Shown piece after piece: positions 1 through 64,000 of a stretch of 64,000 nucleotides of DNA. Below the pieces are notes generated by a model. That model saw only the letters and a list, made by a program, of their open reading frames with translations. It ran no database searches and was not told the origin of the DNA. How positions within the stretch are numbered: position 1 is the first letter of the stretch; each line of letters starts with the position of its first letter. Position numbers and translations under genes: made by a program. Origin of the DNA: Nocardioides cavernaquae (GTDB lineage: Bacteria; Actinomycetota; Actinomycetes; Propionibacteriales; Nocardioidaceae); the NCBI RefSeq assembly GCF_003600895.1, contig NZ_QYRP01000002.1, positions 2,294,001-2,358,000 on the forward strand. The letters are read 5' to 3'.

Positions 1-884
1 TCCTCATGTACAACAAGCAGGTCCTCGACAAGGCCGGCGTGAAGATCTCCGACCACCCGACCTGGCAGCAGATCGCCGATGCTGCGGCGAAGGTGAAGAC
101 CGCGGACTCCGCCGGCATCTGCATGCGCGGCAAGCCCGGCTGGGGCGACCTGTTCGCCCCGCTGACGACGGTCGTCCAGACCTTCGGCGGCAACTGGTAC
201 GACGAGGACTGGAATGCGACCGTTGACACCCCGGAGTGGAAGGAAGCGGTCACCTTCTACAAGAAGATGCTCGACGACTCCGGTGAGAGCGACCCGGTCT
301 CCTACAGCTTCAACGAGTGCCTGACCGCGCTCAAGGAGGGCAAGGTGGCGATGTGGGCCGATGCTTCGGTTGCCGCATCGATCCTCGAGGCCGATGACTC
401 GCCCGTGAAGGGAAAGATGGGCTACGCCCACATGCCGGTCGACAAGACCGAAGAGTCGGGCTGGCTCTGGAGCTGGAACCTCGCCATCCCGAAGTCCTCG
501 AAGAACCAGGACGCGGCCGAGGAGTTCGTGAAGTGGGCGACCAGCAAGGAGTACATCAACCTGGTCGGCACGAAGCTGGGCTGGTCGCTGGTCCCGCCGG
601 GCTCGCGCGCGTCGACCTACGAGCTTCCTGAGTACCAGAAGGCCGCCGCCGCCTACGCACCCATCACGCTCGACGTGATGCAGTCCGTGAACCCGGAGCA
701 GCCCGGAGTGGACCCGCAGCCGTGGGTCGGCATCCAGTACGTCTCGATCCCGGAGTTCCAGGACGTCGGTAACCAGTGCGCCCAGCTGGTGGCGGACTAC
801 CTCGCCAACCGCACCTCGATCGACAGCGCGCTGGAGAAGTGCCAGTCGATCGCCCAGAAGGCCGGCGACGCCCACAAGGACTGA
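1..884 (+). CDS. Sugar/sugar-alcohol ABC transporter solute-binding protein, 5' end missing
   Basis: This is the C-terminal 290 or so residues of an extracytoplasmic solute-binding protein of the sugar ABC family. The frame is open to the left edge, so signal peptide and lipobox are outside the window. The stretch GKPGWGDLFAP near the start of the visible part resembles mannitol/sorbitol-type binding proteins (SmoE/MtlE); many Trp and Tyr residues fit a sugar pocket. It is the first visible gene of the importer, followed by a 12-bp hairpin and two permeases. Polyol specificity is an inference from that motif plus the downstream dehydrogenase and kinase; another sugar is possible. Confidence 0.85.
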   Translation, partial: LMYNKQVLDKAGVKISDHPTWQQIADAAAKVKTADSAGICMRGKPGWGDLFAPLTTVVQTFGGNWYDEDWNATVDTPEWKEAVTFYKKMLDDSGESDPVSYSFNECLTALKEGKVAMWADASVAASILEADDSPVKGKMGYAHMPVDKTEESGWLWSWNLAIPKSSKNQDAAEEFVKWATSKEYINLVGTKLGWSLVPPGSRASTYELPEYQKAAAAYAPITLDVMQSVNPEQPGVDPQPWVGIQYVSIPEFQDVGNQCAQLVADYLANRTSIDSALEKCQSIAQKAGDAHKD

Positions 885-898
885 CCCGCCCCCGTGCC

Positions 899-935
899 GG
901 ACGCTGGGACTGGCTCGAACCCGGTCCCAGCGTCC
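899..935 (+). terminator. 12-bp perfect hairpin between binding protein and permease
   Basis: Bases 899-910 (GGACGCTGGGAC) are exactly complementary to 924-935, with a 13-base loop and no T-tract. It lies 15 bases after the binding-protein stop and before the permease ribosome-binding site. In ABC operons such intergenic hairpins commonly stabilise or partly terminate the message so that the binding protein is made in excess; that role is inferred here. Confidence 0.6.
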
Positions 936-983
936 GTCCCACCCACCTCACATCGAGCTAGCAGAGGGGAGGCGCTGACCGCC

Positions 984-1928
984 ATGACAACGGCCACGCG
1001 CACTCACGACGTCGAATCCGCGGCACCGCCCGCGGACGACATCGGTCGAAGGATCCGCCGCAAGCGAGCCTGGGGCAACCGGGCCCTGCTCCTCCCGGCG
1101 CTGATCTACGCGATCGTCCTGACCCAGGTCCCGTTCCTGGTCACCATTGGGTACTCCACCACCAAGTGGAACCTGCTCTACCCGCAAGACCGCGAGTTCA
1201 GCGGCCTGGACAACTACAAGTCGGTGTTCTCCTCGGGAGACCTGTGGCCGTCCGTCCGGGCGACGCTCCTGATCACTGGCCTGGCGGTCGGCGGCGCCAT
1301 GATCTGCGGGCTCGGGTTCGCGCTCCTGCTCAACCGCGCCTTCCGGGGTCGTGCCATCGCCCGCACGCTGATGATCACGCCGTTCCTGCTGATGCCGGCT
1401 GCGGCCGCCCTGATCTGGAAGTACTCGATGTTCGACACGAACATCGGAATGATCAACTGGGTGCTGCGAAGCATCGGGCTTCCGGAGGTTGCCTGGAGCA
1501 CCAATCACCCGATGGCCACCGTCGTGATCGTGCTCGTGTGGCAGTTCACGCCCTTCATGATGCTGATCCTGCTGGCGGGGCTCCAGGGCCAGTCCCTGGA
1601 GGCGCTCGAAGCAGCGCGGGTCGACGGCGCGTCCTCGTTCCAGATCTTCCGGTACCTCACGCTGCCGCACCTGCGGATGTACGCCGAGATCTCGGGCCTG
1701 CTCGGCACGATCATCATCCTGCAGGTCTTCGACCCGATCGCCATCCTCACCAAGGGCACCGGCGGCACGAAGACCCTCGCCTATCTCCTCTACGAGCGGG
1801 CCTTCATCGGGCTCGACGTGGGCCAGGCAGCGGCGTACGGCGTCGTCAGCGTCGTCCTCACGATCATCGTCGCCTCGATCACCCTCAAGAAGCTGTTCGG
1901 TGTCTTCATGTCAGGAGGCGAACGATGA
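984..1928 (+). CDS. Sugar ABC transporter permease (MalF/UgpA type)
   Basis: This 314-residue inner-membrane permease has about six hydrophobic segments and the family EAA loop (EALEAARVDGASSFQIFRYL) that contacts the ATPase. The ATG at 984 is chosen because an AGAGGGGAGG sequence sits 11 bases upstream; an in-frame ATG at 894 would start inside the intergenic hairpin and lacks such a site. A charged N-terminal tail of about 30 residues (RRIRRKRAW) precedes the first membrane segment. Its stop overlaps the next permease start by four bases, which suggests translational coupling and an obligate pair. Confidence 0.92.
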   Translation: MTTATRTHDVESAAPPADDIGRRIRRKRAWGNRALLLPALIYAIVLTQVPFLVTIGYSTTKWNLLYPQDREFSGLDNYKSVFSSGDLWPSVRATLLITGLAVGGAMICGLGFALLLNRAFRGRAIARTLMITPFLLMPAAAALIWKYSMFDTNIGMINWVLRSIGLPEVAWSTNHPMATVVIVLVWQFTPFMMLILLAGLQGQSLEALEAARVDGASSFQIFRYLTLPHLRMYAEISGLLGTIIILQVFDPIAILTKGTGGTKTLAYLLYERAFIGLDVGQAAAYGVVSVVLTIIVASITLKKLFGVFMSGGER

Positions 1929-2737
1929 AGTCGTACAAGGAATTCATGCTCACCGCACTCACCTGGGTGCTGGTCCTCGGGTTCTTCTTCCCGGTCTTCT
2001 GGATGTTCCTCAACGGGTTCAAGCCGGAGTCCAAGGCCTCCACGGTTGACCCGGTCTTCTTCTTCACGCCGGTGCTGGACGGTTACCGGGCGGCCATGGA
2101 CCGCGGGATGTTCGCCTACCTGGGCAACTCGATGATCGCCGCGGTTGGATCGACCCTGATCGTCATCCTGCTGGCCTTCCCCGCGGCGTACTCACTGAGT
2201 GTGCGGCGGATCAAGAAGGTCGACGACGCGATGTTCTTCTTCATCTCGACGAGGTTCATGCCGATCGCCGCCGCCGTCCTGCCGCTCTACATGATCCTCA
2301 AGTCGATCGGCGGGCTGGACAACATCTACCTGCTGACCCTGATCTACGCGAGCATCAACCTCCCGATCGCGATCTGGATGATGCGCTCCTTCCTGCTTGA
2401 GGTGCCTGGCGAGGTGATCGAGGCGTGCCGGCTCGACGGCGCGGGCTTCCTCCGGGAGATGACCCGGATCGTCCTGCCCCTGGTTCTTCCGGGACTCTCG
2501 GCCGCCGCCCTGATCTGCTTCATCTTCGCCTGGAACGAGTACTTCCTGGCGCTGCTGCTGACCAGCTCTGATTCGAAGACGGCACCTCCGTTCCTCGGCA
2601 GCTTCGTCGACGGCCGGGGCCAGTTCCTCGCCGTGCTCTCGGCCGCAGCAACGATCGCGGCGCTGCCGGTCATCGTCGCCGGCTGGGTCGCCCAGAAGCA
2701 GCTCGTCCGCGGCCTCTCGATGGGAGCCGTCAAGTGA
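1925..2737 (+). CDS. Sugar ABC transporter permease (MalG/UgpE type)
   Basis: This second permease has 270 residues, about six membrane segments and an EAA loop (EVIEACRLDGAGFLREMTRI). The ATG overlaps the stop of the first permease (ATGA) and is preceded by AGGAGG, so the start is secure. Together with the preceding permease it would form the heterodimeric channel driven by the ATPase encoded at 3615. The motif ISTRFMPIAAAVLPLY resembles polyol-type MalG homologues, which is consistent with, but does not prove, a sugar-alcohol substrate. Confidence 0.92.
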   Translation: MKSYKEFMLTALTWVLVLGFFFPVFWMFLNGFKPESKASTVDPVFFFTPVLDGYRAAMDRGMFAYLGNSMIAAVGSTLIVILLAFPAAYSLSVRRIKKVDDAMFFFISTRFMPIAAAVLPLYMILKSIGGLDNIYLLTLIYASINLPIAIWMMRSFLLEVPGEVIEACRLDGAGFLREMTRIVLPLVLPGLSAAALICFIFAWNEYFLALLLTSSDSKTAPPFLGSFVDGRGQFLAVLSAAATIAALPVIVAGWVAQKQLVRGLSMGAVK

Positions 2738-2769
2738 GTCCTCTCCCTTCCGTCCAAGGAGTTCCTCCC

Positions 2770-3513
2770 ATGTCTGCATCCATGCGCAGTCTCGACAACA
2801 CCGTCATCGTCATCACCGGCGCAGGGGGCGGCATCGGCGGAGCAACCGCCCGCCTCGCCCTCGAGGCCGGCGCCAGGGTCGTTGCGGCCGACCTCAAGGA
2901 GTCCGAGGTCCAGCACCTCGTCGAGACGTGGGGCCCCGCCCGGGTCGCCGTCGTGGCGGGCGACATCCGTGAGGAAGCGACCTCTGACGCCATCGTGCGC
3001 GCTGGCGTGGAGGCCTTCGGCCGTGTTGACAGCGTCATCGCCAACGCCGGCATCGGCTTCTACGGCGGCATCCTCGACGCGACGCCCGAGCAGGTCCGGA
3101 TGATGGTCGATGTCAACCTGCTGGGCTCGGTCTGGCTGGCGCGTGCGGCGGTGCGCCAGTTCCGCGCGCAGGGCGACGGTGGCGATGTCGTCATCATCGG
3201 TTCCGTCGCCGGCCTCCTGATCGGCGGCGGCAAGGAAGCGGTGTACGCCGCGACCAAGGGCGCGCAGATCAACCTCGGCCATGCGCTCGACCGGGAGCTT
3301 CGCCAGGAGGGCATCCGCACCACAGTGATCGCTCCCGCGGGCGTGAACACCCGGTTCGCCGCGGCGGACGGACGCTTCGGCGACACCGAGCCTGAGGACG
3401 GGCCGTTCATGCAGCCGGCGGACATCGCCGGAGCGGTGGTCTACACGCTCACGCAACCGCGCCGGATGCGCACCGAGCTGTGGACCATGTGGAGCCTCGC
3501 AGAGCAGCACTGA
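2770..3513 (+). CDS. SDR-family oxidoreductase (possible polyol dehydrogenase)
   Basis: A 247-residue classical short-chain dehydrogenase. Visible features are the nucleotide motif TGAGGGIG (residues 16-23), NAG (92-94) and the catalytic tetrad N116, S145, Y159, K163 (YAATK). Asp41 at the end of the second beta strand suggests NAD rather than NADP. The ATG at 2770 follows AAGGA at a good distance; a GTG at 2734 overlapping the permease stop is the alternative and would add 12 residues. Lying inside a sugar importer operon, it probably oxidises the imported polyol or sugar to a ketose for the kinase downstream. Substrate is inferred. Confidence 0.85.
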   Translation: MSASMRSLDNTVIVITGAGGGIGGATARLALEAGARVVAADLKESEVQHLVETWGPARVAVVAGDIREEATSDAIVRAGVEAFGRVDSVIANAGIGFYGGILDATPEQVRMMVDVNLLGSVWLARAAVRQFRAQGDGGDVVIIGSVAGLLIGGGKEAVYAATKGAQINLGHALDRELRQEGIRTTVIAPAGVNTRFAAADGRFGDTEPEDGPFMQPADIAGAVVYTLTQPRRMRTELWTMWSLAEQH

Positions 3514-3522
3514 CGTCTCACC

Positions 3523-3546
3523 CCGGTCCGCCAATCGGCGGACCGG
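3523..3546 (+). terminator. 10-bp hairpin between dehydrogenase and ATPase genes
   Basis: CCGGTCCGCC (3523-3532) pairs perfectly with GGCGGACCGG (3537-3546) around the loop AATC, ten bases after the dehydrogenase stop. There is no T-run. It may act as partial terminator or RNA-stability element inside the operon. Confidence 0.55.
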
Positions 3547-3614
3547 ATTCAGCAGACGCGTTTCTTACTACGGATCGTCCGGCACGTTCCTGCCGGTGAA
3601 GGGATGACAGAGTC

Positions 3615-4694
3615 ATGGCTGGAATCAGTTTTGAGAAGGCACAGCGTTGGTACCCGGGGGCGGACAAGCCTGCCGTCCCGGGCATCGATCTGGAGATCAA
3701 GGACGGCGAGTTCATGGTTCTCGTCGGGCCCTCGGGGTGCGGCAAGTCCACGACACTCCGGATGCTGGCGGGCCTGGAGGACATCAACGCCGGGCAGATC
3801 CTGATCGGCGACAGGGACGTGACCCACCTGGCGCCCAAGGACCGCGACATCGCCATGGTGTTCCAGAGCTACGCGCTCTACCCGCACATGACTGTGGCCG
3901 ACAACATGGCCTTTGCCCTGAAGATGGCGAAGGTCCCCGCGGATGAGTGCAAGCGTCGCGTCAACGAGGCCGCCCGGGTCCTGGGGCTGACCGACTACCT
4001 GGACCGCAAGCCGAAGGCGCTCTCGGGTGGTCAGCGTCAGCGGGTGGCGATGGGTCGCGCGATCGTCCGCAAGCCGCAGGTGTTCTGCATGGACGAGCCG
4101 CTGTCGAACCTGGACGCGAAGATGCGTGTGCAGACCCGCACCGACATCGCCAAGCTCCAGCGCGACCTCGGGGTCACGACCGTCTACGTGACCCACGACC
4201 AGGTCGAGGCGATGACGATGGGCGACCGCGTCGCGGTGATGAAGGACGGCGTGATCCAGCAGGTCGACACCCCGCTGGCCCTCTACGACCGGCCGGCGAA
4301 CCTGTTCGTGGCGGGGTTCATCGGCTCGCCGCAGATGAACCTCCTCACGGGTGAGAAGGTTGACGACTCGGTCCGCGTGGGGGAGTACCTCGTGCCCGTC
4401 GATCCTGCCGCCCTCAGCGCTGCGTCCGGCACGGTCGTGGTCGGCGTGCGCCCGGAGAACTGGCGCCTGGTCGGCCCCGGCGAGGGACTTCCGGTCACGG
4501 TCAACGTCATCGAGGAGCTCGGCGCCGATGCCTACGTGTACGGCACGTGCGAGGCACAGGGGACCCCGCACGATGTCATCGTTCGCGCTCCCGGCCGCGA
4601 CTCCACGGCCAAGGGTGACGTCATCCACGTGACCACGGACCCGGCGAACGTGCACGTCTTCGACAAGGAAACCGGGGCTCGGCTGTCGGCCTGA
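3615..4694 (+). CDS. Sugar ABC transporter ATP-binding protein (MalK/UgpC/SmoK type)
   Basis: A 359-residue ATPase of the carbohydrate-import class 1 group. Walker A GPSGCGKST is at 38-46, Q-loop Q84, signature LSGGQ 136-140, Walker B FCMDE 157-161, and the H-loop THDQ follows. The C-terminal third, from about residue 235, is the TOBE/regulatory domain (VGVRPENW motif). Length is usual for MsmK/UgpC proteins. It completes the importer with the two permeases encoded at 984 and 1925. The gene is separated from the dehydrogenase by about 100 bases containing a hairpin. Confidence 0.93.
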   Translation: MAGISFEKAQRWYPGADKPAVPGIDLEIKDGEFMVLVGPSGCGKSTTLRMLAGLEDINAGQILIGDRDVTHLAPKDRDIAMVFQSYALYPHMTVADNMAFALKMAKVPADECKRRVNEAARVLGLTDYLDRKPKALSGGQRQRVAMGRAIVRKPQVFCMDEPLSNLDAKMRVQTRTDIAKLQRDLGVTTVYVTHDQVEAMTMGDRVAVMKDGVIQQVDTPLALYDRPANLFVAGFIGSPQMNLLTGEKVDDSVRVGEYLVPVDPAALSAASGTVVVGVRPENWRLVGPGEGLPVTVNVIEELGADAYVYGTCEAQGTPHDVIVRAPGRDSTAKGDVIHVTTDPANVHVFDKETGARLSA

Positions 4695-4715
4695 GTCGAC
4701 CGCATACGAACGACC

Positions 4716-5642
4716 ATGACGAACTCATCTGCCCTCGTGATCGGCGAGGCGCTCATCGACCTCATCCAGCGCTCCCGCCTCCCCGCGATCGCGCGGGTAG
4801 GTGGGAGTCCGCTCAACGTTGCGATCGGCCTCAGCCGGCTCGGCATGAGGGTGGACTTGCAGACGCAGATCGGCGCTGATCATCACGGAACCCTCATCGA
4901 GCAGCACCTGGCGGCAGACGGCGTTGCCCTCGTGGCCGGCTCCGTTTCCGAACAGCCGACGTCGACCGCAGTGGCGACGATCGGCGACGACGGATCAGCA
5001 ACCTACGAGTTCGACATCTCGTGGGCGCTGTCGGCGGCTGACGGGCTGATGCCGACCGTGGCGCACACGGGGTCGATCGCGGCAGTGGTCGAGCCGGGAG
5101 CGTCTGCCGTCAGGAACGCGATCAGGGCGCTTCGTGCGACCGCGACCGTCTCCTACGACCCGAACGTCCGACCGCAGCTCATGGGCGATCGGTCGGATGC
5201 GTGTCGGCGGATCGAGTCGCTCGTCGCGCTGGCTGACGTGGTCAAGGTCAGCAGCGAGGACCTCGCGTGGCTCCATCCCGACGTGGAGCCCTCCGCCGTC
5301 GCGCGGCGGTGGGTCGGACTCGGGGCGGCGCTGGTCGTCATCACAGACGGGGAGTCTGGCGCGACGGCACTGACTCAATACGTCACCGTCGAGGTGCCGG
5401 CCCGGCGGACCGACGTGGTCGACACGATCGGTGCGGGCGACTCCTTCATGGCCGGGCTGCTGGCCGCTCTCGACGACGCCGGGCTACTCGGACGGAACAA
5501 CGAGGTGCGCCTACGAGCCATCGACGCATCCGTGCTCCGCGACGTACTGGCCTTCGCAGCTGAGTGCGCGGCGATCACCGTCTCTCGCCCGGGCGCCGAC
5601 CCGCCGCGTCGCAGTGAGGTGCCGCAAGCCCGCAGAGCCTGA
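4716..5642 (+). CDS. PfkB-family carbohydrate kinase (fructokinase-like)
   Basis: A 308-residue ribokinase/PfkB-type kinase. The N-terminal GGSPLNVAIGLSRLG is the family substrate-binding signature; the C-terminal TIGAGDSFMAG carries the anion hole and catalytic Asp. The gene starts 21 bases after the ATPase stop and is the last gene of the sugar operon. With a polyol dehydrogenase in the same operon, fructokinase or another ketose kinase is the natural guess. The ribosome-binding site before ATG 4716 is weak, suggesting read-through from the ATPase gene. Confidence 0.85.
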   Translation: MTNSSALVIGEALIDLIQRSRLPAIARVGGSPLNVAIGLSRLGMRVDLQTQIGADHHGTLIEQHLAADGVALVAGSVSEQPTSTAVATIGDDGSATYEFDISWALSAADGLMPTVAHTGSIAAVVEPGASAVRNAIRALRATATVSYDPNVRPQLMGDRSDACRRIESLVALADVVKVSSEDLAWLHPDVEPSAVARRWVGLGAALVVITDGESGATALTQYVTVEVPARRTDVVDTIGAGDSFMAGLLAALDDAGLLGRNNEVRLRAIDASVLRDVLAFAAECAAITVSRPGADPPRRSEVPQARRA

Positions 5643-5656
5643 GCTTCGCTCAGCAC

Positions 5657-5679
5657 GGTCCCGCGCCGAGCGCGGGACC
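5657..5679 (+). terminator. First of three tandem hairpins after the sugar operon
   Basis: GGTCCCGCGC (5657-5666) pairs perfectly with GCGCGGGACC (5670-5679) around a three-base loop. It begins 15 bases after the kinase stop, so it is a good candidate for the operon terminator although no T-run follows. Confidence 0.6.
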
Positions 5680-5704
5680 GATCACTACGGGGTGAGCGGG
5701 GATA

Positions 5705-5729
5705 CGGTGCCGGACACTGTCCGGCACCG
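5705..5729. repeat. Second tandem hairpin, 11-bp stem
   Basis: CGGTGCCGGAC (5705-5715) pairs exactly with GTCCGGCACCG (5719-5729) around loop ACT. It resembles the third hairpin in sequence (both contain GGTGCCG and CGGCACC), so the pair may be copies of one palindromic repeat. Confidence 0.5.
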
Positions 5730-5752
5730 GCGTCCGTGCGTCGACGTTGCAT

Positions 5753-5775
5753 GGTGCCGCACCGGGTGCGGCACC
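5753..5775. repeat. Third tandem hairpin, 10-bp stem
   Basis: GGTGCCGCAC (5753-5762) pairs exactly with GTGCGGCACC (5766-5775) around loop CGG. Same three-base-loop architecture as the two hairpins before it. Confidence 0.5.
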
Positions 5776-6180
5776 GTGGTCCCCGCATTCGAGCCCTGGC
5801 TCGGCGCGGCAGCCAACAGCATCGTGGGCACGCCGCAAACCCGAGAGGTCATGACTCGAAGGTGCGCCTCGATCGCGACGGTGTCAACCACCAGATCGTG
5901 ACCGACTTGGAGGATTCCGAACCGGCGGGAGACAGTCCGAGACAAGGAAAGACAGCGGTAGACACCAAGCACCGAAAATTCCTCCGGGCTGATCTCACGA
6001 CGTGAACCGCGCCATCGGATTTGCCCATCGAAAACCCATCAGGGACAAGACGATCGATGCCGAGACAACCGGAACCAACCGGTAGAGTGGTGGCGTCGGC
6101 AGCCGCCGATCTCCGTGTAGATCGAGGCAACCAAAGCTAACCAAAGACATTCCGAAGTAGCGGAAATCGGACACGATCGT
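5776..6180. other. Gene-free stretch, probable attachment-site arm
   Basis: No supported gene is visible here on either strand. Composition is noticeably less GC-rich than the surroundings (for example ACCGAAAATTCC, CCAAAGCTAACCAAAG). It leads straight into a partial initiator-tRNA sequence, so it may be the non-tRNA arm of an integration site. No integrase or excisionase frame is recognisable. Confidence 0.4.
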
Positions 6181-6216
6181 CCCAGAGGTCACAGGTTCAA
6201 ATCCTGTCCCCGCTAC
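6181..6216 (+). other. Partial tRNA-fMet 3' end (candidate attR)
   Basis: Bases 6181-6216 match, from memory of actinobacterial initiator tRNAs, the last part of the anticodon stem (CCCAGAGGTC), the whole T-arm (ACAGG, TTCAAAT, CCTGT) and the 3' acceptor strand (CCCCGC). The expected 5' half, including the CAT anticodon, is absent: the upstream bases are unrelated. A duplicated tRNA 3' end followed by the native terminator is the typical distal attachment site left by a tRNA-targeting integrase. If so, the intact tRNA and the other element end lie left of the window. A small oddity: GTAGCGG at 6157-6163 can pair with the terminal CCGCTAC. Confidence 0.65.
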
Positions 6217-6222
6217 AAAATG

Positions 6223-6256
6223 TTCAGGCCCGGGATCTTCGGATCCCGGGCCTGAA
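6223..6256 (+). terminator. 15-bp terminator hairpin with TTCG loop
   Basis: Bases 6223-6237 pair perfectly with 6242-6256 around the stable tetraloop TTCG. It directly follows the tRNA fragment, as the native terminator of the tRNA gene would. It also lies at the 3' side of the minus-strand gene ending at 6290, so it could serve both directions. Confidence 0.8.
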
Positions 6257-6289
6257 TGCATGTGCGGGCCTGTCGCCAGCGCCCCTTGC

Positions 6290-7036
6290 TCACTGACTCA
6301 CCAGACCCGACACGTAGGCGTGCGCCTGCACGAGCGAAGGTCCGTACCAGGTCAACAGCCGCCCGTTGACCAGCTCAGTCCGTGCCTTGGTGAACGCCTC
6401 GGGCCCGTCCTCGGCCGTGAACACATACGGCTCGTCCGGAAGCAGGACGACATCGAGGTCGGAGCTGTCGATCCGGGCGATGTCGACGTGTGGATAGCGC
6501 TCCGCCTCCTGACAGAACGCGTTGACCAGCCCCGCCCGGCGGACCAGGTCGCCGGTGAAGGTGCCGCTGCCGACGACCATCCAGGGATCACGCCAGATCG
6601 GGATGGCGACTCGTGCGCGCGGCGCAGGAAGTGCGCCCGACCAGAGTGCCTCGGCCTCCTCGAGCCACGTCGGCACCGCGACATCGAGAGCCGACGTGAA
6701 GAGTCGCTTCATCGAGGTGATCGCTTCCGGAACGGTCTCGATCTGCGTGACCCACACCTGTACGCCGGCCTCGCGGAGTCGGCGTACGTCGAGCTCCCTG
6801 TTCTCCTCCTTGTTGGCGATCACGAGGTCCGGCTCAAGCGCCTGGATCATTGCCCGGTCGGGGTTCTTCGTCCCGCGCACGCGGGGCACGTCGAGGTCGG
6901 TCGGATGCGTGCACCAGTCGGTCGCCCCTACCAGCAGACCGGTCGGGGCGACCGCCTCGGTCAGTGAGGGGACCAGCGAGACCACGCGCCGAACCGGGCG
7001 GGTGGGTTCGAAGGAATAGCCGAGGTCGTCGATCAC
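6290..7036 (-). CDS. Helical-backbone metal receptor (BtuF/FhuD-like), no export signal
   Basis: A 248-residue protein with the class III periplasmic-binding fold: VVSLVPSLTEAV near residue 18 and GTKNPDRAMIQALEPDLVI are typical of BtuF-like vitamin B12/siderophore receptors. There is no signal peptide or lipobox and no adjacent permease or ATPase, so it may be cytosolic. The GTG at 7036 has no Shine-Dalgarno sequence. A -10-like TAGCGT ends seven bases before it on the minus strand, so a leaderless transcript is plausible. Function as cobalamin/metal-chelate binding is family-based only. Confidence 0.8.
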   Translation of the reverse strand: MIDDLGYSFEPTRPVRRVVSLVPSLTEAVAPTGLLVGATDWCTHPTDLDVPRVRGTKNPDRAMIQALEPDLVIANKEENRELDVRRLREAGVQVWVTQIETVPEAITSMKRLFTSALDVAVPTWLEEAEALWSGALPAPRARVAIPIWRDPWMVVGSGTFTGDLVRRAGLVNAFCQEAERYPHVDIARIDSSDLDVVLLPDEPYVFTAEDGPEAFTKARTELVNGRLLTWYGPSLVQAHAYVSGLVSQ

Positions 7037-7074
7037 TGTTCAGACGCTACTGGTCGCCTTGGCCGGCAGGATCA

Positions 7075-7221
7075 TCACGGCTCGCGCGAAGCAGTCATCC
7101 ACAGGATGCAGACCCCTTCGGGCACCCGGCGGACGCTTGTCACGGTGCCGCCGCGTGCGCGGATCCGGGCCAGGAGCGTGGTGACGCGCTCGGCGGGAAC
7201 GGTCACGGTCCGCCAGGTCAT
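7075..7221 (-). CDS. Small hypothetical protein, 48 residues
   Basis: The start overlaps the stop of the preceding gene by four bases (ATGA), which supports it as a real, translationally coupled gene. The product begins MTWRTVTVPAERVTTLLARI, then has RGGTVTSVRRVPEGVCILWM. The pattern of a short helix followed by two strands looks like a compact alpha-beta unit. I do not recognise the family. Confidence 0.5.
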   Translation of the reverse strand: MTWRTVTVPAERVTTLLARIRARGGTVTSVRRVPEGVCILWMTASREP

Positions 7222-7496
7222 CGCCGGCTCCCCACGACCTGGACGCGCGGACCGTTCAGGACCTTGCCGCTGAGCGGGTGTGCTGAACGGGTCGGGGTGA
7301 CGCTGAACCAGCCATCCCAGTACGCCGAGTCGGGACCGCGGCGTGTGCCGAATTCGAGCTGGACGTAGCCGACCTCTTGATCCGGATCGACGACGCATGC
7401 GCCGTCCCTGATCGGGGAGCCGAAGGCATCGCGGAGGTACTTCTCGTTCTGGGGCAGCACGACTGTCGCGCTGGCTGACGCGTGGATGGTGGTCAT
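7218..7496 (-). CDS. Small hypothetical protein, 92 residues
   Basis: Starts five bases downstream of the SGNH hydrolase stop and overlaps the 48-residue gene that follows. A GGAAAGGG sequence precedes ATG 7496. The product is soluble, with two Cys-free beta-rich segments (EVGYVQLEFG, YWDGWFSVTP) and no membrane segment. I do not recognise it; coupling with the hydrolase and the 48-residue protein suggests a small cassette. Confidence 0.6.
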   Translation of the reverse strand: MTTIHASASATVVLPQNEKYLRDAFGSPIRDGACVVDPDQEVGYVQLEFGTRRGPDSAYWDGWFSVTPTRSAHPLSGKVLNGPRVQVVGSRR

Positions 7497-7501
7497 CTCG
7501 G

Positions 7502-8347
7502 TCACGCCCTTTCCAGTGGCGCTGGGGTGGCGGCGTAGTTGCGCGCCGCGTGGACAATGCGGGTCGCGGCCCGCGGGCCGAGGTCTCGTGCCCGGCGGAC
7601 CAGCCACGGCACGCTGGCGGCGAGCAGGATGCGTGCGGACTCCCTCCGGTCTGCTGTCGATCCGGTCGGGGCCAGCGGGGGCAGGTCGAAGGCAAGTCCG
7701 AGTGAGTTCAGGTGCTCCGCGACGTTGCGGGCCAGCAGCCGGTGGCCGGCCTCGGAGGGATGGAGGCGGTCGATGGCCCAGTAGCCGCGCTGCGCGCCGA
7801 TGCCGAGATCCTCGAGGTCGATCTGGATGCATCCGAATCGCTCGCACACCTCGTCATAGATCGCGTTGAGCTCCTCGATCCGTTCGCGCATCGGTCGTGC
7901 CAGCCAACGTGGCAGCCCGAGAACCCGGCTGTGGTCGTGGAAACGCACGGTGACCACGATCGCGCCGGACTGGGTCAGTGCCTCCACGCAGTCGAGGAGG
8001 TCCGCGCGGGTCCGCGACCGATCCCAGCTGGAGCGCATCACGTCGTTGATGCCCACGACGAGTGAGGCGACCTGGGGACGGTGGTCGAGCGCTTCGCCAA
8101 GTTGCGTGCCTCGCACGTCGCGCACCGTGGCACCCGACTGGGCGAGGTTGCAGAAGGAGATGTGGTGAGCGGTCCCGATCGCTTCGGTCAGGATCGCGGC
8201 CCAGCCGCGCCAGTGGTCGCCGACGCGGTCACCGAGGCCGTACGTCGCGGAGTCGCCGAGAGCAACCACGCGGACGTAGCCAGTCAGACAGCTGGTCGGC
8301 ACACCGCCATTGCTGTTGGTCGATCCGCCGGGAATCTGCTGGTTCAT
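7502..8347 (-). CDS. SGNH/GDSL hydrolase family protein
   Basis: A 281-residue lipase/esterase-like protein. Block I is VVALGDSATYGLG (nucleophile Ser), block III is GINDV (Asn), and block V is DRLHPSEAGH (Asp and His), so the catalytic set is complete. No signal peptide is visible, so a cytosolic role is likely. The ATG at 8347 is preferred because GGAGG lies eight bases upstream; a GTG at 8356 would overlap that ribosome-binding site. The substrate (ester, acyl or acetyl group) cannot be told from sequence. Followed by two small coupled genes. Confidence 0.85.
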   Translation of the reverse strand: MNQQIPGGSTNSNGGVPTSCLTGYVRVVALGDSATYGLGDRVGDHWRGWAAILTEAIGTAHHISFCNLAQSGATVRDVRGTQLGEALDHRPQVASLVVGINDVMRSSWDRSRTRADLLDCVEALTQSGAIVVTVRFHDHSRVLGLPRWLARPMRERIEELNAIYDEVCERFGCIQIDLEDLGIGAQRGYWAIDRLHPSEAGHRLLARNVAEHLNSLGLAFDLPPLAPTGSTADRRESARILLAASVPWLVRRARDLGPRAATRIVHAARNYAATPAPLERA

Positions 8348-8460
8348 CGTGGTCACCTCCGCCGAGTGGTCTCTTCCTCAACGGTCGTGCGACACGGGCG
8401 TGCAGACATGCCGGGAACTACGCGGAGCGGTACCTGATTGCCTGTCCAGACAGTGACTGC

Positions 8461-10809
8461 TCAGGTGTTGGAGCCGCTGCTCTCGACGTGGTCGGCCACC
8501 CAGGCGGCGATCTGGGTGCGCGAAGTGCACGCGAGTTTCATCAGGACGTTCTCGACATGTCCTTCCGCAGTGCGTTCGGAGATGACGAGACTGGCCGCGA
8601 TCTCTCGGTTGCTCAGCCCGTCGGCAACGAGTGAGGCCACCTGGCGCTCGCGCCGGGTCAAGATCGACCATGCCGACGGAGCAGAGGCCTGAGCGGGCGC
8701 GGGTTCGGAGAGTGCGAACGCAGTCGCCTCGGCGACATCCATCGAGCTGCCGCGCTGGCGGGCCCGATCGGCGGCGGTGGCGCTGAGCATCCGCGCAATG
8801 CGCGCCTCGCAGGCGAGGAGCGCGTCCTCCAGCTCGGGGAAGATCGAGGGCGGAGCGCCAGCTGCCCGGGTGAGTGACGTGACGACCCCCAGGAGCACGG
8901 CTGATCCCTCGAGGTCGCCGAGGTCAGCATGTGCCAGCGCGAGCGCGGCCAGTGCCCACACCGATCCCATGCTGTCTGCCATCGACCTTCGCAGCCGAAG
9001 GCTCTCCTCGAGGTCGCGGCGGGCGCCCTCTGGATCGCCGTGTCGCCAGGCGGAGAGTCCGAGGGCCCAGAGTGACGTGGCGCGCCACCAGATCTCGCCG
9101 CGCGGCTGAGTGATCTCGAGGACCCGCTGGTGCGAGGCGTCGGTGCCTCCCTGGTCGCCGGCCATGGCAAGTGTGAATCCCTGCGCGACCAGAAGCTCCA
9201 CCTCGCGGCTCAGGTCGCCAGATCGATGGTGGCCGTCGATCGCGGCAGGAAAGTGCGCGAGGGCACCTTCCGGATCGCCCTCGAAGATCGCGAGTACGCC
9301 GGGGATGGTGGCGGCGTACGCGTCCCTCTCAGCACCTTCGAGGACGGGGACGAGGGAGAGCGCCGCGTTGGCCGAACGGCGCGCTGCTTCAAGGTTCCCC
9401 TGGAGGCCGGCGCAGGTCATCGCCGTGTAGAGGCCGACGATGCGCTCCTTCGGGGTGCCGACCTGCTCCTGTCCCAGTGCGCGGCCGAGCCAGTAGCGAG
9501 CCTCGGTCATCAGACCGCGCGAGAGCCAGTAGAGATAGAGGCCGTTGACGGACCGGAGGGCCTCGGCGGACTCGCCGGCCGGCTGCAGGCTGAAGTCGAG
9601 GGCCTCGCGGATGTTGGACAGATCCGCGTCGATCCGGGCGGCCATGACGGCCTGCTCCTGGCTGAGCAGGTCGGCCTCGAAGGTGCGGATGGATTGGTGA
9701 TACCAGGATGCGTGACGACTGCGTATCGAGGTGGTCTCGGCTGATGCCAGCAGCTGTTCCGCCCCATAGGCGCGGATCGACTCCAGCAACTTGAAGGAAG
9801 GCCGGCTGCGGCGCATCTCGCGCGTCACGATGGACTTGTCGACCAGCGACTCGACCAGGTCAAGGACCTCCTCGCGCTCGACGGTGCCGCCGGCGCAGAT
9901 GCCCTCCGCGGCCTCCAGATCGAAGCTGCCGACGAACACTGACAGTCGACTCCAGAGCAGTTGCTCCTTCTCGCTGCACTGGTCGAAGCTCCAGTCGATG
10001 CATTGCCGCAGCGTCTTGTGGCGGCTCGGTGCGATCCTGCTGCCGTTCGTCAGGACGGCGAAGAGGTCTGCGAGCCGGTCGACCAGCTGGTCGGGGGCGA
10101 GCGTGCGAACCCGAGCTGCGGCGAGCTCGATGGCGAGGGGTACGCCGTCCACCTGCGAGCAGATCCGGGCCACATCCCGGCTGTTCTCGTCGGTGAGCTC
10201 GAAGTCGGTCGTCGCGGTGGTGGCCCGGTCGATGAACAGCTGCACCGACTCGTAGCGCGTCACCGAGGTGGCAGTCGTCTCGTCAGGGTTGTCCGGGACC
10301 CCCAGCGGACTCAGCCTCAGGGTCGTCTCGCCGGGGACGCCGAGCGGTTCGCGACTGGTGGCAAGGATTCGAAGGGCAGGGGCCGCGCGAAGCAAGTCAT
10401 GGGCCGCGAGGGCGCTCGCCTCGAGGAGGTGTTCGCAGTTGTCCAGCACAACCAGGAGCTGTGCGTCTGACATCAGCTGGGCAAGCGAGAAGGGGGTGAG
10501 TTCGGTCGATGACTCGGCGACACCGAGAGCGTCCGCCACCGCCTGGGTGACCAAGGCGGGGTCGTGGACCTGCCCGAGCTCGCACAGCCAGACGCCGTCG
10601 CGGAAAGACCGGGAAACCGACGCTGCGGTTCGGAGCGCCAGCCGGGTCTTGCCGACGCCACCTGGCCCGACGATGGTCACCAGCGGCGAGCGCGTGAAGA
10701 GCCGGCGGACCTCCTCGAGCTCTTTTCTGCGTCCGACGAAGCTGTCGATCTCCCCGGGCAGGAAGCCAGCTCGCGGCCGAAGCGGAGACCTCGCGACAGT
10801 CGGCGGCAT
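8461..10809 (-). CDS. Large LuxR-family regulator with AAA/NB-ARC-type ATPase
   Basis: A 782-residue regulator. After FVGRRKEL (about residue 25) comes Walker A VGPGGVGKT, Walker B LLVVLDNCEH and the sensor ATSREPLG, as in LAL/AfsR-like ATPases. The middle (about 380-690) is helical and repeat-rich, as in TPR sensor modules. The C-terminus (about 715-775) is a LuxR helix-turn-helix (LTRRERQVASLVADGLSNRE). GAGAGG precedes ATG 10809. It may control the neighbouring hydrolase cassette or the DUF2306 gene; target and ligand are unknown. Transcribed after DUF2306 with a 14-base gap. Confidence 0.9.
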   Translation of the reverse strand: MPPTVARSPLRPRAGFLPGEIDSFVGRRKELEEVRRLFTRSPLVTIVGPGGVGKTRLALRTAASVSRSFRDGVWLCELGQVHDPALVTQAVADALGVAESSTELTPFSLAQLMSDAQLLVVLDNCEHLLEASALAAHDLLRAAPALRILATSREPLGVPGETTLRLSPLGVPDNPDETTATSVTRYESVQLFIDRATTATTDFELTDENSRDVARICSQVDGVPLAIELAAARVRTLAPDQLVDRLADLFAVLTNGSRIAPSRHKTLRQCIDWSFDQCSEKEQLLWSRLSVFVGSFDLEAAEGICAGGTVEREEVLDLVESLVDKSIVTREMRRSRPSFKLLESIRAYGAEQLLASAETTSIRSRHASWYHQSIRTFEADLLSQEQAVMAARIDADLSNIREALDFSLQPAGESAEALRSVNGLYLYWLSRGLMTEARYWLGRALGQEQVGTPKERIVGLYTAMTCAGLQGNLEAARRSANAALSLVPVLEGAERDAYAATIPGVLAIFEGDPEGALAHFPAAIDGHHRSGDLSREVELLVAQGFTLAMAGDQGGTDASHQRVLEITQPRGEIWWRATSLWALGLSAWRHGDPEGARRDLEESLRLRRSMADSMGSVWALAALALAHADLGDLEGSAVLLGVVTSLTRAAGAPPSIFPELEDALLACEARIARMLSATAADRARQRGSSMDVAEATAFALSEPAPAQASAPSAWSILTRRERQVASLVADGLSNREIAASLVISERTAEGHVENVLMKLACTSRTQIAAWVADHVESSGSNT

Positions 10810-10823
10810 CTCGACCTCTCTGC

Positions 10824-12008
10824 TCAGGCCCTCCCACTTCGCATGGTATGCCCGAGAGGGCCTGCGGGGCTCGTGAAGTTGAGTGGGGCGCCGATTCGAG
10901 CCACGACGAGTGTGAAGCTAACGGCGATGGGCCCGGAGAAGCCCACCATCAGCGCCGCGATCATCCCGACTGGGTAGCCCCACAGGATCGCGGACGCGAG
11001 GTGGACCATCACCACGCCGAGCGGTGCGATGGCTGCACCCCATGCCAGCCAGCGCCAGCGCAGCTCGAGCGCTGCGTCGCGGGCGCGGCGAGCGCCACGG
11101 ACCCCGCAGAGGCATGACGCCGTGTATGCGACCGAACAGCCCAGGGGGATCCACAGGACCCCGGCCGGGACGACTGCGCTCGCCTGGTCAACGCGGAGGG
11201 CCAGGAGGCCGACGGACCCCGCGGCGACGGCAAGCAGCCACACGTACGTCGAGGCGGCGGCGCGAACGGCGGCGTCGTCGTGACGGCTGCGCAAGCTCAG
11301 CTGAACGGCGATTGCCGCACCTCCGGGGGCAAGGACGCCGAGCATGCTCGACCCCATGTCCACGTTGTCGAGAAGGCTGTGGTGCGGAAAGAGCGGCGCA
11401 AGCAAGATCCACACAGCACGCAGCAGCGGAGCCGTCATCATGAAGGCGAAGTTCAGATACATCCAGGCCTGGTGCGTGATGACATCGCGACGCCGTATGG
11501 CCCAGATGGCGATGAATCCGCTTGCGAGGGTGCTCAGATCGAGCGACCACAGCTGGAGGTACATCGCGTTGCCGCCCAGGTAGTCGGCGGTACCGCCCCG
11601 GACCAGGAAGACCAACGCTGCGCCCATGCTGATCGTCATGAGCCCGACGTAGATCCGACCGACCCAGCGGTGCTCCACCAGGCTGCGCCGCCGGCGGCGC
11701 GCGCTCAGCTGGTGCACTGCCAGGATCAGTGCCAGGCCGCCGAGGACCGTGTGGAGCAACAGGACCCAGGTGTTGTCGAGGTAGTCGACTCGGCGAATCG
11801 AGCTGATCGAGCCAGCCCCAGAGGTGTACTCAGCGCCGTTGATCGCCGCCGTGATGGCTTGCTGCCACTGCGGTGCATCCGCCACGAAGGCGAACCACAT
11901 GTAGGACATCGCGAGGGGTGCGTAGAGGACGGCGATGACCATCAGCACGATCCGCCCCGCGCGGCGGACCGAGGGTGCTGGGAGGCGCCGGGTCATGGAC
12001 GGAGTCAT
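10824..12008 (-). CDS. DUF2306-type integral membrane protein
   Basis: A 394-residue membrane protein with about nine hydrophobic segments. The family features are a His-rich TM region (LHTVLGGLALILAVHQL), the motif EHRWVGRIYVG and RDVITHQAWMYLNFAF, as in DUF2306 proteins, whose conserved histidines are compatible with heme or metal binding. No function is established. Start at 12008 is the first ATG; a second at 11996 is possible and no good ribosome-binding site favours either. It begins 17 bases after the acs stop, so it may be co-transcribed with acs. Confidence 0.75.
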   Translation of the reverse strand: MTPSMTRRLPAPSVRRAGRIVLMVIAVLYAPLAMSYMWFAFVADAPQWQQAITAAINGAEYTSGAGSISSIRRVDYLDNTWVLLLHTVLGGLALILAVHQLSARRRRRSLVEHRWVGRIYVGLMTISMGAALVFLVRGGTADYLGGNAMYLQLWSLDLSTLASGFIAIWAIRRRDVITHQAWMYLNFAFMMTAPLLRAVWILLAPLFPHHSLLDNVDMGSSMLGVLAPGGAAIAVQLSLRSRHDDAAVRAAASTYVWLLAVAAGSVGLLALRVDQASAVVPAGVLWIPLGCSVAYTASCLCGVRGARRARDAALELRWRWLAWGAAIAPLGVVMVHLASAILWGYPVGMIAALMVGFSGPIAVSFTLVVARIGAPLNFTSPAGPLGHTMRSGRA

Positions 12009-12025
12009 GATTGGAGTTGGCGACG

Positions 12026-14032
<2,007 letters not shown>

Positions 14033-14071
14033 GGTGATCCTGCTCTTCGTCGTCGTGCTGGGAAGTGAGGA

Positions 14072-14115
14072 CGGGTGCGCGCGCTCGGACTGTGTGTGAA
14101 CAGCGCGCGCACCCG
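14072..14115 (-). terminator. 14-bp hairpin between fadB-type gene and acs
   Basis: Bases 14072-14085 (CGGGTGCGCGCGCT) are exactly complementary to 14102-14115, with a 16-base loop. It lies just after the stop of the fadB-type gene on the minus strand and before acs. Strong stem, no clear T-run; a likely terminator or attenuator for the beta-oxidation operon. Confidence 0.65.
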
Positions 14116-14128
14116 GATTGGGGGACCG

Positions 14129-16300
14129 TCAGGCAGGGAAGCCTGTTCCGGTCTCGACCAGCCCGCGCAGGTACGGCGTGGGCCGGAGGTGCTCGCCGTA
14201 CGCGTCCGCGAGCTCGTCGGCGCGATCGATGAAGGCCGCGAGACCGACCGATCCGTCAGCAGCCTCGAAGCCGGTCATGTACTGCGCGGCACCGCCGGTG
14301 AGGCCGGGGAAGCCGATGCCGAGGATGGAGCCGACGTTGGCGTGGGCAGCTGACATGAGGACGCCCTCTTCGATGCAGTGTGCCGTCTCGAGCGCCTCGC
14401 GGACCAGCATCCGGTCGCGCAGGTCCGCGATCGGAACCTCGATCCCCGATGGCGGGAAGAGGCTGGAGAGGCCGTTCCAGATCGAGCCGCGGCGCCCGTC
14501 GGCGTAGTCGTAGAAGCCCGCGCCGCGGAGCTTGCCGGCGCGGCTCGCGTCGATCATCGCGTAGCAGACCCGCTCGGTCACGGTCTGCTCGGTGCTCCCG
14601 CTCGCTTCCCGGGTCGTGCTTGCGATCTTCACGAGCAGTTCCAGGTTGAGCTCGTCGGCGAGCTGCAGCGGGCCGACCGGGTAGCCGGCCTGGGTGGCGG
14701 CCCGCTCGATCGAGAGCGGGTGGACACCTTCGTCGAGCAGCGCGAGGCCTTCCTCGATGCGTGTGCAGATGACACGGGAGGTGAAGAAGCCACGGGAGTC
14801 GTTGACGACGATCGGGGTCTTGCGGATCTGGAGGACCACGTCGTACGCCTTGGCGAGCGCCTCGTCGGAGGTGTCGGCACCGCGGATGATCTCGACGAGC
14901 GGCATCTTGTCGACCGGCGAGAAGAAGTGCATGCCGATGAAGTCCGTGGGGCGGTCGATGCCCTTGGCCAGGTCGGTGATCGGCAGGGTCGAGGTGTTCG
15001 AGCAGAGCAGCGCGTCGTTGTTGATGTAGGGCGCGACCTCGGCGAAGACGTTCTGCTTCAGCGCGACGTCCTCGAAGACGGCCTCGATGACCAGGTCGCA
15101 CCCGGTGAGGTCGGCAGGGTTCGACGTGGGGGTGATCAGGGCCAGCAGCTCGTCGGACTTCTCCTGGCTCAGCTTGCCTCGTGAGATCGCCCGGTCGTTG
15201 ATGTTGGCGGTGTAGGCCTTGCCGCGCTCGGCAGCCTCCAGGGTGACGTCCTTCAGGACGACCTCCATGCCCGCCTGGGCACACACGTAGGCGATGCCGG
15301 CGCCCATCATGCCGGCGCCGAGGACACCCACCTTGGTGCCGCGGTAGGTAGGCACACCCGCAGGCCGGAGACCACCTGCGTTGATCGACTGCAGGTCGAA
15401 GAAGAAGGCCTGGATCATGTTCTTCGCCTGCTGGCCGGTGGCGAGCTTCGCGAAGTAGCGGGACTCGATGCGCGAGGCGGTGTCGAAGTCGACCTGGGCG
15501 CCCTCGATGGCCGCGGAGACGATCGCCTTGGGGGCGCGGTAGTCGGCCTGCCGGAGCTGCTTGCGCAGCATGGGCGCGAAGACAGGGAGGTACGCCGCCA
15601 TCTGCGGCGAGCCCGGAGCGCCGCCCGGAAGCTTGAACCCCTTGATGTCCCACGGCTGGGTGTGCGCCTCGGGGTTGGCCTTGATCCACGCCTTCGCGGC
15701 GGGGAGCAGCTCCTCGCGGGTGGCGACGACCTCATCGATGAGGCCGATCTCCTTCGCCGCCGCGGGCTTGAACTTCCTGCCGGCTCCGATGATCTCGCCG
15801 ATCGCCTTGGCCAGCCCGAACATGCGGACCGTGCGGGTGATGCCACCGCCGCCCGGGAGGAGGCCGAGCTGCACCTCGGGAAGGCCGATCGGGTAGGAAC
15901 CGTCGACGGCGATGCGGTGGTTCGCGGCGAGCGCGAGCTCGAGGCCGCCGCCCATCGTCGCCCCGTTGATGGCGGCAACGACAGGCTTGTCGAGGAGCTC
16001 GAGCTTGCGCAGCGGCGCCTTGTTCGACTCGACCATGGTGAAGGCCGCGTCGGCGTTCGCCGGGGTGATCGCGACGATCGCCTTGAGGTCGCCGCCGGCG
16101 AGGAACGTCTTCTTGGCCGACGTGATGACCACGCCCGTGACCTCGTCGGATGCCGCGAGGATGCGGGCGACGGCCTCGTTCATCGACGCCAGGTAGGCGT
16201 CGTTCATCGTGTTCGTCGACTGGGTCGGGTCGTCCAGGGTGAGGGTGACGATGCCGTCGGAGTCGATGTCGTACCGGACGGCGGGTGCATTGGTGGTCAT
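14129..16300 (-). CDS. fadB: Bifunctional enoyl-CoA hydratase / 3-hydroxyacyl-CoA dehydrogenase
   Basis: A 723-residue FadB/FadJ-type alpha subunit. Residues 1-200 form the crotonase domain (KKTFLAGGDLKAI; INGATMGGGLELALAANHR). The NAD-binding Rossmann motif GVLGAGMMGAGIA is near residue 327, followed by SNTSTLPI and MHFFSPVDKMPLVEI of the dehydrogenase. It catalyses hydration and oxidation steps of fatty acid beta-oxidation with the thiolase encoded immediately upstream (39-base gap). Whether it is FadB- or FadJ-like cannot be settled by eye. A ribosome-binding AAGGA precedes ATG 16300. Confidence 0.94.
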   Translation of the reverse strand: MTTNAPAVRYDIDSDGIVTLTLDDPTQSTNTMNDAYLASMNEAVARILAASDEVTGVVITSAKKTFLAGGDLKAIVAITPANADAAFTMVESNKAPLRKLELLDKPVVAAINGATMGGGLELALAANHRIAVDGSYPIGLPEVQLGLLPGGGGITRTVRMFGLAKAIGEIIGAGRKFKPAAAKEIGLIDEVVATREELLPAAKAWIKANPEAHTQPWDIKGFKLPGGAPGSPQMAAYLPVFAPMLRKQLRQADYRAPKAIVSAAIEGAQVDFDTASRIESRYFAKLATGQQAKNMIQAFFFDLQSINAGGLRPAGVPTYRGTKVGVLGAGMMGAGIAYVCAQAGMEVVLKDVTLEAAERGKAYTANINDRAISRGKLSQEKSDELLALITPTSNPADLTGCDLVIEAVFEDVALKQNVFAEVAPYINNDALLCSNTSTLPITDLAKGIDRPTDFIGMHFFSPVDKMPLVEIIRGADTSDEALAKAYDVVLQIRKTPIVVNDSRGFFTSRVICTRIEEGLALLDEGVHPLSIERAATQAGYPVGPLQLADELNLELLVKIASTTREASGSTEQTVTERVCYAMIDASRAGKLRGAGFYDYADGRRGSIWNGLSSLFPPSGIEVPIADLRDRMLVREALETAHCIEEGVLMSAAHANVGSILGIGFPGLTGGAAQYMTGFEAADGSVGLAAFIDRADELADAYGEHLRPTPYLRGLVETGTGFPA

Positions 16301-16339
16301 GTCAGTCCTTGGGTGAGTACGTCGGTGGGCGGAGTCGAC

Positions 16340-17551
<1,212 letters not shown>

Positions 17552-17592
17552 CGACTTTGCTCCTCGTTGTGTGCTGGATGGGCTGTTCGCGT

Positions 17593-18765
17593 TCACGAGC
17601 TGCTGCCGATCAAGGAGCGGGCCATGACCACGCGCTGGATCTGGTTCGTGCCCTCGTAGATCTGCGTGATCTTGGCGTCGCGCATCATCCGCTCGAGGGG
17701 GAAGTCGCGGGTGTAGCCGGCACCGCCGAGCAGCTGGACGGCGTCGGTGGTCACCTGCATGGCGACGTCGGAGGCGTAGCACTTGGCTGCGGCGCCGAAG
17801 AAGGAGAGGTCGGGGTCGTTGCGTTCGGACTTCGAGGCCGCGACGTAGACCATCTGGCGAGCGGCCTCGAGGTGCATGGCCATGTCGGCGAGCATGAACT
17901 GGAGGCCCTGGAAGTCGGCGATGCGCTTGCCGAACTGCTTGCGCTCGCGGACGTAGTCGAGGGCGTGGTCGAGTGCGCCCTGGGCGATGCCGACGGCCTG
18001 TGCACCGATCGTCACGCGCGTGTGGTCCAGTGTGCGCAGCGCGAGCTTGAGGCCTTCGCCCTGCCCGCCGACCATGCGGTCGCCGGGGATGCGCACGTTG
18101 TCGAAGTTGAGCTCGCGGGTCGGGGATCCCTTGATCCCGAGCTTCCGCTCGGGGGCACCGAAGGTGAAGCCCTCGTCGGACTTCTCCAGCACGAAGGCGG
18201 TGACGTTCGCGCCCCGACGGCCGTCGGGGTCGGTCACGGCGAGGACCGTGTAGTACTCGGCGGCACCAGCGTTGGTGATCCAGGACTTCTGGCCGTTGAT
18301 CACCCAGCCGTCGCCGTCGGGGGTGGCGCGGCACTTCATCGACGCGGTGTCGCTGCCGGCCTCGCGCTCGGAGAGGCCGTAGGCGAAGAGTGCCTCCCCG
18401 CGGGCCACCGGCGGCAGGTACTTCGCCTTGACCTCCTCGGACGCCCCGAGCAGCAGCGGCATCGTGCCGAGCTTGTTCACCGCGGGGATCAGCGAGGAGG
18501 ACGCACATGCGCGGGCGACTTCCTCGATGACGATGCAGGTGGCGAGGGCGTCGGCGCCGGCGCCGCCGTACTCCTCGGGGATGTGCGGCGCGTGGAAGTC
18601 CGCTGCGCGCAGTGCGTCGTACGCCGTCTGCGGGAAGGAGGCGGTCTCGTCGACCTGCGCGGCGTCGGGCGCGATCTTGTCCTCGGCCAGCGAGCGGACC
18701 GCCTGGCGGATCTCCTCGTGCTCCTCGGTGATGCGGAAGAGGTCGAAGTCGTTGTTGCGGGTCAT
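17593..18765 (-). CDS. Acyl-CoA dehydrogenase
   Basis: A 390-residue flavoprotein of short/medium/branched-chain acyl-CoA dehydrogenase type. The FAD/substrate motif [11 protein letters not shown] is near residue 133 and WITNAG near 160. The catalytic Glu is in [11 protein letters not shown] near the C-terminus, the canonical place for short/medium-chain enzymes. It passes electrons to ETF. Located between hbd and thiolase with short gaps (17 and 41 bases), it is part of one beta-oxidation operon. Chain-length preference is not readable. Confidence 0.94.
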
Positions 18766-18782
18766 GGAAGGGGTCTCCGGGA

Positions 18783-19625
18783 TCAGTAGGTGTAGAAGCC
18801 GCGGCCGGCCTTGCGACCGAGCAGGCCGGCGTCGACCATGCGCAGCAGGAGTGGGGGAGCGGCGTACAGGGGCTCCTTGAACTCTTCGTAGAGGGAGTCG
18901 GCCACGGCCTTGGTGGTGTCGAGGCCGATCAGGTCGGCGAGGGCAAGCGGGCCCTGCGGGTGCGCGGCGCCGAGGACCAGGCCGCGGTCGATGTCCTCGG
19001 GGCTGGCGAAGCCGGACTCGAGCATCCGGATCGCGGAGAGGATGAAGGGGATCAGGAGGGCGTTGACGACGAAGCCGGCGCGGTCCTGGCAGTCGATGGC
19101 CTGCTTGCCGAGCCTGCCTTCGACCAGCGCGCGAGCCCGCTCGGTGACCTCGGGCGAGGTGAGCAGGGAGGGGACGATCTCGACCAGCTTGAGAACGGGC
19201 ACGGGGTTGAAGAAGTGGATGCCGACGACGTTCTCGGGGCGGTTGGTGACGACGCCGAGCTTCATGATCGGGATCGAGGAGGTGTTGGAGGCAAGGATCG
19301 CGTCCGGGGCCTCCACCACCTTGTCGAGGCGGCTGAAGAGGTCGGCCTTGGCCTGCTCGTCCTCGACGATCGCCTCGATCACGATCTCGCGGTCGGCCAT
19401 CGCGTCGACGGTGGTCTCGAGGCGGATGCGGGAGAGGACTTCGTCGGCGGAGTCGATCTTGCCCTTCGCCTCGGCGCGCTGCAGCGACCGCTCGAGCCGC
19501 TTGCGGCCCGCGTCAGCCGCGAGGACGCTCGACTCCACGACGACCACGTCGAGTCCGGCTCGTGCCGAGACCTCCGCGATGCCGGCGCCCATCAGGCCGC
19601 AGCCCACCACACCAAGCTTGTCCAC
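18783..19625 (-). CDS. hbd: 3-hydroxybutyryl-CoA dehydrogenase
   Basis: A 280-residue NAD(P)-dependent dehydrogenase, the usual length of Hbd/PaaH. The N-terminus [19 protein letters not shown] is the Rossmann motif; [24 protein letters not shown] and [15 protein letters not shown] are family signatures. GTG 19625 is chosen because ACGAGGAG precedes it and the Rossmann strand begins three residues later; longer frames have no such site. It acts on 3-hydroxybutyryl-CoA and similar short hydroxyacyl-CoAs, in an operon with icmF and acyl-CoA dehydrogenase. Confidence 0.93.
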
Positions 19626-19693
19626 TGTCCTGCTCCTCGTCTGTCGCTGAAAATGTCGGGGGAATCTCGGGGTCTGGCTGATCTGTCGGGTGG

Positions 19694-22600
19694 TCAGACG
19701 TTGCGGCGGTACTGGCCGCCGACTTCGAAGAACGCCTCGGTGACCTGCTGCAAGGTGCAGACCCGCGCGGCATCCATCAGGACCGCGAAGACGTTGTGGC
19801 CCTTGACGGCTGCGTCCTTGAGGGCGATCAGCGCCTGCGTCGCCTCGTCGGTGTGTGCGGCCTGGTAGGCGATGACGCGGTCGAGCTGGGACTTCTTCTC
19901 GTCCTCGGTGGCACGCGCCAGCTCGATGGTCGGCTCGACCTCGTCGCCGTTGCTTGGCTTGCGGAACGTGTTGACACCGATGAGCGGCAGCGAGCCATCG
20001 TGCTTGCGGTGCTCGTAGAGCATCGATTCGTCCTGGATCCGGCCGCGCTGGTAGCCGGTCTCCATGGCGCCGAGCACGCCGCCGCGCTCGTTGATCCGGT
20101 CGAACTCGAGGAGCACGGCCTCCTCGACGAGGTCCGTGAGCTCGTCGATGATGAACGATCCCTGGAGCGGGTTCTCGTTCATGGCCAGGCCCCACTCGCG
20201 GTTGATGATCAGCTGGATCGCCAGCGCGCGACGCACGGACTCCTCGGTCGGGGTGGTGACGGCCTCGTCGTAGGCGTTGGTGTGCAGCGAGTTGGCGTTG
20301 TCGTAGATCGCGCAGAGCGCCTGCAGCGACGTCCGGATGTCGTTGAAGTCCATCTCCTGCGCGTGCAGGGAGCGGCCCGACGTCTGCACGTGGTACTTCA
20401 GCTTCTGGCTGCGCTCGTTGGCGCCGTACTTGTCACGCATGGCGACCGCCCAGATCCGGCGCGCGACGCGGCCCATCACCGAGTACTCCGGGTCCATGCC
20501 GTTGGAGAAGAAGAACGACAGGTTCGGCGCGAAGTCGTTGATGTCCATGCCGCGGGCGAGGTAGGACTCGACGTAGGTGAAGCCGTTGGTCAAGGTGAAG
20601 GCGAGCTGGCTGATCGGGTTGGCCCCGGCCTCGGCGATGTGATAGCCGGAGATCGACACCGAGTAGAAGTTCCGGACCTCTCGGTCGATGAAGTACTGCT
20701 GGATGTCGCCCATCATGCGCAGCGAGAACTCGGTGGAGAACAGTGCCGTGTTCTGGCCCTGGTCCTCCTTGAGGATGTCGGCCTGCACGGTCCCGCGGAC
20801 ATTCTTGAGTGCGTACGCCGCGATCTCGTCGCGCTCGACGGCGCTCGGCTGGCGGCCCTCGCGCTCGGCGAACGCCGCGACCTGTTGGTCGATGGCGGCG
20901 TTGAGGTAGAAGGCGAGCACGGTCGGGGCCGGGCCGTTGATGGTCAGGGACACCGAGGTCGACGGGGCAACCAGGTCGAAGCCGTCGAAGAGCACCTTCA
21001 TGTCGTCGAGCGTGGCCACGGAGACGCCGGCGTTGCCGACCTTGCCGTAGATGTCGGGGCGCAGGCCCGGGTCGCGGCCGTAGAGGGTCACGGAATCGAA
21101 CGCGGTGGACAGGCGGGTGGCGTCGGCGTGCTCGGAGAGCACCTTGAAGCGGCGGTTCGTGCGGAACGGGTCGCCCTCCCCGGCGAACATGCGCGCCGGG
21201 TCCTCGCCCTCGCGCTTGAACGGGAAGACTCCGGCCGTGTAGGGGAAGTAGCCCGGCAGGTTCTCGTTGCGCCAGTACTTCACCAGCTCGCCGTGGTCGG
21301 TGAAGCGGGGGAGTGCGACGCGTCGGATCTTGTTGCCCGACAGCGACTCGCGGACCAGTGCGGTGTGAATCTCCTTGTCGCGGACCTTGACCACCTGCTC
21401 GTCGCCTTCGTACGACGCGACGACGGCCGGCCAGGCGGCGATCTGATCGGTGATCTCCTCCGGGACGGCCTTGCGGGCACCCTCGGCGAGCTGCTCCAGC
21501 TCGTCGTTGCTCCCGACCAGTTCACCCTGGACCAGCTCGATGCGCTGCAGCCGACTGGCTGAGGCGGCGAGGCGCTCGGTGTCGTGGTGGTAGCTGCGGA
21601 CGGTCTCCGCGATCTCGGCGAGGTAGCGCACCCGGCTGGGCGGCACGATGTGGCCGGCATCGGTCGAGTGGCGCACGCTCACCTGAGGGAGGGCGCCCTC
21701 GTCGACGACGAGCCCCTTGGCCACCAGCTGCGTCTTCAGCTCCTGGTAGAGCGCGGTGACGCCGTCGTCGTTGAAGTGTGCTGCGGAGGTGCCGAAGACC
21801 GGCATCTCCTCGGGCTTCTTGTCGAACGCCTGGCGGTTCCGGATCATCTGGCGACCCACGTCGCGCAGCGCATCCATGGCGCCGCGGCGCTCGAACTTGT
21901 TGATCGCGACCACGTCGGCGAAGTCGAGCATGTCGATCTTCTCGAGCTGAGAGGCTGCGCCGAACTCCGGCGTCATCACGTACATGCTGACGTCGACGAA
22001 CGGCACGATCGCGGAGTCGCCCTGGCCGACGCCGGGGGTCTCCACGATGACCAGGTCGAAGCCTGCGGCCTTGGCCACGTCGATGACGTCGGAGAGGTGC
22101 TCGGGCAGCTCGTGGGCGCCGCGGGTGGCGAGGCTGCGGAAGTAGGCGCGGTCGCCGTCGAGAGAGTTCATCCGGATCCGGTCCCCGAGCAGCGAGCCGC
22201 CACCGCGGCGACGCGTCGGGTCGACGGCGATCACGGCGATGCGGAGCTTGTCCTGCTGGTCGACCCGCAGCCGGCGGACGAGCTCGTCGGTGAGGCTGGA
22301 CTTGCCTGAGCCGCCGGTGCCGGTGATGCCGAGGACGGGCACGGGACGGGTGGTGGCAGCTTCCTTGAGCCGGGCGAGCATCTCCTCCGGAAGCTGGCCG
22401 GACTCCGCGCCGCTGAAGGCCCGTGCCAGGGAGAAGCGGTCGCCGGAGATGACCGCGTCCGCGTCGACCGGGCCCAGGGTCCACGTGTCGACGTCGCACT
22501 CGCGGATCATCGACTTGATCATGCCGACCAGCCCGAGCTTGACGCCGTCCTCGGGGGAGAAGATCTTCACCCCGGACCTGGCCAGACGCTCGATCTCCTC

Positions 22601-22915
22601 AGCGACGATCACGCCGCCGCCGCCGCCGTACACCTTGACGTGGCCGGCGCCGCGCGCCCGGAGGGACTCGACGAGGTACTCGAAGTACTCCACGTGCCCG
22701 CCCTGGTACGACGACACGGCGACGCCCTGGACGTCCTCCTCGATCGCCGCGTCCACGACCTCCTGGACCGAGCGGTTGTGACCGAGGTGGATCACCTCGC
22801 AGCCCTGCGACTGCAGGATGCGACGCATGATGTTGATCGACGCGTCGTGCCCGTCGAACAGGCTCGAGGCCGTCACGAATCGGACTGGGTTCCGAGGGGC
22901 GGAGAGCTCGGTCAC
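19694..22915 (-). CDS. icmF: Fused isobutyryl-CoA mutase
   Basis: A 1073-residue three-part protein. Residues 1-140 are the cobalamin-binding domain (FDGHDASIN, D21 and H23). A MeaB-like G-protein chaperone follows with P-loop GTGGSGKSS at 199-207. From about 520 to the end is the mutase barrel (FPYTAGVFPFKREGEDPARM). This order is diagnostic of IcmF, which converts isobutyryl-CoA and n-butyryl-CoA (some members also pivalyl/isovaleryl-CoA) using adenosylcobalamin. GTG 22915 follows AAGGA. A TAGTAT box 23-28 bases upstream is a likely -10, making this the first gene of the minus-strand operon. Confidence 0.96.
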   Translation of the reverse strand: MTELSAPRNPVRFVTASSLFDGHDASINIMRRILQSQGCEVIHLGHNRSVQEVVDAAIEEDVQGVAVSSYQGGHVEYFEYLVESLRARGAGHVKVYGGGGGVIVAEEIERLARSGVKIFSPEDGVKLGLVGMIKSMIRECDVDTWTLGPVDADAVISGDRFSLARAFSGAESGQLPEEMLARLKEAATTRPVPVLGITGTGGSGKSSLTDELVRRLRVDQQDKLRIAVIAVDPTRRRGGGSLLGDRIRMNSLDGDRAYFRSLATRGAHELPEHLSDVIDVAKAAGFDLVIVETPGVGQGDSAIVPFVDVSMYVMTPEFGAASQLEKIDMLDFADVVAINKFERRGAMDALRDVGRQMIRNRQAFDKKPEEMPVFGTSAAHFNDDGVTALYQELKTQLVAKGLVVDEGALPQVSVRHSTDAGHIVPPSRVRYLAEIAETVRSYHHDTERLAASASRLQRIELVQGELVGSNDELEQLAEGARKAVPEEITDQIAAWPAVVASYEGDEQVVKVRDKEIHTALVRESLSGNKIRRVALPRFTDHGELVKYWRNENLPGYFPYTAGVFPFKREGEDPARMFAGEGDPFRTNRRFKVLSEHADATRLSTAFDSVTLYGRDPGLRPDIYGKVGNAGVSVATLDDMKVLFDGFDLVAPSTSVSLTINGPAPTVLAFYLNAAIDQQVAAFAEREGRQPSAVERDEIAAYALKNVRGTVQADILKEDQGQNTALFSTEFSLRMMGDIQQYFIDREVRNFYSVSISGYHIAEAGANPISQLAFTLTNGFTYVESYLARGMDINDFAPNLSFFFSNGMDPEYSVMGRVARRIWAVAMRDKYGANERSQKLKYHVQTSGRSLHAQEMDFNDIRTSLQALCAIYDNANSLHTNAYDEAVTTPTEESVRRALAIQLIINREWGLAMNENPLQGSFIIDELTDLVEEAVLLEFDRINERGGVLGAMETGYQRGRIQDESMLYEHRKHDGSLPLIGVNTFRKPSNGDEVEPTIELARATEDEKKSQLDRVIAYQAAHTDEATQALIALKDAAVKGHNVFAVLMDAARVCTLQQVTEAFFEVGGQYRRNV

Positions 22916-22937
22916 GGAGATCCTTCAGGTAGATACT

Positions 22938-22943
22938 AGGACG
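22938..22943 (-). promoter_or_regulatory. Putative -10 box of the icmF operon
   Basis: On the minus strand TAGTAT lies about 23 bases before GTG 22915 and matches the actinobacterial TANNNT -10 pattern well. No convincing -35 is present; the sequence AACTTACTTGGACG occupies that region. Exact coordinates are good to within one or two bases. Confidence 0.45.
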
Positions 22944-22996
22944 TCCAAGTAAGTTGTGGCACGCCCTGATCCGTTGTCAATGAAAGCCACGCCTAC

Positions 22997-23063
22997 CTCC
23001 CTCCGACGGGTGGTCAGGTCACCCCTGCGGGGGGACGGCGGCCGCATGTGAGCGCCCTAGCGT
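22997..23063 (+). promoter_or_regulatory. C/G-box promoter P1
   Basis: Two C-rich/G-rich inverted-repeat boxes, a degenerate one at 22997-23013 (CCTCCCTCCGACGGGTG) and a clear one at 23021-23036 (ACCCCTGCGGGGGGAC), precede a TAGCGT -10 box at 23058-23063. Box centres are 23 bases apart and the near box is centred 30 bases before the -10. No -35 is visible. The palindrome CGTGATCACG at 23064-23073 sits at the expected start of transcription. Drives the gene at 23131. Confidence 0.6.
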
Positions 23064-23130
23064 CGTGATCACGCGGAGTCCGGGCAGCGGACCCGGTCCC
23101 GCTCCTTCGGAAACGAATCGAGGAGCCGAC

Positions 23131-23964
23131 ATGGGCCGCATGCCCTCAGATGTCCTGAACCACGAGCTCAGCCTGATCTGGCAGCAGGTCTTCACCTGGG
23201 CCAGCTGGGCGATCGTCGTCGCGATGCTTGTCGTCGCTGTGCGGATGGGGATCCGTCAGCGAACCCCGTTCTACGTCTTCGCCTGTTCGGCTGCGGCCGT
23301 GGCTGCCTTCGCGGAGCCGCTCTATGACGTCGCCTTCGACCTGTGGTTCTACGACGTCCACAACGGTGCGCCGGGTGCGATGTGGTCGCACTTCACTGCC
23401 TTCGGCGTCGTCCAGCCGAACTGGACCCACAGCGGCTACGTGATTCTGTACACCAGTGCCTGCCTGTACGCCGGGCGCCGGCTCTACCTCGGCGGCCTGG
23501 GACGCCGGGGGCTCTTCCTCATCTGGGGGATCGAGATCGCCGCTTCGGTCGTGTTCGAGGTGATCGGCACGGCCACGGTCTACACCTACTACGGGCCCTA
23601 CGAGCTGAGGATCGGCAACTACCCGCTTGTGATCGGCGTCCTCGAGGGCACGCAGGTCGTGCTGTTCACGGTGGTCGCGGTGCAGATCTGGCGACGCGTC
23701 TCGTCGGCCTGGGGTCTGACCGCACTGTTCGTGGCTTTCCCGATGACGTTCTTCGCAGCGAACTTCGGCCTCGGCGCGCCCATCATCATCGCGCTCCACC
23801 TGGACGAGAGCGCCTTCTCCAGCGGCATCGTCTGGACGGCAACCCTGCTGACGATGGGACTGTGCGCCATCGCCGTCAACGGACTCAGCAGGTTCATCCC
23901 GAGGCCGCTCGGTGCCGCTGAGCCCGACGGCGCCACGTCGCCGCAGGCCGCCGTCGTCGGCTGA
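23131..23964 (+). CDS. Seven-helix membrane protein, possibly AveC-like
   Basis: A 277-residue integral membrane protein with about seven hydrophobic segments and a short polar tail. The loop after helix two contains AEPLYDVAFDLWFYDV and WSHFTAFGVVQPNW. This reminds me of the aromatic/Asp-rich segment of AveC-family (spirocyclase-like) proteins common in actinobacterial lipid clusters, but I am not certain. GAGGA precedes ATG 23131; an in-frame start at 23065 is earlier than the ribosome-binding site. Its promoter belongs to the shared C/G-box set, so it is probably co-regulated with the Mce operon. Confidence 0.7.
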   Translation: MGRMPSDVLNHELSLIWQQVFTWASWAIVVAMLVVAVRMGIRQRTPFYVFACSAAAVAAFAEPLYDVAFDLWFYDVHNGAPGAMWSHFTAFGVVQPNWTHSGYVILYTSACLYAGRRLYLGGLGRRGLFLIWGIEIAASVVFEVIGTATVYTYYGPYELRIGNYPLVIGVLEGTQVVLFTVVAVQIWRRVSSAWGLTALFVAFPMTFFAANFGLGAPIIIALHLDESAFSSGIVWTATLLTMGLCAIAVNGLSRFIPRPLGAAEPDGATSPQAAVVG

Positions 23965-23999
23965 CCCGGAGGCGGGCCGCCACCGCGCGGGAGGGCAAG

Positions 24000-24067
24000 A
24001 ACCCCCGTTCGGACGGCCAACCCCCCACCACGGGGGGACGCCCCACCCAGCAGCCGGACCCTACGTT
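24000..24067 (+). promoter_or_regulatory. C/G-box promoter P2
   Basis: A degenerate box at about 24000-24016 (AACCCCCGTTCGGACGG) and a strong box at 24021-24037 (six C, ACCAC, six G) precede TACGTT (24062-24067). Centres are 21 bases apart; the near box is centred about 33 bases before the -10. Same layout as P1. Drives the SCP2 and acyl-CoA dehydrogenase genes. Confidence 0.6.
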
Positions 24068-24127
24068 CGGTGAAGGCCGTCAGGTGGCGACCCGCCCGCC
24101 CGAGTGGGCACGATCAGGAGGTACCCC

Positions 24128-24541
24128 GTGAGTACGTTCAAGGATGCCGACGAGGTGTACGCCTTCATTGGCAAGGCAATGGAAGCCTGCGTCGTCGACC
24201 CGCAGTTCGTCGAGGCAACCAAGGACGGCAACCTCGTCGTCCTCATCAAGCAGACCGACCCCGAGGCCCACGTCCTGGTCGACTTCCCCGGCCAGAAGGT
24301 CCTGACCGGAGACGCCGCCGCTGCGGCGGAGTCGACCGTGCAGCTGCGGATGAGCTCGGACAACGCCAACCGCTTCTGGCAGGGCAAGCTCAACTTCACC
24401 CTCGCCATGGCGCAGCGCAAGGTCAAGCTCGAGGGCAAGCGCACCACCGCGCTCGGTCTCCTGCCCCTGACCGGCCCGATCTTCGACACCTACAAGGCCA
24501 TCCTCACCGAGGCCGGCCGCACCGACCTGCTCGTCGACTGA
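24128..24541 (+). CDS. SCP2 sterol-transfer domain protein
   Basis: A 137-residue single-domain protein with the SCP2 fold: a charged helical N-terminus, the VVLIKQTDPEAHVLVDF sheet region and the hydrophobic C-terminal end GLLPLTGPIFDTYKAIL that lines a lipid tunnel. It probably binds an acyl-CoA or sterol-like ligand in the cytosol and hands it to enzymes. GTG 24128 is chosen because AGGAGG lies seven bases upstream. The acyl-CoA dehydrogenase gene follows after 50 bases, and both share promoter P2. Confidence 0.85.
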   Translation: MSTFKDADEVYAFIGKAMEACVVDPQFVEATKDGNLVVLIKQTDPEAHVLVDFPGQKVLTGDAAAAAESTVQLRMSSDNANRFWQGKLNFTLAMAQRKVKLEGKRTTALGLLPLTGPIFDTYKAILTEAGRTDLLVD

Positions 24542-24591
24542 CGACAGCTCGCCTTCCACGCATTCCGGCAATGACATCGGCAGGAGCCACC

Positions 24592-25827
24592 ATGAACGAC
24601 AAGATCACCGAGGCGGAGTTCGACGCCGTCTTCACGAAGGCCCAGGAGCTCTCGCAGTTCTTCCGCGAGATCGGCCCGAAGTACGACATCGAGAACACCT
24701 TCGCCTACCCGTCCATCGAGGCCTTCAAGAAGAGCGGGCTGGGCGCGCTTCCCGTCCCGAAGCAGTACGGCGGCATGGGAGGCGACCTGCTCGCCACCTC
24801 GAAGGTGGTCAGCGAGCTGTCGAAGGGTGACTCCGCGATCACCCTCGCCTACAACATGCACTACATCATGGTCGGCATCACGATGGGCCTGATGAGCGAG
24901 ACCCAGAACAAGTACTGGCTCGGCCGCGTCGCTGATGGCGACATCATGTTCGGCCCGTTCTCCGAGCAGCGCGCCGGCTTCAGCGGCCTTGCGGACATGA
25001 AGGCCATCCCGCAGGAAGGTGGCGGCTGGAAGCTCTACGGCAAGAAGGTGTGGGGCACGCTGTGCGAGGCCGCCGACATCGTCACCACGAACGCGACCAT
25101 CACCGACGCCGACGGCAACCTGCCCGAGAACTTCGAGGAGCGCGTCAGCGCTGAGTCCTTCTTCATCGGCGAGTTCAACGTTGATGAGAACGGCCAGGGC
25201 GACGGCATCAGCATCGTCAAGACGTGGGACGCGCTGGGCATGCACGCCACTGGCACCCAGACGGTCATCTTCGACGGCTACTACGTGCCCGAGGACGGCT
25301 TCATCTGCGAGTGGCGCACCGGCGCCTTCGGCGTACTCGAGTGGGCCTCGCTGATGTTCGCGAGCATCTACCTCGGCATGCAGGACCGGATCCTTGAAGA
25401 GGCACGCGCGGTGCTCTCCAAGAAGACGCTTGGTGCTGTTTTCGGTGCCGTGGTAGCAGCCGACGTCAAGGTCGCGGGGGTTGGCCACATCATCGACGGC
25501 GTCGGTGACATGGCGTCCCGTTACGAGCTGTCACGCCGCGTGCTCTACCGGACGTGCGAGGAAGTCAGCGGCGGCTACGACGACAACTGGCCGATCGAGC
25601 TCCGGTTCCCCTACATCGGCCTGGCCAAGACCTTCATCGCGGAGAACGTCATGCACATGAGTCGGCACGCCATGAGCCTCGTCGGCGGCCAGTCGTTCAA
25701 GAAGGGCGCCATCTTCGAGCGCCTCTACCGCGACTCGGCGGCGTCGATGTTCCAGCCGCTCAACTCCGACCAGTCGCGCACCTACATCGGTGAGGTCCTG
25801 CTCGCCCCGGAGGAGCTCGAAGACTGA
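24592..25827 (+). CDS. Acyl-CoA dehydrogenase with relocated catalytic Glu
   Basis: A 411-residue acyl-CoA dehydrogenase with FGPFSEQRAGFSGL as the flavin/substrate motif and a C-terminal FAD-contact region (SLVGGQSFKKGAIFERLYRDS). At the place where most family members have the catalytic Glu (YEGT) this protein reads MFQPLNSDQSR, so that Glu is missing. Glu250 in GVLEWASLMFASIYLG aligns with the alternative Glu of isovaleryl-CoA and long-chain enzymes, so it is probably still active. ATG 24592 follows GGCAGGAG; ATG 24571 is the alternative. Paired with the SCP2 gene. Confidence 0.88.
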   Translation: MNDKITEAEFDAVFTKAQELSQFFREIGPKYDIENTFAYPSIEAFKKSGLGALPVPKQYGGMGGDLLATSKVVSELSKGDSAITLAYNMHYIMVGITMGLMSETQNKYWLGRVADGDIMFGPFSEQRAGFSGLADMKAIPQEGGGWKLYGKKVWGTLCEAADIVTTNATITDADGNLPENFEERVSAESFFIGEFNVDENGQGDGISIVKTWDALGMHATGTQTVIFDGYYVPEDGFICEWRTGAFGVLEWASLMFASIYLGMQDRILEEARAVLSKKTLGAVFGAVVAADVKVAGVGHIIDGVGDMASRYELSRRVLYRTCEEVSGGYDDNWPIELRFPYIGLAKTFIAENVMHMSRHAMSLVGGQSFKKGAIFERLYRDSAASMFQPLNSDQSRTYIGEVLLAPEELED

Positions 25828-25846
25828 TCCCGCAAGCCCACGACGA

Positions 25847-25875
25847 CCCGCTCCCCTCGACCCGGAGCGGGTTTT
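25847..25875 (+). terminator. Rho-independent terminator after acyl-CoA dehydrogenase
   Basis: CCCGCTCC (25847-25854) pairs with GGAGCGGG (25864-25871), followed directly by TTTT. This is the most classical terminator in the window and ends the SCP2 unit. Confidence 0.8.
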
Positions 25876-25904
25876 CGTGCTTCCCGGGGACGTCCTCGAG
25901 GAGG

Positions 25905-25971
25905 CCTCCCCACAAGGACGGCAGGGATCCTCCCGTGGGGGGAAGTGGCGGACTTCCTGCGCTCCTACGGT
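25905..25971 (+). promoter_or_regulatory. C/G-box promoter P3
   Basis: A degenerate box around 25905-25921 (CCTCCCCACAAGGACGG) and a clear one at 25929-25943 (CCTCCCGTGGGGGGA) precede TACGGT (25966-25971). Centres are about 23 bases apart and the near box is about 30 bases before the -10. Drives the two NTF2-fold genes. Confidence 0.6.
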
Positions 25972-26035
25972 CGTGATGTGGGGTTCGTCTCAATCACATG
26001 ACGGCCGGCCCTACCAACTCGACCAAGGAGATCTC

Positions 26036-26497
26036 ATGAACTACGCGTTTGCCGTCAAGTGGCTGAAGGCGTTCCGTGACAGCGCGGAGTCGATCTGCGA
26101 GCTGTACGCCGACGACTTCGTCTTCGAGGACCCGATCCTCGACCAGTACCAGATCCGCGACAAGGGCGACCTCGCGCGCATCTTCGTGCTCTACGCCAAC
26201 AAGGACCGCACCAACGGTTACGGCGTGCACAACTTCCGGATCCGTGGCTACGAGGGCGACCACCGCAGCGGCCTGATCCGCTGGGAGTGGTCCCCGGAGG
26301 ACTGCGCCAACTTCATCGGCATCGATGTCGTGGACAAGCCCTTCTTCACGCAGGGCCACACCTTCCACATCTACGACGACGAGGGCCGCATCGTGCGCGA
26401 GTCGTCCTGGTGGGACTCCGGCGCGATCATGACCGCCGTGGGTGTCCCCGGGGTGCAGAAGCCCCAGTTCGTCGCCAAGACCGCCGTCCCGGCCTGA
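26036..26497 (+). CDS. NTF2/SnoaL-like protein A
   Basis: A 153-residue protein of the NTF2 superfamily (SnoaL-like): N-terminal helix FAVKWLKAFRDS, ELYADDFVFEDP, then a curved sheet (LIRWEWSPED; GHTFHIYDDEGRIVRESSWW). Members include ketosteroid isomerase and limonene-epoxide hydrolase, and also non-catalytic proteins. ATG 26036 follows AAGGAG. The next gene encodes a clear paralogue, so a heterodimer is likely. Enzymatic role is unknown. Confidence 0.8.
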   Translation: MNYAFAVKWLKAFRDSAESICELYADDFVFEDPILDQYQIRDKGDLARIFVLYANKDRTNGYGVHNFRIRGYEGDHRSGLIRWEWSPEDCANFIGIDVVDKPFFTQGHTFHIYDDEGRIVRESSWWDSGAIMTAVGVPGVQKPQFVAKTAVPA

Positions 26498-26510
26498 GAG
26501 AGGACCTGAA

Positions 26511-26996
26511 ATGACGGACATCGCATTCGCCCAGCGCTGGGCAGAGACTCGCACCAACGACCTCGCCGCGCACCGTGAGCTCTACGCCGCACCGGAGTTC
26601 TTCTGTGTCGAGACCCGGATGGTCGACGACCACCTCGGCGACACGCTCTCGACCGACGGAGAGTTCGCGGAGGGCCTGGCGCCCTACGCCAACAAGGACG
26701 AGTCCAACGGTCTCGGCGTCCAGAGCATCACGGTCACCGATGCCTTCGTCGGCAACGGCCACCTGTTCATCCACTGGGACTGGAAGGTCGATGGCGCGGA
26801 CAGCTACCGCGGGCTCCCGGTCGAGGGCAAGTCCCTGACCAGCAAGGGATCGACGTTCCTGCAGTTCGACGCCGCCGGCAAGATCATTCTCGAGTCGACG
26901 TTCCTCAACGAGAACCCGGTCTTCCAGCAGCTCGGCCTGCCGATCATCACCCCGCACTACTGGGAGGAGGGCTTCGACCCGGCGTCGCTGGGTTGA
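26511..26996 (+). CDS. NTF2/SnoaL-like protein B, paralogue of the preceding gene
   Basis: A 161-residue protein that lines up with the preceding one along its whole length: shared features include FAxxW, ELYA, YANKDxxNGxGV, a W-D/E-W strand and the DxxGxI-ES ending. It starts 13 bases after the first gene. Polar residues in the pocket differ (for example HWDWKVDG against RWEWSPED), as expected if only one partner is catalytic or they bind opposite ends of a ligand. A strong terminator follows. Confidence 0.8.
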   Translation: MTDIAFAQRWAETRTNDLAAHRELYAAPEFFCVETRMVDDHLGDTLSTDGEFAEGLAPYANKDESNGLGVQSITVTDAFVGNGHLFIHWDWKVDGADSYRGLPVEGKSLTSKGSTFLQFDAAGKIILESTFLNENPVFQQLGLPIITPHYWEEGFDPASLG

Positions 26997-27011
26997 TCCT
27001 TCACCGCAACA

Positions 27012-27044
27012 AGAATGGCCGGGGACGAGGTCCCCGGCCATTCT
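27012..27044. terminator. 15-bp bidirectional terminator
   Basis: Bases 27012-27026 pair perfectly with 27030-27044 around the loop GAG. The hairpin lies between convergent genes (NTF2-like B on the plus strand, SMR exporter on the minus strand) and begins and ends with A/T-containing ends, so it can stop transcription from both sides. Confidence 0.85.
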
Positions 27045-27062
27045 GCATTTGCGACTGAGGCG

Positions 27063-27374
27063 TCAGCCGAGGTTGAGGGCCACCACGCCGAGGATCACGA
27101 AGACCAGACCGGCGGCCCTGGCCGGCGTGAGCGTTTCGTCGAGGAAGACGATCCCGATGCCGGCAACGGCAGCGGTGCCGACTCCCGACCAGATCGCGTA
27201 GACGACGCCGACCGGCATCCGCTGCACGACCTGGGCGACGAGCGCGAAGGACACGGCGTACCCGGTCAGGCATCCGAGCGTTGGCAGCAGCCTGCTGAAG
27301 CCCTCGGTGGTCTTGAGCATGGAGGTGGCGAGCACCTCGACGGCGATCGCGACGCCCAGCAGTAACGGTGCCAT
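27063..27374 (-). CDS. SMR-family small multidrug exporter
   Basis: A 103-residue protein with four membrane helices, the standard size for EmrE/QacE/SugE. The essential charged residue is Glu13 in VAIAVEVLATS in helix 1; WSGVGTAAVAGIG is the helix-3 signature. It functions as a dimeric proton-coupled antiporter of cationic compounds or guanidinium. Whether it is the EmrE or the Gdx/SugE branch cannot be decided by eye. Single minus-strand gene between two C/G-box units; I see no link to lipid metabolism. Confidence 0.88.
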   Translation of the reverse strand: MAPLLLGVAIAVEVLATSMLKTTEGFSRLLPTLGCLTGYAVSFALVAQVVQRMPVGVVYAIWSGVGTAAVAGIGIVFLDETLTPARAAGLVFVILGVVALNLG

Positions 27375-27431
27375 GACCTCACGCTAGGTCCGCTCCGACT
27401 CCCTGCCGCCTCCCAGCGGGAGCACATCCGC

Positions 27432-27528
27432 CCTCCTGGTGGGGGAGGCAGAAATGCGGCCTCCCCCCAAGGGGGGTGGGTGTTCCTCCCCTGAGGTGTC
27501 GTCCACGTCACATCGCCAGACCTACGTT
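27432..27528 (+). promoter_or_regulatory. C/G-box promoter P4 of the Mce operon
   Basis: Three boxes: CCTCCTGGTGGGGGAGG (27432-27448), a near-perfect palindrome with six C, AA, six G (27460-27479) and CCTCCCCTGAGGTG (27486-27499). The -10 is TACGTT (27523-27528). The two nearer boxes are centred 22 bases apart and the nearest is 31 bases before the -10. It is the richest of the set and stands before the 16-gene operon. Confidence 0.65.
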
Positions 27529-27605
27529 CGTGACACAGCCAACAAAGAGCTGGGCGGCGGGGGGAACCAGGCGCCGCAGACACGAGCAGCAAGGAAGCAG
27601 GAGCC

Positions 27606-29174
27606 ATGTGGGGCACGATGCCGGACGTTCTGGACAGGGCATGTGGGGACTACACGAAGTCCGTCGCGGTCGTCGACGGCGAGCGACGGATCACGTACGG
27701 CGAGCTGCGCGACTGGTCGAACCAGGTCGCCAACGCGCTGATCTCCCTGGGGCTGCAGAAGGGTGAGCGGGTTGGCCTGCTCCTCCCGAACTGTCTCGAG
27801 TTCATCCCGTCGCAGCACGGCATCTGGAAGGCCGGCGGTGTGCTGGTGCAGATGCCCGGCCGCGCCGCCGCATCGGTGCACCGCGCGAACCTTGACCAGA
27901 CCGACGTCACGACGCTCATCTACCACGCGGCGTACGACGGCGTGGTCGAGGAGATGCGCGAGGGGCTGCCGAAGCTGGCCCGCGTCATCCGTGTCGGTGG
28001 CGACGTGGCCGCGTCCAGCGACCACCCGTTCGAGGCGCTGGTCTCCGCTCAGTCCACCGTGCGCCCCGCTGTCCCGCTCGACGAGCACGACGAGGCCTAT
28101 GTCCTCTTCACCTCGGGCAGCACCGGTGACCCGAAGGGTGTCGTGCAGTCGCACTTCACGTGGGCCCACTACAGCATCACCGCCGGACTCGAGATCGGCG
28201 ACATCCAGCCCGGTGAGGTCTTCGCCCATGGTGCGCCGCTGACCCACTTCACGCAGATCTTCGTGCACCCGACCTTCCTGCGGGGAGGCACCAATGTCAT
28301 GCTGCCGGGCCTCGAGGTGGACACCCTGCTGTCCGCGATCGAGCGCGAGAAGATCACCGCCACTGCAGTGGTGCCGACCATCATCTACCTGCTCCTGGAC
28401 CACCCCGAGCGCAGCAAGTACGACCTCTCGTCGCTGCGCACGATGATCTACGCCGGCTCGCCGATCGCCCCCGACCGGCTCAAGGACGCGCTCGAGGCGC
28501 TCGGCCCGATCTTCGTCCAGACCTACGCCGGCACAGAGCCGGGCTACGTCTCCTGCCTCCGCAAGACCGACCACCGCGTCGACTCCGACGAAGCGATCAA
28601 GCGTCTGGCATCCGGTGGACGTCCGCTTCCGTTCGTCCAGGTGAGCATCCAGGACGACGAGGACAACCCGCTCGCTGTAGGCGAGGTCGGTGAGATCTGC
28701 TCCCGCCAGCTCGGCCAGATGCTCGGGTACGTCGACTCGTCGCGCAACGCAGAGGCCCTCCGCGACGGGTGGGTGCACACGGGCGACATCGGCCGCCTCG
28801 ATGAGGACGGCTTCCTCTACCTGGTCGACCGCAAGAAGGACATGGTCGTCAGCGGTGGTTTCAACGTCTTCCCGCGCCAGGTGGAGGACGTGCTCCTCGA
28901 GGACGCGGCCGTCGCTGGAACTGCCGTGGTCGGCATCCCGCACCCCAAGTGGGGCGAAGCGGTCCACGCCTTCGTCGTCGTCAAGGACGGCGTCGCCGCT
29001 GACGAGGCGCTCGTCGAGCAGCTCCAGGGCCGGGTCAAGACCGCGCTCGGCTCGGTCTCCGCACCCAAGACCGTGGACTTCATCACCGAACTGCCCCTCA
29101 ACCCCGCCGGGAAGGTCGACAAGAAGACCCTCCGCGCCCCGTTCTGGCAAGGCCGCGACCGTCAGGTCGGCTGA
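27606..29174 (+). CDS. AMP-forming acyl-CoA ligase (FadD-like)
   Basis: A 522-residue acid-CoA ligase: P-loop FTSGSTGDPKG, the A5-type motif QTYAGTEPG, GWVHTGDIGRLDEDGF, and the C-terminal Lys in NPAGKVDKKTLR. It activates a carboxylic acid to its CoA thioester through an acyl-adenylate. First gene of the 16-gene operon; ATG 27606 follows AAGGAAGCAGGAG, with ATG 27618 an alternative. Aldehyde dehydrogenase follows after 27 bases, suggesting alcohol/aldehyde to acid to CoA ester. Substrate may be a lipid side chain or terpenoid acid (inference). Confidence 0.9.
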   Translation: MWGTMPDVLDRACGDYTKSVAVVDGERRITYGELRDWSNQVANALISLGLQKGERVGLLLPNCLEFIPSQHGIWKAGGVLVQMPGRAAASVHRANLDQTDVTTLIYHAAYDGVVEEMREGLPKLARVIRVGGDVAASSDHPFEALVSAQSTVRPAVPLDEHDEAYVLFTSGSTGDPKGVVQSHFTWAHYSITAGLEIGDIQPGEVFAHGAPLTHFTQIFVHPTFLRGGTNVMLPGLEVDTLLSAIEREKITATAVVPTIIYLLLDHPERSKYDLSSLRTMIYAGSPIAPDRLKDALEALGPIFVQTYAGTEPGYVSCLRKTDHRVDSDEAIKRLASGGRPLPFVQVSIQDDEDNPLAVGEVGEICSRQLGQMLGYVDSSRNAEALRDGWVHTGDIGRLDEDGFLYLVDRKKDMVVSGGFNVFPRQVEDVLLEDAAVAGTAVVGIPHPKWGEAVHAFVVVKDGVAADEALVEQLQGRVKTALGSVSAPKTVDFITELPLNPAGKVDKKTLRAPFWQGRDRQVG

Positions 29175-29201
29175 CCCAACCACCACCAACAGGAGAATCC
29201 G

Positions 29202-30707
29202 ATGAGCGTTCCGCACTACCCCCTCCACATCAACGGCGAGTGGGTCGACACCGACGAGAACTACGAGGTCCGCAGCCCCGCGACGGGCGAGCTGGTGGCC
29301 ACCGTCGCCAAGGGTGGCGCTGCCGAGATCGACGCGGCTGTTGCCGCCGCCAAGGCCGCACACAAGAGCGGCGTCTGGCGCAACACGCCTCCCGCCGAGC
29401 GTGCCGCGATCATCAACACGGTCGCGGCGAGCCTCGCCGGCCGCCTCGAGGAGCTGGCCGCGCTGCAGAGCCGGGAGAACGGCGCGACCATCCGCGTCAC
29501 CGGTGCCCTTCACGTGGGCCTCTCGATCGCAAACATGCAGTCGGTTGCTGCCCAGACGCTCGAGTACGAGTTCGAGAAGGCCGGCCCGGAGATCGGCCCG
29601 GTCCCGGCTGAGGGCATCCTCCGTCGCGAGCCGCTCGGTGTCGTCGGCGCGATCGTGCCGTGGAACATCCCGCTCCTGACCATCGTCTGGAAGGTCACCC
29701 CTGCGCTGGCAGCCGGCAACACCGTCGTCCTCAAGCCGGACGAGCACGCTCCGCTGCTCGCGCTCGAGCTCATGAAGGAGTTCGAGGCTGCAGGTCTGCC
29801 GAAGGGCGTCCTCAACGTCGTCGTCGGTGACGGCCACGACGCCGGTGCACGCCTCAGCCAGCACCCGGACGTCCGCAAGGTCGGCTTCACGGGCTCCACC
29901 GAGGTCGGCAAGAGCATCCTCGGCGCCTCTGCCGACAACATGAAGCGGGTCACCCTCGAGCTCGGCGGCAAGGGCCCGAACATCCTGCTCGACGACGCTG
30001 ACCTGGATGTCGCGATCGACGGCGCCATCTACGCCTGCATGGCCAACAACGGCGAGGCCTGCGAGGCGGGCACCCGCCTGCTCGTCCCGAGCTGGCAGAA
30101 GGACGACATCGTGGCGCGCCTGGTCGCCCGGATCGGCACGATGAAGATCGGCGACCCGCTCGACATGGCCACCGACATGGGCCCGCTGATCACCGGCGAG
30201 CAGCGTGACCGGGTGCTCGCGCACATCGCCAAGGCCCAGACGCAGGGCGCCAAGGTCGCCATCGGCGGTGCCGCTCCTGTCGGTGAGGAGTTCGCCAACG
30301 GCTACTTCGTCGAGCCGACCGTCCTGACCGACGTCACCCCCGACATGACGGTCGCCTGCGAGGAGGTCTTCGGACCGGTCCTCAGCGTCATCAGCTACGA
30401 GACCGTCGAAGAGGCGATCGAGATCGCCAACGACACCGAGTACGGCCTGTCCGCCGGCGTCTGGGGCGCCGATGAGACCCGCGTCCTCGACGTAGCCCGC
30501 CAGCTCGAGGCCGGCATGGTCTACGTCAACGACTGGCACGTCCTCCACCCGGCGTACCCCTTCGGTGGCTACAAGCAGAGCGGCCTTGGCCGTGAGGGCG
30601 GCCCGAACGCCCTCGACCAGTACACCGAGCAGAAGTACATCTCCGTCGACCGCTCCGGTGGCGTCGAGAACAAGGCGTACGCGCTGGTTCTCGGTACCCC
30701 CGCCTGA
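29202..30707 (+). CDS. Aldehyde dehydrogenase
   Basis: A 501-residue NAD(P)-dependent aldehyde dehydrogenase. Catalytic Glu253 lies in TLELGGKGPN and nucleophile Cys287 in NNGEACEAGTR; VPWNIPL, GFTGSTEVGKS and the C-terminal PFGGYKQSGLGREGG are family motifs. The usual NxGQxC is NNGEAC here, a tolerated variant. AGGAGA precedes ATG 29202. It would oxidise an aldehyde to the acid used by the ligase upstream. Confidence 0.93.
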   Translation: MSVPHYPLHINGEWVDTDENYEVRSPATGELVATVAKGGAAEIDAAVAAAKAAHKSGVWRNTPPAERAAIINTVAASLAGRLEELAALQSRENGATIRVTGALHVGLSIANMQSVAAQTLEYEFEKAGPEIGPVPAEGILRREPLGVVGAIVPWNIPLLTIVWKVTPALAAGNTVVLKPDEHAPLLALELMKEFEAAGLPKGVLNVVVGDGHDAGARLSQHPDVRKVGFTGSTEVGKSILGASADNMKRVTLELGGKGPNILLDDADLDVAIDGAIYACMANNGEACEAGTRLLVPSWQKDDIVARLVARIGTMKIGDPLDMATDMGPLITGEQRDRVLAHIAKAQTQGAKVAIGGAAPVGEEFANGYFVEPTVLTDVTPDMTVACEEVFGPVLSVISYETVEEAIEIANDTEYGLSAGVWGADETRVLDVARQLEAGMVYVNDWHVLHPAYPFGGYKQSGLGREGGPNALDQYTEQKYISVDRSGGVENKAYALVLGTPA

Positions 30708-30759
30708 GCGATCCGCCTGATCGACCCGCTCAACCGACATCCCCGACCGAGGAGCAGCC

Positions 30760-32013
30760 ATGCACAAGGAACAGATGAGTCGTCGTGAACTCGTTGAAGC
30801 CGCATGTCGTGAGCTGCGCCTCGGCCGGGGGGTCATCGTCTTCGACGACGGCGAGCGCGAGAACGAGGGCGACCTCATCTTCGCCGCCGAGTACATGACG
30901 CCGGAGTCGATGGCATTCGTCATCCGGCACACCAGTGGCCTGGTCTGCGTGGGCATGGACGGGGCTCGCCTCGATGAGCTGAAGCTCCCGCCGATGGTGG
31001 AAGCCTCGGACGATCCTCGCGGGACGGCGTTCACGATCTCCGTGGATCTCGGTGGCGGCGCGACGACGACAGGCATCTCGGCCTCGGACCGTGCGCTCAC
31101 AGTGCGAGCTCTTGCGGACCCTCAGGTCACGGGCGCGGAGTTCACGAAGCCCGGCCACGTGTTTCCGCTCCGGGCCCGCCCCGGTGGGGTCCTCCAGCGG
31201 GCTGGGCACACCGAGGCAGCGGTCGACCTCTGCCGTCTGGCGGGGCTCCAGCCGGCCGGAGTGCTGGCGGAGATCACGAACGACGACGGAACGATGGCAC
31301 GGATGCCGGACCTGGTCCGGTTCGCGCGCAAGCACAACCTGCTGCTGCTCTCGGTCGCTGACCTGGTGCACGTGAGGATGGCGAGCGAGTCGCTGCTCAG
31401 CTGCGAGGCGAGTGCCCGCGTGCCCACGGCGTACGGCGAGTTTCGCGCCTCCACCTACCTGTCTGCCGTCGACGGCGTCGAGCACGTCGCGCTCGTCTTC
31501 GGTGACCCGGCCGGCCGCCCTGACGTCCTGGTACGTGTGCACTCGGAGTGCTTCACCGGCGATGTCGTCGGTGCGCTCCGCTGCGACTGTGGGGAGCAGT
31601 TGCAGCTCGCCATGGCCAAGGTCAGCGCGGCCGGCGCGGGGGTCATCGTCTACCTGCGCGGACACGAAGGGCGCGGCATCGGCCTGACCCACAAGCTCCG
31701 CGCCTACCAGCTCCAGGACGAAGCAGGCCTCGACACCGTCGACGCCAACCTCGCCCTCGGACTTCCCATCGACAGCCGCGAGTACGGCGTGGGCGCGCAG
31801 ATCCTGCGCGACCTCGGCATCTCGTCCATCCGGCTGATGAGCAACAACCCGGCCAAGTTCACCGGCCTCTCCGACTACGGGATCACCATCACCGAGCGTG
31901 TGCCGCTCCGGGTGACCCCCAACCTCCACAACCACGGCTACCTCGGAACAAAGGCAGCCCGACTCGACCATGACCTCGGCGCCCAGCGGGCACCGGAACG
32001 GAGCGCATCGTGA
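30760..32013 (+). CDS. ribBA: Bifunctional RibBA (DHBP synthase / GTP cyclohydrolase II)
   Basis: A 417-residue riboflavin-synthesis enzyme. The N-terminal half is RibB (DDGERENEGDLIF, RPGGVLQRAGHTEAAVDL). The C-terminal half is RibA with zinc ligands in HSECFTGDVVGALRCDCG and the GTP site RGHEGRGIGL. Both active sites look intact. It stands apart from other rib genes and its stop overlaps the start of the flavin reductase gene by four bases. No FMN riboswitch is visible in the 52-base gap upstream. Probably raises flavin supply when the operon is on (inference). Confidence 0.93.
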   Translation: MHKEQMSRRELVEAACRELRLGRGVIVFDDGERENEGDLIFAAEYMTPESMAFVIRHTSGLVCVGMDGARLDELKLPPMVEASDDPRGTAFTISVDLGGGATTTGISASDRALTVRALADPQVTGAEFTKPGHVFPLRARPGGVLQRAGHTEAAVDLCRLAGLQPAGVLAEITNDDGTMARMPDLVRFARKHNLLLLSVADLVHVRMASESLLSCEASARVPTAYGEFRASTYLSAVDGVEHVALVFGDPAGRPDVLVRVHSECFTGDVVGALRCDCGEQLQLAMAKVSAAGAGVIVYLRGHEGRGIGLTHKLRAYQLQDEAGLDTVDANLALGLPIDSREYGVGAQILRDLGISSIRLMSNNPAKFTGLSDYGITITERVPLRVTPNLHNHGYLGTKAARLDHDLGAQRAPERSAS

Positions 32014-32528
32014 CCAGCACCGCCACCCCTGTCAGCAGCGTCCCGGAGAAGTTCCGTGAGGCGATGTCGGCGTTCCCCAGCGGCGTGACGCTCATGACGA
32101 CCGTGGGGTCGGACGGCGAGCCACGCGGCTTCGCGGCAAGCTCGTTCTGCTCGGTCTCGGTGGACCCGGCCCTCGTTCTCGTGTGCATCGCGAAGACCGC
32201 CCAGTGCCACGATGCCTTCCTGCACAACGACCAGTGGGCGATCCAGATTGCCGGCTCGGCCCACCTCGACCTGGTCAACCGATTCGCGATGAAGGGTGCC
32301 GACAAGTTCGGTGGGGGAGAGTTCGTGCCCGACCACCGCGGCGTACCCGTGCTTGTCGACGCCGCGGTGCTCATCGAGTGCGAGGCCTACGAACGGCTCG
32401 ATGGCGGCGACCACACGATCCTGCTCGCGCGGGTCATCGAAGTGGACGTGGACGACCGCCCGGCCCTCCTCTACTTCCAGCGCGGATTCCGGCACCTTGA
32501 CCAGTTCCCGATGCCGGGCGGCTTCTGA
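32010..32528 (+). CDS. Flavin reductase-like protein (HsaB/HpaC type)
   Basis: A 172-residue FMN-binding split-barrel protein. FREAMSAFPSGVTLMTT and GFAASSFCSVSVDPALVLVCI are the flavin-reductase signatures; GxxHLxxFPMPGGF-like ends are common in HsaB relatives. Such proteins feed reduced flavin to two-component monooxygenases. No oxygenase partner is in the operon. GTG 32010 overlaps the ribBA stop (GTGA), and its own stop shares one base with the next ATG, so it is tightly coupled to both ribBA and the Mce importer. Confidence 0.87.
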   Translation: MTSTATPVSSVPEKFREAMSAFPSGVTLMTTVGSDGEPRGFAASSFCSVSVDPALVLVCIAKTAQCHDAFLHNDQWAIQIAGSAHLDLVNRFAMKGADKFGGGEFVPDHRGVPVLVDAAVLIECEAYERLDGGDHTILLARVIEVDVDDRPALLYFQRGFRHLDQFPMPGGF

Positions 32529-33391
32529 TGGCGCTCGAAGTTGCCCCGCCCGATGAGGTGGAGGAGACCGATCGGCCCCTGACGGCGTCCGGGCGAGTGA
32601 TGCACCGCGCCCCAGCCGGCGTGCAGCGCGTCCTCGTCGACATGGGCGAGGCGGGTCGGCTGCTCGGCTACCTCGTGAAGACGGCGGTCAAGGAGCCCCG
32701 CGGCTACTGGACTGCCACCCGCGACGAGATGTACTACATGCTCCAGTTCTGCTGGCTCCCCGTGATGCTGGCGGTCGGCGGCTTCTCGTTCCTGATCGCC
32801 AACTACGCCTACGACCTGGTCAGCCTGCTCGGTGCCGGCAACCGGCTCGGGACCTACTTCGTCTTCGCCAGCCTCCGCGAGATCTCGCCGTTCGCCACTG
32901 GCATGGCCGTCGCGGGCGTCATGGGCACCGCGATGACGGCCGACCTGGGTGCCCGCAAGATCCGTGAGGAGCTCGACGCGTTCACCGTGCTCGGTATCGA
33001 CGCCGTGCGGATCCTGGTGCTCCCGCGCGTCATCGCGATCACGGTGATGATGGTCGCCTTCAACATCGTCGGCAGCCTCCTCGGCATGAGCATGGCGATG
33101 ATCTCCGCGACCTGGTTGGGGACAACCTCCCCGGGAGCCTTCCTGGGCAACCTGCTCGGCTCCATGACGGTGCCCGAGCTCGTCGGCACCACCGTCAAGT
33201 GCACCCTGATCGGCATCTTCATCGGGGTCATCTCCGCCCAGAAGGGCCTCAACGCCAAGGGCGGAGCAGAGGGCGTCGGTCGCGCGGTCAACGAGGCAGT
33301 CGTGCTCTCGTTCGCCGCCGTCTGGGTCTTCAACTTCATCGTCAACGCCACGATGCTCGGGCTCAACCCCGAGATGCTGATCAGCAGGTAG
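32528..33391 (+). CDS. YrbE/MlaE-type Mce permease A
   Basis: A 287-residue permease of the MlaE family with about five membrane segments. The conserved MlaE stretch is TADLGARKIREELDAFTVLG, where E/D residues form the coupling helix to the ATPase. The N-terminal 45 residues are polar. The start shares one base with the flavin reductase stop. Together with the next gene product it forms the membrane core of a Mce lipid importer, probably of the mce4-like (sterol) or general lipid type; subtype is not certain. Confidence 0.9.
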   Translation: MALEVAPPDEVEETDRPLTASGRVMHRAPAGVQRVLVDMGEAGRLLGYLVKTAVKEPRGYWTATRDEMYYMLQFCWLPVMLAVGGFSFLIANYAYDLVSLLGAGNRLGTYFVFASLREISPFATGMAVAGVMGTAMTADLGARKIREELDAFTVLGIDAVRILVLPRVIAITVMMVAFNIVGSLLGMSMAMISATWLGTTSPGAFLGNLLGSMTVPELVGTTVKCTLIGIFIGVISAQKGLNAKGGAEGVGRAVNEAVVLSFAAVWVFNFIVNATMLGLNPEMLISR

Positions 33392-33400
33392 GGGCAGACC

Positions 33401-34264
33401 ATGACCACCACACACGACACGACCCCCAACACCGACGAGGACGAGGGCCCTCAGCCCAGCGTCAACAGCGCAGGCGGAATGGGTGGCTACAGCGACGGAA
33501 GCTCGCTGCTCTCCGACCTCGGCGGCATCGCCCTCTTCGGCATCCAGATCGTGAAGTCGATGCCCGATGTCCGGCACTACGGCACCGAGGTGTTGCGCCA
33601 GGCCGGCATCATCATCCTCAAGAGCACTTTCATCATCTGGTTCATGATGTGCATGCTCGCGGCGGAAATCGCCCTCGAGGCGCACTACCTCCTCGCGCAG
33701 CTGGGCGCCGGCGGCTACACCGCGGTCTTCAGCGCGACCGGTGACTACACCGTGGCTCCCGAGATGTGGGGCTGGATCCTGTCGGCGAAGGTTGCCTGCG
33801 GTCTGGTCGCCGAACTCGGATCGATGCGGATCAGTGAAGAGATCGACGCGCTCGACGTCATGGGACTCGACTCGCGGGCCTATCTCGTCAACACCCGGGT
33901 GCTCGCGATGGTGATCGTCACGCCGTTCATGTTCGTGACCGGCACGGGGCTGATGTACATCCTCGGCTACTACATGAACGTCCACCTGTTCCACAGCGTC
34001 TCCGCCGGTGGCTACCTGTCGGTCTTCTGGTCGTTCACGACCCAGCAGGACCTCCTGCTGTCGCTCTTGCAGGGCACGATCATGGGCCTCCTCATCGTCC
34101 TCGTCGGCTGTTACTACGGCTTCAACGCGAGTGGCGGTCCCGTCGGCGTCGGCAAGGCCACAGCGAAGTCGATGGTCATCAACCTCGTCATCGTCAGCGT
34201 GCTGGGCGCCGTCTTCCAGCAGCTCTTCTTCGGCGCGCTCAGTCGCGCTCCCATCAGCTTCTGA
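33401..34264 (+). CDS. YrbE/MlaE-type Mce permease B
   Basis: A 287-residue second MlaE-family permease. The conserved ELGSMRISEEIDALDVMGLD matches the ATPase-coupling segment of YrbEB proteins. The first 45 residues are acidic and Asn/Gly/Ser-rich (EDEGPQPSVNSAGG). Starts nine bases after the first permease. Paired permeases A and B are the rule in actinobacterial Mce systems. Confidence 0.9.
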   Translation: MTTTHDTTPNTDEDEGPQPSVNSAGGMGGYSDGSSLLSDLGGIALFGIQIVKSMPDVRHYGTEVLRQAGIIILKSTFIIWFMMCMLAAEIALEAHYLLAQLGAGGYTAVFSATGDYTVAPEMWGWILSAKVACGLVAELGSMRISEEIDALDVMGLDSRAYLVNTRVLAMVIVTPFMFVTGTGLMYILGYYMNVHLFHSVSAGGYLSVFWSFTTQQDLLLSLLQGTIMGLLIVLVGCYYGFNASGGPVGVGKATAKSMVINLVIVSVLGAVFQQLFFGALSRAPISF

Positions 34265-34303
34265 CGGCACCTGCGGAATCGGAACCACCGAGAGGAAATC
34301 GGC

Positions 34304-35146
34304 ATGTCAACGAACGTTGCCACCATCGACGACGAGCGGACCTACGAGGATATCTACGCGCAGGGCGTCATCGTCGACCCCGAGCCAGGCGTCGACCACA
34401 ACGTCCGGATTCGTGAGGTCAAGAAGTCCTTTGGTTCCTTCGACGTCCTGACCGGACTGAACCTCAACTTCCCCGACAACGCGATCACCACCGTGCTCGG
34501 TCCGTCGGGCACGGGAAAGAGCGTGCTGCTCAAGCACATCGTCGGCCTGCTCGAGCCTGACTCGGGCCTGGTCGAGGTGTTCGGACAGGACCTCTGGCGG
34601 ATCAACGACAAGGACCGCCAAGAGATCCGCAAGCGGATGGGCATCCTCTTCCAGGACGGCGCCCTCTTCGGATCGATGAACATCTACGACAACGTCGCGT
34701 TCCCGCTGCGCAAGCACACCCACAAGCGCGAGGCCGAGATCCGCAAGATCGTCATGGGGCACCTCGACGAGGTTGGCCTGACCAAGGCCATCTCAAAGTT
34801 CCCCGGTGAGGTGTCGGGCGGCATGAAGAAGCGGGCTGGCTTTGCCCGGGCACTCGTGCTCAACCCGAGCGTTGTGATGTTCGACGAGCCCGACTCCGGC
34901 CTCGACCCCGTGCGCACCAGCCTGCTCAACGACCTGATCCTCCGGATGCACGCCGAGCACGGCGGCACCTACGTCCTGGTCACGCACGACATCCGCACCG
35001 CCCGCAAGGTCAGTGACTACGTGGGCGTCGTGTGGAAGGGAAAGCTCATTCACTACGGCGACACCGAAGAGGCGTTCAACTCGGACATGCCCTTCGTGCG
35101 CCAGTTCCTGTCCGGCGACTCCGTCGGCCCTCTCGGGATGGACTGA
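34304..35146 (+). CDS. Mce ATPase (MceG/Mkl, MlaF-like)
   Basis: A 280-residue ABC ATPase. Walker A is GPSGTGKSV, the Q-loop is LFQDGALFGSMN, the signature is the MlaF-typical SGGMKKRAG, and Walker B is VVMFDEPDSGLDP. It energises lipid uptake by the YrbE pair. In mycobacteria the ATPase gene (mceG) lies away from the mce operons and serves several of them; here it is inside the operon between the permease and Mce genes. It begins 39 bases after the permease stop. Confidence 0.92.
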   Translation: MSTNVATIDDERTYEDIYAQGVIVDPEPGVDHNVRIREVKKSFGSFDVLTGLNLNFPDNAITTVLGPSGTGKSVLLKHIVGLLEPDSGLVEVFGQDLWRINDKDRQEIRKRMGILFQDGALFGSMNIYDNVAFPLRKHTHKREAEIRKIVMGHLDEVGLTKAISKFPGEVSGGMKKRAGFARALVLNPSVVMFDEPDSGLDPVRTSLLNDLILRMHAEHGGTYVLVTHDIRTARKVSDYVGVVWKGKLIHYGDTEEAFNSDMPFVRQFLSGDSVGPLGMD

Positions 35147-35153
35147 AAAGACG

Positions 35154-36377
35154 ATGTTGCAGAAGCGCTGGTTGGTCGGCCTGGCCGCCGTCGGAGTCGT
35201 GGCCGCCGGGACCGCCATCACGGGCGGGGACGACTACGAGGTGAGCCTCGTGGTGCCGTCCGCTGCCCAGATCTCCAATCGATCACCTGTCTGGATCAAC
35301 GGCCATCACGCCGGCAAGGTGACCGACCTGGCCGTGAAGAACGGCAAGGCCGTGGTGACCCTTGCGATCGATGACGACTTTGCTCCGATTCACGACGGGA
35401 CGACGTCCCGGGTCGAGTGGGTTTCCGCCGTCGGTGAACGAGTCCTCACGCTGTACCCGGGCAAGCCCGGGAGCGTTGAGCTCCCGGATGGCGCCTTGAT
35501 CGAGTCGACGTCGCACCAGGTCGAGGTCGACCAGGTGCTCCAGGCGCTCGACGAGCCGACGCGCAAGCGTCTGACCTCGCTCCTGGCCGAGCTCAACGAC
35601 ACCATCGGTGGCCACGAGGCCGATGTCCGGGCAACGATCCAGGGAGCATCAGGCACCGTGCGAGCCCTGGGCGAGGTCCTGAACGCCGTGGACCAGGACG
35701 GCCCCGCGATCCGCTCGCTGGTCACCCAGCTCAGCGACCTGACCGGCGTTGCCGCGTCTCGGCGCGAGCGGATCGCCTCGAGCGTCGCGGACCTCGAGTC
35801 GCTCTCGACTGCTGTGGCGGGTGAGCAGGAGCAGCTCAGCCGCACGCTGGAGCAGCTCCCCGACACGTTGCACACGGCCCGCACGACCCTCGGGAAGGTG
35901 CCTGGCGCCTCCGATGCCACGGTCGGGCTGCTGCGCGACCTCCAGCCGGCGACTGCTCGTCTTCCCAAGGTGTCGAAGAACCTCGCGCCCGTGCTCGTGG
36001 ACCTGCGACCCACCGTGGCCGAGCTGCGCCCGCTCCTCAGCGCGGCTGACCAGCTGCTGCGGCAGACCCCCGGTCTGCTCGACAGCAGCCACGGTGTGCT
36101 GCCCTCGCTCGACACCTTCCTCACCAGCATGGGTCCCGCGCTGGCCTTCCTCCGCCCGTACACCCCCGAGGCGATCGGTGGTCTGGCCAACTGGGGCCAG
36201 GCATTCGCGCCATACGACGGAGCGGGGCACACCTGGGCGGGTCTGCTCGGGCCTGGCACCAACGCTCTGAACGAAAGCCTCGTGCCTTTGCCCACCTCCC
36301 GTTTGAACCCGGCCCCGCCCCCTGGGCAGCCCGTCGGCCAGCCCTGGACCGACGCCAATGGAAGCGAGATCCGATGA
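35154..36377 (+). CDS. Mce family protein 1
   Basis: A 407-residue MlaD/Mce protein: a single N-terminal membrane helix (residues 6-25), the MCE barrel domain from about DYEVSLVVPS (30-115), then a long helical region with regular Leu heptads (about 120-330) that builds the periplasmic tunnel, and a Pro-rich tail. The helix ends in AAGTAITGGDDY where a lipoprotein member would have its Cys, but no Cys is present. ATG 35154 is seven bases after the ATPase stop. First of six consecutive Mce subunits. Confidence 0.88.
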   Translation: MLQKRWLVGLAAVGVVAAGTAITGGDDYEVSLVVPSAAQISNRSPVWINGHHAGKVTDLAVKNGKAVVTLAIDDDFAPIHDGTTSRVEWVSAVGERVLTLYPGKPGSVELPDGALIESTSHQVEVDQVLQALDEPTRKRLTSLLAELNDTIGGHEADVRATIQGASGTVRALGEVLNAVDQDGPAIRSLVTQLSDLTGVAASRRERIASSVADLESLSTAVAGEQEQLSRTLEQLPDTLHTARTTLGKVPGASDATVGLLRDLQPATARLPKVSKNLAPVLVDLRPTVAELRPLLSAADQLLRQTPGLLDSSHGVLPSLDTFLTSMGPALAFLRPYTPEAIGGLANWGQAFAPYDGAGHTWAGLLGPGTNALNESLVPLPTSRLNPAPPPGQPVGQPWTDANGSEIR

Positions 36378-37735
36378 CTACGCGCTGGCTCGCCGCGGTC
36401 GTGACCGCAGCGGTCGTGACACTGAGTGGCTACGTCTTCGCCCAAGGCCCTGGCGAGGGCGACGAGGAGGACGTCGAACTGGTTGCCGTCTTCACCGACG
36501 CCAGCCCACTCGTGGCAGGAAACGTCGTCAAGGCATCCGGGGTCGACGTCGGGACGATCACCGACGTCGCTCTCCGGAACGGCAAGGCGGAGGTCACCAT
36601 GCAGGTCGACCCCCGGGTGCTTCCGCTGCACGAGGACGCCACCGCGACCATCACCACCCAGGACCTCCTCGGCGAGCGCTTCGTCCTGCTGAAGCGAGGC
36701 ACGCCCGACGCACCCGCCATGGGATCGCCGATGACGATCCCCGTCGAGAACACGAAGCGGGTGGTGGATCTCCAGGACGTGCTCGACTCGGTCGACACCC
36801 CCACCTCCGTGGCGCTCGCAGCTCTCCTCACCGACACCGGTGAGGGCCTCCGAGGTGAGGGCAAGCAGGCCGACAAGGCGATCGCCGCGCTGGCCCCCGC
36901 CATGCGACAGGCCAAGGACCTGACGGCGATCCTTGATGACCAGAACGCCCTCCTGACCCGTCTGATCGACAACGCACAGCCCGTGGCATCCGCGCTCGCG
37001 TCGAATCGCGGCGCACAGCTGAACCAGCTCGTGGATTCTGCGACTCAGTCCCTCGAGGTCGTTGCCTCCGAGCGCACTGCCTTGCGAACGGCGCTGGAGC
37101 GGCTCCCTCAGACGATCACCAGCTCACGGGCGGCACTGGCGCAGCTCGCCGGTGCGGCCGAGCCAGCTCGCCGCACACTCGCAGCGTTGCGGCCCGTCAC
37201 GGACGATCTCGAGGACATCAGTGGCGAGCTGAAGCGGTTCTCCGACGCGGCTGATCCCGCACTCGCGTCCCTTCCGCCAGTCCTCCGCCGCGCCGACAAG
37301 CTGCTCGCGCAGGCAGCCCCCGTCGTCAAGGCCCTGCGCCCCGCGGCACGCGACCTGGTCCCGACCTCGGCTGCGGCGGCGCAGCTCACGACGGAGTCGC
37401 TCAGCGGCAAGAGCTTGACGGACCTCCTGGAGTTCGTGAAGGGCTGGTCGATGGCAACCAGCGACTACGACGCGATCAGTCACTACTTCAAGGCAATGGT
37501 GCCCTTGTCGCCGAACTCCCTTGGCGATGACGCTGCGGCGCTCGTCCCCATCCTTCCGGACGATCTCCTGCACGGCCTCCCCATGCCCACGGCACCACAG
37601 CTGCCGAACGACGGTGAACCAGGCTCGTCCGTGTCTCTCCCGATCCCGGGCGGCGACGACAGCCTGAGCTCCACCGGTCTCTCCCAGCAGCAGGAGTCCA
37701 GCCTCGTCGAGCAGCTCATCGGAGGTCTGCTGTGA
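36374..37735 (+). CDS. Mce family protein 2
   Basis: A 453-residue Mce subunit. The short signal-anchor helix is at residues 4-24 and an acidic spacer (GEGDEEDVE) precedes the MCE domain VFTDASPLVAGNVVKASGVDVGTI (written in part). A long helical section and a Gly/Ser/Asp-rich tail follow. The VFTD-LVxGNxVKxxGVxVGxI pattern is like MceE subunits, which are normally lipoproteins, yet there is no lipobox Cys. The start overlaps the previous stop (ATGA). Confidence 0.88.
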   Translation: MTTRWLAAVVTAAVVTLSGYVFAQGPGEGDEEDVELVAVFTDASPLVAGNVVKASGVDVGTITDVALRNGKAEVTMQVDPRVLPLHEDATATITTQDLLGERFVLLKRGTPDAPAMGSPMTIPVENTKRVVDLQDVLDSVDTPTSVALAALLTDTGEGLRGEGKQADKAIAALAPAMRQAKDLTAILDDQNALLTRLIDNAQPVASALASNRGAQLNQLVDSATQSLEVVASERTALRTALERLPQTITSSRAALAQLAGAAEPARRTLAALRPVTDDLEDISGELKRFSDAADPALASLPPVLRRADKLLAQAAPVVKALRPAARDLVPTSAAAAQLTTESLSGKSLTDLLEFVKGWSMATSDYDAISHYFKAMVPLSPNSLGDDAAALVPILPDDLLHGLPMPTAPQLPNDGEPGSSVSLPIPGGDDSLSSTGLSQQQESSLVEQLIGGLL

Positions 37736-39033
37736 GTATCAAGGTGACGCCCGAGTTCCGGGCCCGCGCCCTTGCCTTCAAGGCCGGCATGGTCGTCCTC
37801 GTCCTCGTGTCGGCCCTCCTCTTCGTGACGTTCAAGGCACAGACGGGCATGCCGTTCGCCAAGACCACCGAGGTGCAGGCGTTGGTGTCCGACGTCCACT
37901 CGCTGCGTGCAAACGATGCCGTCCGCCAGAACAGCAGGCGCATCGGCCGGGTCAGCGAGGTCGACTACCAGGACGGTGCTGCGCTGGTGACGATGGTCCT
38001 CGACGGAGAAGTCAAGGTCTACCGCGACGCCCACGCCGCGGTGTGGGACCTGTCGGCGCTGGCAACCAAGTTCGTGGAGCTCAACCCAGGCACGCCTGAG
38101 GCGGGCGCCCTTGGCGCCACGCCGATTCCGGCAAGCCAGACCGAACCCTCGGCTGACCTCTACGAGTTGCTCGACGTCCTCGACCCGAAGACGCGAGCCG
38201 CAGCGACTTCCATGCTTCGTGAGGTCGGGGGCGGAGTTGCCGGCCACGCCGAGGACCTGCACGCCTTCCTTGAGACCTCGCCGGACCTCCTCGCCGACCT
38301 CGGCACGGTTTCGCACGCCCTTGCCTCGCCCGAGGCCGACCTGCCTGAACTCCTCGAGGACGTGGACGCGCTGTCCAGCAGGTTCCGTGGCCGCGAGCGC
38401 GAGCTGCAGCAGCTCGTGGCGCAGAGTGCGACAACCCTGACGTCTCTGCGGGTGGACGCGGGGGAGCCCTTGCGTCAGACCCTCCACCGCCTTCCGGACA
38501 CGCTGGCCCACACGGAGCGGGCGATGAGCCGCCTCCAGACCCCGCTGGCCAACACCGCTCAGGCGATGCGAGCCCTTGAGCCCGGCGCCGTGGCGCTGGG
38601 GCACTCGGAGAAGGACCTGCGCGGCTTCCTGCGTGACTCCGTGCCGGTCGCGCGAAAGGTGGCCCCGGTGGCTCACCTGGCCACCCCCGCCCTCGAAAGG
38701 CTCACCCAGATGATGTCCGCGGCACGTGCACTTGCACCTCGCGTCCAGGAGGCCATTGCGTATCTCAGGGTGCCGCTGTCCGTCCTGGCGCCGTACGCCC
38801 CCGAGATGGCGTCGCTCTTCCTGCGTGGCAGGAGCTTCGTGTCGCAGGGGCCCGAGCCGGGCGTCCGCTATGCCCGCCTCGGTGTGACGCCTGGCGTCAA
38901 CACCCTGACGGGCGGACTGATCGCCTCGGGCGACCAGAGCCTGCCCCAGAACCAGTACCCGAAGCCGGGTGAAGCCGAGAACGATCGTGCCAAGGGGCTG
39001 TTGCCCCCCGGCCTCCCCCTGGGAGGGAACTGA
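37732..39033 (+). CDS. Mce family protein 3
   Basis: A 433-residue Mce subunit starting at GTG 37732, which overlaps the previous stop (GTGA). The membrane helix is at about 18-37, after a basic cytoplasmic segment (KVTPEFRARALAFK). The MCE domain has VRQNSRRIGRVSEV where other family members have a G-V-xVG turn, a somewhat divergent form. Helical region up to about 330, then a polar tail ending in GLPLGGN. Confidence 0.87.
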   Translation: MSIKVTPEFRARALAFKAGMVVLVLVSALLFVTFKAQTGMPFAKTTEVQALVSDVHSLRANDAVRQNSRRIGRVSEVDYQDGAALVTMVLDGEVKVYRDAHAAVWDLSALATKFVELNPGTPEAGALGATPIPASQTEPSADLYELLDVLDPKTRAAATSMLREVGGGVAGHAEDLHAFLETSPDLLADLGTVSHALASPEADLPELLEDVDALSSRFRGRERELQQLVAQSATTLTSLRVDAGEPLRQTLHRLPDTLAHTERAMSRLQTPLANTAQAMRALEPGAVALGHSEKDLRGFLRDSVPVARKVAPVAHLATPALERLTQMMSAARALAPRVQEAIAYLRVPLSVLAPYAPEMASLFLRGRSFVSQGPEPGVRYARLGVTPGVNTLTGGLIASGDQSLPQNQYPKPGEAENDRAKGLLPPGLPLGGN

Positions 39034-40493
39034 TGAACACGCGACGTACGTTCGTGAAGTCCATTCCGGCATCGCCCAAGGCGGCAGGAATCGCCGTCAT
39101 GGTCGGCCTGCTGGCCTTCGCCCTGATCGCCTTCAACCGGCCCCGGGTGCAGACCATGCTCACCTCGGGTGAAGTCCTCAACGCCGACTTCTCCCAGTCC
39201 TACAAGCTCGTTCCCTTCCAGAGCGTTGTGAAGCTGGCTGGCGTCGAGGTCGGCACCGTGACGGGTGTCGACCGTGCTCAGGACAACCAGGCCCACGTCG
39301 AGATGAAGCTCGATGACGGCACCCTGGACAAGCTCGGCACTGCACCTGAGGCGAACGTCCGGCCGACCCTTGTCCTGGGCGGGACCTACTACGTCGAGCT
39401 GGTACGCGGCGGCGAGAATGCTGCAGCCAGGGAGGGCTCCACGATCCCGGTCGACCACACGACTGTGCCTGTGGAGCTGGACAAGGTCATCTCCGCGCTC
39501 ACCCCGTCAGCGGTGGAATCGGTCCACGGCACGATCGGCAGCCTGGAGAAGACGTTCGACAAGGACGGACAGCGCGAGGTCGCAGACCTCGTGACAACCG
39601 CCCCGCCGACCTTGCGGTCCTCCACCAAGGTTCTGGACGCGCTCCGGGGAACAAGGCCCACCACGGACCTCACGGTGCTCGTCGCCGGGCTGCAGCACAC
39701 GTCGGCCGCGTTGACGGAGGAGCGCGGTCGCCTCACGGCGATCCTCGACGACCTGGCGACGACGACCGACGCCCTGTCCGACGAGCGACGCGCGATCGCC
39801 GCGACGCTCGACGAGGCACCGCAGACCCTGGCCGTGACCCGGGCCGGCCTCGCCGACCTGGACAGCACGCTCGACAAGCTGAGGGCCACGGCCGACGACT
39901 TCAGGCCGTCCGCCCGTGCGCTCGGCCCGCTCCTCGCCGACCTCGACCCGGTCCTCGTCACCGCCCGTCCGGTCATCGCGGATGCCCGAGCAGTCTCGCG
40001 ACTCGCACGTCCGCTGGTGGAGGACCTGGTTCCGGCCGCGGTCGATGCGAAGAGCGTGCTCGACGACGTCAACGGCCCAGTCATGGACCGCGCGAACGGA
40101 CCGCTCACGAAGGCGGTGCTCAACCCCTGGCACGGCACCGGCAAGTACAGCGGTGGCGGCAACGACCAGGAGCTGTACAAGGAGCTGGCCTACTTCCTCT
40201 CCGACACCGCTGACGTCTTCAAGTTCCACGACCAGAACGGGGCACACGGACGCCTGATGGCCGGCGTCGGCCTCAGCACCGTGGGCGGCATCATCGGCGG
40301 ATCGCTCGAGGAGTACCTCGAGTCACTCGGCCTCCAGCTGCCGGCCGGGCCGCAGGAAGGCGCCAACCTCGGTGAACCGGCGCCGCCGCTCGGCAGTTCC
40401 CCGTCCTCGAGCGCCGGAAGCGGCGCGTCCCTTCCCGGTGCGGGCCTCGTGCCCCTCCAGCTCCCGCTGGTCACCCCCAGGAGTTCCCGATGA
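39033..40493 (+). CDS. Mce family protein 4
   Basis: At 486 residues the longest Mce subunit here. Membrane helix about 18-36, MCE domain with VVKLAGVEVGTVTGV, a long helical region, then a distinct C-terminal portion (KFHDQNGAHGRLMAGVG, GGIIGGSLEEYLESLG) and a Pro/Ser-rich tail. Its ATG shares one base with the previous stop. Confidence 0.88.
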   Translation: MNTRRTFVKSIPASPKAAGIAVMVGLLAFALIAFNRPRVQTMLTSGEVLNADFSQSYKLVPFQSVVKLAGVEVGTVTGVDRAQDNQAHVEMKLDDGTLDKLGTAPEANVRPTLVLGGTYYVELVRGGENAAAREGSTIPVDHTTVPVELDKVISALTPSAVESVHGTIGSLEKTFDKDGQREVADLVTTAPPTLRSSTKVLDALRGTRPTTDLTVLVAGLQHTSAALTEERGRLTAILDDLATTTDALSDERRAIAATLDEAPQTLAVTRAGLADLDSTLDKLRATADDFRPSARALGPLLADLDPVLVTARPVIADARAVSRLARPLVEDLVPAAVDAKSVLDDVNGPVMDRANGPLTKAVLNPWHGTGKYSGGGNDQELYKELAYFLSDTADVFKFHDQNGAHGRLMAGVGLSTVGGIIGGSLEEYLESLGLQLPAGPQEGANLGEPAPPLGSSPSSSAGSGASLPGAGLVPLQLPLVTPRSSR

Positions 40494-41746
40494 ATGATCA
40501 AGGCAGGCTTGCCGCATGGCTCGAGCGGCTGAGGACCGTCCCCGGCCTGGGGCGCGACGTGTCAGCACTGGCGGTCCTCATCCTCGTCGGCGTGCTCTCC
40601 ACCGTGGGCATCAAGTCGTATCTCGGTGGCTCAGCCCCGTGGAGCGACGAAACCATCCTCAAGGTCGAGTTCGCGCAGGTTCCGGGGCTCAACCCGAAGA
40701 GCCAGAACAGCGTGACCATGGCCGGCGTTCGCATTGGCAAGGTCACTGCGGCCGAAGCGACCAAGCGGGGCACGGCTGTCATCACGATGACGCTCGAGGG
40801 AAAGCATGAGGTGTTCAAGGACGCCCGCGCGGTGCTGCGCCCCAAGAACCCCTTGAACGAGATGCAGATCGAGCTCAACCCGGGATCGGACTCCGCCGGC
40901 CTGCTGGGTGAGGACGAGGTCATCCCGGTCAGCCAGACCGCGCGTCCTGTCCAGGCGGACGAGATCCTGAGTCACCTCGACGAGCGTTCGCAGCTCGCGC
41001 TGACGGACCTGCTCCAGGAGTCCGATGTGGCTCTTGCCCGGGCACCGGAGACACTGCCCGCCGGGCTCAACGCCACCAACGAGACGCTCGGCTCACTGGG
41101 GCCGGTGGTGGAAGCACTCGAGACCAGGCGCGCGAAGATCGCTGCACTGGTCAGCGCGCTCTCCGACATCGCAGGGGCCGTCGGTCTCAACGACGAGCGG
41201 GTGACGCGGCTTGCCAGCGCCACCCAGGGGACCCTGTCGGCGCTCGCGGAGAGTGACGGCGCCTTGAGGGCGAGCCTGCGCCAGATGCCCGGGCTGACAC
41301 ACGACCTTCGCCAGGCGCTCGACAGCACCAGCGCTCTCACCACCCAGCTCGACCCGACCCTCGACAACCTCAGGAATGCCTCGGACGTCCTCCCGGGAGC
41401 GCTCACCCGCTTCCGCTCGACCGTGGGGCACCTTGGCGAGACGCTCGATGCCGCCAAGCCGGTCCTCGACAAGGCCCGGACCGTCGTCGTCGATGCACGG
41501 CCCCTGGTCGCGGATGCCCGGACCTCCCTGCGGACCATCAAGACGATCACCGGCCCGCTGGACCGGGACACCCAGACCGTCATGAGCTACCTGACCGACA
41601 TCCAGGCATTCATCTACAACACCTCGTCCGTCTTCGGAGCCGGCGACGCCAACGGCAGCATCATCCGCGGCCACCTGATCGTCCCGTTGCCGGGTGGCGG
41701 CGTGCTGCCCAACTCACTCACCCAGGGCCAAGGAGACAGCCGATGA
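40490..41746 (+). CDS. Mce family protein 5
   Basis: A 418-residue Mce subunit with ATGA overlap to the previous gene. A 23-residue cytoplasmic segment precedes the membrane helix (about 25-44). The MCE domain begins at ILKVEFAQVPGLNPKSQ and contains VTMAGVRIGKVTAA; the helical section ends near DIQAFIYNTSSVFGAGD, a motif typical of the Mce C-terminus. Confidence 0.88.
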   Translation: MNDQGRLAAWLERLRTVPGLGRDVSALAVLILVGVLSTVGIKSYLGGSAPWSDETILKVEFAQVPGLNPKSQNSVTMAGVRIGKVTAAEATKRGTAVITMTLEGKHEVFKDARAVLRPKNPLNEMQIELNPGSDSAGLLGEDEVIPVSQTARPVQADEILSHLDERSQLALTDLLQESDVALARAPETLPAGLNATNETLGSLGPVVEALETRRAKIAALVSALSDIAGAVGLNDERVTRLASATQGTLSALAESDGALRASLRQMPGLTHDLRQALDSTSALTTQLDPTLDNLRNASDVLPGALTRFRSTVGHLGETLDAAKPVLDKARTVVVDARPLVADARTSLRTIKTITGPLDRDTQTVMSYLTDIQAFIYNTSSVFGAGDANGSIIRGHLIVPLPGGGVLPNSLTQGQGDSR

Positions 41747-43044
41747 ACAGGCAACTCACCCAAGGCGCGGGCCGGACTGCAGCACTGCTCGTGTTCTTCG
41801 GAGTCTGCGCAATCATCATGTACGTCCTGTTCTCGGGCACCGGCGTGCGTCGTCCGTTCGTCGACAGCGGCGAGTACACCTCGACCGTCGTCATGAAGGA
41901 CGTCGACAACCTGGTCAAGGCCGGTCAGGTGCAGATTGCCGGTGTGAAGGTCGGCCAGGTCCGCTTGGTCGAGCCCAACCCGGACGGTGAAGGGCTGCGC
42001 GTCGAGTTCGCGATCGATGACGAGATCGCGCCGATCCACGAGGGAGCCCGGCTTCGGGTCGCCGAACGCTCCCTGGTGGGGGAGACCTACCTCCAGCTGA
42101 CCGACGGGCAGGGTCCGGAGCTGCCGAGCGGCACGGAGCTCCCGGCAACCGCAGTGCAGCAGAGTGTCCAGCTCACCGACGTGCTTGCCAGTCTCGATGA
42201 GGAGTCGCGCGGCGAGATGCGGACCCTGCTCCAGACCCTCGGTGCGACAACCCGCGGGTCGAAGGGCGACTTCGACAGCCTGATGACGGGACTGGGGAAC
42301 CTCGGAACTGAGGGCTACACGGCCATCGACGCGATCGCGTCCCAGTCCGAGGACCTGGAGAAGCTTGCGCGCCAGACCTCGCAGGTGCTCGAGGCACTCG
42401 ACACCGGCGAGGGGCAGATCGCCACCTTGGTGCGCAGCGCGAACCGGGTCACCGCCGCGACCGCCGGTCAGCGCGGAGCCATCGAGGACACCCTCCGCCA
42501 GGCCCCGGGAACGCTCGACACGCTGTCGACCGCCAGCGACTCGCTGGTGACACTGGGTGACGCGCTCAACCCGGTTGCGAAGGACCTTCGTGCTGCCGCT
42601 CCGGACCTCACCACGGCACTGCGCGAGCTCCCGGCGACGACGAAGGACCTGCACGGCATGCTGGCACCGATGTCGGGTGTTCTCGACAAGGCGCCCGCGA
42701 CACTGAAGCGGGTTCCGACGTTCGCGGGCGACGTCACGACGTTGATCCCGACGGCCCGCGCGACGCTGGCTGATGCCAACCCGATGCTGGCCTACCTGAA
42801 GCCCTACGGGCCCGAGCTGGCGGCGTACTTCGCCAACTTCAACGCGGTGCTGAACTACCGCGACGAGAACGGCGCGTACTACCTGCGCCTCACTCCTCTG
42901 GTGAACACCCACTCGCCGCAGCTGCCCGTGTCGACCAACAACCTGCTCGGCAACTACACGAACCCCTACCCGGCACCTGGCGCCGGATCGCGTCCCGGAC
43001 CGTTCAAGGGTGAGTACCCGCGCATCCACAGGGCGGGCGAGTAG
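41743..43044 (+). CDS. Mce family protein 6
   Basis: A 433-residue Mce subunit, last of the six. Membrane helix about 12-31, MCE domain with VQIAGVKVGQVRLV, long helical region and the conserved C-terminal part LAYLKPYGPELAAYFANF followed by NYRDENGAYYLRL. Start overlaps the previous stop (ATGA) and the next gene begins two bases after its stop. Confidence 0.89.
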   Translation: MNRQLTQGAGRTAALLVFFGVCAIIMYVLFSGTGVRRPFVDSGEYTSTVVMKDVDNLVKAGQVQIAGVKVGQVRLVEPNPDGEGLRVEFAIDDEIAPIHEGARLRVAERSLVGETYLQLTDGQGPELPSGTELPATAVQQSVQLTDVLASLDEESRGEMRTLLQTLGATTRGSKGDFDSLMTGLGNLGTEGYTAIDAIASQSEDLEKLARQTSQVLEALDTGEGQIATLVRSANRVTAATAGQRGAIEDTLRQAPGTLDTLSTASDSLVTLGDALNPVAKDLRAAAPDLTTALRELPATTKDLHGMLAPMSGVLDKAPATLKRVPTFAGDVTTLIPTARATLADANPMLAYLKPYGPELAAYFANFNAVLNYRDENGAYYLRLTPLVNTHSPQLPVSTNNLLGNYTNPYPAPGAGSRPGPFKGEYPRIHRAGE

Positions 43045-43046
43045 CC

Positions 43047-45332
43047 ATGCGGATCGTGCGGATCCTGGGCTGGGTCGTCACCGCCGCGGCTGTCGTCGCG
43101 GTAGTGGTGGCCGGCCTGGCTCAGGTCCGCACGGACACGACCACCCGGTCGATCCTGCCGCTCTCGGACCCGAGCCAGAAGGCCAGCCTCGAGGCAGCTC
43201 GCTCGTTCGGCGGCGACCCGGTGGTCGTCCTGGCCGAGACCACGAAGGCTGGAGCCCTGCTCGAGAGTGAGCAGGTCGAGCGACTTGTCGGCCTCGAAGG
43301 CCGACTCTCCAGGCTTCCCGACGTCGCTGTGGTCTTCGGGCCGGGCACCGTGCTCAACCAGGTCGCCGGGCAGGCCCAGAACATGCTCGCGACCATCGTC
43401 GGCCGCCGGGACGCCTTGCAGATGGCCGCCGAGGCTCGGGCGCAAAAGGCGGGCCTGTCGGCACCGGCCGTTCGGGCAGCTGGCCGCAAGGCCACCGAGG
43501 CATACGACGTGCGCTACGGCAGCCTCCTGGTGAAGGGTTTGCCCGCCGGTCTCCCGACGCTCCGCAACCCCCGGTTCGTCCGGGCTGTGGTCCTTGACCA
43601 GGACGGCCAGCCCCGCCAGCAGTGGCGCTTCGTCGTCCCGAGCCCGTACGCCGTGGCGATCGTCGTCCGCCCGCGCGACCAGCTCGACCAGTCCGCTACC
43701 GAGCGCCTGGTGAAGGCGGTCAAGCGTGAGGTGAAGGCAGCCGGCCTGGACACCGAGCGCGTGACGGTGACCGGCATGCCGGTCGTTGCTGCCGGGCTGG
43801 GCGATGTGCTGGCCCGAGAGATCCCGCGGCTGGGCGGCATCGGCCTCGCCCTGATCGCTGGTTGTTACCTCCTGCTGCCGTGGCTGCGCCCGCGCCGGGC
43901 CCGGCTGTTGCCGCTGCTCGCGACAGTGTCTGCGACGCTGGCCGTGCTCGCCGCCTTCGGATGGCTCGACCACCCGCTCTCGCTCGGTGTCGTTGCGTTC
44001 CTGCCGATCGTCCTCGGCACCGGCAGCGACTTCCCGGCGTACCTGGTCCGGGGAGCAGACCGCCGGAAGGTGGTCGTCGCGGCGTTGGCCGCGGCCGCGG
44101 GTTTCGGATCCCTCGCGGTCTCCTCGGTGCCCTTTGTCCGCGACCTCGGCCTGGCGCTCGCGATGGGCGTCCTGGCTGCAACCGCACTGGGCCTGCTCAT
44201 TGCGCGCGGTCGTCAGCTCACGACACCGGCGTTGCCCGAGACGGGGGACCCGGGCAACGACCGCGGCACACCACTCCCGCCGCGGCTTGGTTCGCGTGCA
44301 CGTGGCGCGGTCCTTCTCGTGGCCGCCGCCTGTGCGATCGCCGGTTGGGTCGCGCTTCCCGGCCTGAAGGTGGAGTCGCAGCCGGAGCAGCTGGCCGCTG
44401 GCCTGCCTGCCCTCGACGACGCGAAGCACGCCGAGGAAGTCATCGGCTCGGCTGGTGAGGTGCAGATCCTGGTTCGCGGCAAGAACGTCCTCGAACCGAA
44501 GACGCTGGCCTGGATGCGTGAAGTGCAGGACGTGGCCGTCCGCCGCTTCGGGGACCGTCTCCACCCGATCGTCAGCCCCCCGAGCCTGCTCGCCTTCCTC
44601 GGCACGGACCCGACGCCCGAGCAGATCCGTGCCGGTCTGGCCCAGTTGCCGTCGTACCTGCGAGGTGCGGCACTGCGCAGTGACGGTCGTCAGGCGGTGC
44701 TCAGCTTCGGCATCGAGCTGGAGGATGTCGCTCAGCAGCGGGATCTCCTCGATGACCTCCGGGCCGCCATCCCTGAGCCCCCGGCTGGCATCGACGCGGA
44801 TCTTGCCGGTCTTCCCGTGGTGACCGCGCGAAGCTACGAGCTGGTCTCCAGTGGCAGGTATCTGGACGGCTTCGTGGGCATTGCCGCTGCTGGACTCGTC
44901 CTGCTGATCGGTCTCCGTCGTCGCTCGGATGCGCTACGCGCGATCCTCGCCGCTTGCCTCGCCACCGGTTGGGGCTTCGCGGGTGCAGGAGTGCTCGGCC
45001 TGACCCTCACCCCGTTGACCGTGGCGCTCGGATCGCTGGCGACCGCGACCGCCTGCGAGTTCACGGTCCTGCTCGGGGCGGCCCGCGCAGGGCGGGGCGA
45101 TCTCCTGGGCCGGTCGGTCCTCGTTGCGGCGCTCGCGGCCACCTGCGGCTACCTGGCTCTCGCATTCTCCGGGCTCGCGGTCATCCGCGACTTCGGACTC
45201 TTCCTGGCGTCGACCGTGGCCCTCTCGTTGCTCGCGGCCCACGTCGTACGCCTCGTCCTCCCCGACCGCGGTGCGCGGCCACGCACGCCTGTTGTCGACC
45301 TTGCTCCAGTCCCCGAGGAAGTGCTCGTATGA
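43047..45332 (+). CDS. MMPL/RND-family membrane transporter
   Basis: A 761-residue protein with two halves, each a single helix, a large periplasmic loop and a bundle of about five helices, as in MMPL transporters. An acidic residue sits in the proton-relay helix of the first half (GTGSDFPAYLV, near residue 330) and in the second half (TACEFTVLLGAARAG, near 673). It is shorter than MmpL3 and lacks a large cytosolic tail. Being inside the Mce operon it may move the same lipid or a partner lipid. Its stop overlaps the next ATG. Confidence 0.85.
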   Translation: MRIVRILGWVVTAAAVVAVVVAGLAQVRTDTTTRSILPLSDPSQKASLEAARSFGGDPVVVLAETTKAGALLESEQVERLVGLEGRLSRLPDVAVVFGPGTVLNQVAGQAQNMLATIVGRRDALQMAAEARAQKAGLSAPAVRAAGRKATEAYDVRYGSLLVKGLPAGLPTLRNPRFVRAVVLDQDGQPRQQWRFVVPSPYAVAIVVRPRDQLDQSATERLVKAVKREVKAAGLDTERVTVTGMPVVAAGLGDVLAREIPRLGGIGLALIAGCYLLLPWLRPRRARLLPLLATVSATLAVLAAFGWLDHPLSLGVVAFLPIVLGTGSDFPAYLVRGADRRKVVVAALAAAAGFGSLAVSSVPFVRDLGLALAMGVLAATALGLLIARGRQLTTPALPETGDPGNDRGTPLPPRLGSRARGAVLLVAAACAIAGWVALPGLKVESQPEQLAAGLPALDDAKHAEEVIGSAGEVQILVRGKNVLEPKTLAWMREVQDVAVRRFGDRLHPIVSPPSLLAFLGTDPTPEQIRAGLAQLPSYLRGAALRSDGRQAVLSFGIELEDVAQQRDLLDDLRAAIPEPPAGIDADLAGLPVVTARSYELVSSGRYLDGFVGIAAAGLVLLIGLRRRSDALRAILAACLATGWGFAGAGVLGLTLTPLTVALGSLATATACEFTVLLGAARAGRGDLLGRSVLVAALAATCGYLALAFSGLAVIRDFGLFLASTVALSLLAAHVVRLVLPDRGARPRTPVVDLAPVPEEVLV

Positions 45333-46363
45333 AGCTCCCCGCCTTCGTGAGTGATCGATCCACGACCATCAAGATCGCCGCTGTTGCGGTCGTGGTGGCG
45401 CTCGTCGTCGGGGGAGCGGTGGGCCTGCGCGCGACGCGCGGCCTGCCGGATGACGCAGCCTTCGCCTACGGCGACCAGGTGGTGACACAGGCCGACCTCG
45501 ACCGTCGCATGGAGGTGCTTCGTGCGCTGTACGGCGTGCAGGAGCCCACGGACAAGGCTGACCGGGAGGAGTTCCTTCGTGCCTCCGCGAAGGCAGTCGC
45601 GGTGAGCATGGTCCTCGACGATGCAGCTCAGGACAAGGACGTCGTGATCTCCGAGAAGAGCGCGCGCGACACCCTCGACCGGATGGTCGCGCAACAACTA
45701 GGAGCAGACCCCGACCAGGCGTTCACTGACCTGCTTGCGAACTTCGGGGTCTCCGAGGACGACGTCCTTGATGAGGTGCGCCGCCAGCAGGCCATTGCCC
45801 GGCTGTTCCAGGTGGTCACTGAACACGTCGTTGACGGGGTGACGCAGGACGACGCCGAGGCGTTCTACGACGAGGACCCGGCGCAGTTCGCCATGCCGGA
45901 GCGACGCAAGCTCGGCAACATCGTCGTCGCAACCCGTCGTGAGGCCGCAGCACTGATGACCCGGCTCGCCGATGGGGAGAGCTTCGCCGCCCTCGCCCGC
46001 GCACAGAGCCTCGATGACTCCACGCGCGACCAGGGTGGTGCACTCGGCACGGTCGCCGCCAGCGAGCTGGAGGACGGCTATGCAGCGGTGGCCTTCAAGG
46101 CAAGGGAGCGCACCGTGTTCGGGCCGGTGCAGACCGATGACGGCTGGAACGTCGGGATCGTGCTGAGCGTCGTTCCCGCGGGGCAACCGTCCTTCGTCGA
46201 TGTCGAGAAGCAGGCAACGGAGTCGGCGCGCTCGGACCGTGCTCTCAAGACCTGGCGTTCCTGGTTGAAGAAGCGGATCGAGCAGGCCGACATCGAGTAC
46301 GCCGCTGCGTACCTCCCGACCGATCCGAACGAACCCCCGGCCCTGGCGGGAGACACGCCGTGA
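45329..46363 (+). CDS. SurA/PpiC-like peptidyl-prolyl isomerase, membrane anchored
   Basis: A 344-residue protein: one N-terminal membrane anchor (about 14-33), a SurA-type helical chaperone segment (DQVVTQADLDRRMEVLRALY onwards), and a parvulin domain at about 190-290 (RRKLGNIVVATRREAA, DQGGALGTVAASELEDGY, FGPVQTDDGWNVGIV). It faces outside the cytoplasmic membrane and could fold or assemble the Mce or MMPL proteins. Coupled to the MMPL gene by an ATGA overlap. Confidence 0.85.
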   Translation: MKLPAFVSDRSTTIKIAAVAVVVALVVGGAVGLRATRGLPDDAAFAYGDQVVTQADLDRRMEVLRALYGVQEPTDKADREEFLRASAKAVAVSMVLDDAAQDKDVVISEKSARDTLDRMVAQQLGADPDQAFTDLLANFGVSEDDVLDEVRRQQAIARLFQVVTEHVVDGVTQDDAEAFYDEDPAQFAMPERRKLGNIVVATRREAAALMTRLADGESFAALARAQSLDDSTRDQGGALGTVAASELEDGYAAVAFKARERTVFGPVQTDDGWNVGIVLSVVPAGQPSFVDVEKQATESARSDRALKTWRSWLKKRIEQADIEYAAAYLPTDPNEPPALAGDTP

Positions 46364-46593
46364 GCGGCGCGATCATCGGGGCGACGGTGGCGCTCGTGGC
46401 GTTCTTCCTCGGCTGGTGGGGCCTGAACAACGGTGCCGGCCTGGTCCCTGCGAGTGCCTCGGCCGCACGTCGTGAGCGGGAGGAACGGGCCATCCGGCGC
46501 GGCGCGCGTTCCCTGATGGCGATGGCGGGGCTCTTCGCCGTCATGGCTGCGCTCTCCCTGGTGACTGCGCTTGCGGACCACCCCACTCCTTAG
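46360..46593 (+). CDS. Small two-helix membrane protein
   Basis: A 77-residue protein beginning at GTG 46360, overlapping the previous stop. Two hydrophobic helices (GAIIGATVALVAFFLGWWGL and SLMAMAGLFAVMAALSLV) flank a strongly basic-acidic loop (AARREREERAIRRGAR). Last gene of the 16-gene operon. I do not recognise a family; a small accessory subunit of the importer is a guess from position. Confidence 0.65.
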   Translation: MSGAIIGATVALVAFFLGWWGLNNGAGLVPASASAARREREERAIRRGARSLMAMAGLFAVMAALSLVTALADHPTP

Positions 46594-46611
46594 GAGGGGT
46601 AACCCCCTCCT
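46592..46611 (+). terminator. Hairpin at the end of the Mce operon
   Basis: AGGAGGGG (46592-46599) pairs with CCCCTCCT (46604-46611) around TAAC. The stem begins at the stop codon of the last operon gene. Confidence 0.6.
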
Positions 46612-46640
46612 CTGCGGCGACGCGGACCACATCGCCGCAG
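46612..46640 (+). terminator. Second hairpin, directly adjoining
   Basis: CTGCGGCGA (46612-46620) pairs with TCGCCGCAG (46632-46640), loop 11 bases. Together with the first hairpin it forms a tandem structure between the Mce operon and the carboxylase genes; no T-run. Confidence 0.55.
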
Positions 46641-46689
46641 CGGAATCATCAAGTCCAGACAGCATCCCCGTCGCGATAGGAGTGAGGCG

Positions 46690-48288
46690 TTGACAACGCT
46701 GAGATCGACGTTGGACCCGACCGGGGAGCAGTACGCGCTCAACCGCAAGGCACAGGAGGACGCTCTGGGAGAGCTGGACGCCCAGCTCGAGCTCGTGCTG
46801 GCCGGCGGTGGCGAGAAGTACGCCACCCGGCACCACGAGCGCGGCAAGTTGCTGGCCCGGGAGCGCATCGAGCTCCTGCTGGACCGCGACGCCTCGTTCC
46901 TCGAGTTCTCATCGCTCGCCGCGTGGGGCACCCAGTTCACCGTGGGCGCCAGCATCGTGACCGGCCTGGGCGTCGTCTCCGGCGTGGAGTGCGTGATCAT
47001 CGCGCACGACCCGACGGTCCGCGGCGGCACGATGAACCCCTACACGCTGAAGAAGAACCTGCGTGCTCTCGAGATCGCCAAGACCAACCGACTGCCCGTC
47101 ATCAACCTGGTGGAGTCGGGCGGTGCGGACCTCCCGACCCAGTCGGAGCTGTTCGTCAACGCCGGCAAGATCTTCCAGGGACTGAGCGAGCTCTCCGGAA
47201 TGGGCGTTCCCACCCTGGCCCTCGTGTTCGGCAACTCGACCGCCGGTGGCGCCTACGTGCCCGGCATGTGCGACTACGCCGTGCTCGTGGACAAGGCGGC
47301 CAAGGTCTTCCTCGGCGGACCGCCGCTGGTCAAGATGGCGACCGGCGAGGAGTCCAACGACGAGGAGCTCGGCGGCGCCGAGATGCACTGCCGGGTCTCC
47401 GGTCTGGGCGACCACTTCGCGGTCGACGAGCGCGACGCGATCCGGATCGGCCGCCAGATCATGTCGGAGATCAACTGGCGCAAGGCCGGCCCCGGCCCGT
47501 CGCTGCCCGCCGACGCCCCCCTGTACGACGAGGACGAGCTGCTCGGCATCGCAGCCGCCGACTTCCGGGTCCCGATCGACCCGCGCGAGGTGATCGCACG
47601 GATCGCCGACGGCTCCCGCTTCGGTGAGTACAAGCCGACGTACGGCACGGCGCTGATGACCGGGTGGGCGTCGATCCACGGGTTCCCTGTCGGCATCATC
47701 ACGAACTCGCGCGGCATCCTCTTCAGCGAGGAGGCCCAGAAGGGCACCGAGTTCATCCTGCTGGCCAACCAGCTCGACATCCCGCTGATCTTCCTGCAGA
47801 ACTGCACCGGCTTCATGGTCGGCAAGTCCTACGAGCAGGGCGGCATCATCAAGGATGGCGCGAAGATGATCAACGCGGTGACCAACAGCAAGGTCCCGCA
47901 CATCACCATCAACATGGGCGCGTCCTTCGGTGCCGGCAACTACGGCATGTCCGGTCGTGCCTTCGACCCGCGGTTCATGTTCAGCTGGGTCAACGCGAAG
48001 CTCGCCGTGATGGGCGCCCAGCAGCTCGCCGGCGTGCTCTCCATCGTCGGTCGCCAGGCCGCCGAGTCGGCAGGCAGGGAGTTTGACCTCGAGGCCGATG
48101 CCAAGCGCACCGCTCAGATCGAGGAGCAGATCGAAGCCGAGTCGCACGCGTTCTTCACCACCGCACGCGTGTACGACGACGGCGTCATCGATCCCCGCGA
48201 CACCCGGACCATCCTCGGCATCACGCTGTCGGCGGTCCACACCCAGGTCATCCAAGGCCAGCGCGGCTTCGGCGTCTTCCGGATGTGA
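46690..48288 (+). CDS. Acyl-CoA carboxylase carboxyltransferase (MCC/GCC beta type)
   Basis: A 532-residue carboxyltransferase subunit. The oxyanion motifs GNSTAGGAYVPGM and GASFGAGNYGMSGRAF and the segment KMATGEESNDEELGGAEMH resemble methylcrotonyl-CoA and geranyl-CoA carboxylase beta subunits more than propionyl-CoA ones. It transfers carboxyl from biotin to a branched acyl-CoA. The start is TTG 46690, after ATAGGAGTGAG. The biotin-containing subunit gene follows directly. Confidence 0.9.
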   Translation: MTTLRSTLDPTGEQYALNRKAQEDALGELDAQLELVLAGGGEKYATRHHERGKLLARERIELLLDRDASFLEFSSLAAWGTQFTVGASIVTGLGVVSGVECVIIAHDPTVRGGTMNPYTLKKNLRALEIAKTNRLPVINLVESGGADLPTQSELFVNAGKIFQGLSELSGMGVPTLALVFGNSTAGGAYVPGMCDYAVLVDKAAKVFLGGPPLVKMATGEESNDEELGGAEMHCRVSGLGDHFAVDERDAIRIGRQIMSEINWRKAGPGPSLPADAPLYDEDELLGIAAADFRVPIDPREVIARIADGSRFGEYKPTYGTALMTGWASIHGFPVGIITNSRGILFSEEAQKGTEFILLANQLDIPLIFLQNCTGFMVGKSYEQGGIIKDGAKMINAVTNSKVPHITINMGASFGAGNYGMSGRAFDPRFMFSWVNAKLAVMGAQQLAGVLSIVGRQAAESAGREFDLEADAKRTAQIEEQIEAESHAFFTTARVYDDGVIDPRDTRTILGITLSAVHTQVIQGQRGFGVFRM

Positions 48289-48299
48289 GAACGGATCCC

Positions 48300-50294
48300 A
48301 TGTCACCCATCACCAAGCTCCTCATCGCCAACCGCGGAGAGATCGCGTCCCGCGTGATCCGCACCGCGCGCGAGATGGACATCGCCTGCGTCGCCGTCTA
48401 CTCGGACGCCGACGCCGATGCCCTCTTCGTCCGCGAGGCCGACGAGGCGGTCCGGCTCCCCGGCACCGCACCGGCGGACACCTACCTGCGCGGCGACCTC
48501 ATCCTCGAGGCCGCTCGTGCGACCGGGGTGGACGCGATCCACCCCGGCTACGGGTTCCTCTCTGAGAACTCCGGGTTCGCCCGCGACTGTGCCGCTGCCG
48601 GCATCATCTTCGTCGGTCCGCCGCCCGAGGCGATCGACAGCATGGGCTCGAAGATCGAGGCCAAGAAGACCATGGCGGCGGCCGGTGTCCCGGTCCTTCC
48701 GGGCATCACCATCGACACCGAGGCCGAGATCGACGCCTCCGCGCTGTCCGCTCGCGTGGCTGCCGAGATCGGTTACCCGGTCCTGGTCAAGGCTGCGTTC
48801 GGCGGCGGTGGGCGAGGCATGCGCATCGTTCGTGACGAGGCCGGCCTGATCGAGGCCGTCGAGGGCGCCCGCCGCGAAGCCGTGACTGCGTTCGGCGACG
48901 GCACCGTCTTCCTCGAGCGCTTCCTCGACTCGCCGCGGCACATCGAGGTCCAGATCTTCGCGGACACCCAGGGCAACGTTGTCCACCTCTTCGAGCGCGA
49001 GTGCTCGATCCAGCGGCGCTACCAGAAGATCATCGAAGAGGCGCCGTCGCCGGTCGTCGACGACGCGCTCCGTGAGGAGCTCGGCCGCGCGGCCGTGGCT
49101 GCAGGCAAGGCCATCGGCTACGTCGGAGCCGGCACCGCGGAGTTCGTCATGGGCTCGGACGGCGGCTTCTACTTCCTCGAGGTCAACACTCGTCTCCAGG
49201 TGGAGCACCCCGTGACCGAGCTGGTGACCGGCCTCGACCTGGTGCGCCTCCAGCTGGAGGTCGCCGAAGGCAACCCGCTCCCCGACGAGGCCCTCCACGC
49301 GACCGTCACCGGTCACGCCATCGAGGTCCGTCTGTACGCCGAGGACGTCCCGGCCGGCTTCTTGCCGGCGACCGGCACGGTCCACGGCTTCAGCGTTCCC
49401 GACCTGCCCGGCATCCGGGTCGACGCCGGTGTCTCCGAGGGTTCCGAAGTGGGTGTCCACTACGACCCCATGCTGGCCAAGGTGATCGCCTGGGGCGCCA
49501 CCCGTGACCAGGCGCGTCGCCGGCTGGCACGTGCACTCGCGGAGAGCTCCCTCCACGGCGTCGTGACCAACCGGGAGCTCCTGGTCGGGATCCTGCGCGA
49601 GCCCGAGTTCGCGGCCGGGACCATCGACACCGGCTACCTGACACGCCACGACCCCGTCACCCTGTCCCGCGCTGGCAGGGGAGCCAACATCGTCGCGGTG
49701 CACGCGCTCGCGGCTGCCCTTGCGGCACAGGCCGTTCGGCGAGCAAGCGCGCGGGTCCTGGGTCACGTCCGATCCGGCTACCGCAACGCCCCGAGCGGCT
49801 GGCAGGAGGCGGTCTTCGACATCGAGGGGGAGGAAGTCGACGTCCGGTACCGGGTCGGACGCTCCGGACTGCGCGCGATTGTCGACGGGACGGAGCTGCC
49901 GGGTGTGGTCCTGCACTCGGCAACCCCCGATCGCGTCGACCTTCTCGTCGGCGGCGTCCGCCGACCCTGCGCGATCCGCAGGGTCGGCGACACGGCGTAC
50001 GTCGACAGCGCGCTCGGAAGCACCACGGTCGTCGAAGCGGAACGGTTCCCCGAGCCGGGCTCGCGCAACGCGCCTGGTTCGCTCCTCGCGCCCATGCCCG
50101 GCACCGTGGTCCGGGTGCCGGTCGAGGTCGGTGCGGAGGTCAAGGAAGGCACCACGATCCTCGTCCTCGAGGCGATGAAGATGGAGCACACCGTCTCGGC
50201 TCCCGTGGACGGGACCGTGACCGAGCTTCGCGTGCGGCCCGGCCAGACAGTCGACCTGGGAGCAGTGCTGGCGGTCGTCGAGGCGCCCGAATGA
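48300..50294 (+). CDS. Acyl-CoA carboxylase biotin carboxylase/BCCP subunit
   Basis: A 664-residue alpha subunit: biotin carboxylase with ITKLLIANRGEIASRV at the start, ATP-grasp loop KAAFGGGGRGMRI, FLEVNTRLQVEHPVTE, and a C-terminal biotinyl domain with EAMKMEH, whose Lys carries biotin. ATG 48300 is chosen since the conserved N-terminus begins four residues later; GTG 48285, which overlaps the previous stop, is an alternative adding five residues. Works with the preceding carboxyltransferase; length fits MCC/GCC alpha. Confidence 0.92.
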   Translation: MSPITKLLIANRGEIASRVIRTAREMDIACVAVYSDADADALFVREADEAVRLPGTAPADTYLRGDLILEAARATGVDAIHPGYGFLSENSGFARDCAAAGIIFVGPPPEAIDSMGSKIEAKKTMAAAGVPVLPGITIDTEAEIDASALSARVAAEIGYPVLVKAAFGGGGRGMRIVRDEAGLIEAVEGARREAVTAFGDGTVFLERFLDSPRHIEVQIFADTQGNVVHLFERECSIQRRYQKIIEEAPSPVVDDALREELGRAAVAAGKAIGYVGAGTAEFVMGSDGGFYFLEVNTRLQVEHPVTELVTGLDLVRLQLEVAEGNPLPDEALHATVTGHAIEVRLYAEDVPAGFLPATGTVHGFSVPDLPGIRVDAGVSEGSEVGVHYDPMLAKVIAWGATRDQARRRLARALAESSLHGVVTNRELLVGILREPEFAAGTIDTGYLTRHDPVTLSRAGRGANIVAVHALAAALAAQAVRRASARVLGHVRSGYRNAPSGWQEAVFDIEGEEVDVRYRVGRSGLRAIVDGTELPGVVLHSATPDRVDLLVGGVRRPCAIRRVGDTAYVDSALGSTTVVEAERFPEPGSRNAPGSLLAPMPGTVVRVPVEVGAEVKEGTTILVLEAMKMEHTVSAPVDGTVTELRVRPGQTVDLGAVLAVVEAPE

Positions 50295-51079
50295 CGACGT
50301 CCCCGGGGCTCACGGCAACCGAGGCGGTGACCTACGCGGTCACCAACGGCGTTGCCTGGCTCACGATCAACCGGCCCGAGGCCCACAACGCCCTCAACAA
50401 GGCCGTGCGGGATGGGCTCTTCGCCGGTCTCCGCCGCTTCAACGAGGATGACGACGCGAAGGTCCTGGTCCTGACCGGCGCGGGGGAGAAGGCGTTCTGC
50501 GCGGGCGGGGACCTCAAGGAGATGGCGGACGACGCGCTCCGGGTCCCGCCGCTGGACTTCGTCCCCCAGCTGGGACGAAACATCACCGTCGACAAGCCGA
50601 CCATCGCCGCCGTGAACGGGGTGGCCCTGGCCGGCGGGTTCCTGCTCGCCCAGACCATGGACCTCTGCATCGCCGCGGACCACGCGAAGTTTGCGATCAG
50701 CGAGGTCAAGGTCGGACGTGGAGCGCCCTGGGCGGCACCGCTGCCGTGGATGATCCCGCCTCGGGTGGCGATGCAGATCCTGCTCACCGGTGACCCGATC
50801 GACGCCCGTCGCGCGCAGGAGGTCGGCCTCGTCAACGAGGTGGTGCCCGGCGACCAGCTGGTCGCCACGGCACAGCGCGTGGCCGAGCGGATCGCCGCCA
50901 ACGCGCCGCTCTCGGTCCGCGCCGCCAAGCAGACCGTGCGCCTGGTCGCCGAGCTACCCCTCGCCGCGGCGTACGACGAGGCCGAGCGGATCTGGGAGCC
51001 CGTCTACCTCAGCGATGACGCGCAGGAAGGCCCTGCGTCCTTCCGGGACAAGCGACCACCTCAATGGACGGGGCGATGA
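50291..51079 (+). CDS. Enoyl-CoA hydratase family protein
   Basis: A 262-residue crotonase-fold protein: GAGEKAFCAGGDLKEM and AAVNGVALAGGFLLAQTMDLC form the CoA oxyanion hole. The second catalytic Glu usual in hydratases is not obvious: the region reads VKVGRGAPWAAPLPWM. Being directly after a MCC/GCC-type carboxylase, it may hydrate the glutaconyl-CoA product, as LiuC or AtuE do, but this is inferred. ATGA overlap with the carboxylase gene. Confidence 0.85.
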   Translation: MTTSPGLTATEAVTYAVTNGVAWLTINRPEAHNALNKAVRDGLFAGLRRFNEDDDAKVLVLTGAGEKAFCAGGDLKEMADDALRVPPLDFVPQLGRNITVDKPTIAAVNGVALAGGFLLAQTMDLCIAADHAKFAISEVKVGRGAPWAAPLPWMIPPRVAMQILLTGDPIDARRAQEVGLVNEVVPGDQLVATAQRVAERIAANAPLSVRAAKQTVRLVAELPLAAAYDEAERIWEPVYLSDDAQEGPASFRDKRPPQWTGR

Positions 51080-51885
51080 AGATGAGCACGCTGCACCAGC
51101 TCCTGTCGGATCTCGTCGCCGAGACCGCCGTGCTCGACGACCTGCTTGCGGGACTTCGTGATGACGAATGGGAGACCGCGACCCCGGCCGAGGGCTGGGC
51201 CGTGCGTGACCAGGTCTCGCACCTCGCGTTCTTCGACGAGGCCGCGGTTGTCGCGGCCACCAACCCGGAGCGGTTCCGGACAGATGCCGAGCGTCTCAAG
51301 GCGCTCGGTCCGAACTTTCCCGACGTCGTTGCTGCCGGCTTCCAGGAGACCCCGGTCTCCGAGCTCAACACCTGGTTCCGCAACGCGCGCTCTGAGCTGA
51401 TCGCAACGTTCGCCAAGCTCGACGGCAAGGCCCGGATGCCCTGGTTCGGCCCGGACATGAGCGTCACCAGCTGCGTGACCGCACGCCTCATGGAGACGTG
51501 GGCGCACACCCAGGACGTGCTGGACGCATTCGGTGTCGTGCGCAAGCCGACCATGCGTCTGCGCCACGTGGCCCACCTGGGGGTCAGGACCATGCACTTC
51601 AGCTTCCACCTGAACGGCCGACCAGCACCCGAAGCCCCGGTCCACGTCTCGCTGAAGGCGCCGGACGGATCGGTGTGGAGCTGGGGTCCGGAGGACTCGC
51701 ATGACCGCGTGGAGGGCGACGCCCTCGACTTCTGCCTCGTGGTGACCCAGCGCCGCAACGTCGCCGACACCGGCCTCGTCGTGTCTGGGCCGGTCGCCTC
51801 GGAGTGGCTCACCATCGCCCAGGCGTACGCCGGTGCGCCAGGCCCCGGGCGCGAGCCCCTGATCAGCATCCGGAGCGTGTCATGA
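51076..51885 (+). CDS. TIGR03084-type protein (DinB/mycothiol-maleylpyruvate-isomerase fold)
   Basis: A 269-residue protein whose N-terminal 170 residues have the four-helix DinB-like metal-binding pattern (RDQVSHLAFFDEAA; ETWAHTQDVLDAFG), with His residues in place for one metal. Such proteins in actinobacteria are often mycothiol-dependent. The TIGR03084 family is typically found beside AtuA-like genes, as here; its function is unknown. ATG 51076 overlaps the previous stop (ATGA); ATGs at 51064 and 51082 are alternatives. Confidence 0.78.
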   Translation: MKMSTLHQLLSDLVAETAVLDDLLAGLRDDEWETATPAEGWAVRDQVSHLAFFDEAAVVAATNPERFRTDAERLKALGPNFPDVVAAGFQETPVSELNTWFRNARSELIATFAKLDGKARMPWFGPDMSVTSCVTARLMETWAHTQDVLDAFGVVRKPTMRLRHVAHLGVRTMHFSFHLNGRPAPEAPVHVSLKAPDGSVWSWGPEDSHDRVEGDALDFCLVVTQRRNVADTGLVVSGPVASEWLTIAQAYAGAPGPGREPLISIRSVS

Positions 51886-53657
51886 CCCAGCGTCGCCCCG
51901 TCCGTATCGCCAACTGCTCCGGCTTCTACGGCGACCGCGTCGCCGCGGCGCGCGAGGTCGTCGAGGGCGGTCCCATCGACGTGCTCACCGGTGACTACCT
52001 TGCCGAGCTCACGATGCTCATCCTGTGGAAGGCGCGTCAGAAGGACCCCGCGGCGGGCTACGCCAAGACCTTCCTCACGCAGATGGAGCAGGTGCTCGGC
52101 ACCTGCCTGGACAAGGGAATCCGGGTGGTGGCCAACGCAGGCGGCCTGAACCCGGGTGGCCTCGCGGCCGAGCTGACAAGCTTGGCTGAGCGCCTCGGCC
52201 TCGCGCCGAAGATCGCGTACATCGACGGGGACGACCTGACCGACCGGTTGCCTGAGCTGGTCGCAGCTGGACACCCCCTCTCGAACATGGACACCGGCCA
52301 GACCCTCGAGGACGCCGGCGCGAAGCCGGTGACGGCCAACGCCTACCTCGGCGGCTGGGGCATCGCGGAGGCGCTGGGTGCCGGCGCCGACATCGTCGTG
52401 TGCCCACGGGTCACCGATGCCTCGCTCGTCGTGGGCCCTGCTGCGTGGTGGCACGGATGGTCCCGCACCGACTACGACCAGCTTGCTGGCGCGGTTGCCG
52501 CGGGGCACGTGATCGAGTGCGGTCCTCAGGCAACCGGCGGCAACTACTCGTGGATCTCCGAGGTCGTCGACCGTCGCTACCCGGGCTTCCCGATCGCGGA
52601 GGTCGCGGCCGATGGCAGCAGCGTGATCACCAAGCACGACGGCACTGGGGGACTGGTCTCGCCAGGAACGGTCACCGCCCAGCTGCTCTACGAGATCCAG
52701 ACCCCGGCGTACGCCAACCCCGATGTCGTCGCCCACTTCGACACCATCCGCCTCGAGCAGGAGGGGATGAACCGCGTCCTCATGTCGGGAGCCACGGGCA
52801 CCCCGCCGCCGCCGTCCCTCAAGGTCGCGGTCAACTTCCTCGGCGGCTACCGCAACACGATGACGCTGGTCCTGACCGGTCTCGACATCGAGGAGAAGGC
52901 GTCCTGGGCCCGCGCGGCGCTCTTCGACATCCTCGGCGGCGAGGACCAGTTCGACGAGGTCGACGTACGACTTCTTCGCTTTGACCGGGAGGACGCCCCG
53001 ACCAACGAGCAGGCGACCGCCCACCTCCGCGTGTCGGTCAAGGATGGAGACCCGGCGAAGGTCGGTCGCCGCTTCGCGAACGCGACGATGGAGCTCGCGC
53101 TCGGGGGCTACGCGGGCTTCCACACCACGACTCCTCCAACCGCCGAGAGCGCGTACGGCGTGTACTGGCCGGCGCTCGTGCCCACGGAGACCGTGACGCA
53201 TCGCGTGGTCCTGCCAGATGGTTCCGAACGGGTGATCCCGCCCGGGCCGGTGGCCGACCTCCAGCCCTGGCCTGCGGTCGATGTGGTTCCGTCTCCGGTC
53301 GCCGGCCCCACGAGGCGGGTTCCGCTGGGCACCATCTGTGCGGCGCGCTCCGGCGACAAGGGCGGCAACGCCAACGTCGGACTGTGGACCCGCACGCCCG
53401 AGGCCTTCGCGTGGCTGCAGGCCCATCTGACCGAGGACCGGCTCCGGGAGCTCCTTCCCGAGGCTGCCAACCTTGAGGTCCGCCGCTACGACCTGCCGAA
53501 CCTGAATGCACTCAACTTCATCGTCGTCGGCCTGCTCGGTGCCGGGGTTGCTTCCTCGACCCGGCCTGACCCGCAGGCCAAGGGGCTGGGCGAGTACCTC
53601 CGATCGCGCCATGTGAGCATCCCGCTGTCGCTGCTCAACGGACTGGCCGTCCGATGA
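51882..53657 (+). CDS. AtuA-like protein (DUF1446, acyclic terpene utilisation family)
   Basis: A 591-residue protein beginning RPVRIANCSGFYGDRVAAAR, the N-terminal signature of AtuA/DUF1446 proteins, followed by VVANAGGLNPGGLAAEL and VVCPRVTDASLVVGP. A C-terminal AtuA-associated segment (ICAARSGDKGGNANVGLW) is fused to the main domain. In Pseudomonas, atuA belongs to the citronellol/geraniol operon but its biochemical role is unresolved. Position between two enoyl-CoA hydratase-fold genes and a carboxylase fits a terpenoid or branched-acid route. Confidence 0.87.
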   Translation: MTQRRPVRIANCSGFYGDRVAAAREVVEGGPIDVLTGDYLAELTMLILWKARQKDPAAGYAKTFLTQMEQVLGTCLDKGIRVVANAGGLNPGGLAAELTSLAERLGLAPKIAYIDGDDLTDRLPELVAAGHPLSNMDTGQTLEDAGAKPVTANAYLGGWGIAEALGAGADIVVCPRVTDASLVVGPAAWWHGWSRTDYDQLAGAVAAGHVIECGPQATGGNYSWISEVVDRRYPGFPIAEVAADGSSVITKHDGTGGLVSPGTVTAQLLYEIQTPAYANPDVVAHFDTIRLEQEGMNRVLMSGATGTPPPPSLKVAVNFLGGYRNTMTLVLTGLDIEEKASWARAALFDILGGEDQFDEVDVRLLRFDREDAPTNEQATAHLRVSVKDGDPAKVGRRFANATMELALGGYAGFHTTTPPTAESAYGVYWPALVPTETVTHRVVLPDGSERVIPPGPVADLQPWPAVDVVPSPVAGPTRRVPLGTICAARSGDKGGNANVGLWTRTPEAFAWLQAHLTEDRLRELLPEAANLEVRRYDLPNLNALNFIVVGLLGAGVASSTRPDPQAKGLGEYLRSRHVSIPLSLLNGLAVR

Positions 53658-54421
53658 CCACGACGGTCGAGGTCGTCGACGACGGTCCGGTCCGGACGCT
53701 GATCCTGACCGGACCCATGACGCTGAACGCACTGGCGGAGTCGACGGCGAATGCGCTCCACGACGAGATCCTCCGTGCGGAGCGCGACGACTCAGTCCAT
53801 GCCCTTGTGCTGACCGGAGCGGGTGAGCACTTCTCCGCGGGCGGTGACGCCGAGGGTGTGCTGCGGGCAAACGACCGCCCTGACGATGATGCCCTGCTCC
53901 GCTTCATGCGCGCCTACCAGCGTGCGGCCAAGGCGGTCTGGGAGAGCCCGCTGCCTATCATCGCGGCAGTCTCGGGCGTCGCCTACGGTGGCGCGTTCAA
54001 TCTCGCGATCGCCTGCGACCTCGTGGTCTGCTCGCGGAACGCCCGCTTCTGCCAGGTCTTCTTGCGACGCGGCCTCGTTCCGGACTTCGGTGGAGCGTTC
54101 CTCCTGCCGCGAATCGTCGGCATGCAGCGCGCGAAGGCCTTGATGCTCCTCGCCGACGAGATCGACGCGGTCACCGCGTATGAGTACGGCCTGGTCAACG
54201 TCGTCGTCGACACCCCCGATGAGGCCCGCATCCATGCGCTCGGACTCGCTCACCGGATCGCTGCGGACTCGCGCCTCGCGGTTTCGCTGACCAAGAGGCT
54301 GATCCACCAGAGTGCCAGTGGATCCTTCCCCTCCGCACTCGAGCTGGAGGCCTTGAGCCAGACGATGGTGTTGGGCTCGAACACCGCCCGGAGCGCGTTC
54401 GAGGCCTTCCGCGAGCGCTGA
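53654..54421 (+). CDS. Enoyl-CoA hydratase/isomerase family protein
   Basis: A 255-residue crotonase-fold protein with GAGEHFSAGGDAEGV and AAVSGVAYGGAFNLAIACDL as oxyanion hole, and RRGLVPDFGGAFLLPRIVG where the catalytic acid region lies (Asp rather than Glu). Last gene of the carboxylase/AtuA operon; ATGA overlap with the AtuA-like gene. Could be hydratase, isomerase or lyase. Confidence 0.85.
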   Translation: MTTTVEVVDDGPVRTLILTGPMTLNALAESTANALHDEILRAERDDSVHALVLTGAGEHFSAGGDAEGVLRANDRPDDDALLRFMRAYQRAAKAVWESPLPIIAAVSGVAYGGAFNLAIACDLVVCSRNARFCQVFLRRGLVPDFGGAFLLPRIVGMQRAKALMLLADEIDAVTAYEYGLVNVVVDTPDEARIHALGLAHRIAADSRLAVSLTKRLIHQSASGSFPSALELEALSQTMVLGSNTARSAFEAFRER

Positions 54422-54423
54422 CC

Positions 54424-55617
54424 TCAGAGCTGCACGTCGAGGATCCGCCTGCAGATGGACCGCAGGTCGTCGTCGACCGCTGGCCGTGCCCGGAGGTGGT
54501 CGGTGCGGGCGACGTCGTTGATCACCGTGAGGGCGGCGTGGACCACGAACCGTGCCTGTGACTCGTCGAGGGCGGGTCGAGTTTCGCGGATCAGCCGGAT
54601 CCACTCGGCGACGTAGTCATGCTGTGCCCGCCGCACGTCCCGGCGGTGTTCGTCCGGGAGGTTCGTGACCTCAGCGACGAGGATGCCGACGAGGTCGTGG
54701 TGGACGAGAGCAAACTCCACGTAGGCATCGAGCAGGTTCTCGAGGCCTTCCCGGCTGTCGCGAGCGCGAGCGAGGGCGCGCGTGGCGCCGAGCTGGAGCG
54801 GCTCCGAGGCCCGCGCGATCACCGCGGAAAGAAGGTCGGCCTTGCGCGGGAAGTACTTGTAGATGGCGGCGCCGCTGATGCCGACACTCTCGCCGACGTC
54901 CTCCATGGAGACCGCCTGATAGCCCCGATCGTGGAAGAGGCGGGTCGCTGCCGCCAGCGTGGCCTCGCGGCGCCCGTGAGGCAGGAGCCCAGGGGACTCC
55001 GGCTCCGGCGCCGATCCCGTGGGCGATGGGTGCGCGAGCGGGGTGGTGCACGCGGCAAGGGTCATCTGCTCGAGGAGGTCCACGAGCGCTCCGGGATCCA
55101 TGCTGCTGCCGTGGTAGGACGGGCTGGTCAGGACGGCGAGCGCCGACCATGCCAGCAGGTCAGCGTCGGCCGCGGACAGGTCGGGTCGGGTCGACCGGAG
55201 CTGGCGGGCGAACTCGTCGAGGAAGGCGAAGAACCGCTCGCGCATCGCTGCCCGCGCATCGTCGCTGAGAAAACGTGCCTCGCGGTTCCACAGGATGCCG
55301 AGGTAGCGACGTTCGCCCGCAGTGGATGCGATGCGCCTGATCAGGTCCTGGAGGTCACGGGGAGGGTTCTGAGTGACGAGGCGCGTCGCCTGATCGAACG
55401 CCTCGGTCAGGGTGTGGCTGAGGAGGTCCTGTTTCCCCTTGAAGTGGCGGTACAGCGCTCCGGCAGTGATGCCGACCGAATCCGCGATCTGCCCGGTGCC
55501 GACGTTGTGGAAACCGTGGCGGTAGAACAGCTCGCCCGCAGCAGCAACGATCTGCTGCTTGCGATCGCGTGGTCGTGGCGTCCGCTTGAGCGGCGCTCGT
55601 CGCGTCACCTCGGTCAC
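54424..55617 (-). CDS. Tandem double TetR-family regulator
   Basis: A 397-residue protein containing two complete TetR units. The first helix-turn-helix is at about 19-65 (TGQIADSVGITAGALYRHFK), the second at about 217-262 (MEDVGESVGISGAAIYKYFP). Each is followed by a helical ligand domain, linked by a Pro/Ser-rich segment near 200. Normal TetR proteins are about 200 residues dimers, so this is a single-chain dimer. It converges on the carboxylase/AtuA operon and is divergent from nitronate monooxygenase. Confidence 0.92.
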   Translation of the reverse strand: MTEVTRRAPLKRTPRPRDRKQQIVAAAGELFYRHGFHNVGTGQIADSVGITAGALYRHFKGKQDLLSHTLTEAFDQATRLVTQNPPRDLQDLIRRIASTAGERRYLGILWNREARFLSDDARAAMRERFFAFLDEFARQLRSTRPDLSAADADLLAWSALAVLTSPSYHGSSMDPGALVDLLEQMTLAACTTPLAHPSPTGSAPEPESPGLLPHGRREATLAAATRLFHDRGYQAVSMEDVGESVGISGAAIYKYFPRKADLLSAVIARASEPLQLGATRALARARDSREGLENLLDAYVEFALVHHDLVGILVAEVTNLPDEHRRDVRRAQHDYVAEWIRLIRETRPALDESQARFVVHAALTVINDVARTDHLRARPAVDDDLRSICRRILDVQL

Positions 55618-55660
55618 TTTCCTCCCCTGTCCGTCCGGCCGTGGAGCGATTGCCCACGTA

Positions 55661-55680
55661 GGTTATGCGTGGTTTACTTA
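55661..55680. promoter_or_regulatory. 20-base motif copy 1 in the TetR/monooxygenase divergent region
   Basis: GGTTATGCGTGGTTTACTTA here matches 17 of 20 positions of the reverse complement of 57913-57932. It lies between the start of the double TetR gene and the monooxygenase gene, where an operator would be expected. See the matching copy before the Mce-associated genes. Confidence 0.4.
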
Positions 55681-55743
55681 GGGCAACTAGTGCGGTTCGA
55701 TTCTCGGTCCGCAGTGATTATCTTGGCCGGTCATCGATTTACT

Positions 55744-55749
55744 TATCAT
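55744..55749 (+). promoter_or_regulatory. Putative -10 box of the nitronate monooxygenase gene
   Basis: TATCAT fits the TANNNT pattern and lies 30 bases before ATG 55779, with GGAGG between. No clear -35 hexamer at the usual distance. Confidence 0.4.
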
Positions 55750-55778
55750 GTCACGCCGGCCGCGCCGGAGGTATCGCA

Positions 55779-56699
55779 ATGACCGTGTCGCCTGCCCTTT
55801 TGAAGCGCCTGGCCCTACCGTTGATCGCGGCCCCGATGACGGGCGTTTCGGGTGAGGACCTCGTCATCGCCGCCTGTCGCAATGGCGTGGTCGGGTCCTT
55901 TCCCACGCACAACGCGCCTTCGGTGGACGAGCTCGACCGCTGGCTCGGGCGGATGTCGGACGAGCTGGGTGCGGACGCCGCGCCGATCGCTCCGAACCTG
56001 GTCGTGCACCCGACCAACAAGCGACTCGATGCCGACCTCGATCGCCTCGTGGCGCATGGCGTGGAGCTGGTGATCACCAGCGTCGGATCGCCCGCGCCGG
56101 TCATGGACCGGTTCCACGCAGCGGGCTGCGCGGTGTTCGCCGACGTCGCCACGCTGCGCCAGGCGCAGAAGGCCATTGCTGCCGGCGTTGACGGTCTGGT
56201 GCTGCTGACTGCCGGTGCCGGCGGGCAGACCGGCCAGGCCAATCCGTTCGCGTTCGTGCGGGCAGTGCGCGAGATCTTCGACGGCGCGATCGTTGCCGCG
56301 GGCGGCATCGCTGACGGCCGCGCTGTCCTTGCCGCCCAGGTGCTCGGAGCCGACCTCGCCTACATGGGCACCCAGTTCATCGCGACCCGCGAGAGTCTCG
56401 CTTCTCGCGAGTACCGCGACGCTCTCGTGCGATCGACGATGGATGACGTCCGGCTGACCAGTGAGGTGAGTGGACTCCCCGCGAGCCTGTTGGCCGAGTG
56501 GCTCGACAACCGCGAGTCGGCTCCGGTCTCGGCGGGCGACTTCCGGGAGGACCGGCTGACGTCGAGCCCGGACCTGTGGAGCGCCGGGCACAGCGTCTCC
56601 GGCGTGCGGGACATCCCCGACGTCGCGACGCTCATCGCCAGGATCTCCGGTCAGTACGCCGCGGCGAAGGCCGAGACGCGCGCCAGCCTCGCCAGCTGA
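55779..56699 (+). CDS. Nitronate monooxygenase / 2-nitropropane dioxygenase family
   Basis: A 306-residue FMN-dependent TIM-barrel protein: LPLIAAPMTGVSGEDLV at the N-terminus, the phosphate-binding region IVAAGGIADGRAVLAAQVLGAD and GTQFIATRES are family signatures. The loop GAGGQTGQANPFAFV holds the usual HxGG-like catalytic place, but the His is not apparent (TAGAGGQTGQ), so the activity may be other than nitronate oxidation. ATG 55779 follows GGAGG. Divergent from the double TetR gene. Confidence 0.83.
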   Translation: MTVSPALLKRLALPLIAAPMTGVSGEDLVIAACRNGVVGSFPTHNAPSVDELDRWLGRMSDELGADAAPIAPNLVVHPTNKRLDADLDRLVAHGVELVITSVGSPAPVMDRFHAAGCAVFADVATLRQAQKAIAAGVDGLVLLTAGAGGQTGQANPFAFVRAVREIFDGAIVAAGGIADGRAVLAAQVLGADLAYMGTQFIATRESLASREYRDALVRSTMDDVRLTSEVSGLPASLLAEWLDNRESAPVSAGDFREDRLTSSPDLWSAGHSVSGVRDIPDVATLIARISGQYAAAKAETRASLAS

Positions 56700-56755
56700 G
56701 CAAGCCGGCTGAGTACTTCGGTTCGGCACTTCGGCTGGGGACGCCGACTGCTCGA

Positions 56756-57265
56756 TCACAGCAGGCGGATGCCGGCGACCTTCCATGCGTCGCCCGCGTT
56801 GTGCATCCGGAGAACCAGCTGCGCCGGCCCGCTCCCGGTCTGACCGGACGGCGTCGTCGCCAGCTGGTCGGCGAAGACAAGCAGCTCTGCGTCGTCGCCC
56901 TTCAGCCAGATCACGCCGAGCGTGCGTACCGTCGTACGGAGCGTGAGACCCTGGCCCTTCGCTCGTCGGAGGTGGGGGCCGTAGAGCTTGTCGTACTGGG
57001 CCACGCCGTCACCCACGAGCGCGGACGCTGCCTGCCGCTGGGTCTCGGCGACCCGGTCGGGACGGATGGAGAAGATCTTCTCGGTGGTGGCGGTGCCCTC
57101 GCGCAACAGCGCCTCTGTGGTGGTTGCGGAGACGAAGGCGACGTTGTCGTCGCCGCCGTCTGTCTGCCAGACCTGGAGTGCGAGCGCAGCGATGACTGCA
57201 AGGACGAGAACGGCCGCGAGGGCTGCAATGGTCCTCGCCCGGGTGGTGGCGGGAGCGCTGATCAT
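56756..57265 (-). CDS. Mce-associated membrane protein 1
   Basis: A 169-residue protein with a single N-terminal membrane helix (about 12-30, AALAAVLVLAVIAALALQVW) and an outside domain of NTF2/VirB8-like layout ending in GDAWKVAGIRLL. This layout (helix, TEALLREGTATTEKIFSI, then WKV near the end) is that of Mas proteins that accompany mce genes. Start overlaps the stop of the partner gene by four bases. Possibly stabilises the importer at a distance from the operon. Confidence 0.75.
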   Translation of the reverse strand: MISAPATTRARTIAALAAVLVLAVIAALALQVWQTDGGDDNVAFVSATTTEALLREGTATTEKIFSIRPDRVAETQRQAASALVGDGVAQYDKLYGPHLRRAKGQGLTLRTTVRTLGVIWLKGDDAELLVFADQLATTPSGQTGSGPAQLVLRMHNAGDAWKVAGIRLL

Positions 57266-57843
57266 GACGTCGTCCTCACGGTCTCCAGGTAGGTGATCTT
57301 CCAGTCCGTCCCGAGCCGCTGCATCAGCACGCGGAACCGGGAGACGGATGTGGTGGCCTTGCCGCTCGTTGGCGTCGCCCGGATCTCAACGACGCCGAGG
57401 ATGGTCGCCATCCCTGCGGTCTCGTCCAGTGCGGACACGGCGGTCTCCAGGACGGTTGCTGTCGTCGACCCTCCACGCTTCATGGTCCGGATGGCCTTGG
57501 TGCGGCCCTTCTTGAGCTTGGACTCGAGTGCGCCACCTGAGCGCCCGATCCATCCGTCGACGGTCTGCTCGGCGGCATGGGGGTCGACCGTGTTGAGGGC
57601 TGCGAGCGCACGCGACGCAGCTTCGGAGGCTCCGTCGCGGGCCTGCACCGTCCGCTGCTCGGCGCTGCCCTTGTCGCTGCTCCACGGCTTCCACGCCGCC
57701 AGTGCGCCCAGCGCGAGCGCCAGCGCGAGAGCGGCAAGCACGAACCGCCTGGTCAGCGTGGCGGCGTGGCCATCGATCTGGAGATTCGCGGCCGGGGTCG
57801 TGTCCGGCGCGTGCCCCTCGGCCTCTTCTGTGGTCGTGTCCAC
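57262..57843 (-). CDS. Mce-associated membrane protein 2
   Basis: A 193-residue protein: polar N-terminus of about 37 residues, a membrane helix (FVLAALALALALGALAAW) and an outside domain ending TDWKITYLETV, the same plan as the next gene. GTG 57843 is chosen because GGAGG lies seven bases upstream; an ATG further upstream near 57925 has no ribosome-binding site. The 20-base motif copy 2 lies about 70 bases upstream. Confidence 0.75.
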   Translation of the reverse strand: MDTTTEEAEGHAPDTTPAANLQIDGHAATLTRRFVLAALALALALGALAAWKPWSSDKGSAEQRTVQARDGASEAASRALAALNTVDPHAAEQTVDGWIGRSGGALESKLKKGRTKAIRTMKRGGSTTATVLETAVSALDETAGMATILGVVEIRATPTSGKATTSVSRFRVLMQRLGTDWKITYLETVRTTS

Positions 57844-57912
57844 TGACCAACCTCCTGATCGCAGCGGATACCGGCAGTGGGGGAGGGTTCCGAGGCTGCC
57901 GATGATTTCCTC

Positions 57913-57932
57913 GAAGTAAACCATGCGTAACC
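57913..57932. promoter_or_regulatory. 20-base motif copy 2
   Basis: Read on the minus strand this is GGTTACGCATGGTTTACTTC, 17 of 20 bases identical to 55661-55680 and in the same orientation relative to the gene it precedes (Mce-associated protein 2). It may be an operator shared with the TetR region. Confidence 0.4.
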
Positions 57933-58032
57933 CCCAGGAGGCCACGGTCGCTTTCGCGGATGCTGGCCGACTGAGGGCGAGAGCGCCGCAATATGGCCTG
58001 ACGACGGCCTGCGCGCCGGGGTTGACTTGCGC

Positions 58033-58048
58033 TGTGACGACCGTCACG
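58033..58048. promoter_or_regulatory. CRP/GlxR-like palindrome before the LuxR pair
   Basis: TGTGACGACCGTCACG contains TGTGA-N6-TCAC, the core of CRP/FNR-family operators, and a 14-base perfect palindrome at 58034-58047. It ends 16 bases before ATG 58064, next to the ribosome-binding GGGAGGG. A -35-like TTGACT is at 58022. A site this close would most likely repress. Confidence 0.45.
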
Positions 58049-58063
58049 ATGGGAGGGAAGTAA

Positions 58064-59230
58064 ATGCTCCGCAAGTTTACGGCGACAAGGGGTTGGGTCC
58101 GACAGATGACTGTTTCACTGGGCTGCGAGGCGGGATCGTTCCTCGAGGGTGAGGGGCTGGAAGGTCGGCGCCGCGGGATCGAGGCAAGGATCCGCTCCCT
58201 TGCGGTCGCAGCGGCCCTGCCCGCCAACACGTCCGGCCTCGAAGCGCTTGACTCGCCGAGCGTGCTGGGGTGGAGCGGCGTCGAGCTGGATGACCAGCGT
58301 GCGCTGTATGCCGCGACCGAGGCCGCGATCGCCGTTGTCGCCGACCGAATTCTCCCTGCTCCGCTGCTCGCGGCCCGTCGCGTCAACCTCGCGCTCGAGC
58401 GGATCCAGGCCGCCACGTGCCTGGTCGATGTTCTCCGTGCGCTGCCGTCGGAGCTTGCCTGGGCAGGGAACTTCGATCGAGTGCTCTTCTCCCGGGTTGA
58501 GGGTTCGTCGTGGTCGCCGGAGACGTGGTTCACGACCCAACCCGGCGCGCCCGAGGACAAAGCCTTCGGCGAGTTCGTTCACGGGGCAACCTTCACCTTG
58601 GCAAGTGGCTCGATCGAGGCGGAGATCGTGCGCCGACGGGTCACTGCCCTCGTGTGCGATGCAGCTGATGAGACCCGGACCTTTGCTCCGCTGCTGAGCG
58701 TCGCGCACTGCGAGTCCTACGTCATCGCGCCGGTGGTGTCCGGCGACTCGGTCGTGGGGCTCCTCCATGCTGACGCGACTGCGTCAGGACGCGCTCTGGT
58801 CGAGGCTGACCGGGTGACCATCCGCGCCTTCGGCGACGGCATCGGACTGGTAATCGAGCGACTGGCGCTGCTCGAGGCTCTGGAGGAGCAGCGTCGCCAG
58901 ATTCACGCTGCGCTCGCTCGCGCCGAGCTCGTGGTGGATCAGCTCTGTGATGCCCCCGTCGTTCTCACGGGGGAGGCTCCCGCACCTGTCGTGCGGAGAG
59001 ACTCCGGGGGCGGTGCCCCTGCGGATGGGCTCACCTCCCGTGAGCGGGAGGTCTTCGCGCTCCTCATCTCGGGTGCCACCAATCCTGAGATTGCGGACCG
59101 ACTGACTGTCTCCGAGACCACGGTGAAGTCCCACGTGAAGCACATCCTTCGCAAGATGCGCGTCAGCAACCGCGCGGAGGCGATTGCCAAGCATCTCAGG
59201 AGCAACGACCGGTTCGGAGTTGCGTCATGA
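58064..59230 (+). CDS. GAF-LuxR transcriptional regulator 1
   Basis: A 388-residue regulator with a helical N-terminus, a GAF-type sensor at about 130-275 (YVIAPVVSGDSVVGLLHAD), a short coiled segment and a C-terminal LuxR helix-turn-helix at about 320-380 (LTSREREVFALLISGATNPE; TVKSHVKHILRKM). ATG 58064 follows GGGAGGG. Overlaps the next regulator gene by four bases. A good candidate, with its partner, for binding the C/G boxes (inference). Confidence 0.88.
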   Translation: MLRKFTATRGWVRQMTVSLGCEAGSFLEGEGLEGRRRGIEARIRSLAVAAALPANTSGLEALDSPSVLGWSGVELDDQRALYAATEAAIAVVADRILPAPLLAARRVNLALERIQAATCLVDVLRALPSELAWAGNFDRVLFSRVEGSSWSPETWFTTQPGAPEDKAFGEFVHGATFTLASGSIEAEIVRRRVTALVCDAADETRTFAPLLSVAHCESYVIAPVVSGDSVVGLLHADATASGRALVEADRVTIRAFGDGIGLVIERLALLEALEEQRRQIHAALARAELVVDQLCDAPVVLTGEAPAPVVRRDSGGGAPADGLTSREREVFALLISGATNPEIADRLTVSETTVKSHVKHILRKMRVSNRAEAIAKHLRSNDRFGVAS

Positions 59231-60375
59231 GCGTGGCCGCGCAGGCCAAGTCAACCGTTTTCGCGTCGACCGGACGCAGCGTGCGGCCGCGCCTGACCGG
59301 GCAGCACCGCGCTCGCGCGACCGAGTTGAGGTTGCTCGTGGGTGACGCCCTCGGCGTCAACCCCGGCGCGTTGATGGCCGAGGATCCGACGGAGGACTAC
59401 TCGCCCGAGCGCGTCGCGACACTCGCACGCATCTGCGTCGGAGAGGCGCAGGTGGATGACAGAGGGGACGAGCAGCGCGCTCGCGACCTGCTGGACCTCG
59501 CGCTGCAGCTCCAACAGGTTGCTCTCGACATGCACGAGGAGAACCTGGTCCAGCGCAACCGCCGACTGGCCGAGTGTGCCGAGGGGTTGGCCCGGCTACG
59601 CGGCCTGCCCACCTCGCACGACCTGGTCGAGACCGCATGTGAGGAGATCGCGAACCGCGCCGGATTCGGTCGCGTCACCATCTCGAGTGTCGAAGGAAAT
59701 GCATGGAAGCCGCGCAAGGCCTTCTTCGCGGAGGCCGACGACGCCTGGTTCGATGACTGGATCGGACAGGAGATCCCGCTTCAGGGGCTGACTCCCGAGG
59801 CGCGCTTGCTCACGGAGCGTCGTCCGGCGCTGATCCTGGACACCGCCTCGACGCAGGTCCACGAGGACATCATCGTCGAAGCGGGGAGTTCCTTGTCGTA
59901 CGTTGTGGCACCGGTCTGCTCGCGCGGCTCGGTCGTTGCGTTCCTGCATGCCGATCACTTCCCGACCAACCGCGTGGCGTCGGAAGCGGACCGTGACCTG
60001 CTCTGGGCCTTCGCGGATGGCTTCGCACGCATCCATGAGCGCACCGTTCTCATGGAGAGGGTCCAGGCACAGCGCGCTCAGGTGGGCGCGATCCTGGACA
60101 CCGCGCTCCGGTCGCTTCCTGACTCGCTCGGGGCAGCCCCGCGGTCGGGCGAGCTCGCGACTCGTGCGCGCCTGCAGGCCTTCGCCGAGTTGACCGCACG
60201 CGAGACCGAAGTGCTCGGTCTCATGGTCGCCGGCGCGGCCAACCGCGCCATCGCCGCTCGACTGGTCATCGCTGAGGACACTGTGAAGTCCCACGTCAAG
60301 CAGATCCTGCGAAAGCTCGGTGTCTCCAACCGCGCGCAGGCGATCGCGCGTGCTGCGGGCACCTCGACCTTCTGA
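59227..60375 (+). CDS. GAF-LuxR transcriptional regulator 2
   Basis: A 382-residue paralogue of the preceding regulator: GAF-type domain about 130-275 (YVVAPVCSRGSVVAFLHADH) and LuxR helix-turn-helix about 320-380 (LTARETEVLGLMVAGAANRA; TVKSHVKQILRKLG). The N-terminal 60 residues include a helix-turn-helix-free segment unlike protein 1. Coupled translation suggests the two act together, perhaps as a heterodimer. C/G-box promoter P5 follows ten bases after its stop. Confidence 0.88.
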   Translation: MSVAAQAKSTVFASTGRSVRPRLTGQHRARATELRLLVGDALGVNPGALMAEDPTEDYSPERVATLARICVGEAQVDDRGDEQRARDLLDLALQLQQVALDMHEENLVQRNRRLAECAEGLARLRGLPTSHDLVETACEEIANRAGFGRVTISSVEGNAWKPRKAFFAEADDAWFDDWIGQEIPLQGLTPEARLLTERRPALILDTASTQVHEDIIVEAGSSLSYVVAPVCSRGSVVAFLHADHFPTNRVASEADRDLLWAFADGFARIHERTVLMERVQAQRAQVGAILDTALRSLPDSLGAAPRSGELATRARLQAFAELTARETEVLGLMVAGAANRAIAARLVIAEDTVKSHVKQILRKLGVSNRAQAIARAAGTSTF

Positions 60376-60384
60376 GATCGTCTG

Positions 60385-60449
60385 CCCCTTGGTGGGGGTG
60401 TGGTGACCACCGCAGGGTGATGTGACGCACGCCACGCCCTTCGTACGGT
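60385..60449 (+). promoter_or_regulatory. C/G-box promoter P5
   Basis: A clear box CCCCTTGGTGGGGGT (60385-60399) and a degenerate one ACCACCGCAGGGTGA (60406-60420), centres 21 bases apart, precede TACGGT (60444-60449); the near box is about 31 bases before it. A CRP-like TGTGACGCACGCCACG (60421-60436) lies between. Drives the small Cys-rich gene at 60485. Confidence 0.55.
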
Positions 60450-60484
60450 GGAAACCACAGTTCCCACACCCCTTCGGAGGAGCC

Positions 60485-60784
60485 ATGTCGACCATGGATC
60501 GCCCTTCACCCAGGCCACTTCCCATGTACTTCGTGTCGGCGCCGCACGGCACCCGTGGCCGCGAGGCCGCTGGTGAGAGCGGGTCGCGCCCGGTCGGCGA
60601 GCAGCATGCTCGCAAGCCCGGCTCGCCGTACACGGCCTGCGGGCGGGTAGCGCTCGACTGGCGCATGTTCTGGGAGCTGCCATTTCCCGTTGCGTCGGCA
60701 GCGACGTGCAGGCACTGCATGATCAGTTGCGGCCTCACGGACCAGCACGTCGTCCCGGCCGAGCTGGTGGGGGGCTCGCGATGA
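60485..60784 (+). CDS. Small protein with TACG/FW/CxxC domain, copy 1
   Basis: A 99-residue protein of unknown function. It has APH (19-21), TACG (Cys52), MFW (61-63) and CRHC (Cys75, Cys78), and a further Cys82. The same layout, with identical 23-residue spacing from the TACG Cys to the CxxC, occurs in the protein encoded at 62509. A Cys-x22-Cys-x2-Cys set plus His could bind a metal. GGAGG precedes ATG 60485; the stop overlaps the next gene. Confidence 0.65.
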   Translation: MSTMDRPSPRPLPMYFVSAPHGTRGREAAGESGSRPVGEQHARKPGSPYTACGRVALDWRMFWELPFPVASAATCRHCMISCGLTDQHVVPAELVGGSR

Positions 60785-61008
60785 CCACCCACGCAAGCGC
60801 CAGCACCGAGATGATTGTCGCTCTGGCGCGCGAGCTGCGCAGGCTGGCGAAGGCGGAGGATGACCGGGCTGCTGCGGAGGCAGCCGAGGTGCCCTACTGG
60901 GTTCCCTGCCCGTCATCGGTGCTGGGCGCCCGCGCCGCGGCCCAAGCCCTCCGGGCAGACGCCGAGCGGCTCGATGCCGCGTGGTGTTCCCGGCCCCTGG
61001 CGAGCTGA
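60781..61008 (+). CDS. Small helical hypothetical protein
   Basis: A 75-residue, mostly helical, Ala/Arg/Glu-rich protein (MIVALARELRRLAKAEDDRA; ARAAAQALRADAERLDAAW). ATG 60781 overlaps the previous stop (ATGA), which is the main support. Two amphipathic helices joined by a Pro-containing loop suggest a small coiled hairpin. Not recognised. Confidence 0.55.
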   Translation: MTTHASASTEMIVALARELRRLAKAEDDRAAAEAAEVPYWVPCPSSVLGARAAAQALRADAERLDAAWCSRPLAS

Positions 61009-61016
61009 GGTCGTTG

Positions 61017-62300
61017 ATGACGACCGCCGGTCGCCGCGTGAAAGCACAGGATGCGCGCACATCCTCTCCCCGTTTTGGCAATGCCCAGAAGGCAACTGCC
61101 CTGGTCCCGCTGGCGTTCCTGTCGGCGGCCTGGACGGCCAACCTGGTGGGGGTCGGGGGAGCCCTGTCAGCCGAGGATTCGCCCCTCCCGGACGGTTCGA
61201 TGGTGCCGATCGAGGCCCTCGAAGACCCAGCGACCTACTCCGTCTCCGGCAACGCCGGCCTGGGCATCGCCGAGGGTGACGGCGCCAAGATCGTCGCCGC
61301 CTCCTCGACCAACGGCATCCCCACCGCAGCCCTCGCCGCCTACCAGCGCGCCGAGACCGTCATCAACGCCGCCGACAAGGCCTGCCACATCGACTGGGCC
61401 CTCATCGCCGCCATCGGCCGCGTCGAGTCCGACCACGGCCGCTACGGCGGCAACACCCTCGACACCTTGGGTGTCTCACACCCCGGCATCTACGGCATCG
61501 CCCTCGACGGCACCCACAACACCCAGGCCATCAGCGACACCGACGCCGGGCAGTACGACCGCGACAAGGTCTGGGACCGCGCCGTCGGCGCCATGCAGTT
61601 CATCCCCTCCACCTGGTCCGTCGTCGGCGTCGACGCCGACGGCGACGGCAAGCGCAACCCCCAAGACATCGACGACGCAGCCCTCGCCGCCGCCGTCTAC
61701 CTCTGCTCCGGCAACGACGACCTCGGCGGCGAGACCGGCCGACGCACCGCCGTCTTCCGCTACAACCACTCCCAGGAGTACGTCGACCTGGTCCTCAAGA
61801 TCCGCGACGCCTACCTCCAGGGCGACTACACCGCCGTCCCCAACTACCTTGCCTCCGCCTACACCTTCAGCCCGCCGACCAGCTACACGCAGGGCGGCGG
61901 CAGGGGAGGCAAGGGTGCATCGAGCACGAAGGCCGGTGGCACCGGAACCGGGAAGACGGGTTCTGCAACGGGACCCGTCACCTCCGCCGGCTCCTCGGGC
62001 GGCTCGAGCGGCGCTGGTGTGACCACCGGCTCCGGCAGTCAGTCGGGCGGAGGGTCCGCCGGTGGGAGCAGTTCGACGACCGGCGCGTTGACCGAGGCCA
62101 TCTCCAAGACAACGCAATCCGTCGACAAGGTGCTCGAGCCCGTCACCGGAACGTCGAGCGGCGTCGGCGCGGTGGTCGAGAGCACTGTCAACGGCACGCT
62201 CTCGCTCGTCGAGGCAACGGCGTCATGCACGACCAAGGGTTACAACCTTCTGCTCACCCCGGTGCAGTGGAACGCGTGCATGGCCACCTACGGCAACTGA
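61017..62300 (+). CDS. Lytic transglycosylase (SLT/MltB-like)
   Basis: A 427-residue secreted or membrane-anchored murein hydrolase. An N-terminal hydrophobic segment (about 27-49) follows a basic stretch. The catalytic domain (about 85-280) has the Glu in IGRVESDHGRYGG and the supporting AVGAMQFIPSTWSVVG. Then a Gly/Ser/Thr-rich linker (about 290-365) and a C-terminal tail with two Cys (CTTKGYNLLL, WNACM). ATG 61017 is preceded by TGAGG. Codon third positions in the catalytic part are almost all C, more so than in neighbouring genes. Confidence 0.9.
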   Translation: MTTAGRRVKAQDARTSSPRFGNAQKATALVPLAFLSAAWTANLVGVGGALSAEDSPLPDGSMVPIEALEDPATYSVSGNAGLGIAEGDGAKIVAASSTNGIPTAALAAYQRAETVINAADKACHIDWALIAAIGRVESDHGRYGGNTLDTLGVSHPGIYGIALDGTHNTQAISDTDAGQYDRDKVWDRAVGAMQFIPSTWSVVGVDADGDGKRNPQDIDDAALAAAVYLCSGNDDLGGETGRRTAVFRYNHSQEYVDLVLKIRDAYLQGDYTAVPNYLASAYTFSPPTSYTQGGGRGGKGASSTKAGGTGTGKTGSATGPVTSAGSSGGSSGAGVTTGSGSQSGGGSAGGSSSTTGALTEAISKTTQSVDKVLEPVTGTSSGVGAVVESTVNGTLSLVEATASCTTKGYNLLLTPVQWNACMATYGN

Positions 62301-62485
62301 TCGAACCGCAGATTCCGCGCCCGTCCCCAGGTCGGGCACGGCTCAAACGGCGGGTGGTCTCGGCACCACAGAGGGCTCGCTCAGCCAGTGCTCGACGCGC
62401 CGGCAGCCGAGACCGCCCGCTTCCCCGTTGCTCCGCTCCACCAACAGACACGCAGCGACCTTGCTCGCAGAACAGGACTCGACTC

Positions 62486-62512
62486 ATGACCAGTGCAGTG
62501 GTTACCCCATGA
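62486..62512 (+). CDS. Possible 8-residue leader ORF
   Basis: ATG 62486 opens a frame MTSAVVTP whose TGA overlaps ATG 62509 (ATGA). ATG 62509 has no ribosome-binding site of its own, whereas ACAGGA lies about ten bases before 62486. The short frame may load ribosomes for the next gene. Short enough to be chance. Confidence 0.25.
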   Translation: MTSAVVTP

Positions 62513-62961
62513 CTGCCGTGGCAGCCGACCTCGTCGGCCCGCATCGCCGCCCCGGGCTGCGCAGCGTGCCGTCTCAGCGCCGACGCACCCGGAAGTCGGA
62601 CGGCTCGCCAGTCGTCGTGCCGGTCCTGTCCGAGAATGCCGTGCGTGCCATTCGCGAAGGTCAATGCCTTCCGGGCACCGGCTGCGCCGGCGCCGACTGG
62701 TTGGTCACGGCCCCGCATCAGCAGCCGCGTTCCGCCTCTGTCGATCGGGCTCCGTGGGGGACCTACCACGTCAAGGAGAATGGGGGCGTTCTCACTGCCT
62801 GTGGCGAGTACGCCGTCTCCTGGTACGTCTTCTGGGGTCATGAGGTCAATCCCCTCGAGCGGGAGGCCTGCCGTGCATGCATCCGGGCCATGCGGGGCTC
62901 CCTGATCGACATCGCCCTCTACCCCCGGGCGAACAGCGGTCCGGAGGACTGCGATGGCTGA
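62509..62961 (+). CDS. Protein with TACG/FW/CxxC domain, copy 2
   Basis: A 150-residue protein. After a basic N-terminal extension comes the domain seen at 60485: VTAPH (66-70), TACG (Cys98), VFW (107-109), CRAC (Cys121, Cys124). Extra Cys53 and Cys59 lie before it. Basic and soluble; no membrane helix. Function unknown. The next gene starts eight bases before its stop. Confidence 0.65.
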   Translation: MTAVAADLVGPHRRPGLRSVPSQRRRTRKSDGSPVVVPVLSENAVRAIREGQCLPGTGCAGADWLVTAPHQQPRSASVDRAPWGTYHVKENGGVLTACGEYAVSWYVFWGHEVNPLEREACRACIRAMRGSLIDIALYPRANSGPEDCDG

Positions 62962-63403
62962 CCTGCGATCCTTGCGACGCTTCCACCTGACGCTCCGGAT
63001 GCTCTGGTGGGGGTTGCTGGTTGTCCCGCTGCTCGGTGGGGGATTCGTGGGAGCTCGGCTCGGATTCCCCATGGGCGTCCGGACTGCCACCGTGCTGTTC
63101 CTCGGCGGGGCCGTCGTCCTGGTCCTGGTCCACGTGTCGCATCTCGCCCGCCGACCCGGATGCCCGCGCTGCCTCCAGACGATCGACTGGCTCGCACTCG
63201 CGCGAGAGGCGCACAACGCAGGCATGGAGCCCGAGGCCTACGTGGCCCTTGTGCGGCCTCGAGGAAGGATCGACGCCGCACTCTCGCTCGAGCCTTGGGA
63301 AGCCACGCATGCATGCACCAGCAGGCTCAGCTGCCACCCCCGCGCTGCAGCGGGGGTTCGGGCCGCGAACGATGCGCGCAGGCCCATCTCGGGAGATCTC
63401 TGA
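62954..63403 (+). CDS. Two-helix membrane protein with CxxC
   Basis: A 149-residue protein with two hydrophobic helices (MLWWGLLVVPLLGGGFVGA; ATVLFLGGAVVLVLVHV) and then GCPRCLQTIDW, a possible single metal half-site, in the soluble part. The C-terminal 50 residues are low in structure. Overlaps the preceding gene by eight bases. Not recognised. Confidence 0.6.
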   Translation: MADLRSLRRFHLTLRMLWWGLLVVPLLGGGFVGARLGFPMGVRTATVLFLGGAVVLVLVHVSHLARRPGCPRCLQTIDWLALAREAHNAGMEPEAYVALVRPRGRIDAALSLEPWEATHACTSRLSCHPRAAAGVRAANDARRPISGDL

Positions 63404-63517
63404 CCGCGGGCCATTGGGATTCGAGTGCGGGGGACATCGTGAGTCTGACGGACTGCTATCCGTTCGGATACCGAGACCTGTGGTTCATCGAGCAGAGTCC
63501 GCGCGCTGCCCAGCTCG

Positions 63518-64000
63518 TCACTCCGTGTCGCGCGACGGGGTGTCGATGTCGTGGCCCGTCGCCAGATCGCCACATTCGACGAGCGTCACCAGGTGCGTCC
63601 TGAGGTAGTCGCGCGCTCCGCTGTCTCCACGGGTCCGCGCGAGGAGTGGAGCCCAGTGCGCACGGCCGAGCAGGACCGGGTGCCCCGGCGTTCCGTCGTA
63701 CCCCGCACGCGCCAGTACCGCGCTGTCGTCGCCGAGGTCCACGAGACGACGGATGACGTCCGGCGTCACGTCCGGCAGGTCGACGAGGTGGACGAGGACG
63801 GCCGTGGCCGAGGTCGGCTCCAGTGCCTCGAGCCCGGCGCGGAGCGACGCGGACATGCCCAGGTGCCAGTCGCGTGCGTGGACGATCAACGCCCCTTGCG
63901 GGACGAGGGCTCTGGCCAGCTCCGCCTGGGCGCCCACGACGACCGTCACGGACTGGCACCCTCCCTGCCGGAGCCGCTCGACCGAGGTGGTGACCCACGC
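63518..64000 (-). CDS. MobA-like nucleotidyltransferase, cut by right edge
   Basis: The visible 160 residues are the C-terminal part of a NTP-transferase of the MobA/CTP:molybdopterin cytidylyltransferase type. The frame runs to the window edge with ERLRQGGCQSVTVVVGAQAE, a classical internal segment, so GTG 63949 is not the start. MSASLRAGL, LVHLVDLPDVTPDVIRRLV and GTPGHPVLLGR are family motifs. It probably makes a molybdenum cofactor derivative; the N-terminal GGxSxRxG is outside the window. Confidence 0.82.
   Translation of the reverse strand, partial: AWVTTSVERLRQGGCQSVTVVVGAQAELARALVPQGALIVHARDWHLGMSASLRAGLEALEPTSATAVLVHLVDLPDVTPDVIRRLVDLGDDSAVLARAGYDGTPGHPVLLGRAHWAPLLARTRGDSGARDYLRTHLVTLVECGDLATGHDIDTPSRDTE

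What the first reader, a model, noticed from the sequence alone, without database searches (positions are those of the whole stretch)
22997..60449. A shared two-box promoter design at five transcription units
Five upstream regions (P1 22997-23063, P2 24000-24067, P3 25905-25971, P4 27432-27528, P5 60385-60449) each carry two C-rich/G-rich inverted repeats of the form CCYCC..GGGG, centres 21-23 bases apart, with the near box centred 30-33 bases before a TANNNT box (TAGCGT, TACGTT, TACGGT, TACGTT, TACGGT) and no -35. The near box would centre close to -42, the position of class II LuxR-type activators. I did not see this arrangement before the sugar, icmF or carboxylase operons. It predicts one regulon joining Mce import, CoA ligation, the SCP2/dehydrogenase pair, the NTF2-like pair and the Cys-rich/murein genes. 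I know of no described operator with this form.
Basis: partly seen in the sequence, partly recalled or inferred. Interest (0 to 1): 0.85.

Follow-up and report, generated by a model that had tools for sequence, protein, structure and literature searches.

The report
Shared two-box promoters, five operons
Five promoters around a lipid or isoprenoid breakdown cluster share a conserved pair of DNA boxes at fixed distances from the promoter, most likely read by a neighbouring pair of regulator proteins that switch the cluster on together.

Summary
All five sites are where stated. With each unit and its orthologs left out of training, its window site still outscored every position more than 120 bp from P1-P5, both strands of 64 kb. 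In the 3.47 Mb genome the five (training) sites score 37-53 bits, the next 18.7. The 27 orthologous upstream regions examined in seven same-genus genomes keep the layout: far box 21-22 bp before near box, near box about 31 bp before TANNNT. Outside training, 30 of 32 upstream regions of the NTF2-like gene (Mycobacteriaceae, Nocardia and others) carry it, 29 at those spacings; control genes gave 0 of 24 and 0 of 29. GAF-LuxR2 relatives of 50% identity or more occur in exactly the seven of 196 genomes that hold the P2 dehydrogenase. Most likely these are class II-type operators of the tandem GAF-LuxR pair, two cooperating dimers per promoter. The kind is known: geometry like DevR/DosR, near box like BldM's. 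Seven paper searches aimed at this regulon listed no report of it. Binding, transcription starts, activation and inducer are untested.

The parts
22998..23015 (+). P1 far box
23019..23036 (+). P1 near box
23056..23065 (+). P1 -10 block CCTAGCGTCG
23131..23964 (+). P1 gene: protein without Pfam or NCBIfam family, membrane protein by its look; orthologs in G060, G072 and G034 keep the arrangement
24000..24017 (+). P2 far box
24022..24039 (+). P2 near box
24060..24069 (+). P2 -10 block CCTACGTTCG
24128..25827 (+). P2 genes: SCP2-like protein (24128-24541) and acyl-CoA dehydrogenase family protein (24592-25827)
   Evidence: Pfam PF02036, PF02771, PF00441
25905..25922 (+). P3 far box
25927..25944 (+). 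P3 near box
25964..25973 (+). P3 -10 block CCTACGGTCG
26036..26996 (+). P3 genes: two SnoaL/ketosteroid-isomerase-like (NTF2-like) proteins, 26036-26497 and 26511-26996
   Evidence: TIGR02096 below cut-off; weak SnoaL below cut-off
27461..27478 (+). P4 far box (in register); extra boxes lie at 27409-27445
27483..27500 (+). P4 near box
27521..27530 (+). P4 -10 block CCTACGTTCG
27606..29174 (+). P4 first gene: AMP-binding acyl-CoA ligase; followed on the same strand by aldehyde dehydrogenase, RibBA-like protein, flavin reductase and Mce import genes (two MlaE permeases, ABC ATPase, MlaD/Mce protein). Co-transcription is inferred from short gaps
58064..59230 (+). GAF-LuxR protein 1 (predicted regulator); own upstream has TTGACT/CACGAT and no such boxes
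   Evidence: PF00196; GAF match below Pfam's cut-off
59227..60375 (+). GAF-LuxR protein 2 (predicted regulator)
   Evidence: PF00196 and PF01590 above cut-off
60383..60400 (+). P5 far box
60404..60421 (+). P5 near box
60442..60451 (+). P5 -10 block CGTACGGTGG (placed by hand after its G060 ortholog)
60485..62300 (+). P5 genes: 99-aa protein without family, 4 Cys (60485-60784), and SLT-type transglycosylase (ORF 60981-62300)
46582..46638 (+). Candidate weaker sixth site: box pair without a TANNNT at the usual distance, before the carboxylase (46690)
   Evidence: 17.7 bits; near box at 46604 is the best non-P pair in the three held-out scans without -10 that print its place (P2, P3, P5); similar boxes in G072, L063:9194-9244, 12.8 bits

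Best explanation
P1-P5 are the operator-promoters of one positively controlled regulon. The two adjacent GAF-LuxR proteins, one-component relatives of NarL-type regulators, sense a metabolite through their GAF domains and bind as dimers to the two inverted repeats. The near box is centred near -42, where it replaces the missing -35 element, and the far box two helical turns upstream near -64. The two cooperating dimers recruit RNA polymerase to the TANNNT -10 (class II-type activation). The regulon switches on, together, import (Mce), CoA activation, aldehyde and acyl-CoA oxidation and the NTF2-like enzymes for a lipid or isoprenoid-like substrate, plus the P5 genes. Shown: the boxes, their spacing, conservation and co-occurrence with the GAF-LuxR pair. 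Inferred: who binds, cooperativity, activation rather than repression, transcription starts, operon extent and the inducer.
For: Held-out unit test: five of five window sites outscore all positions more than 120 bp from P1-P5 on both strands, 10.8-37.0 against 3.5-8.7. 27 of 27 upstreams give the same near box with their unit left out; 0 of 100 shuffles reach the score for any. Own genome: the top five model hits are P1-P5. Outside training: 30 of 32 NTF2a upstreams at z>4 (30 shuffles each), 29 of 30 with far-near 21/22 and 29 of 30 with near-to-(-10) 37/38; carboxylase 0 of 24, aldehyde dehydrogenase 0 of 29. ACAD ortholog and GAF-LuxR2 relative of 50% identity or more occur in the same 7 of 196 genomes. 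Model hits of 31 bits or more: 31 in those seven genomes (27 training, 4 not), 1 in the other 189. In 17 genomes of wider relatives, 14 have a GAF-LuxR2 match at 1e-25, and in all 14 the best match has a same-strand neighbour of the kind within 700 bp. The regulators' own upstream has a TTGACT and no such boxes. Both proteins carry a GerE HTH; protein 2's matches DevR, NarL and VraR chains.
Against: No binding or expression data. Co-occurrence is confounded by relatedness of the seven genomes and of the many mycobacterial loci. L095 (an Aeromicrobium MAG) has the operators but no GAF-LuxR2 match at 1e-25, and G125 keeps an operator-like site before an SLT ortholog without such a match. In wider relatives, other units do worse: SCP2 6 of 18 at z>4 (4 at 22/38), membrane gene 5 of 18 (3 at 21-22/37), ACAD 1 of 36. 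Gordonia polyisoprenivorans (L093) has the pair but not the arrangement at NTF2a (z 1.1), though SCP2 passes (z 4.6). In G034 no P5-like pair is seen right behind the GAF-LuxR genes. The box type also occurs beside other LuxR-family genes.
Confidence: 0.77

Rival explanations
1. The boxes are operators of another NarL/LuxR-family protein of the cell, for example a two-component response regulator, and the GAF-LuxR neighbours are bystanders.
For: The same arrangement lies between a histidine kinase-response regulator pair and a fatty acid desaturase in G193 (32.8 bits), and LuxR-HTH matches lie in 6 of the 22 three-kb loci of the other genus genomes. So this box type is not private to this pair. 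The own genome has 15 matches to GAF-LuxR2 at E<=0.001.
Against: ACAD and GAF-LuxR2 orthologs are in the same 7 of 196 genomes. Strong own-genome hits are confined to this cluster. P5 lies directly behind the pair. The L095 exception is a MAG.
Confidence: 0.15
2. The boxes are repressor operators or act on another step, so that the paired sites block rather than recruit polymerase.
For: Inverted repeats next to a promoter are also typical of repressors; no expression data exist.
Against: No TTGACA match above 4 of 6 in any of 27 promoters while the -10 block is strongly conserved, and the near box holds the -35 position at fixed phase. This fits activator-dependent promoters; repressor sites are usually less constrained in phase (general knowledge).
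Confidence: 0.05
3. Chance or composition: C- and G-runs of a 68% G+C genome read as boxes.
For: Single boxes are common, 105 sites at 7-8 of 8 in the window. Without the -10 block held-out P2, P3 and P5 are matched or beaten by non-P positions.
Against: Held-out, orthology and out-of-sample tests of the full arrangement far exceed dinucleotide shuffles and control upstreams.
Confidence: 0.02

Closest known systems
DevR/DosR (NarL family) double-site promoters of Mycobacterium tuberculosis
   Same: Two or more closely packed sites bound cooperatively, the proximal one overlapping -35 (PMC3029386, passages); GerE HTH (DevR chains among PDB matches of GAF-LuxR2).
   Different: Box sequence: the OsdR consensus, said to conform to DevR's, is AGGGCCGATCGGCCCT (PMC5069765, passages); our near boxes match it at 4.2 and far boxes at 6.2 of 16 on average. 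DevR is a phosphorylated response regulator; here GAF one-component proteins.
BldM / BldM-WhiI operators of Streptomyces
   Same: TCACcCgnncGgGTGA and TGnnCCGnnCGGGTGA (PMC4125116, passages): similar half-site, same 4-bp centre. Near boxes match at 8.8 of 14 on average, range 7-10, far boxes 7.9, range 4-10; random 68% G+C DNA 4.0 (the boxes were picked for C/G form, so this comparison flatters).
   Different: One 16-bp site in each logo there; two boxes at fixed phase here. BldM/WhiI are atypical response regulators of development, not GAF proteins beside a catabolic cluster.
DesK/DesR-type kinase-regulator systems beside a fatty acid desaturase
   Same: G193 L158 has the same two-box-TANNNT promoter between a HisKA_3/response-regulator pair and a desaturase. 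Two-site binding by Bacillus DesR is recalled, from no call.
   Different: Two-component signalling and another target.
Rubber/isoprenoid catabolic genes of actinobacteria under TetR-type regulators
   Same: Similar gene content: Mce import, CoA ligation, acyl-CoA dehydrogenase (PMC8538451, passages); Gordonia polyisoprenivorans and Nocardia nova carry related genes.
   Different: TetR regulators of lcp are named there; here LuxR-type proteins.

Membership tests
NarL/LuxR-type class II activator regulon | Regulator with C-terminal GerE (LuxR) HTH encoded with the targets | tested here: met
   PF00196 in both proteins; DevR, NarL and VraR among PDB matches of protein 2
NarL/LuxR-type class II activator regulon | Proximal inverted repeat in place of -35, at about -42 | tested here: met
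   Near-box start to -10 block 37-38 bp in all 27 (26 by free fit, P5 of the window by hand); no -35. Position relative to a mapped start could not be tested
NarL/LuxR-type class II activator regulon | Regulator binds the boxes and activates | not testable with these tools
   Needs gel shift and transcript data
DevR/DosR regulon | DevR/OsdR-type box consensus | tested here: not met
   4.2 (near) and 6.2 (far) of 16 matches on average
DevR/DosR regulon | Receiver domain on the regulator | tested here: not met
   No receiver domain among Pfam matches at E<=0.001
BldM/WhiI operator family | TCACCC-N4-GGGTGA palindrome | tested here: inconclusive
   Near boxes 7-10 of 14 matches; similar, not identical
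BldM/WhiI operator family | Bound by BldM or BldM-WhiI | not tested
   BldM/WhiI orthologs not searched in this genome

The most novel reading that the evidence does not exclude
The two GAF-LuxR paralogs form an obligate pair, as heterodimer or as one dimer per box, and the two non-equivalent boxes at -42 and -64 read them separately, giving a one-component AND gate for an isoprenoid or lipid catabolic regulon. This would be a widespread actinobacterial regulator-operator system. Support: far and near boxes keep distinct sequences across units (25 of 27 paired assignments correct with the unit left out; P2 6 of 7, P5 1 of 2), and in 14 of 14 wider genomes that have a match the best GAF-LuxR match has a same-strand neighbour of the kind within 700 bp (48 of 77 matches overall).
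Probability: 0.3. Interest if true: 0.65.

Novelty: new member of a known kind. Interest (0 to 1): 0.52.

Why it matters
It gives a testable operator for tandem GAF-LuxR regulators; the seven searches of open-access papers aimed at such regulators or this cluster listed none for them, though most subscription papers are not held. It delimits a regulon linking Mce import to acyl-CoA catabolism, with its NTF2a promoter kept from Nocardioides to Nocardia and Mycobacteriaceae. That points to co-induced genes of unknown function (P1 protein, NTF2-like pair, P5 genes) and offers promoters for finding the substrate.

Tried and rejected
Single-box scanning was too unspecific (105 near-matches). Scanning the own genome for the -10 extension CCTACGKTCGTGA gave P3 and P4 exactly and nine one-mismatch places, seven forward and four reverse in all, against 0 and 4 for the reversed pattern: too weak alone. 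Considered and rejected: DevR box (consensus differs); chance composition. The box at 27432 is not the P4 box in register. Geranyl-CoA carboxylase identity of the carboxylase was not supported: best PDB match methylcrotonyl-CoA carboxylase beta (554 bits), geranyl-CoA carboxylase beta 442 bits. The substrate stays open: AtuA and neighbours suggest terpenoids, untested. Of ten paper searches, three sought yardsticks (BldM, DevR, DesR) and seven sought this regulon or such regulators; I saw listings and abstracts' beginnings, and passages of PMC4125116, PMC5069765, PMC3029386, PMC12919924, PMC8538451 and PMC8784404. PMC3466318, a survey of actinobacterial LuxR regulators, holds no 'GAF', 'operator', 'binding motif' or 'tandem'.

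Limits of the counts. The own-genome model search scored 150 first-look candidates and the genus search 24 per genome with stricter filters; the genus protein searches scored 9 candidates per genome. One script stopped with an error after printing the results used; its random control was redone. One search used 39 of the 44 loci (L079, L080, L088, L091 and L099 left out as same contigs as training genomes) and, per gene, only loci whose match passed identity and start limits (32 for NTF2a). P5 training used only the window and G060. Of other genomes, G072 has a 31.7-bit hit just behind its GAF-LuxR2, G034 shows none right behind it. The window's P5 -10 was placed by hand at 38 bp after the free fit chose an overlapping CCTTCGTACG at 34 bp; with free spacing and P5 left out the fit again gave 19 and 34 bp, and with spacing fixed P5 scores 10.8 against 6.6.
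Full report
WHAT WAS CHECKED. The five upstream regions were read and the boxes scored. Single boxes are common in this 68% G+C window, so the test has to be of the whole arrangement.

CONSERVATION. The acyl-CoA dehydrogenase (ACAD) of the P2 unit has an ortholog (77-92% identity) in 6 of 195 other genus genomes. Upstream regions of the P1-P5 genes in these genomes were collected by tblastn on fetched stretches: 4 for P1, 7 each for P2, P3 and P4, 2 for P5, 27 in all with the window. The exception, the window's P5 (34), was set by hand to the 38-bp site its G060 ortholog uses. With each unit and its orthologs left out of training, all 27 regions gave the same near box, and 0 of 100 dinucleotide shuffles reached the score for any. 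In that test 23 of 27 kept far-near 21-22 bp and 26 of 27 kept near-to-(-10) 37-38 bp. The deviants were P1 of G034 (19), P3 of G146 (18) and G034 (23), and the window's P5 (19 and 34).

CHANCE IN THE WINDOW. With spacing fixed at 21-22/37-38, each held-out window site beats every position more than 120 bp from P1-P5 on both strands: P1 34.1 against 8.0, P2 16.2 against 3.5, P3 27.6 against 8.7, P4 37.0 against 8.5, P5 10.8 against 6.6. Without the -10 block the separation fails for three of five: P2 (0.0) lies among many pairs, P5 (8.1) is beaten by two non-P positions and P3 (12.9) by one. The non-P position at 46604, before the carboxylase, is the best in the three scans that print its place.

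GENOME-WIDE. A sequence-only model of the 27 finds in the own genome five hits of 37-53 bits, which are P1-P5, then 18.7 bits. The five are training sequences; the informative part is the absence of a sixth. Over 196 genus genomes, 32 hits reach 31 bits: the 27 training sites, 4 further sites in the same seven genomes, and one in G193. Another 21 genomes have one or two weaker hits, 21-28 bits.

OUT OF SAMPLE. A named-genome search with the ACAD alignment gave 44 loci from Nocardioides, Marmoricola, Aeromicrobium, Nocardia, Rhodococcus, Gordonia, Mycobacteriaceae and others. Scoring NTF2a upstreams with the trained blocks and wide spacing (18-26 and 33-43): 30 of 32 at z>4 against 30 shuffles each, 29 of 30 at 21/22 and 29 of 30 at 37/38; the misses are L084 and L093, the odd spacing L116. 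SCP2 6 of 18 (4 at 22/38), membrane gene 5 of 18 (3 at 21-22/37), ACAD 1 of 36, carboxylase 0 of 24, aldehyde dehydrogenase 0 of 29. The 76-position model finds the NTF2a site in many of the same loci. Many loci are close relatives, so these are not independent trials.

WHO READS IT. The two tandem GAF-LuxR genes (58064-60375) end 7 bases before the P5 far box. GAF-LuxR2 relatives of 50% identity or more occur in exactly the seven genomes with the ACAD; the other 13 genomes with a match at 1e-25 have 33-44%. In 17 wider-relative genomes, 14 have a match at 1e-25, and in all 14 the best match has a same-strand neighbour of the kind. L084 and L119 lack both a match and the arrangement at the genes tested; L095 has the arrangement without a match. 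The regulators' upstream has TTGACT and no boxes, so feedback is not evident. The GAF match of protein 1 is below Pfam's cut-off, that of protein 2 above.

HOW IT LIKELY WORKS. If TANNNT is the -10, the near box centres close to -42 and the far box close to -64, on one face of the helix. That is the layout of NarL-family activators such as DevR, whose proximal site overlaps -35 and whose adjacent sites fill cooperatively (PMC3029386, passages). The near box resembles the BldM site (PMC4125116, passages). Far and near boxes differ in a way that carries over between units (25 of 27), which leaves room for two proteins with separate preferences.

SAME ARCHITECTURE ELSEWHERE. The G193 hit lies between a histidine kinase/response regulator pair and a fatty acid desaturase. 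LuxR-HTH matches lie in 6 of the 22 three-kb loci of the other genus genomes (L158, L162, L170, L171, L174, L175) and in 0 of the 24 loci of the own genome's weak hits (L128-L151); the own genome is a rough control, since genomes differ in LuxR number. So the box type belongs to a wider NarL/LuxR operator code, and this cluster is one use of it.

SUBSTRATE. Gene content (Mce import, CoA ligase, aldehyde dehydrogenase, ACAD, AtuA, carboxylase, ECH) and carriage by Gordonia polyisoprenivorans and Nocardia nova suggest an isoprenoid-like acid. The carboxylase is nearer methylcrotonyl- than geranyl-CoA carboxylase among solved structures. This part is inference.

VERDICT.

Noticed in passing
window 46582-46638; L063:9194-9244: Weaker box pair before the carboxylase operon, with similar boxes in G072, but no TANNNT at the usual distance; a possible sixth regulon site.
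   Followed up: partly
L090, L092, L096, L103, L111 and others, upstream of the carboxylase gene: A palindrome TTAGTGT-N7-TTCACTA stands before the carboxylase in several Mycobacteriaceae and Nocardia loci, as if a TetR-like repressor controlled it there.
   Followed up: no
window 57913-57920 and 58057-58064: Direct repeat GAAGTAAA on both sides of the GAF-LuxR1 promoter; AAGTAAA stands at both places in G060 too.
   Followed up: no
L158:815-2669: Same two-box promoter between a histidine kinase-response regulator pair and a fatty acid desaturase in G193.
   Followed up: partly
G228 (the genome of L097, Patulibacter minatonensis): 22 GAF-LuxR2 relatives at E<=1e-25 in one genome, many with a same-strand neighbour: an expanded regulator family.
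   Followed up: no
L160 (G125): An ortholog of the P5 transglycosylase (76% identity) has an operator-like site (26.3 bits) although no GAF-LuxR2 match at 1e-25 was listed for that genome.
   Followed up: no
L057:5724-5792, L060:2520-2589, L064:17710-17762, L059:1111-1175: Further operator-like sites in relatives directly before thiolase matches (first three) and a small multidrug-resistance-like match (last), so the regulon may be larger there.
   Followed up: no
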